Source: a virus. Taken from it: DNA of 32,277 nt. Positions 1-32,277 of the stretch are shown in pieces. Where the stretch lies: positions 1-32,277 of the IMG/VR virus record IMGVR_UViG_3300031658_000057. One strand, 5' to 3'. The first letter of the stretch is position 1; the number at the start of each line of letters is the position of its first letter. Under the pieces are notes generated by a model. The model ran no database searches. It was given only the letters and a program-made list of their open reading frames with translations, and was not told the origin of the DNA. The position numbers and the translations under genes are program-made.

Positions 1-1035
1 TTCGGACTTACTGCTTCAATAGATAGTATATCAGTAAAAGAATATACAGTAAACAACCTAGCAAGAGTAAACTATACAGGTAGCACTTCAAGTTTATTAG
101 CAGAACCACAATCAACTAATCTTATTACCTATCCTGTATCATTTGACAATGCATATTGGACTAAATCAGGTGCTACGGTTACAGGAGGATTTACCTCTCC
201 AAGTGCAGACTATACAACGAGTGCTTATAAGTTGGTGGCTGATACATCAAACGCAAATATAATATCAAGACCGCAACTAATATCTAACACAGCTAATACT
301 AATTCAATTTACTTAAAAAGAGTTTTAGGAACAGGTACTGTATCTATATTTAATGCAGCAGGAAACGAAACACTTGTTACCTTAACAAACGAATGGCAAA
401 GGTTCAGTACATCTATTTCTGTAAACCCTGCAAACGCTTATCACGGAGTAAGAGTTTATGATTTAGGAGATGAAGTTATGGTATTTGGAGCTCAAACAGA
501 ACAACTATCATATCCAACTTCTTTAATATACAACGGTGTAGAGGGAAGTACAGTAACACGTAACAAAGACCAATACACAAAGACAGGTATTAGTGATAAG
601 ATAAATAGTGAGGAGGGGGTTTTGTTTGTTGAGATTGCTAATTTATTATCAAGTGGAGGAGATGGTTATTTAAGTTTATCTGATGGAACTCCTAGTAATA
701 GGGTAACCATTAGATTTACAGCCACTACAAATAATTTAGCTTGTCAGTATGTTATAAGTAATATAAACCAAACATCAATGGATAATGTTCTAACAGATAG
801 GACTGTATTCAATAAGATAGCTTTTAGATATTCTTTAAATAATTTTAGTGTTTGGGTAAATGGTATTGAGTTATCAACAGACACAAGTGGTTCAGTATTA
901 CCCAATGACACACTTGTAAAATTGTCATTTGATAATGGAGTTGCAGGAAATTCACCTTTTTATGGCAAAGTAAAACAACTACAAGTATTTAAAACTGCAC
1001 TTTCAGATTCAGAACTAATTGCATTAACATCATAA
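1..1035 (+). CDS. Phage fibre / receptor-binding-like protein, C-terminal part (5' end outside window)
   Basis: The frame is open from base 1, so the first 344 visible residues are the C-terminal part of a longer protein; the GTG at 232 is internal. It starts at the end of a carbohydrate-binding-like module (IDSISVKEYT), continues with EPQSTNLITYPVSF and a TSLIYNGVEGSTVTRNKDQ segment, and ends in a LamG/concanavalin-like fold (VNGIELS, then FYGKVKQLQVFKTALSD near the end). The same order of motifs occurs in the complete gene at 29881-31953, so the two are paralogues. Such modules usually form virion fibres or adhesins that bind surface glycans; that role is inferred. It may be the missing end of the gene that starts at 31953, if the genome is circular. 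The next gene starts 10 nt downstream. Confidence 0.75.
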   Translation, partial: FGLTASIDSISVKEYTVNNLARVNYTGSTSSLLAEPQSTNLITYPVSFDNAYWTKSGATVTGGFTSPSADYTTSAYKLVADTSNANIISRPQLISNTANTNSIYLKRVLGTGTVSIFNAAGNETLVTLTNEWQRFSTSISVNPANAYHGVRVYDLGDEVMVFGAQTEQLSYPTSLIYNGVEGSTVTRNKDQYTKTGISDKINSEEGVLFVEIANLLSSGGDGYLSLSDGTPSNRVTIRFTATTNNLACQYVISNINQTSMDNVLTDRTVFNKIAFRYSLNNFSVWVNGIELSTDTSGSVLPNDTLVKLSFDNGVAGNSPFYGKVKQLQVFKTALSDSELIALTS

Positions 1036-1045
1036 ATAAAAAGAA

Positions 1046-1405
1046 ATGAATATAAATAAATTACAATACGACACAAAAGCAGAAGGAGATGCTGACTTAC
1101 TTGCTAAAGGTACTTATGAAGTAATAACTGAAGAAGGTGTTACTCAAGATGTGTACAAAAATGGCACTCAAGCTATAGTCTACATAGGACAAATAGTAGA
1201 GATACCAGCAACTTATGATAAAGATGGTAACGAGCTTACTCCACCTGTTTACTTTGATGGAGTATTCTACGACTTAATGACTACAGAAGAAATTGACTTT
1301 GGAACTAATGAAATATTCCCTACAGATTGTGTACATTCGTTCTTAGGATATGCAAAAAATGCTGAAGGTACTGACATAGACCCTGATGAATTAATAATAG
1401 AATAA
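1046..1405 (+). CDS. Small acidic virion-associated protein of unknown function
   Basis: A 119-residue acidic protein with no membrane segment or signal peptide. It lies between a fibre gene and the portal gene, 10 nt after the first and 2 nt before the second, so it is almost certainly co-transcribed with structural genes. The sequence has a central VEIPATYDKDGNELTPPVYFDGVFYDL stretch split by proline-rich turns, suggesting a small beta-rich domain. I do not recognise a family. A fibre-associated accessory or chaperone is possible from position only. Confidence 0.7.
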   Translation: MNINKLQYDTKAEGDADLLAKGTYEVITEEGVTQDVYKNGTQAIVYIGQIVEIPATYDKDGNELTPPVYFDGVFYDLMTTEEIDFGTNEIFPTDCVHSFLGYAKNAEGTDIDPDELIIE

Positions 1406-1407
1406 AA

Positions 1408-3432
1408 ATGGAAAATATACTAAGTGTAGATTTATCAAGTGTTACATCTCCAATAGTCAAAGAGATAAGGGGTACAGATTGGATAGAATATGGAACTGAG
1501 GAATGGGCTAATTTATATCCACAATTCCTTATTGACTTATATTACAATTCTAGTACTCACGCAGCTATAATAAATGGTACTGCTGAAATGATAGCAGGGG
1601 AAGATATAGTTATTGATGAAGAAGGAGAAGATGAAAATTTAGATAGGTATATAAAATTAAAGAATTTCTTTTATCACGTTAACGGAAAAGAAACTTTACA
1701 CGAAGTAATAAAAAAAGTAAGTTTAGATTTTAAACTTCAAGGTGCTTTTGCCTTACACCTGATTTGGAATAAGGCTAAGACAGAAATCGTAGAACTGTAT
1801 CACATCCCTGTAGAAAGAGTTAGGGCAGGAATCCCAAATGCTATGGGTGTAGTTGATTGTTACTATGTTTCTGCTGATTGGAGTGATACAAGAGAGAACA
1901 GACCTACACCTATACAAGCATTTAATGTAAATGATAGAACAGGTGCTAGTCAATTGCTTTATAGTGGCTTATATAGCCCTAATATGGATGTATATCATAC
2001 CCCTGACTACATAGCAGCAAATAATTGGGCTATGGTAGACCAAAAAGTTTCTGAATTTCATCTCAACAATATCTCTAATGGCTTCAGTTCTTCTTTTATG
2101 GTCAATTTCGCAAATGGAGTTCCTACGCAGGAAGAAAGAATTTCTTTAGAAAGAAGTTTAGCTAATAAATTTCAAGGAAGTTCTAATGCAGGTAAAGTAA
2201 TTTTGACTTTTTCTGATGATAAGACTAGAACACCTGAAATATTTCCTATATCAGTAAGTAATGCCGACAAACAGTACCTTGCTTTGCAAGAACTACTAGT
2301 TCAAAACATACTCACCGGACATAGAGTAACTAGCCCTATGCTTTTAGGAATTAAATCAGATACAGGATTAGGTTCAAATGTTGATGAACTTAACGCAGCT
2401 TTTGAAGTGTATCTTAACACCGTTGTAAAACCTTTCCAAACTCATATTATAAAAGTTTTAGCTAAGATATTTAAGATTAACAATATGGATATGTCTATTT
2501 CTTTTGTTCAAGCTAAACCTATTACTACAAGTTTTACTATTGATGATATGAGGGCAGTAATGACACAAGCAGAAATAAGAGAGGAACTAGGATTACCTGC
2601 ATTAGAAGAAGATGAAATAGTAGATGAGGAAGAGTTTAATAAAGCAGGAATGATAGATGGTAAACCTGTATATAATACTAAAGAGGAAGCTATAGCTAAT
2701 GCTGAAAGACTTGGGTGTAGTGGTTACCACGAACACGAGTACGAGGGTAAAACTGTCTATATGGCTTGTGAATCTCACGATGAATTAATAAATTTTGGTA
2801 AAACAGAATTAACTAAATGGATAGAAGAAGTAGGGGAAGATATACCTGAAGATTGGAATTTAGTAGAAGAAGAAATAGTAGATGGAGAGCATTTAGATTT
2901 TAATTTTGAAGCAGAGTTAAATAATATAGCTAAAGAAAAATTAGAATTAGCAGAAACACCTAAAGATACACCTAATAAAAGAAGTAGTCAAGATGGGGTA
3001 AATCGTTCATTTAATGATTTTTATAAAGTTAGGTATGTATATGCTACTGATAATTTTTTAACTAATAAATCAGGAACAAGCAGAGAGTTTTGTGAGTTGA
3101 TGGTAGCAGCTAAAAAATTATTTAGGAAAGAAGATTTAGTATTGAAAAAAGGAAATATAGGTGTAGATAGTAATATTGTTAACCCTGGATTTGGACACGA
3201 TAATAAACCTTACAATATATTTTTATACAAAGGAGGGCCTCAATGCCGACATTTTTTCTTACGCAAGATTTTCAAAACTTCTTTAAGGAATGCAAAAAGT
3301 AAAATTAGTGATAGTCAATTAATAGGTTATACTAAAGCTAAGTCAGAAGGATTTACTGCTGAAAGAAATGATAAATTGGTAGCAATAGCACCACAAAGAA
3401 TGAAAAATAACGGATATTATAACCCTAAATAA
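1408..3432 (+). CDS. Portal protein with long C-terminal extension
   Basis: 674 residues; portals of this class are usually about 400-500. Residues 1-380 look like a phage portal: WANLYPQFLIDLYYNSSTHAAIINGTAEMI near the N terminus, HIPVERVRAG (132-141), and the conserved block LLVQNILTGHRVTSPMLLGI (296-315) with SNVDELNAAFEVYLNTVV after it. The portal is the ring at the capsid vertex through which DNA enters and leaves. The tail of the protein is unusual: an acidic linker, a Cys/His motif (GCSGYHEH 436-443 and YMACESH 451-457), and a terminal domain (about 535-665) with SREFCELMVAAKKL and YNIFLYKGGPQCRHFFLRKI. I cannot assign the extension; it may be a fused head-morphogenesis domain. The reading frame is unbroken. 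The ATG is 2 nt after the preceding stop. Confidence 0.85.
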   Translation: MENILSVDLSSVTSPIVKEIRGTDWIEYGTEEWANLYPQFLIDLYYNSSTHAAIINGTAEMIAGEDIVIDEEGEDENLDRYIKLKNFFYHVNGKETLHEVIKKVSLDFKLQGAFALHLIWNKAKTEIVELYHIPVERVRAGIPNAMGVVDCYYVSADWSDTRENRPTPIQAFNVNDRTGASQLLYSGLYSPNMDVYHTPDYIAANNWAMVDQKVSEFHLNNISNGFSSSFMVNFANGVPTQEERISLERSLANKFQGSSNAGKVILTFSDDKTRTPEIFPISVSNADKQYLALQELLVQNILTGHRVTSPMLLGIKSDTGLGSNVDELNAAFEVYLNTVVKPFQTHIIKVLAKIFKINNMDMSISFVQAKPITTSFTIDDMRAVMTQAEIREELGLPALEEDEIVDEEEFNKAGMIDGKPVYNTKEEAIANAERLGCSGYHEHEYEGKTVYMACESHDELINFGKTELTKWIEEVGEDIPEDWNLVEEEIVDGEHLDFNFEAELNNIAKEKLELAETPKDTPNKRSSQDGVNRSFNDFYKVRYVYATDNFLTNKSGTSREFCELMVAAKKLFRKEDLVLKKGNIGVDSNIVNPGFGHDNKPYNIFLYKGGPQCRHFFLRKIFKTSLRNAKSKISDSQLIGYTKAKSEGFTAERNDKLVAIAPQRMKNNGYYNPK

Positions 3433-3434
3433 TT

Positions 3435-4010
3435 ATGGCATACGTACTATTTATAAGTGAAGATAAGCTAAAAGATTCAACTGCTATCAATATGAACGTA
3501 GATGTCGCTTTTTTACTCCCTTATGTGAAAATTTCGCAGGAGAAGTATATTAAAACTAAGCTAGGCACAAATCTGTATGTAGCTATACAAGGAATGATTA
3601 GTGGAGGTACTATTGGTATACCTGCTAATGCTAACTACAAGACACTATTAGATGATTACATAGCAGATGTCTTGGTTCACTACGCTTTTTATGAGGTTTT
3701 ACCTTTTCTTCGTTATAAGGTACAGAATAACAATGTGGTTTCTAAAACTGCTGATAATTCTACACCCTTAACAAGAGCAGAAGCACAGGATTTAAGGTCT
3801 GAGATTAGTAATACTGCACAATTTTATACCGAAAGACTTGTAGATTATTTATGTAATAACACAAGTTTATTTCCTGAATTTTCAACAAATTCTGGCGCAG
3901 ATGTAAATCCTGATTCCAATGCCTACTATCAGGGTATGAACTTAGAAAGACAAATTATAGATGATACAAAAATAACAATAAGAGATTTTTTAGATACTAC
4001 ATACTATTAA
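3435..4010 (+). CDS. Probable head-tail connector/adaptor protein
   Basis: A 191-residue protein starting 2 nt after the portal stop. It has the pattern of small, mostly helical head-completion proteins of Bacteroidetes phages: FISEDKLKDSTAINMNVDVA at the start, a KISQEKYIKTKLGTNLY segment, then DDYIADVLVHYAFYEVLPFL and a C-terminal helix ending DFLDTTYY. Head-tail adaptors usually follow the portal, which fits. The functional call combines position and general appearance; no catalytic motif is visible. Its stop overlaps the ATG of a small basic frame (TAATG). Confidence 0.6.
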   Translation: MAYVLFISEDKLKDSTAINMNVDVAFLLPYVKISQEKYIKTKLGTNLYVAIQGMISGGTIGIPANANYKTLLDDYIADVLVHYAFYEVLPFLRYKVQNNNVVSKTADNSTPLTRAEAQDLRSEISNTAQFYTERLVDYLCNNTSLFPEFSTNSGADVNPDSNAYYQGMNLERQIIDDTKITIRDFLDTTYY

Positions 4011-4153
4011 TGAAGAAACGTTATAAAGTAAAAGAAGTTAATAAAACGAAATTAAAATCATATTTGAAAAATGCCGATACAAAAAACAATACAGGACAGT
4101 CTAGAAGTAGCAGCAGTAAACGGAACAGTCCTAAGTGTAACAACATTCACTAA
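4010..4153 (+). CDS. Small basic protein overlapping the holin-like gene (uncertain)
   Basis: A 47-codon frame starting in the TAATG overlap with the preceding gene. It encodes a very basic peptide (MKKRYKVKEVNKTKLKSYL at the start, a serine-rich RSSSSKRN segment later). Its last 83 nt overlap the 58-residue membrane protein at 4071 in another frame. The TAATG junction is typical of real genes in this genome, which favours translation. The overlap and short length argue for caution. Function unknown; translation through it would couple to the membrane protein downstream. Confidence 0.45.
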   Translation: MKKRYKVKEVNKTKLKSYLKNADTKNNTGQSRSSSSKRNSPKCNNIH

Positions 4154-4247
4154 TTTAGAAATAGCTTTAAAGGTTATCTTATTAGTGGTTTCTATCGCTT
4201 ATACAATAGATAAGTGGTATAGTCAAAAAAAAAGAAACAAAAAATAA
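4071..4247 (+). CDS. Small single-span membrane protein, holin-like
   Basis: 58 residues: a soluble N terminus (MPIQKTIQDSLEVAAVNGTV), one hydrophobic helix at about residues 30-46 (EIALKVILLVVSIAYTI), and a strongly basic C-terminal tail (QKKRNKK). Size, a single span, a charged tail and a place 5 nt before the endolysin fit a holin or holin-like lysis protein that permeabilises the inner membrane. It lacks sequence-level proof; holins are diverse. It overlaps the basic frame at 4010-4153 for 83 nt. A second small membrane protein at 4634 is an alternative holin. Confidence 0.6.
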   Translation: MPIQKTIQDSLEVAAVNGTVLSVTTFTNLEIALKVILLVVSIAYTIDKWYSQKKRNKK

Positions 4248-4252
4248 CAATT

Positions 4253-4618
4253 TTGAATCATTTTAAAATATCTGAATTTGATAGTCCTGATTTAGAAGGT
4301 AGTGGTCAAAAAATGGATAAAGTTTTTCTTCATTTAATAGATAAAGCAAGAGAACGAGCAGGTGTACCTTTTAAAATTACAAGTGGTTTTAGAACAGAAG
4401 AATGGAATCTAAAGGTTGGGGGTAAAAAAAATAGTTCTAGTCATTTAAAAGGTTTAGCAGTCGATATATATTTACCAAAAAGTTCAAGGGTAAGATTCTT
4501 AATTATTAATGCACTTATAGAAGTTGGTTTTAATAGGTTGGGAATAGATTTTAAAAGAGCATTTATCCACGTAGATATGGATAGAACAAAAGATGGAAAT
4601 GTAATATGGAGTTATTAA
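4253..4618 (+). CDS. Endolysin, M15-type zinc peptidase (D-Ala-D-Ala carboxypeptidase-like)
   Basis: 121 residues, close to the usual size of the small Peptidase_M15_3 class. The zinc site is visible: SHLKGLAVD supplies His64 and Asp71 (SxHxxGxAxD pattern), and His106 comes from FIHVDMD. ITSGFRT (42-48) is the usual substrate-side motif. These enzymes cut the peptide part of peptidoglycan, so this is the lysis enzyme acting in the periplasm. No signal peptide is present, so export would need a holin; small membrane proteins lie on both sides. The start is TTG, chosen because NHFKISEFDSPD is the family's conserved N terminus and no in-frame ATG precedes it. Confidence 0.88.
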   Translation: MNHFKISEFDSPDLEGSGQKMDKVFLHLIDKARERAGVPFKITSGFRTEEWNLKVGGKKNSSSHLKGLAVDIYLPKSSRVRFLIINALIEVGFNRLGIDFKRAFIHVDMDRTKDGNVIWSY

Positions 4619-4633
4619 TTAAATAAATAAAAA

Positions 4634-4825
4634 ATGGATTTTATAAAAACATTAATTTTAAATAAGATGTGCAAAAGTAGAAAATTTTGGTACACAGTTA
4701 TCGGTGTTCTAACTACACTTTTAAGTGATAGTTTTGGGCTTAATCCTGAAGAAGTAAACAATATGCTGATGAGTTTAGCAGCTTTAGTTTTAGGTCAGGG
4801 AATAGCTGATAGTGGAAAAAAATAA
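4634..4825 (+). CDS. Small two-span membrane protein, possible second holin
   Basis: 63 residues with two hydrophobic stretches, about 18-33 (KFWYTVIGVLTTLLSD) and 43-58 (NMLMSLAALVLGQGIA), and basic ends. It follows the endolysin by 15 nt and overlaps the next gene by 14 nt. Two spans with a short connecting loop fit small holins or antiholins. With the 58-residue single-span protein at 4071 it brackets the endolysin, so one may be the pore and the other a regulator; which is which cannot be read from sequence. Confidence 0.6.
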   Translation: MDFIKTLILNKMCKSRKFWYTVIGVLTTLLSDSFGLNPEEVNNMLMSLAALVLGQGIADSGKK

Positions 4826-5534
4826 CAGATACAGATTAAAACCACACGAGATACAAGTCATTCAAAAACTGCGAGAGCAAAAAATAAATAATATATTAGT
4901 AATAGGAGATTTGCACGAACCTTTTTGTCTTGATAAGTATCTTGATTGGTGTATAGAACAGTATGAAACCTATAATTGTACAGAAATAGTCTTTATAGGC
5001 GATGTAGTGGACAATCACTACAGCAGCTACCACGAAACCTCTGTTGATGGTTTGGGTGGCTTAGAGGAGCTTGAAATGGCTATTAAACGTATATCACGTT
5101 GGTATAAGGCTTTTCCAAAAGCTACAGTCATAATTGGAAATCACGACAGACTTATTATGAGAAAGGCACAAACAAGTGCAATCCCATCAAAGTGGATAAA
5201 GTCTTATAAAGAAGTATTAGAAGTTCCTGATTGGAATTTTGTAGAACGATATGAAAAAGATGGTGTTCAATTTTTACACGGAGAAGGTGGTACTGCATCT
5301 ACAAAATGCAGGGCAGATATGATGAATACTGTTCAAGGTCATTTACATACCCAATGCTACACCCAGCACTATGTTGGTAAAAAATTCAGAATCTTTGGAA
5401 CACAAGTTGGTTGTGGTATAAACCACGAAAGCTATGCTATGGCTTACGCGAAGTATGGAAAAAAACCTGCGATAGGTTGTGCAGTAATCTTAAACAACGG
5501 AACAATTCCTATTAACTTATTAATGGATTTGTAA
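4812..5534 (+). CDS. Calcineurin-like metallophosphoesterase
   Basis: 240 residues with all metal-binding motifs of the calcineurin-like phosphoesterase fold: GDLH (32-35), GDVVDNH (63-69), GNHD (109-112), a His in FLHGEG (156) and GHLH (176-179). A dinuclear metal centre would hydrolyse a phosphodiester or phosphomonoester; the substrate cannot be deduced. The gene starts at GTG inside the end of the preceding membrane-protein gene (14-nt overlap), so it is translationally linked to the lysis cassette. Possible jobs include nucleic-acid processing, nucleotide turnover or breakdown of a host signalling nucleotide. It is the last gene of its block: a terminator-like hairpin follows. Confidence 0.85.
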   Translation: MEKNNRYRLKPHEIQVIQKLREQKINNILVIGDLHEPFCLDKYLDWCIEQYETYNCTEIVFIGDVVDNHYSSYHETSVDGLGGLEELEMAIKRISRWYKAFPKATVIIGNHDRLIMRKAQTSAIPSKWIKSYKEVLEVPDWNFVERYEKDGVQFLHGEGGTASTKCRADMMNTVQGHLHTQCYTQHYVGKKFRIFGTQVGCGINHESYAMAYAKYGKKPAIGCAVILNNGTIPINLLMDL

Positions 5535-5537
5535 CCT

Positions 5538-5564
5538 AGTAAAACCCTTTTATTTACTTTTTTT
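5538..5564 (+). terminator. Weak AT-rich intrinsic terminator
   Basis: AGTAAA (5538-5543) pairs with TTTACT (5553-5558) around a 9-nt loop, followed directly by seven T. The 6-bp stem is AT-rich, so strength is doubtful. It sits just after the last gene of the portal/lysis block and before the early promoter, where a terminator is expected. Confidence 0.4.
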
Positions 5565-5594
5565 GTTAATTATTATGTTAATATAGTTGTTAAT
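5564..5594. repeat. Three phased TGTTAAT direct repeats, candidate operator
   Basis: TGTTAAT occurs at 5564-5570, 5576-5582 and 5588-5594, an exact 12-nt period. The third copy overlaps the -33 element of the putative early promoter. This arrangement would suit a regulator binding beside or over the promoter. The hexamer GTTAAT also heads each unit of the repeats inside the replication gene (8626-8685). In AT-rich DNA the word alone is not rare; the regular spacing is the evidence. Confidence 0.45.
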
Positions 5595-5616
5595 TCAATT
5601 ATTTTATGTATATTTA
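5587..5616 (+). promoter_or_regulatory. Early promoter of Bacteroidetes type
   Basis: TTG at 5587-5589 and TATATTTA at 5609-5616 are separated by 19 nt, matching the known Bacteroidetes primary promoter (TTTG, 19-21 nt, TAnnTTTG) except for the last base. Transcription would start a few bases downstream, giving a leader of roughly 20 nt before the ATG at 5640. It heads the early operon and would use the host sigma factor. Confidence 0.6.
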
Positions 5617-5639
5617 CACTATAATTAAAAACAAAAACT

Positions 5640-5795
5640 ATGAAAACAAAAACACAAATAATCACAGGTCTTAACTCAATAGTAGGATTTGAAAAAGCTG
5701 AATTTTATGTTACTGATAATGGAGATTTAACAATGAGCCTAGATGGAATGTTTGTAGACCACAAATGGAACAAAGGAACATTTATCAATAAATAA
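5640..5795 (+). CDS. Small early protein of unknown function
   Basis: A 51-codon frame (starts MKTKTQIITGLNSIVG, ends KWNKGTFINK) beginning about 24 nt after the early promoter's -7 element. The predicted fold is a short beta-rich peptide with no membrane segment. Support comes from its promoter, a good A-rich leader, and a hairpin just after the stop. It is the first gene of the early operon, where small host-takeover proteins are often found; that role is speculation. No family recognised. Confidence 0.6.
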   Translation: MKTKTQIITGLNSIVGFEKAEFYVTDNGDLTMSLDGMFVDHKWNKGTFINK

Positions 5796-5801
5796 TAATT
5801 A

Positions 5802-5819
5802 GGGGGTGTAAAAACCCCC
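5802..5819 (+). terminator. GC hairpin after first early gene (partial terminator or processing site)
   Basis: GGGGG (5802-5806) and CCCCC (5815-5819) flank an 8-nt loop TGTAAAAA, the most GC-rich structure in the area. No T tract follows, so it is not a standard terminator. It may attenuate read-through, protect the 3' end of the first early mRNA, or mark a processing site. Confidence 0.45.
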
Positions 5820-5821
5820 AC

Positions 5822-5844
5822 TAAAAACAAAAACTATGAAAACA
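5822..5844 (+). repeat. Duplicated translation-start region (copy of 5626-5648)
   Basis: The 23 nt from 5822 to 5844, spanning the leader AAAAACAAAAACT, the ATG and the first codons (MKT), are identical to 5626-5648, at the preceding gene. The repeat covers exactly the ribosome-binding and start region. An A-rich leader without Shine-Dalgarno fits Bacteroidetes translation initiation. Confidence 0.7.
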
Positions 5845-6060
5845 CAATATATTTTAAAGCATAAATTAACTAATAAAGAACAGATTATGAATGCTGAAGA
5901 AAAAGAAAAATTTTATCAATATCAAAATAAATATGATTATATAGAATCAGAATTATTAGAAATTGAAACAGAAAAAAATTGGAAAGAAGAAATAGGTCTA
6001 GCACTAATAGGTATAGCAATAGTAATATTAGGAACTAAAATTATTGTAGAATGGCTATAA
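5836..6060 (+). CDS. Small membrane-anchored early protein
   Basis: 74 residues: a charged, probably helical N-terminal part (residues 15-52, rich in Glu and Lys) and one C-terminal hydrophobic helix at about 53-71 (IGLALIGIAIVILGTKIIV), a tail-anchored arrangement with the bulk in the cytoplasm. It has the duplicated leader described for 5822-5844. Its end overlaps the next gene by 10 nt. Function unknown; an early membrane-targeted protein could act on a host envelope process or in superinfection exclusion, but nothing proves it. Confidence 0.65.
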   Translation: MKTQYILKHKLTNKEQIMNAEEKEKFYQYQNKYDYIESELLEIETEKNWKEEIGLALIGIAIVILGTKIIVEWL

Positions 6061-6407
6061 ATAGATTATTCACACCAACTAGACCTACTCCTAAAAGATT
6101 AGTAGCGATTATAAAAGAGCATCAACAAGAATTACAAAAGTTATATGATAAATGTGATAATAAAATAGTTGAAGCTAAATTATATTATTTAAAAGGCACA
6201 GAAAGTTTTACTAAATATGATACCATTTTAAAAATGCACTCAGTAGATGAAAGAGGTGGTTATGAAAGTGCAGTAGTAGTTGGTACTGAATTGCAAAGGT
6301 GTATGGATAAAACTTTTGCTAATATAACAGGTATTTACTCTTACAATTTAACGGAAGATATGTTAAAACAATATGAAGCTAATAACAAAAACTTAATAAT
6401 ACTATGA
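6051..6407 (+). CDS. Hypothetical early protein
   Basis: 118 residues. The N terminus is basic and proline-rich (LFTPTRPTPKRL), followed by a helical segment with IIKEHQQELQKLYDKCDNKIVEAK and a mixed C-terminal part. No catalytic motif, membrane span or signal peptide. It begins inside the end of the preceding gene and its last 4 nt overlap the next start (ATGA-type junction), so it is part of one translationally coupled early operon. No family recognised. Confidence 0.65.
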   Translation: MAINRLFTPTRPTPKRLVAIIKEHQQELQKLYDKCDNKIVEAKLYYLKGTESFTKYDTILKMHSVDERGGYESAVVVGTELQRCMDKTFANITGIYSYNLTEDMLKQYEANNKNLIIL

Positions 6408-6700
6408 AAATGACAATAACATTAAACTATTTTAGAAATTGGTTTAGAAAAAATAAACCCAATTATTATTCTTATTCAGGATTAGAATCTTTATATGATT
6501 ATTTAACAGAAATAGAATTAGGTGGAAAAGAAGAAGAATTTGACCCTGTGGTAATATGGTCTGATTTTACTGAATATGAAAATATTGAAGAATTTTGGAC
6601 AGAACGTGATGAAGATGATTATCCTGATATTGAATCAATTAAAGAAAAAACTTTATTAATTGAGGTGGGTAATAAAGGATTTATAATAAAACAATTTTAA
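6404..6700 (+). CDS. Conserved-type acidic phage protein of unknown function
   Basis: 98 residues, strongly acidic. YSYSGLESLYDYLTEIE (22-38) followed by FDPVVIWSDFTEYENIEEF is a pattern I associate with a widespread family of small uncharacterised phage and prophage proteins. No activity is established that I can name. The start overlaps the preceding stop by 4 nt and the next gene begins 2 nt after its end. High acidity could mean DNA mimicry, but many small phage proteins are acidic. Confidence 0.65.
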   Translation: MKMTITLNYFRNWFRKNKPNYYSYSGLESLYDYLTEIELGGKEEEFDPVVIWSDFTEYENIEEFWTERDEDDYPDIESIKEKTLLIEVGNKGFIIKQF

Positions 6701-6702
6701 TT

Positions 6703-6894
6703 ATGATAAACAAAAGCTTACACGAAATAAATACGTTTCAATGTGTAGACAATGAACTGTATTTAAGAGGGAAGGATGAAATGGGAAATGATTTTACAAT
6801 AGTGTTTGATGCTTTTAATTTTTTAGAATGGATAGATAAAGAGCAAATACAATACATAAAAAAACAAACAATTAAATATATTAAAACAAAATGA
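6703..6894 (+). CDS. Hypothetical small early protein
   Basis: 63 residues: a beta-rich first half (FQCVDNELYLRGKDEMGNDF) and a helical, lysine-rich C terminus (EQIQYIKKQTIKYIKTK). It starts 2 nt after the preceding stop and shares 4 nt with the next start. No family recognised and no catalytic residues apparent. Confidence 0.6.
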   Translation: MINKSLHEINTFQCVDNELYLRGKDEMGNDFTIVFDAFNFLEWIDKEQIQYIKKQTIKYIKTK

Positions 6895-7280
6895 AAACAG
6901 AACTTATTAAAGAAAAGTACAACAAGTACAATTTAGAACCTAGTGATGTGTTTAAGCATCAACACTACATAATTATAACTAGGAGTGGTATAGAAAAAAT
7001 ACAAGCTATTGAAGGAATCAATATTGACTACACAGTTATTAAATGTGAAAAGGATTTTTGTGTAGTAAAAGCTGATGCAGATAATGGAGATGATAAGATA
7101 ATACAAACATTTGGTTCAGCTTTAAAAGGAGATTATAAAAATGGTAATTGCAATACTTGGTATGTTATGGAGATGGCTGAAAAAAGGGCTATGTCTAGGG
7201 CAGTATTAAAACTTACAGGTTTTTATGAACTAGGTGTTTTTGCAGAAGATGAAAGTGAAGAATTTAAAAAAAATAAATAA
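6891..7280 (+). CDS. Possible Erf/RecT-type single-strand annealing protein
   Basis: 129 residues. The telling part is MEMAEKRAMSRAVLKL (93-108) followed by YELGVFAEDESEEF. It resembles the conserved helix (ETAETRAIGRAL type) of several phage annealing proteins in the Erf/Sak/RecT group, which pair complementary single strands during replication and recombination. It lies two genes before an SSB, the usual partnership. The protein is shorter than most annealing proteins (about 200-300 residues), so it may be a reduced or distant member or another ssDNA-handling protein. The identification is tentative. Confidence 0.45.
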   Translation: MKTELIKEKYNKYNLEPSDVFKHQHYIIITRSGIEKIQAIEGINIDYTVIKCEKDFCVVKADADNGDDKIIQTFGSALKGDYKNGNCNTWYVMEMAEKRAMSRAVLKLTGFYELGVFAEDESEEFKKNK

Positions 7281-7286
7281 ATAAAT

Positions 7287-7481
7287 ATGAATATAAAAAT
7301 ATTAAAAAGTGCTGATAATTGGTTTAAAAACAATAACATAAATACTTTTATATTGAAAAATAAAATGTATGTAAATATGGGGAATTGTGAATTAGAATTA
7401 TCAAATGAAGAAATAGAATTTAGAGCAAAAATAAATAGAAAAGAAGTAGATTATAAAAAATTTAAAAATAAATTAAAATAA
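7287..7481 (+). CDS. Hypothetical small protein
   Basis: 64 residues, basic at the C terminus (RKEVDYKKFKNKLK), with a short beta-rich middle (MYVNMGNCELELS). It lies between the annealing-like gene and the SSB gene with small gaps (6 and 10 nt) and A-rich leaders on both sides. No family recognised; a DNA-metabolism accessory is possible from position. Confidence 0.55.
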   Translation: MNIKILKSADNWFKNNNINTFILKNKMYVNMGNCELELSNEEIEFRAKINRKEVDYKKFKNKLK

Positions 7482-7491
7482 ATAAATAGAT

Positions 7492-7830
7492 ATGAATATA
7501 GATGGAAAGTTAGTTAAAATACTAAAACAAGAAACAGGAGTTTCTAAAGCAAATAAAGAATGGAAAAAGCAATCCATTGTATTAGAACAAGATGTTGAAT
7601 ATAATAAAGAAGTAGTAATTACATATTTTGGAGATAATATAAGAAAATTAGAATCTATTAAGTTAGGAGATAGTTTAACTTGTAATGTAAATATTTCATC
7701 AAGAGAATACAATGGTAAATACTATCACAATATAGATGGTTGGGCTTGTGGAATATCAAGTAATTTTGATAATAGAACTGCTATTGAAGAAGGTTTAGAC
7801 CATAAAGGTAATGATGATTTACCATTTTAA
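7492..7830 (+). CDS. ssb: Single-stranded DNA-binding protein (DUF3127-like OB fold)
   Basis: 112 residues. A beta-rich body with paired strands (KKQSIVLEQDV, KEVVITYFGD, DSLTCNVNISSREYNGKYYHNIDGW) fits an OB fold of the DUF3127 type common in Bacteroidetes and their phages. The protein ends DDLPF, the acidic-hydrophobic tip by which SSBs recruit replication and repair partners. It would coat single-stranded DNA during phage replication. It is next to an annealing-like gene (6891) and a DnaA-like gene (7832). The start has an A-rich leader and no competing upstream ATG. Confidence 0.75.
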   Translation: MNIDGKLVKILKQETGVSKANKEWKKQSIVLEQDVEYNKEVVITYFGDNIRKLESIKLGDSLTCNVNISSREYNGKYYHNIDGWACGISSNFDNRTAIEEGLDHKGNDDLPF

Positions 7831-7831
7831 T

Positions 7832-8350
7832 ATGACTGAAAGAGAAAAATTTGAATCAATATGCGACCTTACTACAAATTTAGTAGGGTTGCATAAAGGT
7901 GCATTAAGTGATAAAACTAGAAAGGAAACTATACATATACCAAGAATGGTAGCATCTTTAGTAGGTAGGTTGATACACGATATACACCCAACAGTTATAG
8001 CTAATGTAATAAAAAGAGATAGAACTTCAGTTTTACATTATCAAAAGTTACATAAACATAATTACGCATCTTTTCCTGAATACAGAGATTTGTTTAATAG
8101 GGTATATAATATGCACAATCAAATACTCAATTTAAAAAAGAAAGTTACAAGTAAAGAAAGTTTACGAATGTTATTGGTAAAGTCAGGAGTAAATATTTCT
8201 AACAAGAAATCACAAGTATATGTAAAAATAAAAAGTGGAGATGTAGTTTATAAATTAAAAACAGATTATATAGATTGCTCAGACAATATCAAAATAATTG
8301 AAGATGCTTTAAAAGATTATAATTATACATTAGAAATTAAAACAATATGA
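7832..8350 (+). CDS. DnaA domain IV-like DNA-binding protein
   Basis: 172 residues from the ATG one nt after the SSB stop; an in-frame ATG at 7811 would extend it into the SSB gene and is less likely. Residues about 30-75 resemble the C-terminal DNA-binding domain of the initiator DnaA: IPRMVASLVGRL, then a helix-turn-helix ending RDRTSVLHYQK (compare DnaA's RDHTTVLHA). There is no AAA+ ATPase domain, so it may bind origin or operator DNA but could not act as a full initiator alone. The C-terminal half (from about 105) has an unrelated basic then beta-rich region. Possible roles are origin recognition, competition for host DnaA boxes, or transcription control. It overlaps the next gene by 4 nt. 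Confidence 0.65.
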   Translation: MTEREKFESICDLTTNLVGLHKGALSDKTRKETIHIPRMVASLVGRLIHDIHPTVIANVIKRDRTSVLHYQKLHKHNYASFPEYRDLFNRVYNMHNQILNLKKKVTSKESLRMLLVKSGVNISNKKSQVYVKIKSGDVVYKLKTDYIDCSDNIKIIEDALKDYNYTLEIKTI

Positions 8351-8970
8351 AAGAAAAACCTAGCTACTATGCAATACTAACTGCTGAAGTTAGATACAAT
8401 AAATACTTAACACCTAATGCTAAATTGATTTATGCAGAAATAACTGCTTTGTGTAATATGAATGGTAAATGTTTTGCTTCAAATGCTTATTTTTCAAAGT
8501 TATATGGTAAATCAAAGACAAGTATTTCAAAATGGATTAGTCAATTAGTTGCTTTTAATTATGTTTCTATTGCTTATACTTATAAAAATGGTACTAAAGA
8601 AATAGATAAGAGGTATATAACTTTAGTTAATGGGGGTGTAGAAGATAAGTTAATGGGGGGTATTGAAGATAAGTTAATAGATAATACTACAATAAATAAT
8701 ATTACAAGTAATAATATATCTATAAAGGAAAAATTTATTAATCAAGTTATGTTTTTTGATTACTCAAAAGAAATTAAAGAAGATTTTATAAGTTATTGGA
8801 CAGAAGGTAAAAATAAAATGAGGTTTCAAAAGCAGGGAACATTTGAAATTAAATTAAGATTAGAGAGGTGGTCAAAAAATTCTGTTAAGTGGGATAAACC
8901 TAAAAGCAAAGGAACTTCTAAATTGGATTCACAGTTAAGTGAATGGGAAAAAGCACATAGTTTATTATGA
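8347..8970 (+). CDS. Helix-turn-helix replication initiator / replisome organiser
   Basis: 207 residues. The N-terminal winged-helix (about 1-93) begins KPSYYAILTAEVRYNKYLTPNAK and contains FSKLYGKSKTSISKWISQL, as in phage replication proteins of the DnaD/O-like group. A low-complexity linker (about 94-125) includes the repeat NGGVEDKL/MGGIEDKL. A C-terminal helical domain (about 125-207) contains FISYWTEGKNKMRFQKQGTF and would contact the host helicase or loader. No phage polymerase or helicase is visible, so recruiting host enzymes is the likely strategy. The linker DNA carries tandem repeats (8626-8685), as lambda's origin lies inside gene O. Overlaps both neighbours by 4 nt. Confidence 0.75.
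   Translation: MKEKPSYYAILTAEVRYNKYLTPNAKLIYAEITALCNMNGKCFASNAYFSKLYGKSKTSISKWISQLVAFNYVSIAYTYKNGTKEIDKRYITLVNGGVEDKLMGGIEDKLIDNTTINNITSNNISIKEKFINQVMFFDYSKEIKEDFISYWTEGKNKMRFQKQGTFEIKLRLERWSKNSVKWDKPKSKGTSKLDSQLSEWEKAHSLL
8626..8685. repeat. Tandem repeats in the replication gene, candidate origin iterons
   Basis: GTTAATGGGGGTGTAGAAGA (8626-) and GTTAATGGGGGGTATTGAAG (8649-), both ending in ATAA, are 23- and 24-nt units in tandem. A partial third unit (GTTAATAGATAAT) starts at 8673. A very AT-rich tract follows (to about 8730), including the inverted repeat ATTACAAGTAAT at 8701-8712. Iterons plus an AT-rich unwinding region inside the initiator's linker is the layout of the lambda origin. 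The repeats could instead be only a protein-linker duplication. Confidence 0.45.
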
Positions 8971-9176
8971 ATATAGTAGAAGAATTAAAATATAGAAAAG
9001 CTATAGAGTTAATTAAAAAAGAAAACTTTATAGAGTTAGATAATTACTTTAAATATAGTGGTAAACAAGAAGTAAACAATAGATTAGTATATTTAACTCC
9101 TAAATATAGAGAAGATAATAATTTAGAATTAATAAACGATATGACTAAATATAAGTTAAAAAATTATAATAAATGA
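8967..9176 (+). CDS. Hypothetical small protein of replication region
   Basis: 69 residues, helical and rich in Lys, Glu and Asn (VEELKYRKAIELIKKENF). It overlaps the initiator gene and the next gene by 4 nt each (ATGA), so it is co-translated with them. No motif or family recognised. It may be an accessory to the replication protein by position only. Confidence 0.55.
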   Translation: MNIVEELKYRKAIELIKKENFIELDNYFKYSGKQEVNNRLVYLTPKYREDNNLELINDMTKYKLKNYNK

Positions 9177-9541
9177 AAACATTACAGGATGAAAACATTA
9201 AAGAATTAACAATGAAAACTTTAGACTTAATAGCTAAGACTTCAGTAGAATTAGGGCATAGAACAGATGCAAAAACAATGGCTGCTCTTTCTAAGATATT
9301 TGCAGATGATTTACAAAAAGAAAATAGATTTAAAAGAATGTCATTTAATCAGATAGAGGATGCCTTCCATATAGGTGTAAGATACTGTGATTTTGAACCT
9401 TTTATAAATATTAAAACTTTCTTCAGGTTTATTATAAACCACAAGAAAACCATTAATGATGCTTATTATCAAGTACACACATTAAATCAAAACCCAAGAC
9501 AAGTACCTTTTTATCAAGAACCCTTTAAACTTTTAAAATGA
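9173..9541 (+). CDS. Hypothetical protein, possible replication accessory
   Basis: 122 residues, largely helical. It has DAKTMAALSKIFADDLQKE, then FNQIEDAFHIGVRYCDFEPFINIKTFFRFI, and an extended C terminus. Small proteins with a helical module ending in an 'INIKTFFRFI'-like segment follow initiator genes in some Bacteroidetes phages, and helicase-loading proteins occupy this place in other phages. I see no Walker motif, so it is not a DnaC-type ATPase. ATGA overlaps at both ends. Confidence 0.6.
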   Translation: MKTLQDENIKELTMKTLDLIAKTSVELGHRTDAKTMAALSKIFADDLQKENRFKRMSFNQIEDAFHIGVRYCDFEPFINIKTFFRFIINHKKTINDAYYQVHTLNQNPRQVPFYQEPFKLLK

Positions 9542-9816
9542 AAACAATTAAAATTACAAAAGAAGAAATCAAGACAGGTAAAGATGCTATAAAATGGCAC
9601 CTGAAAAATTATGGTAGTATAACTAGCTTAGAAGCAATTAGAGAATATGGAGTAACTAGACTTGCTAGTATTATATGGTATCTAAAAGAAGATGGGTATA
9701 CTATACATAGTACAGATTTAAAAAAGACTACAAGATTTAATAGAACAACTACTATAGCTAAATACTTGTATATGAAACCAACACCAATTTATGAACAAAA
9801 AATTATATGGGGATAA
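9538..9816 (+). CDS. Small helix-turn-helix protein
   Basis: 92 residues. Residues about 18-62 form a phage-type HTH: IKWHLKNYGSITSLEAIREY followed by GVTRLASIIWYLKEDGYTIH, in which tyrosine-glycine then TRLASIIWYL is the characteristic recognition part. Such domains are often found in short phage regulators. It could regulate early or middle genes or assist replication. It overlaps the preceding stop by 4 nt. Confidence 0.7.
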   Translation: MKTIKITKEEIKTGKDAIKWHLKNYGSITSLEAIREYGVTRLASIIWYLKEDGYTIHSTDLKKTTRFNRTTTIAKYLYMKPTPIYEQKIIWG

Positions 9817-9817
9817 A

Positions 9818-10228
9818 ATGAAAATAAGACAAACATCAATAGATTGCTATAATAAAATTAAAGAAGAAGGATTATTAAGCAAAAGAAGATTACAAGTATA
9901 TGAATCAATTTATAACTCTGCCCCTTGTACAGCTTCAGAAGTTTTTAAAGAGAAAAATCTTAAAACAAATCAAAGTGGAAGATTTACAGAATTGCGTGAT
10001 TTAGGAGTGATTTATGAGAAAGGAGAAAGAATTTGTAGTATTACAGGTAGAAATGTTATAGAATGGGATTTAACAGACAGACTTCCTATAATAGTAAAAA
10101 ATACTAATAAAAACAAGAAGCAAAGAATTAATGAAGCATTAAATTTATTGCGTCTATTATACAAAAATAAAGATATTAGCACTAATGAGGATTGGAAAAA
10201 GGTAGCTGATTTAATTAAGAGTATATGA
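9818..10228 (+). CDS. Winged-helix DNA-binding protein
   Basis: 136 residues from the ATG one nt after the preceding stop; an in-frame ATG at 9791 inside the previous gene is possible but less likely. The N-terminal half has a winged-helix pattern: SKRRLQVYESIYNSAPCTAS, then QSGRFTELRDLGVIYEKGER with a beta wing after it (ICSITGRNVIEWDL). This resembles MarR-like or phage HTH domains. The C-terminal half is helical and basic. Likely DNA binding, perhaps transcription control; target unknown. It overlaps the NinG-like gene by 4 nt. Confidence 0.65.
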   Translation: MKIRQTSIDCYNKIKEEGLLSKRRLQVYESIYNSAPCTASEVFKEKNLKTNQSGRFTELRDLGVIYEKGERICSITGRNVIEWDLTDRLPIIVKNTNKNKKQRINEALNLLRLLYKNKDISTNEDWKKVADLIKSI

Positions 10229-10632
10229 AAAAGACAATAAGCAAATTAAAAAAAGAGTTAGATAGTTGGTTCTCTAAATACATAAGACTAAGAGATGCTA
10301 CAGATATGGGTGTTGCTCAATGCTTTACTTGTGGTAAAATTGACCATTATAAAAAACTTCAGAACGGACACTTTCAATCTCGCAGACATCACTTTACAAG
10401 ATGGGATGAAACTAACTGTCAAGTACAATGTGTAAAATGTAATATGTTTGAACAAGGAGAACAGTTTAAATTTGGATTAAACTTAGATGCAAAGTATGGA
10501 GAGGGTACTGCTAATGATTTAATAATTTGTGCAAGGCAAACTATTAAATTGTCTAGGGTAGATTACGAGGAAAACATAACTTATTATAAATCTCTTGTTG
10601 AAAAGTTAAAACAAGAAAAAAATATTGAATAG
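10225..10632 (+). CDS. NinG-like recombination protein
   Basis: 135 residues with the lambda NinG pattern: CFTCG (33-37), LQNGHFQSRRHHFTRWDETN (45-64), and QCVKCN (68-73). The two CxxC pairs would hold zinc and the NGHF/His cluster resembles an HNH nuclease site. NinG/Rap-type proteins act on branched DNA in phage recombination. With the annealing-like protein and SSB it suggests a small recombination toolkit. The lambda protein is somewhat longer. It overlaps the preceding gene by 4 nt. Confidence 0.85.
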   Translation: MKKTISKLKKELDSWFSKYIRLRDATDMGVAQCFTCGKIDHYKKLQNGHFQSRRHHFTRWDETNCQVQCVKCNMFEQGEQFKFGLNLDAKYGEGTANDLIICARQTIKLSRVDYEENITYYKSLVEKLKQEKNIE

Positions 10633-10641
10633 TTTTTTTCA

Positions 10642-10649
10642 TATATTTG
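10642..10649 (+). promoter_or_regulatory. Possible internal promoter -7 element
   Basis: TATATTTG matches the Bacteroidetes -7 consensus (TAnnTTTG) exactly, in one of the few gaps between early genes. The ATG at 10653 is 3 nt further on, so the message would be nearly leaderless. The nearest TTG (10625-10627) is only 14 nt upstream, too close for a standard -33 element, so the call is weak. It would add expression of the sigma-like gene. Confidence 0.3.
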
Positions 10650-10652
10650 ACT

Positions 10653-11009
10653 ATGGTCAAACCCATATTTTCAAGTGTAGAGCATAAATCTTATGTAGAG
10701 GAATATTTAAAGTTAATGTTATCATTTGTAAAAGAATCATCCTCAGAATCAAAATACAATTCTTTTGTAGAGGTTATAGATTTAATAATTAACTATCATA
10801 ATGGCTATGGAGAAGATATGGTAGCAAATAATTTTAATGATTGGTTAATGATTCTACCAATTAATCTTTCAATATGTTGTAATGGTTACTTTGCTGCATT
10901 AGAAACAAAAAGAAACAGAGAATCATTAAGAGCATATAGAGTTTTGTTAGATAATTATTTAGAAGATTGTGTTATTAATTTAAGCAATTTAAACTATAAA
11001 AATGACTGA
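10653..11009 (+). CDS. Hypothetical protein upstream of the sigma-like gene
   Basis: 118 residues from ATG at 10653; a TTG two codons upstream is inside the promoter-like element. The sequence is helical, with VEEYLKLMLSFVKESSSESK, a hydrophobic WLMILPINLSICCNGYFAAL stretch that is probably a buried helix rather than a membrane span, and an acidic C terminus. It overlaps the sigma-like gene by 8 nt, so the two are translationally coupled, and it could be a partner or regulator of that factor. No family recognised. Confidence 0.6.
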   Translation: MVKPIFSSVEHKSYVEEYLKLMLSFVKESSSESKYNSFVEVIDLIINYHNGYGEDMVANNFNDWLMILPINLSICCNGYFAALETKRNRESLRAYRVLLDNYLEDCVINLSNLNYKND

Positions 11010-11565
11010 GATATATCAAGCAGTAGCAAATTGCAGACCAAAATTTGTTGAAATATCCAACTCTTTTACTAAAGACACTAACGAAATTGATGAGGTAGTT
11101 CAGGAATGTATAATTTATTTTATGCAGATGAATCCTCAGACTTTAAAAAATATTTACATAAAAGATGGACAGAAAGGATTAATAAGGTATGGTGCAGTTG
11201 TAATCAGAAGAAGTTTTACATCTGTTAGAAGTCCTTATTATTACAAGTACAAGAAATATTATACACATATAGATTCACATTCAAGTAATTTAACATACGA
11301 ACTTACTCAAAGGGATAATGAATCTAATAAAAAACATCTTTACAATATACCTCCTACTGAAGAATATGTTCAATGGAAAAAGCTAGAACAGATTGACAAA
11401 GCATTAGAAGATTTCTATTGGTATGATAGGGATGTTTTTAAACTCTACTATTACGAAGGACATACATTAACAGGCTTAGCTAAGAAAACAGGTATAAGTA
11501 GGAATAGTTTGTTTACGACTATAGATAAAGTAAGAGAGCAGCTTAAAGAAATATTTGATGAATAA
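11002..11565 (+). CDS. Sigma-70-like transcription factor of phage
   Basis: 187 residues. The C-terminal part (about 125-185) has a sigma region 4 helix-turn-helix: RDVFKLYYYEGHTLTGLAKK, then TGISRNSLFTTIDKVREQLK. The N-terminal part (about 24-80) has a short helical segment, NEIDEVVQECIIYFMQMNP, comparable to region 2 of small sigma factors, followed by a basic stretch. Its length fits ECF-type sigma factors. It would direct RNA polymerase to phage promoters, and the conserved late elements at 13244, 16544, 25850, 26598 and 28932 are the natural candidates. That link is inference. An alternative is a late activator with only a region-4-like HTH. Confidence 0.7.
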   Translation: MTEIYQAVANCRPKFVEISNSFTKDTNEIDEVVQECIIYFMQMNPQTLKNIYIKDGQKGLIRYGAVVIRRSFTSVRSPYYYKYKKYYTHIDSHSSNLTYELTQRDNESNKKHLYNIPPTEEYVQWKKLEQIDKALEDFYWYDRDVFKLYYYEGHTLTGLAKKTGISRNSLFTTIDKVREQLKEIFDE

Positions 11566-11959
11566 TTTTTTTGTCAAAGATAATGTGTATCAAGATAGGT
11601 TAGATATTTGTAATGATTGTGTTTATTATTTTAAACCTACAGGAAGTTGTAAAGTTTGCCTTTGCTTTATGTCTATCAAGGCACGAATTGGAAGTCAGGA
11701 ATGTCCACAGAAGTATTGGTCAAAGACTACTGAAGTAGAACAACCTGCTGATATACCAAATGAATTAATAGAAGAAGTATTATTAATATGGAAAGACATA
11801 CACAAGGGAATAGCAAAAGACCAAGCAACAAAAAAAAGAATGATAGAAATTTTTAATACAATTTATGGAACTAACTATAAAACTACTACAACTTGCAGTA
11901 GTTGTTTAGTAGATTGTTTTAAAGGAATAAAAAGAATATACGATAAATATAAAATATGA
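11558..11959 (+). CDS. Cysteine-rich zinc-binding phage protein
   Basis: 133 residues. The N-terminal half has C18-x2-C21, C31-x2-C34-x-C36 and C49, within RLDICNDCVYY, GSCKVCLCFM and SQECPQKYW. This is a recurrent small-zinc-domain pattern in Bacteroidetes phages (DUF6171-like). A C-terminal helical region ends with another cysteine group, CSSCLVDC. It begins inside the end of the sigma-like gene and may be its partner or an RNA polymerase- or DNA-binding factor, but no activity is established. ATG at 11558 chosen over the adjacent TTG. Confidence 0.65.
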   Translation: MNNFFVKDNVYQDRLDICNDCVYYFKPTGSCKVCLCFMSIKARIGSQECPQKYWSKTTEVEQPADIPNELIEEVLLIWKDIHKGIAKDQATKKRMIEIFNTIYGTNYKTTTTCSSCLVDCFKGIKRIYDKYKI

Positions 11960-12186
11960 AAGATAAAACACCAAATTACTATAAAGGAAAGGTCTATGGC
12001 TATAAAGCATTTGATATAATAGAAGATTATGAATTAAATTATAATTGTGCAACTGCACTTACATACATTCTGAGAAGTAATAGAAAACATAATAGTCCTG
12101 ATGAATGTTTGCAAAAAGCAATAGATCATTTACAAAATGAATTAAAAAATTTAAAGAAAAAGAAAGTGAGAATAAGTCATATATAA
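11956..12186 (+). CDS. DUF3310-like small protein
   Basis: 76 residues with the DUF3310 pattern: an N-terminal NYYKGKVYGYKAFDIIED, then NCATALTYILRSNRK, then ECLQKAIDHLQNELK. DUF3310 occurs in many phages; T7 gp1.7, a nucleotide kinase, contains a related region, but the short versions have no proven activity. It overlaps the preceding gene by 4 nt. It is the last gene before the structured RNA candidate at 12191. Confidence 0.65.
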   Translation: MKDKTPNYYKGKVYGYKAFDIIEDYELNYNCATALTYILRSNRKHNSPDECLQKAIDHLQNELKNLKKKKVRISHI

Positions 12187-12190
12187 CTAA

Positions 12191-12280
12191 ATAAGGGAGA
12201 GTAGGCAATTTTGCCTAATTAAGCTAATGGGTGTATAAGAACATCCCTTTTAATATTAAATGTTGCTCTCCTTTATTTTT
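12191..12280 (+). ncRNA. Candidate structured RNA (three-way junction), with terminator-like end
   Basis: The 107-nt gap between genes folds well. An 11-bp closing stem pairs ATAAGGGAGAG (12191-12201) with CTCTCCTTTAT (12266-12276), with one G-U pair, and is followed by TTTT. Inside are a perfect hairpin TAGGCAATTTTGCCTA (12202-12217) and a second stem GGGTGT (12229-12234) with ACATCCC (12241-12247, one bulge). This is more elaborate than a simple terminator. It does not match a riboswitch or ribozyme consensus I know. It could be a small phage RNA, a leader regulator of the zinc-ribbon gene, or a complex terminator. Confidence 0.5.
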
Positions 12281-12293
12281 AAAACTAAATACT

Positions 12294-12524
12294 ATGTTAA
12301 AATATCAATGTAATAAATGTGAAATACAAAAAGAATTAAGCAAAGTAGTAATGAAAGTGATAGAAGGAAAAGTCGTTAATGTCGGAACAGAATGTCCAAA
12401 ATGTGGAGAATATATGCAAGAAATTTTTAAGTTTGGTGGTTTCCCAAACATTAAAAGAACAGAGCCTACATTATCTAATAAGAATGATAAACTTTGGAAC
12501 AGGGCTAAAGATACTATGTCATAA
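12294..12524 (+). CDS. Zinc-ribbon protein
   Basis: 76 residues from the ATG at 12294, preceded by an A-rich leader; the GTG at 12231 lies inside the RNA structure and is rejected. CNKCEIQKEL near the N terminus and CPKCGEYM about 30 residues later form a four-cysteine zinc ribbon, similar in pattern to FmdB-like and other small phage zinc ribbons. The C terminus is basic (NKNDKLWNRAKD). Role unknown; such ribbons bind nucleic acid or proteins. The next ATG overlaps its stop (TAATG). Confidence 0.65.
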   Translation: MLKYQCNKCEIQKELSKVVMKVIEGKVVNVGTECPKCGEYMQEIFKFGGFPNIKRTEPTLSNKNDKLWNRAKDTMS

Positions 12525-12940
12525 TGATTAGTAGATATTTTCAAAATATAAAAAATATACTTATATACTTTGACTATCATAGCTTATTGTTTTGGTGGTG
12601 TATAAGCGACTGCCTTAACAATCAGGTATTATGGACAACATATTCTTATTGGTTTGAATTAGGGCAGCCTAATACGTATTGGCTATATCTTACTTATCTT
12701 ATTCTTTCTGTGTCTATAGTTTTATCATTAAACAACTTAAACTACTTAATAAGATTTATAGGTATGTATTTAGTATTATATTTATTTTCAACTGTTAGAT
12801 ATTGCCTAAGTATTTATACTGAGGAAAACTTTGATTTACAAGACTTTAGGGCTTTGCTAATAACATCTTGGTATTTCTCTATGTGGTTATGGATATATCT
12901 AAAACTAAAAAAAGAACAATTACATAAAAGTCTATTATGA
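12524..12940 (+). CDS. Multi-span membrane protein of unknown function
   Basis: 138 residues, aromatic and leucine-rich, with hydrophobic segments at about 20-30, 52-70 (YWLYLTYLILSVSIVLSL), 73-93 (YLIRFIGMYLVLYLFSTV) and 108-126 (LLITSWYFSMWLWIYLKL), and a basic C terminus. It is an inner-membrane protein. It lies at the end of the early/middle block, just before a coiled-coil membrane protein (ATGA overlap), so the two may work together. No family recognised; superinfection exclusion or a lysis accessory are guesses. Confidence 0.65.
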   Translation: MISRYFQNIKNILIYFDYHSLLFWWCISDCLNNQVLWTTYSYWFELGQPNTYWLYLTYLILSVSIVLSLNNLNYLIRFIGMYLVLYLFSTVRYCLSIYTEENFDLQDFRALLITSWYFSMWLWIYLKLKKEQLHKSLL

Positions 12941-13233
12941 ATGATAACTTAACTACAATAATTATAACAACAATATCTGTAATGTTTGGTGCAGGGGGTT
13001 GGAAGTTTTACGAGTTTCTGATAAGAAACAAAAGAGAAAAAGATAAAGAAGAAAAATCAGAGCAATCTATATATAGAGATGATTTAAAAATCAGAGTAGA
13101 TAAATTAGAAATATACAAAGATGATTGTGTAATGACAATGTTAGATTTAAAAACAGAACTTGCTAAATTAAAAGTTACTGTTGAATTTTTACAAAAAGAA
13201 AACGAAGTATTAAAAATTAAATTACAAAAATAA
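12937..13233 (+). CDS. Membrane-anchored coiled-coil protein
   Basis: 98 residues: an N-terminal hydrophobic helix at about 6-28 (TTIIITTISVMFGAGGWKFY), a highly charged linker, and a predicted coiled coil at about 45-98 with heptad-like leucines (VDKLEIYKDD, MLDLKTELAKLK, VEFLQKENEVLKIKL). The architecture resembles inner-membrane spanin subunits or other small anchored phage proteins, but no outer-membrane lipoprotein partner (spanin o-subunit) is evident. It ends 25 nt before the ParB-like gene's ATG, in the gap that holds the first late element. Confidence 0.6.
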   Translation: MNDNLTTIIITTISVMFGAGGWKFYEFLIRNKREKDKEEKSEQSIYRDDLKIRVDKLEIYKDDCVMTMLDLKTELAKLKVTVEFLQKENEVLKIKLQK

Positions 13234-13243
13234 AAATTAACTA

Positions 13244-13261
13244 TTTCTATTATATAATATG
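13244..13261 (+). promoter_or_regulatory. Putative late promoter element, copy 1
   Basis: TTTCTATTATATAATATG, whose last three bases are the ATG of the ParB-like gene. It contains the 12-bp palindrome TATTATATAATA. Preceded by ATTAACTA. A near-identical element and flank occur at 16544. If this is the promoter, the message is leaderless or nearly so. No Shine-Dalgarno is present. It heads the ParB, glycosyltransferase and terminase operon. Confidence 0.65.
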
Positions 13262-13963
13262 AAGTTAAAAATCAATGAGTTAAAACCAAATCAAGATAAT
13301 CCTAGAATTATAAAAGAAGGTAAATTTAAAAAACTTGTAAAGTCTATTAAAGAATTTCCTGAAATGTTAGAACTTAGACCAATAGTGGTAGATGAAGATA
13401 TGACTATTTTAGGTGGTAATATGAGATATAAAGCTTGTGTAGAAGCAGGAATAAAAGAAGTATATATAAAAATTGCAAAAGATTTAACAAAAGAACAAAA
13501 AAGAGAATTTATAATAAAAGATAATTTAAGTTTTGGGGAATGGGATTGGGATATTATTGCTAATGAATGGAGTGTAGAACCTTTAGAGACTTGGTCTTTA
13601 GATTTACCTTTGTATGATGAAAATAAATACACTAAAAATATAGAAGCACCTAGCTATAAACCAACAAATATTAAACCTGAAATATATCAATTATTTGATG
13701 ATACTAAATCTTTAGAATTAATTGAAAAAATTAAAAAAAGCAATGTAAATGAGGAAATAAAAGATTTTTTAATTAAATCAGCTTATAGACATATAGTTTT
13801 TAACTATGAAAATATAGCAGAATTTTATACACATAATGATAAAGAAGTACAAGAATTGATGGAAGAATCTGCTTTAATAATTATAGATTTAAATAAAGCT
13901 ATTAAAAATGGATTTGTACAAATGACAGAATACTTAATGAATATACAACAAGAAGATGAATAA
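13259..13963 (+). CDS. ParB-like N-terminal domain protein
   Basis: 234 residues. Residues 4-95 match the ParB/Srx-like domain used by phage and plasmid partition proteins and phage modification enzymes: INELKPNQDNPRII, KLVKSIKEFPEMLELRPIVV, then ILGGNMRYKACVEAG (50-64; GGNMR is the expected motif). It ends with an acidic helical region. In phages, such proteins often pair with DNA-modifying enzymes or terminases, and some have nuclease or CTP-binding activity; none is proven here. Next to it (8-nt overlap) is a glycosyltransferase. Together they begin the late operon headed by the element at 13244. Confidence 0.8.
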   Translation: MKLKINELKPNQDNPRIIKEGKFKKLVKSIKEFPEMLELRPIVVDEDMTILGGNMRYKACVEAGIKEVYIKIAKDLTKEQKREFIIKDNLSFGEWDWDIIANEWSVEPLETWSLDLPLYDENKYTKNIEAPSYKPTNIKPEIYQLFDDTKSLELIEKIKKSNVNEEIKDFLIKSAYRHIVFNYENIAEFYTHNDKEVQELMEESALIIIDLNKAIKNGFVQMTEYLMNIQQEDE

Positions 13964-14801
13964 AGATTTAGCTATATTTATTATGGTTCACGGTAGACCT
14001 GATAAGATGTGGACTTATAATAACCTAAGAAAATCAGGATATACAGGGCAAATTTTTTTAGTAGCAGATAATTTAGATGATACAAGATTTAAGTATAAAG
14101 AAAAATATGGAAAAGAATTATTAATCTTTGATAAAAAAAAAGCAGCACTAAATTGCGAATCCGGAGATAATACTAATGATTTAAGAAGTACATTATATTC
14201 AGCTAATACAATTTTTGAGTTAGCTAAAGAAAAAAAATTTAAATACTTTTTTATTATGTGTGATGATTACACAGGTTTTTATCATAATTTCAATAAAGAT
14301 TTAAAGTTTAAAAAAACTGCTATTAAAAGTTTAGATAAAGTTTTTAAAAGTATGTTAGATTTTTATAAGAAAACACCAATATTAACATTAGCTATGGCTC
14401 AGGCAGGGGATTTTATAGGTGGAGAAAAAGGAGGTAATGCTAAAGTTAAACTTATGCGAAAAGCTATGAATACTTTTTTGTGTAGTACGGATAGACCTTT
14501 TAAATTTACAGGTAGATTAAATGAAGATGTTACAACTTACGTTAACTTAGGAAGGGTAGGCAAATTATTTATGACAATAACAAATTTATGTATAGTTCAG
14601 AAAGGACATCAACAGGAAAAAAGTGGTTTAACAGAAGTGTATTTAGATTACGGAACATACGTTAAATCATTTTTTTCAGTAATGTATAATCCATCTTGCG
14701 TTAAAATATCTGACTTAGGAACTAAACATAAAAGAATACATCATAAAATTAAATGGAAAAATGCAGTACCTAAAATAATAGAAGAAATTTATAAAAAATA
14801 A
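13956..14801 (+). CDS. Glycosyltransferase of TET-associated (TAGT) type
   Basis: 281 residues. The N terminus has a nucleotide-sugar fold pattern (GRPDKMWTYNNLRKSGYTGQ, IFLVADNLDD) and a DxD-like DDYTGF (103-108). The middle has NEDVTTY (189-195). The C terminus has EVYLDYGTYVKSFFSVMYNP, then HHKIKWKNAVPKI. These blocks match what I know of the TET-associated glycosyltransferase family of phages, which adds sugars to hydroxymethylated bases of phage DNA. No TET dioxygenase, C5-methyltransferase or thymidylate-type hydroxymethylase is seen here, so the acceptor is unknown. It overlaps the ParB-like gene by 8 nt and touches the small terminase start (TAATG). Confidence 0.7.
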   Translation: MNKDLAIFIMVHGRPDKMWTYNNLRKSGYTGQIFLVADNLDDTRFKYKEKYGKELLIFDKKKAALNCESGDNTNDLRSTLYSANTIFELAKEKKFKYFFIMCDDYTGFYHNFNKDLKFKKTAIKSLDKVFKSMLDFYKKTPILTLAMAQAGDFIGGEKGGNAKVKLMRKAMNTFLCSTDRPFKFTGRLNEDVTTYVNLGRVGKLFMTITNLCIVQKGHQQEKSGLTEVYLDYGTYVKSFFSVMYNPSCVKISDLGTKHKRIHHKIKWKNAVPKIIEEIYKK

Positions 14802-15154
14802 TGGACAAAAGTAGACATATAAAAAAGGAAAGCATTTTAAAAGCATTAGAAAACACTTTAGGTGTAGTAACTATGGCTTGTAAATCAGCAGATATACCAC
14901 GTTCAACATACTACAAATGGTTAAAAGAAGATGATGAATTTGCTAAGGCAGTTAAAGATATTGAAAACATAGCTTTAGACTTTGGGGAAAGCCAATTACA
15001 TAAACAGATAGGAGATGGTAACACCTCGGCAACTATATTCTTTTTAAAGACTAAGGGAAAGAAACGAGGTTATATTGAACGTAACGAATTAGATATTACT
15101 TCAGGAGATGAGCCAATTAAAATCAATGTAAACATCAAAGGAATTGAATATTGA
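14801..15154 (+). CDS. terS: Terminase small subunit
   Basis: 117 residues. A helix-turn-helix is visible at about 18-45: NTLGVVTMACKSADIPRSTY with YYKWLKEDDEF after it, typical of the DNA-recognition domain of small terminases. A helical oligomerisation part follows (IENIALDFGESQLHKQ), and NTSATIFFLKTKGKKRGY is a common C-terminal motif of phage small terminases. It would bind the packaging site and regulate the large subunit. Located immediately before, and overlapping by 11 nt, the large subunit gene. Confidence 0.85.
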   Translation: MDKSRHIKKESILKALENTLGVVTMACKSADIPRSTYYKWLKEDDEFAKAVKDIENIALDFGESQLHKQIGDGNTSATIFFLKTKGKKRGYIERNELDITSGDEPIKINVNIKGIEY

Positions 15155-16454
15155 TACTGAATTTACTCATACTCAAGGACAAGCCATTGAATACTTGTTT
15201 GATGATAAGACTACGGAAGTTTTGTTTGGTGGTGCAGCAGGTGGTGGTAAGTCTTGGGTAGGTTGTGCTTGGTTAATTCTTTTATGTATTAAATACCCTA
15301 AGACAAGATACTTAATGGGTAGGTCTAAGTTAGATGCCCTTAAAAAAACTACACTAAACACATTTTTTGAAGTATGTCAAGAGTGGGGAATCTTAGCAAA
15401 CAAGCACTATAATTTTAATGCAGGTTCAAATATCATTAAGTTCTATAATGGTAGTGAGATAATACTTAAAGACTTATTCTTATACCCATCAGACAGGAAC
15501 TTTGATAGTTTAGGTTCATTAGAAATTACTGCTGCTTTTATAGATGAAGCAAATCAAATAACAGAGAAGGCAAAGAACATAGTAGCATCTAGGATGAGGT
15601 ATAAGTTAGATGATTATGGTATTATACCTAAGTTACTTATGACTTGTAACCCTGCAAAGAATTGGGTATATACTCAATACTATAAACCTGCAAAGGAAGG
15701 TACACAAAAACCATACAGACAATTCATTCAAAGTCTTGTTGATGATAATCAGTTTATATCTAAGCACTATAAGAAACAGTTACTAACTTTAGATGAGTTA
15801 AGCAAACAAAGACTGCTATTTGGTAATTGGGAATATGATGCAACAAATGATAATTTAATAGAATATGATGCTATTATTAATTTATTTGACCAAAATGGAA
15901 TGGAAGGAGAAAAATACATAAGTTGTGATGTAGCACGTTTTGGAAGCGATAAGACAGTTATAATGCTTTGGGAAGGTTTACATATTAAAAAGATAAGAAG
16001 TATCCTTAAATCGGCTGTAAATGAGGTTGTAGATGAAATTAGAGCTATGCAACAAGCAAACAATGTAAGACTGACTAATATTATAGTTGATGAAGATGGT
16101 GTTGGTGGTGGGGTAGTTGATTATATGAGATGCAGAGGTTTTGTAAATAATTCAAGAGCAATAAAAGGAGAGAACTATCAAAACTTAAAGACACAATGCT
16201 ATTATAAATTAGCTGAAAAAGTAAATACTGCACAGATTGGTATTGAATGTGCTGATGTTAATGTTAAAAATCTTATAATTGAAGAACTAGAGCAAGTAAG
16301 AACTAAAGATGCAGATAAAGATAACAAGTTACAAATCATACCTAAGGATTCTATTAAAGATATTATAGGTAGGTCCCCTGATTATGCAGATGCTTTAGCT
16401 ATGCGAATGTATTTTGAAATAGATGGTAACTATGGAAAGTATTATGTGCAATAA
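15144..16454 (+). CDS. terL: Terminase large subunit
   Basis: 436 residues, normal length. ATPase motor: Walker A GGAAGGGKS (29-37), Walker B/catalytic AAFIDEAN (130-137), coupling motif LLMTCNP. Nuclease domain: ISCDVARFGSDKT supplies the first metal-binding Asp, IIVDEDGVGGGVVDYM the second, and SPDYADALAM the C-terminal acidic site. It cuts and packages phage DNA into the prohead through the portal. The start is TTG, with AAAGGA just upstream, and overlaps terS by 11 nt. An apparent terminator lies right after its stop. Confidence 0.95.
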   Translation: MNIDTEFTHTQGQAIEYLFDDKTTEVLFGGAAGGGKSWVGCAWLILLCIKYPKTRYLMGRSKLDALKKTTLNTFFEVCQEWGILANKHYNFNAGSNIIKFYNGSEIILKDLFLYPSDRNFDSLGSLEITAAFIDEANQITEKAKNIVASRMRYKLDDYGIIPKLLMTCNPAKNWVYTQYYKPAKEGTQKPYRQFIQSLVDDNQFISKHYKKQLLTLDELSKQRLLFGNWEYDATNDNLIEYDAIINLFDQNGMEGEKYISCDVARFGSDKTVIMLWEGLHIKKIRSILKSAVNEVVDEIRAMQQANNVRLTNIIVDEDGVGGGVVDYMRCRGFVNNSRAIKGENYQNLKTQCYYKLAEKVNTAQIGIECADVNVKNLIIEELEQVRTKDADKDNKLQIIPKDSIKDIIGRSPDYADALAMRMYFEIDGNYGKYYVQ

Positions 16455-16455
16455 A

Positions 16456-16483
16456 AAAGGTGCAACCCTTAGATTACACCTTT
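16456..16483 (+). terminator. Probable intrinsic terminator after terL
   Basis: AAAGGTG (16456-16462) pairs with CACCTTT (16477-16483) around a 14-nt loop, 2 nt after the terL stop. The following T-rich stretch is short (CTT), so it may be a moderate terminator. It precedes the next late element (16544), consistent with independent transcription of tail genes. Confidence 0.5.
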
Positions 16484-16543
16484 CTTAACAGAGAAACATT
16501 ATGAAAACGTAACAAATGTACGATATTAAACTAAATATTAACC

Positions 16544-16562
16544 TTTTCTATTATATAATATG
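16544..16562 (+). promoter_or_regulatory. Putative late promoter element, copy 2
   Basis: TTTTCTATTATATAATATG, last three bases being the ATG of the tail-chaperone gene. It shares with copy 1 an upstream ATTAAC and the palindrome TATTATATAATA. The gap 16484-16543 between terminator and element contains no other gene (only a 3-codon ATG AAA ACG TAA). It heads the tail gene operon. Confidence 0.65.
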
Positions 16563-17204
16563 CAAATCAAGATAAACAAAGCAGGTAAAAAAACTAATTA
16601 CAATTTAATTAAAAGTTGGGATGATGTAACTTTAGATAAATGGGTTAAACTAATAACCAAAAAAAATAAACTAAAAGCAAAAGAAGCACAAAATACTATT
16701 AGTGTTTTATCTGATATACCTAAAAAAATTATTAATGAATTAGCTTTAGGAGATGTAGCTATTTTACTCAAAAGAATAGCAGATTTACAAGCTAAAGAAG
16801 ATACTAAACTTAATAAAGTTATTACTATTAATAATGTTAAATATGGTTTCCACCCTAATCTTGAAGAACTTACTCTTGGAGAATATGCAGACATTGAAAC
16901 ATATTTAAATAATGGAATGGAAGATAATATAGATAAAATTATGGCTGTATTATATAGACCTATAACAGAAGAATTAGATGGTAAATATAGTATAGAAGCT
17001 TATGGTAAAAGTGATTTAAGAATGAGGGCTGAAAAGTTTAAGAAGATGAAAGCAAAAGACATATCTAATTGTCTGCTTTTTTTTTGGACTTTCGTAAAAG
17101 AACTGTCGAAAATTTTGCCATTGTATTTAATGGAACGGAATCAAATGATGATAGACAAACTGTCACGGAACAATTTGCAAACAAATGGGGCTGGTTTGGT
17201 GTGA
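16560..17204 (+). CDS. Tail assembly chaperone, short (G-like) product
   Basis: 214 residues in the normal frame. Its N-terminal features (SWDDVTLDKWVKLI, then INNVKYGFHPNLEELTLGEY, IMAVLYRPI) match the G-like tail chaperones of Bacteroidetes siphophages, which bind the tape measure during tail assembly. Near its end is a run of nine T (17077-17085). A -1 slip there continues into a second frame, giving the longer GT-type product. In the normal frame it ends in a helical MMIDKLSRNN region. It starts at the ATG of the late element. Confidence 0.75.
   Translation: MQIKINKAGKKTNYNLIKSWDDVTLDKWVKLITKKNKLKAKEAQNTISVLSDIPKKIINELALGDVAILLKRIADLQAKEDTKLNKVITINNVKYGFHPNLEELTLGEYADIETYLNNGMEDNIDKIMAVLYRPITEELDGKYSIEAYGKSDLRMRAEKFKKMKAKDISNCLLFFWTFVKELSKILPLYLMERNQMMIDKLSRNNLQTNGAGLV
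17077..17085 (+). other. Programmed -1 frameshift slippery site
   Basis: CTTTTTTTTTGG: codons CTT TTT TTT TGG in the G frame. After a one-base backward slip the reading is TTT TTT TTG GAC, with perfect re-pairing on T. The joined frame is 16560-17084 then 17084-17329, about 256 residues. The downstream frame holds the conserved tail-chaperone T module (KWGWFGVMYRLTNG), which lacks an initiation codon of its own. Confidence 0.75.
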
Positions 17205-17329
17205 TGTATCGATTAACAAATGGAGAAATTATTAACTTAGAAAGAATAACAAATCTTAGCTTGTATGAATGTTTGACTTGGCTAACTTATGAAGCAGATT
17301 TAAACGAAACAAAATCAGTACAAAAATGA
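17084..17329 (+). CDS. Tail assembly chaperone, T-like extension (expressed by -1 frameshift)
   Basis: 81 residues read only after the slip at 17077-17085. It carries FANKWGWFGVMYRLTNGEII and LYECLTWLTYEADLNE, a pattern typical of the C-terminal T-like domain of tail chaperones. As an independent gene it would need TTG at 17069 or ATG at 17204; the latter would lose the conserved KWGWFG core, so a fusion is favoured. The GT product normally is made at a few percent of G and bridges the tape measure to tail tube subunits. It overlaps the next gene by 4 nt. Confidence 0.7.
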   Translation: MDFRKRTVENFAIVFNGTESNDDRQTVTEQFANKWGWFGVMYRLTNGEIINLERITNLSLYECLTWLTYEADLNETKSVQK

Positions 17330-17820
17330 CATACTTTAAAGACTACAACAATACTATAGACACCTTAAAGAAATTAGGAGAGCAACACTATATGATTAAG
17401 ACTATAACAACAGGAGATATTTGGGAAGTTGATTTAAAAAAGAACTCATACTTTCCATTAATGCATATTACTCCTGTTAATGCTACAGCAGGAACACATC
17501 AAATGACTTTAAACTTTCAAATATTTATAATGGACTTAGTATTTCCTGACTTAAGTAATGAACAAGAAGTCTTATCTGATTGTCTACAAATATGTAATGA
17601 CTTAATAGGTACATTTAAAAATGGGGAAAGTCTTTTATTATCTAATCAAGGTTTAAATGATATACCTAAATACTTTACGGATGGCGATATAAGTTTAGAA
17701 CCATTTACAGAAAGATTTGATAATGCACCGACAGGTTGGGTGTTTACTTTGCCTGTAATAATAGAAAACGAATACAATACTTGTATAGCACCACAAGCAA
17801 CAACTGATGCAATACAATAA
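17326..17820 (+). CDS. Tail completion/terminator-like protein
   Basis: 164 residues with TTGDIWEVDLKKNSYFPLMH, HQMTLNFQIFIMDLVFPD, and DISLEPFTERFDNAPTGWVF. These blocks are typical of a Bacteroidetes siphophage structural protein of the tail-terminator size class. It overlaps the chaperone by 4 nt. The role is inferred from size and neighbours; it could also be a neck protein. Confidence 0.6.
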   Translation: MTYFKDYNNTIDTLKKLGEQHYMIKTITTGDIWEVDLKKNSYFPLMHITPVNATAGTHQMTLNFQIFIMDLVFPDLSNEQEVLSDCLQICNDLIGTFKNGESLLLSNQGLNDIPKYFTDGDISLEPFTERFDNAPTGWVFTLPVIIENEYNTCIAPQATTDAIQ

Positions 17821-17909
17821 TGTTTGAGATACTAAAGAGATTAAATACGATAAAGATGGATAAACTAACAATACAACTAATACCACCAAAAATAATATGG
17901 CAGATTTAA
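17820..17909 (+). CDS. Possible tiny protein between tail genes
   Basis: A 29-codon frame (MFEILKRLNTIKMDKLTIQL and on) begins in the TAATG overlap with the preceding gene and ends 13 nt into the next gene. Start geometry matches this phage's real junctions and the peptide is amphipathic and basic. It otherwise fills a 76-nt gap. Too short for confidence; may serve only to keep ribosomes moving. Confidence 0.3.
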   Translation: MFEILKRLNTIKMDKLTIQLIPPKIIWQI

Positions 17910-18340
17910 CAACAACCCTTTCTGAATCAGTAGTCTTAAATGGTGCAGTCAGAGGAACAACAAACACAACAACAACTACAGGAATAAATAATGTATATGA
18001 AAGAATTGTAACTTGTACGATAGATGAAATTACACATCTAGCAACTTTTGATTCTGATTCTTTTGGTGCAGCAGTTCAGATAGATAAACAAGATGTAAAA
18101 TATATTAGAATAACTAACTTAGATGCTACTAATGCTTTAGAATTAGCAGTAGTTGGTGCAGCTACATTATACCAAGTAACTTTAGCAGCAGGTCAATCAC
18201 ATATCTTAGGTGCAGCAGTAACTGTTATGTTAGCTGAAGCAGATACTAGTCCTAGCTTTGGAACTATGGCTGACTTGACAAGTATTCAAGTTGAACCTGT
18301 AGCTACTTTAGATGTAGAGATATTTGTAGCTAGTATCTAG
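17897..18340 (+). CDS. Virion structural protein, unknown
   Basis: 147 residues, beta-rich, alanine/threonine-rich, with a low-complexity run of threonines near the start (about residues 20-29). It has VKYIRITNLDATNALELAVV and a YQVTLAAGQSHILG segment, typical of small beta-sandwich virion proteins. It lies between tail completion proteins. It may be a tail or head-decoration component. Its stop overlaps the next GTG start. Confidence 0.6.
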   Translation: MADLTTTLSESVVLNGAVRGTTNTTTTTGINNVYERIVTCTIDEITHLATFDSDSFGAAVQIDKQDVKYIRITNLDATNALELAVVGAATLYQVTLAAGQSHILGAAVTVMLAEADTSPSFGTMADLTSIQVEPVATLDVEIFVASI

Positions 18341-18897
18341 TGATAGCTTTAGAACGATACTTAAATAGCTTTGGACAAAGTGTAGTTAATAAATCAATAG
18401 GTAACCTCAAAAAGAAGAAGAAAGATGTTACAGGGGGTTTAATTAATAGCATTAAATTCAATGTAGTTAAAACTGCTAATGGTTATAAAATAGATTTTTC
18501 TATGGTGGACTATGGTAAGTTTGTAGACAAAGGAGTATCAGGTGCAGGTGGGGAGATAAAGACAGGAAAAAATAAAGGAAGCTATTCAGGTAGTAATAAG
18601 TTTACAGATTATAAAGGACAGACAATGCAAAGTCCATTTAAGTACACTAATAAACAACCACCTACAAAGGCTTTTGATAAGTGGGTAGTAATGAGAGGGA
18701 TAGCACCTAGAGATGCTAAGGGTAGATTTATAACAAGACAGAGTTTAAAATTTGCAATAGCTAGAAGTATATACATTAGAGGTATTGAAGGGATAAGTTT
18801 CTTTCAAAAACCATTAGGATTAGAATTAAAGGGTTTTGCTTCAGGTTTTGGTAAAGCATTAAAAGAAGATATATTAAATAATTTAAAAACAATATGA
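18340..18897 (+). CDS. HK97 gp10-like tail completion protein
   Basis: 185 residues. A basic N terminus, then VDYGKFVDKGVSGAGGEIK (the family's characteristic YA/YGxFVDxG-like core) and a flexible Lys/Gly/Ser stretch, ending in a helical domain with SLKFAIARSIYIRGIEGISF and FGKALKEDI. This resembles HK97 gp10-type head-tail joining/neck proteins. The start is GTG, in a TAGTG overlap with the preceding stop; no ATG offers a better start. Confidence 0.65.
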   Translation: MIALERYLNSFGQSVVNKSIGNLKKKKKDVTGGLINSIKFNVVKTANGYKIDFSMVDYGKFVDKGVSGAGGEIKTGKNKGSYSGSNKFTDYKGQTMQSPFKYTNKQPPTKAFDKWVVMRGIAPRDAKGRFITRQSLKFAIARSIYIRGIEGISFFQKPLGLELKGFASGFGKALKEDILNNLKTI

Positions 18898-20348
18898 GTG
18901 TTATAATAGAACAACAACCATTATATAGAACATTACCTGTAGGGCAAGATATAATATTTACAGTATCAGAAGATGTAATAGTAGCAACTAAATATAACGT
19001 AAAGTTTGTTGCACAAGTATATGTTGCTGATAGTATTAGTAATTTGGGTACTATTAACTCTTTAGTATCTACATTAAAAGTAACACCTAATAATACTGGA
19101 GTTGGTATATTTTCTTTGCAACCAATATTAGAAAGCTATGTAAATCCACAAAATGAAGGTGTTGATTTATTAAACCAAAGTATAAGTACTTATAAAGGTG
19201 TAGATTATAGTTTAAACACACCACACCCAATTCATTTAATAGATAAATATTGTACTAATAAAAACAATTCTAAATTCTTTGCAGTAGATTTTAATATAGA
19301 ATATTATGATACTGCAGATTTAATAAGACTTATAACTTTAGCGCAACCTTTTAAATCTATAAACTTTTTGGTTTTTAATGGAGTATTAGATTATGATTCA
19401 GTATTAAAAAAGACAGGTAATAACTATGGGTTTAATCTAAATGGAATTGGATTAGTAATGAATATTGCCAATGCTTATACAGGTTTATTAGGTAAGTTTA
19501 TAACTAATGCACCATCTACTCAAGATGCAAGGCTAACAGATTATGGTACGTTTTCTTTCTTTAATTATTTAAATGGGCTGATACAGGTAGGTTCAGTAAA
19601 TGGAGATAGGGCTAGTTATTTAAATATAACTCTATATGATAGAGCAGGAAGTACATTGGGGAATGTTATAAGAGTAGACTGTACTATTGCTAATGGTGGT
19701 TGGGATAAGCCTAACTCATTATCAGCAGCTCGGATTATGTATTTTGGAGTTTTCCCTGCTAACCTTGATGGTGCTGCTTATACTGATTGGACAACTAATA
19801 AAGCAAATGTATCTTATTATACTGTACAAGTCTATGACAATACTGAAGTAGCTATTAGTAGAATATACACTATAAATATTGTAGACAATGCCTGTAAAGG
19901 ATATGAAGCAATCAGACTAACTTGGTTAAATCAATACGGAACTTGGGATTATTATACTTTTAGAAAGAAATCAGTAAAATCTTTACAAACTAATAGAACT
20001 CAATATACACAACAAGGAGGTACTTGGAATGAATCAACATTTAGAATTAATGGTTATAAAGGTGGTAAGAAAAACTTTAGAGTAAATACAAAACAATTAA
20101 TTACTGTAAATACTGATTTTATATTAGATAGCGAAGCAGTTTGGTTTGAGGATTTAATTAATAGTACAGATGTTTATTTACTTAATGAGTATTCATCCAC
20201 AGATAGTTTAGGAATTACAAACAAATATGTAGAACCTGTAAGAGTAACTGATTCAAGTTATATAAGAAAAACTAAAGTAAATGATAAACTTATTCAATAT
20301 ACTTTTAATATAGAAAAAACACATAATAAACGAACACACTCTGTATAA
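18894..20348 (+). CDS. Distal tail / baseplate protein
   Basis: 484 residues, beta-rich. The C-terminal half has YEAIRLTWLNQYGTWDYYTF, then TQQGGTWNESTFRINGYKGG, then FRVNTKQLITVNTDFI and EAVWFEDLINSTDVY, ending RKTKVNDKLIQYTFNIEKT. These blocks are familiar from Bacteroidetes siphophage tail-tip proteins of distal-tail-like role. It would form the ring at the end of the tail tube where fibres attach. Position between neck genes and a large tail protein fits. Overlaps both neighbours. Confidence 0.6.
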   Translation: MSVIIEQQPLYRTLPVGQDIIFTVSEDVIVATKYNVKFVAQVYVADSISNLGTINSLVSTLKVTPNNTGVGIFSLQPILESYVNPQNEGVDLLNQSISTYKGVDYSLNTPHPIHLIDKYCTNKNNSKFFAVDFNIEYYDTADLIRLITLAQPFKSINFLVFNGVLDYDSVLKKTGNNYGFNLNGIGLVMNIANAYTGLLGKFITNAPSTQDARLTDYGTFSFFNYLNGLIQVGSVNGDRASYLNITLYDRAGSTLGNVIRVDCTIANGGWDKPNSLSAARIMYFGVFPANLDGAAYTDWTTNKANVSYYTVQVYDNTEVAISRIYTINIVDNACKGYEAIRLTWLNQYGTWDYYTFRKKSVKSLQTNRTQYTQQGGTWNESTFRINGYKGGKKNFRVNTKQLITVNTDFILDSEAVWFEDLINSTDVYLLNEYSSTDSLGITNKYVEPVRVTDSSYIRKTKVNDKLIQYTFNIEKTHNKRTHSV

Positions 20349-23101
20349 TGTCAGTACAATTAGTATTATATCCTCAAAGTTATCAAGGTGTATATTCAAC
20401 TACATCATACCCTGTTTTAAGTGAATATGTAGCAGACACACCTTTTTTCTTTTTTCTTAATTGGTTGCCTAATTATGATGTTGCATCTTCATCTTTAGAC
20501 CCTTCATTAGATGCAGTTACAAATAACCCACCAATACCTGCTTGGAGAACTTGGAGAAGTACAGGGGGTTTTTATGCTAATGTTACTGCACCCAGTGAAA
20601 GTTTTTTTGATAGATTAATATTATATTCAAATAATGGTGCTATTTCTAGTAGTGGGGTATATCAAAAAGTACAAAATCTAAATGTAGGTATCTTATATGA
20701 ATTAAAAATTAAGATTACACAAGCAGGTGCAGGGGGTACACTTTTAATAGGAAACCCTAACTTAAATACAACTCTTGGTGGGGGTATGACTGCTAACTTA
20801 TCTACATCAATCACAACAACACATATATTAAATTTTACTGCTACAAATACTGAAGAAACTTTAATAGTAGATTATAGAAATAGTAATGGTTCTACAATTA
20901 ATATAGAATCTATAAGCATAAGAGATGCTATTAATGCACCATCACAAGGTTATGGGGATTTATCTGATGGGCAAGTAATTTGTGATTTATACGAGGAAGA
21001 AGATATACCATTAAGTCTATCAGTAGATAATTTTAAGAACGTAGCTGAAAAAACACAAAGCTATTCTAAGGACTTTAATTTACCTGCAACTAAAAGAAAT
21101 AATAAAATATTTAGTCATATTTTTGATGTTACAAGAACACAAGATGATTTGAGTTTTAATCCTTATGTAAAAACTAAATGTATTCTTAAACAAGATGGAT
21201 ATGATATTTTTAAAGGTTATTTAAGGTTAATAGATATATCAGAAAAAGAAGATGAAATTAGTTATAATGTAAATTTATATTCTGAACCTGTAGCCTTAAA
21301 AGATATATTAGAAAATAAAAAATTTAGTGATTTAGATTTCTCCGAATTAGACCACGATTATAATAAAACTAATATTAAAGCAAGTTGGTATGATAATACA
21401 GGAATAACATTAAACAACCCATTAAGTGTTGATTCTAATGCTTATAAAGCAGCTTTAGGGGTAAATAATACTGATGTATTAAAATATCCTTTTGTTAATT
21501 GGAAAGGAGATTTAGATTTAGATGTTAATAATTTTCCTGTTTTAAATACATTAGAAGATGCTTTTAGACCTTTTATAAATTGTAAATATATTATAGATAG
21601 TATTTTTGATGACACTCCATTTACATATAAATCTGGATTTATAAATTCTACTGATTTTACTAATATGTTTATGGACTTTAATTGGGGAACAGGAAATGCA
21701 CCTAACGATACTATACATACAGGTAAAACTCAATTTCAATATTTACATACTCAAACAATTAATACTGCTTGGGTAAATTTAGATTGTAATTCTAATAACT
21801 TTTCAAATGAATGGGGTTATAATCAAGCTACAAATATCTTTACTTGTATAGCTGACAATACAGTATATGATATAGTAGCTAAAGCAGTATTTACTTGTCA
21901 AGTAGCAGGAAATGCAATTAGAGTTAGATTATTACATACAGATACAACAGGCGCACAAACAGTAAATAATTTCCAAAATCAATATATAGGTAATGTATCA
22001 GGAACATATTTTTACAACACTACTTTAAATATACCATTACAAGCAGGAGATACATTAGAGTTTCAAGCACAATCATCTGCACTTAATAGTTTTGTTTGTG
22101 TTAATACTAGCCCTGTTCAATTTGGTGCAAGAATATATGGTAGTGTTACAATAAACAGAATGACTAACTCTATTCTTTTACATACATTAAGAGGAGAATT
22201 AGGACAATGGGAATATTTAAAAGGTTTTATAAATATGTTTAACTTGGTTATGTTACAAGATAAGGATAATCCTAATAAAATTATCATAGAACCTTACAAT
22301 ACAATATTTTCATTAGATGCAGTAGGAACATCTTTATTAGAAAGAAATATTAAATATGATTGGACTGATAAAATAGATGAAACAGAAATAAAATTATCTC
22401 CTTTAGATTTAGCTAATAAAACTATGTTTAAATATGAAGATGATGATGAAGATTATCCCACTACATATTATAATAGTTTAAATCTTAAAGATTATGGAAG
22501 TGAACCACATCTAGGTTTTAATAATGCAATAAGTATATTAGCAGGAGAAAAAGAAATAAGTGCCAAACCTTTTGCTGCTACAGTTATTAAACCTATTGCA
22601 GATTATATAAATGATTTGATTATACCTGTTATATATTCAAGTAATGATGACCAAACTGAATTTGAAAGTTTTAATAATAAACCAAGAATATTATATAAAA
22701 TAGAATCAAGTCCTTATCAATTTACAGGAAACACTACATATAAAATACCTAAACAAAATGGTGTTTCAGGAGAACAAGCTACAGGGTATTTAAGGTTTTC
22801 TCATACATCAGATATATTAAGTTCTCCTACAGATACAGATTTAAACTATGGTACAATTCAGTTATTATGTGGAGATAGTCCACTAAATAATTTATATCAA
22901 AAATATTGGAGTAGATATTATAATGAATTATATAATGCTGACACAAAATATATGATATTAAAAGTTAATTTAAATGCAGCAGATATAAATGATTTTGATT
23001 TCTCTAAAAATGTAATGATAAAAAATAAATCATACAGAGTAAATAAAATAGAATATAAACCTAATGACTTATCAACCGTTGAATTTATACTAATAGGATA
23101 A
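20348..23101 (+). CDS. Large tail-tip protein (tail-associated / baseplate hub-like)
   Basis: 917 residues. An N-terminal carbohydrate-binding-like part (about 30-190) precedes a conserved block, QVICDLYEEEDIPLSLSVDN followed by FKNVAEKTQSYSKDFNLPATK. This block and GYLRLIDISEKEDEISYNVN (about 290-310) recur in Bacteroidetes tail proteins of the hub/Tal class. The middle has a galactose-binding-like beta region, and the C terminus (VNKIEYKPNDLSTVEFILIG) is beta-rich. It likely forms the tail tip and begins host contact. No catalytic motif is visible. Stop overlaps the next ATG. Confidence 0.6.
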   Translation: MSVQLVLYPQSYQGVYSTTSYPVLSEYVADTPFFFFLNWLPNYDVASSSLDPSLDAVTNNPPIPAWRTWRSTGGFYANVTAPSESFFDRLILYSNNGAISSSGVYQKVQNLNVGILYELKIKITQAGAGGTLLIGNPNLNTTLGGGMTANLSTSITTTHILNFTATNTEETLIVDYRNSNGSTINIESISIRDAINAPSQGYGDLSDGQVICDLYEEEDIPLSLSVDNFKNVAEKTQSYSKDFNLPATKRNNKIFSHIFDVTRTQDDLSFNPYVKTKCILKQDGYDIFKGYLRLIDISEKEDEISYNVNLYSEPVALKDILENKKFSDLDFSELDHDYNKTNIKASWYDNTGITLNNPLSVDSNAYKAALGVNNTDVLKYPFVNWKGDLDLDVNNFPVLNTLEDAFRPFINCKYIIDSIFDDTPFTYKSGFINSTDFTNMFMDFNWGTGNAPNDTIHTGKTQFQYLHTQTINTAWVNLDCNSNNFSNEWGYNQATNIFTCIADNTVYDIVAKAVFTCQVAGNAIRVRLLHTDTTGAQTVNNFQNQYIGNVSGTYFYNTTLNIPLQAGDTLEFQAQSSALNSFVCVNTSPVQFGARIYGSVTINRMTNSILLHTLRGELGQWEYLKGFINMFNLVMLQDKDNPNKIIIEPYNTIFSLDAVGTSLLERNIKYDWTDKIDETEIKLSPLDLANKTMFKYEDDDEDYPTTYYNSLNLKDYGSEPHLGFNNAISILAGEKEISAKPFAATVIKPIADYINDLIIPVIYSSNDDQTEFESFNNKPRILYKIESSPYQFTGNTTYKIPKQNGVSGEQATGYLRFSHTSDILSSPTDTDLNYGTIQLLCGDSPLNNLYQKYWSRYYNELYNADTKYMILKVNLNAADINDFDFSKNVMIKNKSYRVNKIEYKPNDLSTVEFILIG

Positions 23102-23940
23102 TGGATTATTTAAGAAACTACAATATAAAACCAAAAGAAGTAACAAGTACAGGAGAGGTTATATTTACTGATGGAACTTATGACTTTCCACCTAATCAAT
23201 TAGCTTGTGAAGCATACGGATATACTTTTAATCAAGCCACAGGTACTTGTTCAGCTTTTAATTATAATTCTAAATTACAAAACAATTTTTCTAATATATT
23301 AAATAATAAAAGTGGAGGGAATACAGATAACGGAACTAAAAACACTATTCTTAATGGACAAGAAAATATTACTAAAGGAAACAATTTTAATAATATATTA
23401 AACGGAGAGAAACACCAGATAGAAAATGGTATTAATAATTCTGTTATACTTAGTGGTTCTTATGGTCAAGCAGTAAATCAAGGAGAAGTAATTTTAGGTG
23501 GTGGAGGTTTTAATAACTCTTTAGGATTAAGTCAGCAATCATTTATACAACAATCTGGTAAAACTACTGATGCTACTGAAACTGCTTTATTAACTCAATT
23601 TTTACCTTTGACATATATTCAAAAGGTAGCTAATTCTGTAATAGCATTTGAAGTAAATGTTATAGGAGTTCATTTTGGTGGTGGTGCAGGAACAGTAGGA
23701 GAATATGGATATTTTCAATTAACAGGTGCAGTACAATTTACAAATGGATTAGCTTCTGACTATCATCAAACAGTACACGCATTAGTTCCTCACGGACATA
23801 GTGGTTTAAACTTAACTGGAGAGATGAAAGATGTTACTGCTACTTCTTTTGGTGTTCACGTTACAGGTATTGCAGAAAACAATATACAATGGACTGCAAG
23901 TATAAAATTATGGCAAAATAAATTAACAATAACTTTTTAG
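23101..23940 (+). CDS. Repeat-containing tail structural protein (YadA-head-like beta repeats)
   Basis: 279 residues. Residues about 55-140 contain degenerate repeats rich in Asn and Gly: FSNILNNKSGGNTDNG, NTILNGQENITKGNN, FNNILNGEKHQIENG, NNSVILSGSYGQAVNQ, GEVILGGGGFNN. The spacing of about 14-18 residues resembles the left-handed beta-roll heads of trimeric adhesins (YadA-like) and some phage fibres. The C-terminal part (160-279) is beta-rich with His/Gly-rich HALVPHGHSGLNL. Trimeric tail-tip or fibre protein is likely; receptor unknown. It precedes the tape measure by 2 nt. Confidence 0.6.
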   Translation: MDYLRNYNIKPKEVTSTGEVIFTDGTYDFPPNQLACEAYGYTFNQATGTCSAFNYNSKLQNNFSNILNNKSGGNTDNGTKNTILNGQENITKGNNFNNILNGEKHQIENGINNSVILSGSYGQAVNQGEVILGGGGFNNSLGLSQQSFIQQSGKTTDATETALLTQFLPLTYIQKVANSVIAFEVNVIGVHFGGGAGTVGEYGYFQLTGAVQFTNGLASDYHQTVHALVPHGHSGLNLTGEMKDVTATSFGVHVTGIAENNIQWTASIKLWQNKLTITF

Positions 23941-23942
23941 AT

Positions 23943-25826
23943 ATGGCAGAAGAAATAGTATTTAACGTACAATCAAATATAAAATCAGTTACTAAAGATA
24001 CTGAAGATTATACTAAATCATTAACAGGTGTTGAATTTGAATTAGATAGAGTAAACCAATCATTAAAAGCATCAAATAAATTTTTAGCAGACCAAAAAAT
24101 AGAATTAATAAATTTAAAAGCTAAACAAGATGCTATACCTAAAGGTGGTTGGTACGCAGGTATGGATAATCTTAATAAAAAGATAAAAGAAACAGAAAAA
24201 AATATTAAAGAAGAAGCAGTTGTAATAGGGCAATTAAAAGAAGAACAAAAAAGTGCAAGTAAAGAAGTTTCTAAATTTAATAAAGAGTTAAAAGAAACTA
24301 ATAAAGAATCAAAAGATTCTATTGGTAATTTTAAAGTTATGGGTGTTTCTTTAAATGGTGTAAAATCATCATTTGGAAAAATAATACCACTTGCTAAAAC
24401 TATGTTTGGTACAATAAAAGCAGGAATACTTAGTACAGGTGTAGGTGCTTTGCTTATAGCTTTTGGTTCTTTAGTAGCATATTTTACAAGTACAAAGAAA
24501 GGTGCAGACCAATTAAAAGTAGTATTTGCAGCTTTAGGTGCAACAGTTAATGTATTAAAAGATAGAATTTCAGGTGTTGGGGAAGCAATTAGTTTAGTGT
24601 TTTCAGGTAAATGGAAAGAAGCAGGGGAAGCACTTAAAGGAACATTTGCAGGTATAGGTGCTGAAATAAAGGCAGATGTTGCTGCTATGACTGCTCTTGA
24701 AAAAAGAACACAAGCATTAAGAGATGCAGAGATAGAATTTACTATACAAAGGGCAGAAACAAGAAAGGAAATAGAAAAAGCAAGACTATTAGCTGAAGAT
24801 GAAACAAAATCACAAGAGGTTAGGATAGCTGCATTAAAAAAAGCATTAGATTTTGAAACAGAAACTACAAATAAAGAATTAGAATTAGCAAGAGAAAGGG
24901 TAGCTATACAAGAGGAACAAATGGATACTGCTGAAAATTTAGTAGAAGCAGAAAAACAATTAGCAGATTTTAAAGCAGATTTAATAAATAAAGAAACAAA
25001 ATCAATAAGGTTACAAAAAAGAGTACAGACAGAAATTAATGAATTAGAAAGAGAATTATTAACAGAAAAGAAACAAAGGGCTAAAGAAGAACAAGATATA
25101 ATAAATAAAAAAATAGTAGCTGACCAAGAACAAATGGACTTGGAAAACCAAGCTAAATTAGATGCTTATAACAAATTAAAAGCCCTAGAAGATGAAAACT
25201 TTTTAGCATCTATAGAAGATGAAAAAGAAAGGGCTTTAGCTTTATTAGATATACAATATGATGCAGAATTAGAATCATTAAGTCAATATGAAAATTATTT
25301 AGAATTAAAAGAACAACTTGATATTAAATACAATAATGCAAAAGAAGCATTAGATACTAAACAAAAAGAATGGGAAGAATATACTACAAAAGAAAGGTTA
25401 GGATTAGCTAGTGATGCTTTTGGGCAGATGTCTGAAATAATGGGTAAAGAAACTAAAGCAGGACAAGCAGCAGCAGTTGTTCAAGCAGGTATATCTACTT
25501 ATTTAGGCGCACAAGAAGCATATACATCTATGGCTAAAATACCTGTAGTTGGACCTGTTTTAGGTGGTATTGCAGCAGCAGCAGCAGTAGCTATGGGTTT
25601 AAAAAATATAGCAGCTATAAAAAGTGGTGGTAAAAGTGGTGGTGGTTCTACTAATATACCTGCACCATCAACATCAAATACACCTGCACCTGAAATGTTA
25701 AGTGGTAAATTTGAACTAGGAAATGTAGAACAAGAACAACAACCTGTTCAGGCTTATGTAGTTACAGATAATCTGACAGATAATCAAAACAAATTGGCTT
25801 ACATTAGAAGGAGAGCAACAATTTAA
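23943..25826 (+). CDS. Tape measure protein
   Basis: 627 residues, mostly helical and charged, with long coiled coils (about 45-130 and 245-480). There is a hydrophobic, membrane-like stretch at about 160-185 (GILSTGVGALLIAFGSLVAYF) and an Ala-rich stretch near 545-570 (VGPVLGGIAAAAAVAMGLKN). The C terminus QAYVVTDNLTDNQNKLAYIR is characteristic of Bacteroidetes phage tape measures. It sets tail length, roughly 0.15 nm per residue or about 90-95 nm. No lytic transglycosylase domain is present. A Gly/Ser/Pro linker precedes the C-terminal part. Confidence 0.85.
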   Translation: MAEEIVFNVQSNIKSVTKDTEDYTKSLTGVEFELDRVNQSLKASNKFLADQKIELINLKAKQDAIPKGGWYAGMDNLNKKIKETEKNIKEEAVVIGQLKEEQKSASKEVSKFNKELKETNKESKDSIGNFKVMGVSLNGVKSSFGKIIPLAKTMFGTIKAGILSTGVGALLIAFGSLVAYFTSTKKGADQLKVVFAALGATVNVLKDRISGVGEAISLVFSGKWKEAGEALKGTFAGIGAEIKADVAAMTALEKRTQALRDAEIEFTIQRAETRKEIEKARLLAEDETKSQEVRIAALKKALDFETETTNKELELARERVAIQEEQMDTAENLVEAEKQLADFKADLINKETKSIRLQKRVQTEINELERELLTEKKQRAKEEQDIINKKIVADQEQMDLENQAKLDAYNKLKALEDENFLASIEDEKERALALLDIQYDAELESLSQYENYLELKEQLDIKYNNAKEALDTKQKEWEEYTTKERLGLASDAFGQMSEIMGKETKAGQAAAVVQAGISTYLGAQEAYTSMAKIPVVGPVLGGIAAAAAVAMGLKNIAAIKSGGKSGGGSTNIPAPSTSNTPAPEMLSGKFELGNVEQEQQPVQAYVVTDNLTDNQNKLAYIRRRATI

Positions 25827-25849
25827 AAATCAAATAATAACTAATTAAA

Positions 25850-25865
25850 TCTATTATATTATATG
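25850..25865 (+). promoter_or_regulatory. Putative late promoter element, copy 3
   Basis: TCTATTATATTATATG, with ATG of the prohead protease at its end. One base differs from the main form, which breaks the palindrome. TTAAAAATCAAA lies 16 nt upstream (25823-25834), as at copy 4. It sits in the 36-nt gap after the tape measure stop and starts the head gene cluster. Confidence 0.6.
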
Positions 25866-26597
25866 CCTTGTACAAAATGCGATAACGGAAAATGGAAGTG
25901 GGGAGAAAATGGAGAGTGTAAATACGATTCAAAAGATGCTTGTGAAATAGCTAACCCTAAACATTATAAGAATTTAAAGTCTACTAAGATAGTAGAGTTA
26001 ATTATTAGTGATGAAAGTCAAGAACTTACTATTGATGCTATTAGTTTGGTTACCAGTCCTGCAATAGAGCAAGACTTTGTTTTCTTTGGTAAGGAAAAAA
26101 CTAATTTAACATTTGCTAAGATAGATGAGGAGAAAAGAATGTTGGTTAGTCCTGCTCTAATACCAAATAAACAGATTTTTAGACACGACCCAAATACAGA
26201 TACTGACTACTATGTTTATTTCTCTAAAGATACTGTAAGAGAAGCTAGTCAGCTTTATTTGAAACATAACAATCATCATAAAGCTACATATCAGCACGAA
26301 GATAGAGTTTCAGGAGTATTAACTACTGAATCTTGGATAAAAGAAGGAGATATGGATAAATCTAAACTTTATGGCTATGACCTTCCAAACGGAACTTGGT
26401 TTGTATCTATGAAAATAGAGAATGATGAAATTTGGAATAAGATTAAAGATGGAGAATTGAAGGGTTTAAGCATTGAAGGATTTTTTATTGATAAAATGGA
26501 AAAGATGTCAGAAACAGTTAAACCAACTAATGAAGAAATACTTTCAGCATTAAATGAAATCATAAACGATGTTAAAAATCAAACAAACAATAAATAA
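25863..26597 (+). CDS. Prohead protease, XkdF-like serine protease
   Basis: 244 residues. The core (about 55-210) has the XkdF/Peptidase_S78_2 pattern: DAISLVTSPAIEQDFVFF, RMLVSPALIPNKQIFR, then YQHEDRVSGVLTTESWIKEG (His145 probable catalytic), GTWFVSMKI, and LKGLSIEGFFID (Ser203 probable nucleophile). It would mature the prohead by cleaving scaffold and capsid proteins. The N-terminal 35 residues carry four cysteines (C3, C6, C19, C27) in CTKCDNGKWKWGENGECKY, a possible small zinc knot. Placement before a scaffold-like gene and the capsid gene is standard. Starts at the ATG of late element 3. Confidence 0.85.
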   Translation: MPCTKCDNGKWKWGENGECKYDSKDACEIANPKHYKNLKSTKIVELIISDESQELTIDAISLVTSPAIEQDFVFFGKEKTNLTFAKIDEEKRMLVSPALIPNKQIFRHDPNTDTDYYVYFSKDTVREASQLYLKHNNHHKATYQHEDRVSGVLTTESWIKEGDMDKSKLYGYDLPNGTWFVSMKIENDEIWNKIKDGELKGLSIEGFFIDKMEKMSETVKPTNEEILSALNEIINDVKNQTNNK

Positions 26598-26613
26598 TTC
26601 TATTATATAATAT
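26598..26613 (+). promoter_or_regulatory. Putative late promoter element, copy 4 (not fused to an ATG)
   Basis: TTCTATTATATAATAT with the full palindrome, followed by AAAAAACTAACT and then ATG at 26626, 12 nt downstream. Unlike the other copies it is not fused to the start codon, which argues that the element acts in transcription. TTAAAAATCAAA lies 16 nt upstream (26572-26583). It precedes the scaffold and capsid genes. Confidence 0.65.
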
Positions 26614-26625
26614 AAAAAACTAACT

Positions 26626-27294
26626 ATGGATTTAAAAAAGCAAATATTGGTAGCACTTGGTCTAAATGATGAACAAGCAGAAGTTAATTTAGAATTTCAA
26701 GCGAAATTAGAAGATGGTACAATCATTGTATCAACTGCTAAAACTTTAGAAGCAGGTTCAGACATTTCTGTTCTAACAGAAGATGGTTCTACAATTTTAT
26801 TACCTGAAGGAGAATATAAGACTGAAGAAGGTCTAGCTTTTTCTGTTGTTAAAGAGGGTGTAGTTGCTGAACTATATACTGATGAAGTAGAAAAAGAAAC
26901 TGAAGGAGCACCTGTTGAAGAAGAAGAAGAAATGGCTGAAGATGATGGTAAAGAAGCTGATGTTGAAGATTGGGCAGGTATGGAGAAACGTATCCAAAAT
27001 CTTGAAGATGCAGTTGCAGACCTTAAAAAAGATAAAGATGGTGGAGATGATGAGGTAGAAGAAATGGATTCTGATACTAGTAGTTCTCCTAAAAAAATTA
27101 AAACTACAGAAGAAGTAGAATTTGAATATCAAGCTAAGATAGATGAATTAAATAAAAAAGTAATTGAGTTATCTCAAGAACCTTCTGATTCTCCTGTAGA
27201 CACTAACAAATTTAGCACAGACAAAAAAGATTTAACTCCTGATTTTAGAAAAATGACTAAGAGAGAAAGAATCTTATATAACATAACAAAATAA
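26626..27294 (+). CDS. Scaffold-like capsid assembly protein
   Basis: 222 residues, very acidic in the middle (EKETEGAPVEEEEEMAEDDG) and helical coiled coil at about 120-140 and 165-185, with a basic C-terminal end (RKMTKRERILYNITK). The N terminus has a small beta-rich domain (IIVSTAKTLEAGSDISVLTED). Between protease and capsid gene, with coiled coil and charged tail, it is most likely the assembly scaffold or a scaffold-related protein. No family-specific motif is recognised. Confidence 0.6.
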   Translation: MDLKKQILVALGLNDEQAEVNLEFQAKLEDGTIIVSTAKTLEAGSDISVLTEDGSTILLPEGEYKTEEGLAFSVVKEGVVAELYTDEVEKETEGAPVEEEEEMAEDDGKEADVEDWAGMEKRIQNLEDAVADLKKDKDGGDDEVEEMDSDTSSSPKKIKTTEEVEFEYQAKIDELNKKVIELSQEPSDSPVDTNKFSTDKKDLTPDFRKMTKRERILYNITK

Positions 27295-27316
27295 TTAATT
27301 AAAAAAATAACTAAAA

Positions 27317-28231
27317 ATGGCTTTTACACTTACAAGTAATTACGCAGGAAAGGCAGCAGGATTTTATATTTCGGCTGCACTTAAAGAAGCAACATCATTA
27401 GAACACTTAACAGTTCTACAAAATATCAAGTTCAAAGAAAACATTCAGAAGATGGCAGGTTCATCTTTAGTAAGAAACGCAGATTGTAACTTTACAAATC
27501 ACGGAAATCTTGCTTTAACAGAATCAATCCTTACTCCAAAGAATCTACAAATAAATATGGAGATTTGTAAGATAGACTTACTTTCAGGATGGGAAGCTGA
27601 ACAAATGAAGGCAGGTGCTTGGAATAGAAACGCACCTAAATTTGAGGACTATGTTATTTCTTACTTCACACAACATATTGCTGATGGAGTTGAAGGTTCT
27701 GTATGGTCAGGTGCTGCTGCAACTAACGGACAGTTTGAAGGATTTTTAACTGCTGCTACAGGTGCTTTTGCAGTAAATGGTAATACTGTACCAACTGTTA
27801 ACGCAGGGGGTGCTGCTGTAGCTTATAGTGCTACAAATATCATTGAAAACTTACAAACTATTGCTGCTGCAATCCCATCTACAGTTTATGGTAGAGAAGA
27901 TTTAAGAATATATATGAATTGGAAAACTTACAGATTATATGTTTCAGCTATCTCTACTTTAGGATATGTAAATATGTACTCAATGAATAACGAATACGAA
28001 GCTACATTTGAGGGAATCAAGTTAGCAGTTGTTTATGGAATGCCGGATAACCAATTAGTAGCTGCACAAACTTCTAATCTTTTCTTTGGAACTGACCTCC
28101 TAAGTGACACGACTATGCTGAAAATGCTAGATATGAGTCCTTTGGATGGAAGTGAAAATTTAAGATTTATTGCTAAGTACACAGGTGGAGTTCAGGTAGG
28201 AATTGGTGCTGAAATAGTACATCAACAATAG
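27317..28231 (+). CDS. Major capsid protein (HK97-type candidate)
   Basis: 304 residues, the usual size of an HK97-fold capsid protein without a long N-terminal scaffold domain. Alternating helical and beta segments: KEATSLEHLTVLQNIKFKEN, an E-loop-like region near 55-90, VEGSVWSGAAATNGQFEGFL (130-149), DLRIYMNWKTYRLYVSA, and a C-terminal VYGMPDNQLVAAQTSNLFFG followed by GVQVGIGAEIVHQQ. Protease, scaffold-like protein and this gene are in the expected order. It would form the icosahedral shell. A terminator follows immediately. Confidence 0.8.
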   Translation: MAFTLTSNYAGKAAGFYISAALKEATSLEHLTVLQNIKFKENIQKMAGSSLVRNADCNFTNHGNLALTESILTPKNLQINMEICKIDLLSGWEAEQMKAGAWNRNAPKFEDYVISYFTQHIADGVEGSVWSGAAATNGQFEGFLTAATGAFAVNGNTVPTVNAGGAAVAYSATNIIENLQTIAAAIPSTVYGREDLRIYMNWKTYRLYVSAISTLGYVNMYSMNNEYEATFEGIKLAVVYGMPDNQLVAAQTSNLFFGTDLLSDTTMLKMLDMSPLDGSENLRFIAKYTGGVQVGIGAEIVHQQ

Positions 28232-28246
28232 TAAATAAATTAATAG

Positions 28247-28274
28247 AAAGGGAGAGTAAAAACTCCTTTTCTTT
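28247..28274 (+). terminator. Probable intrinsic terminator after capsid gene
   Basis: AAAGGGAG (28247-28254) pairs with CTCCTTTT (28263-28270, one G-U) around an 8-nt loop, with a T-rich tail (CTTTAACTTTT). It would limit read-through from the very highly expressed capsid gene. Partial read-through into the tail tube gene is plausible. Confidence 0.6.
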
Positions 28275-28294
28275 AACTTTTAAAAAAAATAAAT

Positions 28295-28861
28295 ATGGCT
28301 TGTAATTTAACGCACGGAAGGGGAATACCTTGTAGAGATTTAGTAGGGGGGGTAAAATATATATATTTTGCAAAATTAAGTGATATTGTAGCTGCTAATA
28401 CAGTAATAACTGCAGGGCAATTAGCAACTTTAGATATGACTACTGCTGATTTTTATAGATATTCAATTAGAAGGGGTAATGCATCTGTAACAGAAACTAT
28501 TACAGGTTCAACAGAAAATGGAACTGTTTTCTATGCTCCTTCATTAAATGTAAAATTAACAGGATTAAGCACACAAGACCAAAATGAACTTAAACTGATG
28601 GCTCAATCACAAGTGGTTGCTTTTGTTCAATTAAACCAAATTTTAACAAATGGACACAATGTTATAATGGTTTTAGGTCTTACAAATGGTTTAGACCTTA
28701 ATTCAGGTACTAATGCTTCAGGTGCTGCCTTTGCAGATATGAATGGTTATGATTGGACTTTTGAAGGTTCTGAAGTAGACCCTATGATAACTTGTGAAGA
28801 TTATACTACAACTCCATTAGATAATGCTACTTATACTTATGGTACTATTGTAACTTCTTAA
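28295..28861 (+). CDS. Major tail tube protein candidate
   Basis: 188 residues, beta-rich with few helices. The N terminus MACNLTHGRGIPCRDLVGGV and VKYIYFAKLSDIVA, plus YRYSIRRGNASVTETITGST and MVLGLTNGLDLNSGTNASGA, resemble tail tube-type proteins I know from Bacteroidetes siphophages. Tail tubes are single beta-sandwich proteins of this size. Location between capsid and fibre genes fits a major virion protein. It has no late element of its own, so it depends on read-through past the preceding terminator. Confidence 0.6.
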   Translation: MACNLTHGRGIPCRDLVGGVKYIYFAKLSDIVAANTVITAGQLATLDMTTADFYRYSIRRGNASVTETITGSTENGTVFYAPSLNVKLTGLSTQDQNELKLMAQSQVVAFVQLNQILTNGHNVIMVLGLTNGLDLNSGTNASGAAFADMNGYDWTFEGSEVDPMITCEDYTTTPLDNATYTYGTIVTS

Positions 28862-28885
28862 TAAGGTTTTACATATAATTTAAAG

Positions 28886-28913
28886 AGAGCTACTTAGGTA
28901 GTTCTTTTTTTTT
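28886..28913 (+). terminator. Strong intrinsic terminator
   Basis: AGAGCTAC (28886-28893) and GTAGTTCT (28898-28905, one G-U) form an 8-bp stem with a TTAG tetraloop. T nine times (28905-28913) follows directly. This is the best terminator in the window, ending the head cluster before late element 5. Confidence 0.85.
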
Positions 28914-28931
28914 CCAAACAAAATCAATGTT

Positions 28932-28949
28932 TTTCTATTATATAGTATG
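28932..28949 (+). promoter_or_regulatory. Putative late promoter element, copy 5
   Basis: TTTCTATTATATAGTATG with the ATG of the next gene at its end (one base different from copy 1). It lies 18 nt after the strong terminator at 28886-28913, so it likely starts a new transcript for the small structural and fibre genes. Confidence 0.6.
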
Positions 28950-29435
28950 ATACACGGACAATACGGACAACCTTATACTTTTTACACTACAACGGAAGAA
29001 AGAAGATTAGATAGGTCAGTACCTAGTTCACAAATTAGGTTTCTGTTTAAGTTCACTAATAATATGGATAGAAATGTAGTTTATGCTTATGGGCAAAGTC
29101 AGTTAGTAAATAATAGATACACTAAAGTTAGTATGACACCAAGTACAACTGCATTACAGGATGTATTTACAGGAGATATTAACTTTATGCCTAATGGATA
29201 TTGGTCTTATGAAGTATATGAAGTAAGTTGGGCATCTCCTAGCCCTAGTTTAAGCGCAGGAGAGGCACCAATAACAGAAACAGATGTATTAACCCCTCCA
29301 AGCAGTTCTAAGGGCGTAGTGCAAGGATTAGTAGAATTAGGAAAATTATATATAAAAGAACCAACAGGTGGGGAGGAGGTACAATATGAAGAATATGTTA
29401 GACCTACACAAACAAATTACGTTTACGTTAGTTAA
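28947..29435 (+). CDS. Virion structural protein, unknown
   Basis: 162 residues, beta-rich with aromatic residues: GQYGQPYTFYTTTEERRLDR, then IRFLFKFTNNMDRNVVYAYG, ending in a Thr/Tyr-rich tail (YVRPTQTNYVYVS). The gene begins at late element 5 and heads an operon with the short genes and fibres after it. A minor head or tail protein is the best guess; no family recognised. Confidence 0.6.
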   Translation: MIHGQYGQPYTFYTTTEERRLDRSVPSSQIRFLFKFTNNMDRNVVYAYGQSQLVNNRYTKVSMTPSTTALQDVFTGDINFMPNGYWSYEVYEVSWASPSPSLSAGEAPITETDVLTPPSSSKGVVQGLVELGKLYIKEPTGGEEVQYEEYVRPTQTNYVYVS

Positions 29436-29448
29436 ATAAATAAAAAAA

Positions 29449-29712
29449 ATGGGAATAAAAAATACACAAGCATTATTAAATGAACAATTAGGAGGATTAG
29501 GTGGAGTAGAGATTTTTACTACTGCTGCACAAACAGGTAAAGATTATTACGCAATATACTTTGTACAGGAAAGTATAATATCTGCTATTACTATGGCTAA
29601 TTCAACAGGTGCATCAGCACTTATCACGACTGTACCTGCAGGAATGACTTTATTTGGTAATACAACTGCAATTACACTTACTAGTGGTTTAGCTATAGCA
29701 TACAAAAACTAA
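29449..29712 (+). CDS. Small structural protein, unknown
   Basis: 87 residues, beta-rich and Ala/Thr-rich: LLNEQLGGLGGVEIFTTAAQ, GKDYYAIYFVQESIISAITM, ending SGLAIAYKN. It starts 13 nt after the preceding stop with an A-rich leader. It may be a small capsid-associated or fibre-base protein; no motif supports a specific role. Confidence 0.55.
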   Translation: MGIKNTQALLNEQLGGLGGVEIFTTAAQTGKDYYAIYFVQESIISAITMANSTGASALITTVPAGMTLFGNTTAITLTSGLAIAYKN

Positions 29713-29716
29713 TATA

Positions 29717-29884
29717 ATGAAGTTAGCATTAGGAATGTCATTGCCTTCAAGTAATAAGGGAGGATTAACACCTACTCAAAAAATAGTAAATGATTTTAAA
29801 GCTAGAGTTATTGCTGATGGAGGGGTATTTGAGGCTAAGGCTTGTTTAGATGCACAATTAGTAATATTAAATAATATACAATGA
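29717..29884 (+). CDS. Small protein before the fibre gene
   Basis: A 55-codon frame (MKLALGMSLPSSNKGGLTPT, then VNDFKARVIADGGVFEAKAC, ending ILNNIQ). The DFKxRVxADGGxxEAxxC pattern is common in short Bacteroidetes phage proteins and domains near tail fibres, which supports it being real. Its stop overlaps the fibre gene start (ATGA), as at many junctions in this genome. Function unknown; a fibre-assembly aid or minor component is possible. Confidence 0.6.
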   Translation: MKLALGMSLPSSNKGGLTPTQKIVNDFKARVIADGGVFEAKACLDAQLVILNNIQ

Positions 29885-31953
29885 GTTTATTAGATGATGT
29901 AAGTATTGTAGTAACACCAAATGGATATAAGGCAGGAGAACTATATGCTGTTATTCCTGTACCTACTGAGGGTGCTGAGCAAGTAACTAATGGTGATTTC
30001 GCTACAGATACAGGTTGGGATAAACGAAATGGTAGTACAATAAGTGGTGGTGTAGGTAATGTTATAGCTAATGGAGATTTAGGGAATACAGGGAATAATT
30101 GGTCTTTAAATCAAGGCGTTGGTATGGTTGTAGGTAAGTTATATAAAATAAGTTTTAGTGCAAGACAAACAGGTGGTACGGGTAATTTACAAGTAGGTCA
30201 AGCATATACTGCAGGTTTCAGCCAAAACATAACATCTGGTTTTGTTAATTACTCATTTATTATAACTCCTGCTGATTATGGCGTTAATACAGAGAGAGTA
30301 TCTATAGGTGGCTCGGTAATTGGAGATACTTTTGAGGTTGATAACGTATCAGTAAAAGAATACACAGCAGCTGATATGGATGTTACAAGAGCAACAGCAG
30401 CAACAAGAGTAGATGAGGATGGATTAGTTAATTACGCAGAGGTTTTAGGAAGTGAGGAGGTTACTAATGGAGATTTTGCTACTGATTTAAGTGGGTGGAC
30501 TATATCAGGTAATGATGCAACACATACTGTAACTTGGACTGCAAGTGGGGCAAGGTTTCAATCCGACACTACAAGCCCTGTAATGGAATTTAAACAATTA
30601 AACCTATTAACATCAGGTAAACAATATGTATTAACTTGTAATATAGCATATACAGGTGTAGGTCAATTAAGAGTTAATGTAGGAAGTAATTTAACTGCTT
30701 TTACAGAAGGTGCAAATACAAGATATTTTTCTGCTACATCAAGCACAATGTCTTTTCTAAGAGAAAATGCAAATGTAGATGCTATAATTTCAAACGTATC
30801 AGTAAAAGAACTAATAAGAGATAACGTACCTCGTATAGACTACTCAGGAGGAGGTTGTCCACATATATTAGCAGAGCCACAGAGGACTAATTTGGTTACA
30901 GAGTCAAGTGATTATAGTGGGTACTCTAAGTCATCTATAAATATTGTTAGTAATATATCTACAAGTCCTGATGGAAGTGTTAATGCAACTTCAGTAACTA
31001 ATACGAGTACAGGTCAATCACACATTAGAACAGGCTTTACAGCTTCTTCAACAGGGGATTACACGGGTAGTTCATATATTAAAAAGCAAGACTTTGATTT
31101 TATTTATGTAGAGTTTGGAAATGCTTATGCTTGGTTTAATATATCCAATGGTACTTTAGGTAATTCAGGTAATTTTGGAAGTGGTTGGACTTTTGTAAGT
31201 CATTCAATAGAAAGTGTAGGTAATGATTGGTATAGAATATCTATTACTGCAAATAATACAATTACAGGTGGTTATAACTTTAGACCTTATCAGCCAACAT
31301 CTGCTAATGGTAATTATACTTCAGGTTCATTAGGAGATTCTTTTATGTGGGGTACTCAAGTAGAGCAAGGCTCTTACGCAACATCTTACATTCCAACATC
31401 AGGTTCAACAGTAACTCGTAATCAAGACCAATTCACAAGAGATGGTATATCAAGTTTAATTAATAGTACAGAGGGGGTTTTTATGGTGGAATTATCACCT
31501 TCTTTTCCTGCTGGAACAAGACAGATTTCGCTTAACGATGGAAGTTACGTAAATAGAATAATTATAGAGGTGAGAAATAGCGGGGGTACAATTAAATGTC
31601 TTTTAGTTTCTTCAAGTGTAGTACAAGCCGAAATAGATTATACCGTAAGTAATATTTTAGATTATTATAAAGTAGCAATAAGATACGAATTAAATAATGT
31701 TTCCATTTGGGTTAATGGTTTGCAAATTGGTTCTACCGACACATCTGCCACTATGCCTATTGGATTAAACTCTTTTTCTTTTGACGGAAATAGTTTAAGT
31801 GGACTACCTTTTTACGGTAAAGTAAAACAACTACAAGTATACTCTACTGCTCTATCAGACGAACAGCTTATACAACTTACAGGTACATCAGGAACTGACT
31901 TTTATGAATCATATGCAGCAATGGCAAGTGCATTAACATATACAATACAATAA
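29881..31953 (+). CDS. Modular fibre / receptor-binding-like protein
   Basis: 690 residues, beta-rich. Two tandem carbohydrate-binding-like modules start with VTNGDFATDT (36-45) and VTNGDFATDL (194-203), and each ends in a [NV]VSVKE motif (near 155 and 306). The linker between them carries MDVTRATAATRVDEDGLVNY (166-185). A TNLVTESSDYSGYSKSS segment begins a further domain, which ends with TSYIPTSGSTVTRNQDQF (501-518). A LamG-like domain (about 525-665) ends FYGKVKQLQVYSTALSDEQ. Likely a virion fibre or spike recognising surface glycans; target not known. Paralogue of the genes at 1-1035 and 31953 onwards. Its stop overlaps the next ATG. Confidence 0.75.
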   Translation: MSLLDDVSIVVTPNGYKAGELYAVIPVPTEGAEQVTNGDFATDTGWDKRNGSTISGGVGNVIANGDLGNTGNNWSLNQGVGMVVGKLYKISFSARQTGGTGNLQVGQAYTAGFSQNITSGFVNYSFIITPADYGVNTERVSIGGSVIGDTFEVDNVSVKEYTAADMDVTRATAATRVDEDGLVNYAEVLGSEEVTNGDFATDLSGWTISGNDATHTVTWTASGARFQSDTTSPVMEFKQLNLLTSGKQYVLTCNIAYTGVGQLRVNVGSNLTAFTEGANTRYFSATSSTMSFLRENANVDAIISNVSVKELIRDNVPRIDYSGGGCPHILAEPQRTNLVTESSDYSGYSKSSINIVSNISTSPDGSVNATSVTNTSTGQSHIRTGFTASSTGDYTGSSYIKKQDFDFIYVEFGNAYAWFNISNGTLGNSGNFGSGWTFVSHSIESVGNDWYRISITANNTITGGYNFRPYQPTSANGNYTSGSLGDSFMWGTQVEQGSYATSYIPTSGSTVTRNQDQFTRDGISSLINSTEGVFMVELSPSFPAGTRQISLNDGSYVNRIIIEVRNSGGTIKCLLVSSSVVQAEIDYTVSNILDYYKVAIRYELNNVSIWVNGLQIGSTDTSATMPIGLNSFSFDGNSLSGLPFYGKVKQLQVYSTALSDEQLIQLTGTSGTDFYESYAAMASALTYTIQ

Positions 31954-32277
31954 TGGCGAATCCAAGTTTACAAATAGGCAATTCAAATTGGGCAATAAAA
32001 GAAGATAATCTTTTAGGTTACAGTGCATCAGGAACAAGGTTCTTTCCTATACCAATTACAATGACAAGAGCAACAGCAGGTACTAGAGTTAATTCTAGTG
32101 GCTTAGTTGAAACTGTTGAGTTGTTGGGTAGTGAGTTAGTGGTTAACGGAGATTTCACAAATAATGTAACAGGTTGGAATAAATTTAAATCAAATGCAAC
32201 AGAATCTTGGAATTCAGGAGGGTATTTAGACTTTACAAAAACAGGTGTTAGTGGTAGATTAGGTTCTGATGTATCAT
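31953..32277 (+). CDS. Second modular fibre-like protein, N-terminal part (3' end outside window)
   Basis: Starts in a TAATG overlap and is open to the window end (108 complete codons). After a short N terminus (NSNWAIKEDNLLGYSASG) comes PITMTRATAGTRVNSSGLVE (34-53), then LGSELVVNGDFTNNVTGW, the beginning of the carbohydrate-binding-like module seen in the preceding gene. It stops inside that module, while the window start resumes near the end of one. A direct join of the window ends is out of frame and meets a stop within 9 codons, so sequence is missing if they are one gene. Confidence 0.75.
   Translation, partial: MANPSLQIGNSNWAIKEDNLLGYSASGTRFFPIPITMTRATAGTRVNSSGLVETVELLGSELVVNGDFTNNVTGWNKFKSNATESWNSGGYLDFTKTGVSGRLGSDVS

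Follow-up and report, generated by a model that had tools for sequence, protein, structure and literature searches.

We propose that a 187-amino-acid protein encoded by an uncultured marine phage is very probably an ECF-like (group 4) late sigma factor that reads a bipartite promoter placed ahead of the late operons of the same phage. The genome is represented by IMG/VR record IMGVR_UViG_3300031658_000057, of which the whole 32,277-nt stretch was analysed (hereafter the window). The directly computed support consists of the fold of the protein, a motif with fixed geometry, the reciprocal co-occurrence of gene and motif, a rule of strand and position, and a difference between early and late promoters; we infer the binding of core RNA polymerase, the direct recognition of the element, the exact start sites and the timing. 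In the proposed programme, the early block (replication, SSB and NinG genes, and then the sigma gene) would be transcribed by the host primary sigma factor, which would use a Bacteroidetes promoter of the usual -33/-7 type and give a leader of ~20 nt. The phage sigma factor would then recruit the host core RNA polymerase to the late promoter, an AAAC/AAAT box at -33 plus TTCTATTATATAATA, ahead of the packaging, head and tail operons. Late transcripts would start at or near the ATG, leaving most late mRNAs with little or no leader.

The early block is tightly packed, and the sigma gene sits in it after a NinG-like gene and before the first late operon; conserved homologues of its product are encoded by at least 322 stretches of viral contigs. 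A first-pass annotation, made from the sequence alone, had described a clear sigma region 4-like HTH in the protein, and this is borne out by both profiles and structure. The single sequence matches Sigma70_r4 (E 5e-4, 19.9 bits, below the Pfam curated cut-off of 24.1), Sigma70_r4_2 (E 2e-3, also under the Pfam cut-off) and the regulator and sigma factor families phrog_36, phrog_1740 and phrog_1190 (E 3e-4 to 3e-3), and in Pfam profiles its region 4 weakly resembles other HTH families too. Among 31 members of the family, 27 match Sigma70_r4_2 (best E 2e-5) and 29 match phrog_36 (best E 8e-7); the helix ISRNSLFTTIDKVR of this domain is near-invariant among family members. The region 4 domain superposes on SigF (8jzt_C) at 1.6 Å over 63 residues. 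No solved-structure relative was found by sequence with the single protein as query, the family profile gave weak FliA and sigma matches to solved structures and nothing stronger, and tblastn against INPHARED with the 187-aa sigma as query returned no match. One relative carries an additional, incomplete sigma gene copy at a contig end (G074:C1:31448-31630).

In the predicted structure, N-terminal helices (residues 2-10, 12-19, 26-42, 45-73 and 78-84) and C-terminal helices (124-135, 140-150, 156-163 and 167-184) form two helical domains joined by a linker (90-119) that is predicted to be disordered. Foldseek comparison of the full-length model with the PDB returned mostly sigma factors as top matches, the best being the M. 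tuberculosis ECF sigma L (E 9.9e-4, probability 1.00, full length), which upholds the earlier description of the protein as sigma-like. The weaker region 2-like part noted in that description has no Pfam match and is recovered by fold: modelled separately (pLDDT 95.7), this domain aligned with sigma L with a VIA-align Z of 8.6 (2.7 Å, 75 residues), and the first six chains in a structural search were all sigma or sigma-like. Foldseek with region 2 only gave no significant E-value. The identity of region 2 is thus well supported by the predicted model and its topology, not by sequence. With respect to ECF (group 4) membership, the protein has a region 4 HTH (by fold, with Pfam r4 below cut-off), a region 2 (by fold only), no regions other than these two and their linker (regions 1.1 and 3 are absent), and a bipartite promoter with ~16 nt between the boxes, which is tied to the protein by co-occurrence. 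As for a phage late sigma factor, the gene is located in the early block and the targets are found only in late operons.

Alignment of non-redundant copies from relatives defined the two boxes of the late element, YAAA[AC][TC][AG]AA at -33 to -25 and TTCTATTATATAATA at -14 to 0, separated by ~10 variable bases; position 0, the final A, usually coincides with the first base of the ATG start codon. The late element that had been noticed initially is therefore real, and it is larger than first described, having an extra -33 box at a fixed spacing: the AAMYRAA box starts at -31 in 60 of 65 non-redundant elements. In the consensus, the core 12-mer is perfectly palindromic; among the 65 copies, the right half of the -10 palindrome varies and the left half does not change. 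A PWM trained without the window detected exactly five window sites (18.9-34.3 bits), all on the + strand and, as the first-pass annotation had stated for the late elements, all 3' of the sigma gene; the next best window site scored 4.8 bits, and the highest in 20 random windows 11.4 bits. With a looser pattern, 1.3 chance matches are expected in the window against the five real copies, and the held-out matrix together with shuffles ruled out a chance AT-rich sequence. All five late promoters are located at operon starts, with a gap in front (Table 1).

Table 1. Positions in the window of the sigma factor gene, its domains and the predicted promoters.
Feature	Position	Strand	Basis
Host-type early promoter (probable), TTG-N19-TATATTTA, 23 nt before ATG 5640	5587..5616	+	One mismatch to TAnnTTTG
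ECF-like sigma factor gene, 187 aa	11002..11565	+	ORF call, family profiles, predicted fold
Sigma region 2-like domain, residues 1-88	11002..11265	+	AF2 pLDDT 95.7; fold superposition on sigma L region 2
Sigma region 4-like HTH domain, residues 123-187	11368..11562	+	Profiles; fit to 8jzt_C
Late promoter, ParB-like/terminase operon; last A is A of ATG 13259	13226..13259	+	PWM 26.1 bits
Late promoter, gene 16560; last A is A of ATG	16527..16560	+	PWM 34.3 bits
Late promoter, head-maturation-protease-like gene; last A is A of ATG 25863	25830..25863	+	PWM 18.9 bits
Late promoter before gene 26626 and capsid gene 27317; predicted leader 14 nt	26579..26612	+	PWM 28.6 bits
Late promoter, gene 28947; last A is A of ATG	28914..28947	+	PWM 27.7 bits

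The sigma gene and the element were found together whichever of the two was used as the starting point. In sigma-first clade 1, 435 kb of downstream sequence contained 119 forward late sites and 0 reverse, and 411 kb of upstream sequence contained one forward site. This single upstream site (in L200) precedes an orthologue of the window late gene 28947 (45% identity, 160 aa) and was for this reason dismissed as a counterexample. All 49 clade 1 loci whose downstream sequence reaches 3.5 kb or more have a late site. In clade 2, found with a sigma ~48% identical to that of the window, there were 90 forward sites downstream, 0 reverse and 0 upstream, and a late site was present in 43 of 43 loci at 10 bits and in 42 of 43 at 14 bits. 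The -33 box was present in 112 of the 118 element-first loci. The co-variation of factor and element across phages, which had been suggested as a check, was observed in whole element-first records of 24 kb or longer: all 12 with the full bipartite element carry the sigma, and none of the 4 in which a chance 18-mer occurs without the -33 box does so. Common descent accounts for part of the co-occurrence inside a single phage group. Among near-full records, 37 of 39 hold 1-6 late sites in the phage contig, all on the strand of the sigma gene bar one stray one-mismatch match. None of 107 late sites fell within the early blocks (125 kb in total, bounded by the preceding phosphatase gene and the sigma gene). 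In two relatives (G027:C1:18501-19193 and G071:C1:14089-14781), an in-frame TAA interrupts the phosphatase homologue, which may thus be a broken gene or have a later start of its reading frame.

In three relatives, G062, G063 and G064, the -10 has lineage-specific forms, such as CTATTTAATATT and CTCTTTAATAGT in G063; these occur at the same orthologous genes and leave the -33 box and the distance to the ATG unchanged. G063 and G064, the two near-full records with no matching site, were rejected as phages with sigma but without the element on account of these variant elements. The pairing of particular sigma residues with the -10 variants was not clean, as L213 combines a variant-like region 2 with a canonical element.

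The early genes carry a host-type promoter instead of the late element, which supports the cascade of an early factor and a distinct late promoter that had been put forward in the first-pass annotation. In the gap opening the early block, TAnnTTTG occurs in 65 of 68 non-redundant relatives (shuffles predict 18); in most of them TTG lies 19-20 nt upstream of this motif and the ATG 18-39 nt downstream, and the early block has a normal leader. The published promoter consensus of Bacteroidetes is TTTG/TAnnTTTG (PMC6847099). The host-type early promoter therefore supports a Bacteroidetes host, as do the affinities of the terminase (56% to Flavobacterium phage 11b) and of the portal and capsid (matches in Nonlabens phage P12024S), and the hosts of this uncultured group are probably marine Flavobacteriia. 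When the host was sought via bacterial genomes, only two MAG contigs matched, and these look like misbinned phage. Phage contigs of the group, L200 (G086:C4, C49) and L201 (G087:C18), lie within MAGs labelled Pseudooceanicola and Euryarchaeota; these placements are probably binning errors.

Because the -10 element is so near the ATG, late transcripts should start at, or a few bases from, the start codon. In Salmonella phage 7-11, transcription starts 6-9 bp from the late promoter element (PMC8948821); by analogy, the late starts of the window family would lie 0-4 nt before the ATG. Late mRNAs are thus probably nearly leaderless in these phages, given the predicted start sites. Among 65 non-redundant elements, the predicted late leader is 0 nt in 26, 2 nt in 13 and 27-30 nt in 13; as leader length varies, leaderless late mRNA is not universal. 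Most of the 27-30 nt leaders precede a small gene of 85-90 aa and are palindromic, and a conserved leader of this length with the 12-bp palindrome TTGATTAATCAA (or TTGAATAATCAA) is found at L004:5225, L030:4412, L219:7620, L256:7598 and other loci. A hairpin in these 5' leaders was rejected because RNA folding was no better than in shuffles, and the palindrome may for the same reason be an operator. It is quite conceivable, if somewhat doubtful, that the sigma swap also alters translation, from leadered early mRNAs to late operons of which nearly all are leaderless or have leaders of 1-4 nt. If this is true, leaderless late messages would occur inside a bacterial phylum where few messages lack a leader (5.5% in F. 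psychrophilum; PMC9723704). Given the fusion of promoter and ATG, one may ask whether leaderless translation forms part of the takeover by the phage.

Other explanations of the gene and the element have to be considered. Flavobacteria have several ECF sigmas, and one promoter class of F. psychrophilum has a CGT -10 box like that of the P12024S sites described below (PMC9723704). A host alternative (ECF) sigma might therefore read the late element, with the phage protein serving as an anti-sigma, appropriator or activator. We regard this as unlikely, because the phage gene and the element co-occur both ways, the -10 drifts in concert inside single phage genomes, and the cultured relatives that are devoid of a phage sigma are devoid of the element as well.

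The near-palindrome TATTATATAATA could instead be a dimeric operator bound by the 187-aa protein as an HTH repressor or activator. The perfectly palindromic core 12-mer and the weak resemblance of region 4 to other HTH families are in favour of this view, which is nevertheless very unlikely: the symmetric operator was rejected on the asymmetric conservation of the -10 halves, the left being invariant while the right changes freely; the -33 box stays at a constant distance; the G062, G063 and G064 variants lose the palindrome; and the fold of the protein contains both sigma domains. A role of the element as a signal for translation initiation or mRNA processing appears very improbable indeed. 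Most copies do touch the start codon, and translation in Bacteroidetes prefers A-rich upstream bases (PMC6847099). However, the -33 box would fall outside the mRNA contact zone, the element is intact even 14-30 nt from the ATG, and it is confined to late operons, at operon starts.

The reading as a phage late sigma factor also has parallels among cultured phages. In the Nonlabens phage P12024S, a Sigma-70 region 2 gene (gp33, Sigma70_r2 over the Pfam cut-off) lies directly upstream of the terminase, and gp33/gp35 of P12024S/P12024L, both annotated as Sigma-70 region 2, agree with the window family in gene position and genome order. P12024S has seven + strand AAAC-N16/17-CGTTA sites at late genes (0.64 matches expected at random), with a C-to-ATG distance of 12 nt in six of seven and 11 nt in the other; the regex also matches at 35522, but no ATG adjoins this eighth match. 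Such sites are shared by the relatives L206-L212. Although P12024S/L and the window family have in common the AAAC-N16/17-C late sites with the -10 C 12 nt before the start codon, their sigmas are distant (hhalign E 8e-4, 50 columns, probability 25%) and the -10 is CGTTAATA in P12024S/L but CTATTATA in the window family. Within the literature searched, the P12024S/L promoters appear undescribed. In 11b, P12002L and phi10:1, which are also cultured, the late element is absent and no sigma was detectable.

Similarly, SaPh711_gp47 of the phiEco32-like Salmonella phage 7-11 is a phage sigma with region 4; the late promoter that it reads, GTAAtg-N16-aCTA, is bipartite and recurs across the late genes (PMC8948821). 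Unlike the window phage, 7-11 is enterobacterial, and it is by promoter layout that the two are likened here; promoters abutting start codons or leaderless mRNAs are not reported in that study (PMC8948821). The sigma of the 7-11-like Cronobacter phage GAP52 is a weak fold match to the 187-aa protein (E 0.035). Bacterial ECF sigmas such as M. tuberculosis sigma L and E. coli sigma E have the same two-domain fold, and their promoters are bipartite, with an AAC-type -35 and a spacer of ~16 nt; they differ in sequence (~11-17% identity) and in that the window protein is linked to a phage late regulon. T4 gp55 and SPO1 gp28/gp34 are late or middle phage sigmas that redirect the host RNA polymerase, as proposed for the window protein. 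In contrast to the bipartite promoters of the window, T4 late promoters have a -10 box only and need the sliding clamp.

A phage late sigma factor is a known kind of regulator, and what is notable here is the fusion of promoter and ATG, the abundance of the group and the existence of a cultured relative. The host early promoter, phage sigma and late promoter would make up a complete and testable transcription programme for widespread uncultured phages, and nothing comparable was found in the literature searched. From sequence, the early-to-late switch can be recognised in hundreds of uncultured phages, and the cultured P12024S/L make the programme directly testable. In addition, the sigma/promoter pairs are candidate orthogonal parts for Bacteroidetes.

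Two further observations concern other genes of the window. Positions 13956-14801, adjoining the ParB-like gene, match phrog_842 'beta-glucosyl-HMC-alpha-glucosyltransferase' (E 7e-68), a similarity hinting at DNA base modification. The tail-fibre-like proteins encoded at 232-1035 and 29881-31953 have paralogous C-terminal ends, with stretches of 72-84% DNA identity.

Follow-up and report, generated by a model that had tools for sequence, protein, structure and literature searches.

The window, meaning the whole 32,277-nucleotide stretch of viral DNA analysed here, contains five copies of a two-part sequence element ahead of its packaging, tail and head genes, and we consider it likely (probability about 0.8) that these are bipartite late promoters served by a phage-encoded late sigma factor of the ECF type. 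The window belongs to a group of uncultured marine viruses, probably of Bacteroidetes bacteria. In the proposed mechanism, an early gene would encode a two-domain ECF-type sigma factor whose region 2-like domain would bind TCTATTATAT, the -10 half of the promoter, and whose region 4-like domain would bind a box upstream of it (candidate target DNA AAACTAAA). The phage sigma factor would redirect the core enzyme of the host RNA polymerase to these late operons, and transcription would start at the A located 13 nt past the first T of the element. The features are listed below.

11002..11565, + strand: sigma-like protein of 187 aa, early operon, with region 2-like and region 4-like helical domains; candidate late sigma factor
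13228..13234, + strand: upstream (-35-like) box of candidate late promoter 1, AAATAAA
13246..13261, + strand: -10-like half of candidate late promoter 1, TCTATTATATAAT, fused to the ATG of the ParB-like gene 13259-13963, which TerS and TerL follow in the operon; 32.7 bits
16529..16535, + strand: upstream box of candidate late promoter 2, AACTAAA
16547..16562, + strand: candidate late promoter 2, TCTATTATATAAT, fused to the ATG of 16560, the first tail-operon gene; 37.0 bits
25832..25838, + strand: upstream box of candidate late promoter 3, AAATAAT
25850..25865, + strand: candidate late promoter 3, TCTATTATATTAT, fused to the ATG of the head protease-like gene 25863; 26.3 bits
26581..26587, + strand: upstream box of candidate late promoter 4, AAACAAA
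26599..26614, + strand: candidate late promoter 4, TCTATTATATAATATA, ATG at 26626, predicted 14-nt leader; 29.9 bits
28882..28911, + strand: hairpin and T run just 5' of candidate late promoter 5 (-13.4 kcal/mol, z -3.6), probable terminator of the preceding operon
28916..28922, + strand: upstream box of candidate late promoter 5, AAACAAA
28934..28949, + strand: candidate late promoter 5, TCTATTATATAGT, fused to the ATG of gene 28947; 21.2 bits

Exact TCTATTATAT occurs six times in the window against 0.52 expected, and the maximum in 100 shuffles was three. Five copies lie on the + strand at 13246, 16547, 25850, 26599 and 28934, all with the coding direction and all where the preliminary description had placed them; the sixth, at 12014-12023 on the - strand inside gene 11956-12186, has no upstream box and is coding sequence. 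The same description had called TCTATTATAT invariant with a variable right end, and the bases that follow it, read off the sequence in order, agree with this (AATATG, AATATG, TATATG, AATATA and AGTATG). It was also correct that all five copies precede packaging, tail or head genes, as the operons behind them are ParB-like/terminase, tail, head protease-like, scaffold-like/capsid and a structural gene, respectively, and no TCTATTATAT element was found before the early genes of the window. Four copies are fused to an ATG at offset 13 from TCT, as described, whereas at 26599 the ATG of gene 26626 is at offset 27 and therefore 12 nt past the 15-nt element.

The conserved unit is larger than this element, and what had been described is only its right half. 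A second box, AA[A/C][T/C]AAA, which the preliminary description missed, is revealed by the relatives and stands 18 nt 5' of TCT in all five window copies, giving the consensus TNAA[A/C][T/C]AAA - N11 - TCTATTATAT-A-N-T-A(+1). When the relatives are sorted by junction class, the box is found at exactly -18 with at most one mismatch in 24/24, 42/43, 5/5, 1/1, 6/6, 1/1 and 2/2 cases. Two boxes at a fixed spacing also mark the late sigma/promoter pair of Salmonella phage 7-11. A matrix scan of the window had been suggested, and a matrix built from the relatives alone, rather than from the five copies, returned exactly the five gene-start sites at 21-37 bits, with a 15-bit gap to the next best match (6.5 bits). 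In a scan of IMG/VR in which sites were chosen by TCTATTATATNNTATG alone, the upstream box accompanied 74 of 76 sites in related contigs versus 1 of 54 in unrelated ones, and the ATG opened an ORF of at least 100 aa, or one running off the contig, at 73 of 74 related versus 4 of 53 unrelated sites.

Conservation among the relatives follows the late operons. In 1.75 Mb of sequence from the window and its relatives, TCTATTATAT shows the strongest enrichment of any 10-mer ahead of gene starts; 185 of its 223 occurrences fall in the start zone and only three coding-strand copies lie inside genes. The exact element precedes 59/76 homologues of gene 13259 and 100/113 homologues of 16560 (110/113 with at most one mismatch), and the element was found before 26/27 homologues of 26626, 26/26 of 28947, and 14/16 of 25863 in one count and 16/24 in another. 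It was present at 0/30 and 0/31 starts of homologues of the neighbouring capsid and 28295 genes, was essentially absent from about 1,250 early-gene homologues, and never occurred at operon-internal genes. A conserved element before late operons only is a further trait of the 7-11-type pair. The element was kept where the first gene had been replaced (L036, L038, L061 and L063) and where TerS had been swapped (L211, L229 and L274). Many relatives are nearly identical and raw counts therefore overstate the independent evidence, so that deduplicated figures ("distinct sites") are used where possible. Because of its placement in about 250 related loci, the box at a fixed distance, the misfit to the host consensus TAnnTTTG (found in none of the five elements, in agreement with the earlier account) and the accompanying sigma-like gene, the element is strongly supported at the sequence level as the phage-specific late promoter that had been proposed, from which we infer late transcription.

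The late promoter is probably read by the virus's own small sigma factor. The candidate gene at 11002-11565 was missed in the preliminary description, and its sequence similarity to sigma families is weak: the Pfam matches to Sigma70_r4 (E=5e-4, 19.9 bits) and Sigma70_r4_2 (18.2 bits) stay under the gathering thresholds of 24.1 and 25.7, a sigma-family profile search among relatives gave best E-values of 2e-5 to 2.4e-4, and the family profile found nothing convincing when searched against PDB sequences. The AlphaFold model (pLDDT 81, with a low-confidence linker at 94-122) has ECF sigma factors as its best PDB matches (SigL, 6dv9_F, E=3e-4; sigma-E, Z 10.5). Over 63 residues, its C-terminal domain matches a sigma region 4 at 1.8 A. 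The N-terminal domain (pLDDT 92.5) gave its highest Z (8.4) to an ECF sigma region 2, with the -10-DNA-bound sigma-E region 2 also high in the match list, and yielded no significant E-value in Foldseek when searched alone. As modelled, the protein has the ECF-type arrangement of sigma2-like and sigma4-like domains with a linker and neither sigma1.1 nor sigma3; the presence of sigma regions 2 and 4 is indicated clearly by the whole model and for region 4, and moderately for region 2.

All 49 TerL relatives whose upstream sequence was long enough to test carry the sigma gene. Among sigma loci with more than 6 kb downstream, 69/79 carry the exact element and the remaining ten carry variants with an intact box, while Flavobacterium phage 11b, Cellulophaga phi10:1 and Polaribacter P12002L, which are the named relatives by TerL, show neither gene nor element. 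The phages collection contained no homologue of the sigma protein, and the species genomes contained one in two contigs only, which appear to be phage contigs within MAGs from other taxa. In L339, whose sigma is 37% identical, no recognisable element lies within the ~300 nt available past the sigma gene. This co-occurrence falls within one phage clade and shared ancestry alone would therefore also produce it. Co-variation of the -10 across the copies of a contig would be expected if one trans factor reads them all, and it was weak (2 contigs with all copies changed at the C, 6 mixed, 87 unchanged).

We see a minor chance that the late promoter instead depends on a sigma factor of the host, either an alternative one or sigma-A together with a phage activator; the 187-aa protein would then act as the activator or have another role. 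Flavobacteria own several ECF sigma factors and sigma-54 (PMC9723704), and the weak sequence match of the phage protein would suit such a reading. However, the elements fit neither TAnnTTTG, nor the sigma-54 -24/-12 pattern, nor the CGT box of the host ECF motif (PMC9723704), TAnnTTTG shows no enrichment over the window (44 found versus 57 expected), and every testable relative encodes its own two-domain sigma-like protein. A search of the window for host sigma-A promoters found no enrichment of TAnnTTTG and only one TTTG-spaced pair, and generic sigma-70 and terminator scans gave counts at or below those of shuffles.

The position of the ATG bears on where transcription from the proposed phage promoter would begin. 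Among 113 distinct sites, the ATG is at offset 13 in 49 and at offset 12 in none; an ATG at offset 11 occurs at two sites, each followed in frame by another at 14. The offset ranges over 13-44 with TCTATTATAT unchanged, and about a third of the distinct sites (41/113) have leaders of at least 10 nt (10-31 nt). Where the ATG lies at 20 nt or more (41 distinct sites), position 13 is A in 93% (1.62 bits), against 0.50 bits at position 12 and 0.12 at position 14. By this pattern, the conserved A is a +1 signature that does not depend on the start codon, and since it is kept even when the ATG is distant, the usual copy should start its mRNA at the AUG. In four of the five window copies the start A would be the first base of the ATG, and the late mRNAs from these copies would for that reason be leaderless; the same A would leave a 14-nt leader at 26599. 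The earlier suggestion of leaderless mRNA is thus supported for the commonest configuration, and it does not hold as a fixed property of the element. The frequent ATG at offset 13 could also be taken to indicate a translation-initiation signal or start-codon context motif, but this is very unlikely, as the ATG offset varies to 44 while TCTATTATAT stays constant, operon-internal genes never carry the element, and the -18 box would lie upstream of the predicted mRNA 5' end; the earlier remark that the element is not simply a translation start was well founded.

Just as unlikely is an operator at which a phage repressor or activator would bind the palindrome TATTATATAATA, overlapping ordinary promoters. 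The palindrome is complete in only three copies, as had been noted, namely those at 13246, 16547 and 26599, but the weight placed on it cannot be sustained: position 11 (TCT = 0) carries ~0.2 bit in the relatives, and we rejected the palindrome as a functional unit. Moreover, the element is always oriented with its operon, and the second box, which is asymmetric, keeps a single fixed distance from it. A shared joint sequence promoting phage recombination, or mere common descent of intergenic DNA, would account for an element kept at operon joints despite downstream gene swaps, but is the least credible, as five non-homologous joints share both boxes and their spacing, and the flanks have decayed and the boxes have not among phages with sigma proteins ~48-80% identical to the window's.

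A bipartite late promoter read by a phage sigma factor has a counterpart in Salmonella phage 7-11, whose sigma SaPh711_gp47 has region 4 homology, uses the host core polymerase and reads bipartite late promoters (GTAAtg-16-aCTA) whose start sites lie 6-9 nt away from the element (PMC8948821). Both phages have their own sigma (a candidate here) and bipartite promoters before late genes, although the consensus sequences are unrelated, the host is enterobacterial there and probably Bacteroidetes here, and the present sigma is recognised by fold rather than by clear sequence homology; leaderless mRNAs are not mentioned in the searched text of PMC8948821. In phiEco32, phi32_gp36 likewise serves a highly conserved -10-like element, tAATGTAtA, at middle/late promoters (PMC8948821), but this is a single element without an upstream box, and the protein lacks region 4. 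In T4 (PMC2988020), a short -10-like element at late promoters is similarly paired with gp55, a small phage sigma for late genes, whereas the -18 box conserved here in all classes sets this promoter apart from the gp55 type, which has the -10-like element only. Host sigma-ABfr promoters (TTTG/TAnnTTTG) are also AT-rich, with an AT-rich motif near -28 in F. johnsoniae (PMC6847099), but TTTG is in neither box here. AR9 late promoters are phage-specific with a start site near the conserved element, but are read by a phage multisubunit non-virion RNA polymerase (PMC5312081), and no RNA polymerase gene was recognised in the window. The element was not found described in the papers searched on Bacteroidetes late promoters, leaderless mRNA or flavobacterial phage sigma factors.

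Only 5.5% of F. psychrophilum mRNAs are leaderless (PMC9723704), and in F. johnsoniae 87% of leaders are longer than 10 nt (PMC6847099). At somewhat better than even odds, we suggest that many late mRNAs in a large clade of uncultured Bacteroidetes phages begin at the AUG, set there by a two-domain sigma factor of the phages' own. One 30-nt sequence would then fix both promoter recognition and translation start, and the late messages would need no leader, in hosts that have no Shine-Dalgarno initiation and themselves rarely make leaderless mRNA. The authors of the 7-11 study predicted that more sigma/promoter pairs were still to be described (PMC8948821), and the present pair would be an independent case of that kind. 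For a widespread marine phage group with no cultured member in the collections searched, this would be a complete promoter-sigma pair that can be tested directly, and with it hundreds of viral contigs could have their late operons annotated by sequence alone. Should the late mRNAs be leaderless, these phages would offer a natural system for leaderless initiation in Bacteroidetes, and the pair may serve as an orthogonal expression system for bacteria with few genetic tools.

TCTATTATAT, the -10-like half of the proposed late promoter, is present on the + strand at 13246, 16547, 25850, 26599 and 28934 (promoters 1 to 5), where the preliminary description had placed five copies of an element. Six exact copies occur on the two strands of the window against 0.52 expected, a number reached by no shuffle; the sixth, on the - strand, is coding sequence and no promoter. 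Counting from the first T of TCTATTATAT as 0, ATG stands at offset 13 in four of the five promoters, which are fused to the start codon as described, while at 26599 it lies further on, at offset 27 (gene at 26626). No copy precedes any early gene in the window, also as proposed. All genes of size lie on the + strand, and the early and late labels listed here were assigned by gene content, timing aside.

5836-13233, + strand, early block
12014-12023, - strand, sixth TCTATTATAT, inside gene 11956-12186, without the upstream box
13259, + strand, ParB-like gene, late
14801, + strand, TerS, late
15144, + strand, TerL, late
from 16560, + strand, tail genes, late
23943, + strand, tape-measure-like gene, late
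25863, + strand, protease-like gene, late
27317, + strand, capsid-like gene, late
1408, + strand, portal, late

Several features surround these genes. Hairpins at 28245-28272, after the capsid gene, and at 28882-28911, just before promoter 5 and followed by a long T run, are probable terminators between late operons. The 301-nt gap at 5535-5835, ahead of the early block, is a natural site for early promoters, and a search of it for the TTTG...TAnnTTTG host promoter found none. Ahead of the terminase genes, the first late operon (13259-14801) opens with the gene for the ParB-like protein and a match to phrog_842, annotated as beta-glucosyl-HMC-alpha-glucosyltransferase; it is possible that DNA modification is linked to packaging. 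At both contig ends (232-1035; 29881-31953 and 31954-32277) the genes are Laminin_G/tail-fibre-like, resemble each other and share recurring motifs (VTNGDFATD...), which suggests that the assembly broke in repeated fibre genes.

For comparison, 80 of 329 IMG/VR TerL relatives were kept as loci (L-numbers), and further loci came from two sigma-gene searches, one capsid search and one sequence-only scan. Since the nearest named phages by TerL are Flavobacterium phage 11b (56%), Cellulophaga phi10:1 (52%) and phages of Bacteroides and Polaribacter, the Bacteroidetes are the most likely host group, as judged from TerL relatives only. The only matches in species genomes, L208 (PAPR01000004.1) and L209 (PBGL02000003.1), are 36-kb and 29-kb contigs in MAGs named Pseudooceanicola and Euryarchaeota, and appear to be phage contigs assigned to the wrong organism during binning.

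When all 10-mers in the window and about 155 loci (1.75 Mb) are compared for enrichment upstream of gene starts, TCTATTATAT ranks first. Equal density of matches inside genes and at gene starts, named beforehand as evidence against a promoter, is not what the relatives show: 185 of 223 occurrences fall in the start zone and only 3 inside genes on the coding strand. Of reverse-strand copies, 54 of 74 lie inside genes. Exact TCTATTATAT precedes homologues of the genes at 13259 (59/76), 16560 (100/113) and 25863 (14/16), and essentially none of the early gene families checked, the sigma gene itself included (0/117). Because genes were called with a simple ORF script, counts near contig ends are approximate. 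In the capsid loci the element precedes 26 of 27 homologues of 26626 and all 26 of 28947; for the two genes between them the counts are 0/30 and 0/31, not counting a copy in L366, missed by the script, that precedes a homologue of 28295. The 25863 homologues of these loci carry it in 16 of 24 cases, and several others have an element in the region that the search did not link to the gene start. The element is also kept where the operon starts with another gene: a different one in L036 and L038, a 6-pyruvoyl-tetrahydropterin-synthase-like gene in L061 and L063 (judged by eye), and TerS in L211, L229 and L274.

Alignment of 82 distinct elements revealed a second, -35-like box, with A conserved at 99-100% at -18 and -17, and a bipartite consensus TNAA[A/C][T/C]AAA - 11 nt - TCTATTATAT. 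With at most one mismatch, the box lies exactly at -18 in 24/24, 42/43, 5/5, 1/1, 6/6, 1/1 and 2/2 elements of the successive junction classes; promoters 1 to 5 carry AAATAAA, AACTAAA, AAATAAT, AAACAAA and AAACAAA. As an independent test, IMG/VR was scanned for sites selected by TCTATTATATNNTATG alone. Among the matches listed, the box was found at 74 of 76 sites in related contigs versus 1 of 54 in unrelated ones, and in 73 of 74 versus 4 of 53 the ATG opened an ORF that was 100 aa or longer or was cut by the contig end. A position-matrix scan, using a matrix trained on relatives only with the window left out, scored the five sites at 21-37 bits; the next-best site reached 6.5, and random sequence tops out at 9.8. 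Promoters 1 and 2 had near-identical relatives in the training set, promoters 4 and 5 almost none, so recovery of the latter pair is the cleaner test. That TCTATTATAT and the upstream box form a two-part late promoter is a reading to which we give a probability of about 0.95.

Among 113 distinct sites the ATG lies at offset 13 in 49, at 14-19 in 20, at 23-44 in 41 and at 12 in none; two sites with ATG at 11 carry another ATG in frame at 14, and for one site no ATG was assigned. A few one-mismatch -10 variants with ATG at 11 (L074, L319) fit this simple scheme poorly. Of the 41 sites with a leader, 93% have A at position 13 (1.62 bits, against 0.50 and 0.12 bits for its neighbours), and because of this conservation the A appears to be part of the promoter and not only of the start codon. 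This is as expected for a putative +1, which would lie at an ordinary spacing from TATTAT, 6 nt downstream of its final T. Sites of the offset-13 class would yield an mRNA with AUG at its very 5' end, and leaderless starts are predicted there with good confidence. Leaderless mRNAs are a small minority in flavobacteria: F. psychrophilum has 5.5% (PMC9723704), and leaders in F. johnsoniae are mostly longer than 10 nt (PMC6847099). Relatives with TerS first have a leader of 26-30 nt, with the palindrome TTGATTAATCAA (L208, L211, L216, L227, L274, L294, L310, L316) or its variant TTGAATAATCAA (e.g., L209, L215, L254) between predicted start and ATG; it is possibly an operator or RNA element, for example in TerS autoregulation.

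A candidate reader is the 187-aa product of the early gene at 11002-11565. By sequence, its match to Pfam Sigma70_r4 is weak and below the curated cut-off for the family; of 29 family members compared with PHROGs, 28 hit a phage transcription-regulator family and 23 a phage sigma family (E up to 0.01). In the AlphaFold model (77 sequences, pLDDT 81), a linker of low confidence joins two helical domains. Top Foldseek matches of the whole model are sigma factors, the ECF factor SigL first (E=3e-4), and its viral structure matches include phage ECF-type sigma factors. In VIA-align, E. coli sigma-E gave Z 10.5 with rmsd 13.6 over 154 residues, high because the two domains are placed differently in the model, and a region 4 domain gave Z 10.2 with 1.8 A over 63 residues. 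For the N-terminal domain folded alone (pLDDT 92.5), the matches of highest Z are to ECF sigma region 2 (Z 8.4 and 8.2, with rmsd 5 A over 85-86 residues), and sigma-E region 2 bound to -10 DNA gives Z 6.7; middling Z is common among helical domains, and Foldseek E-values for this domain alone were not significant. Two protein domains for two promoter boxes is a consistent anatomy. The sigma gene is present in 49/49 TerL relatives with enough upstream sequence, and 69 of 79 sigma loci with >6 kb downstream hold the exact element, the other 10 carrying variants such as TATATTATAT, TCTATTACAT, TCTCTTATAT and TATATACTAT with the box intact. Phages 11b, phi10:1 and P12002L showed neither gene nor element, the element scan covering part of each record. 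We consider it likely that this phage sigma reads the late promoter.

Salmonella phage 7-11 encodes a sigma, gp47, that includes region 4 and serves bipartite late promoters (GTAAtg-16-aCTA), with transcription starting 6-9 nt away; in the related phage phiEco32 the sigma lacks region 4 and recognises one element, tAATGTAtA (PMC8948821). T4 gp55 also functions without domain 4 (PMC2988020). The likeness to 7-11 would lie in the way of working, but its promoter sequences are not shared by the present system. The promoter reading of the preliminary description was right and is sharpened here to a two-part late promoter that an ECF-like sigma factor encoded by the phage probably reads and that, as predicted from sequence, probably gives leaderless starts in most window copies.
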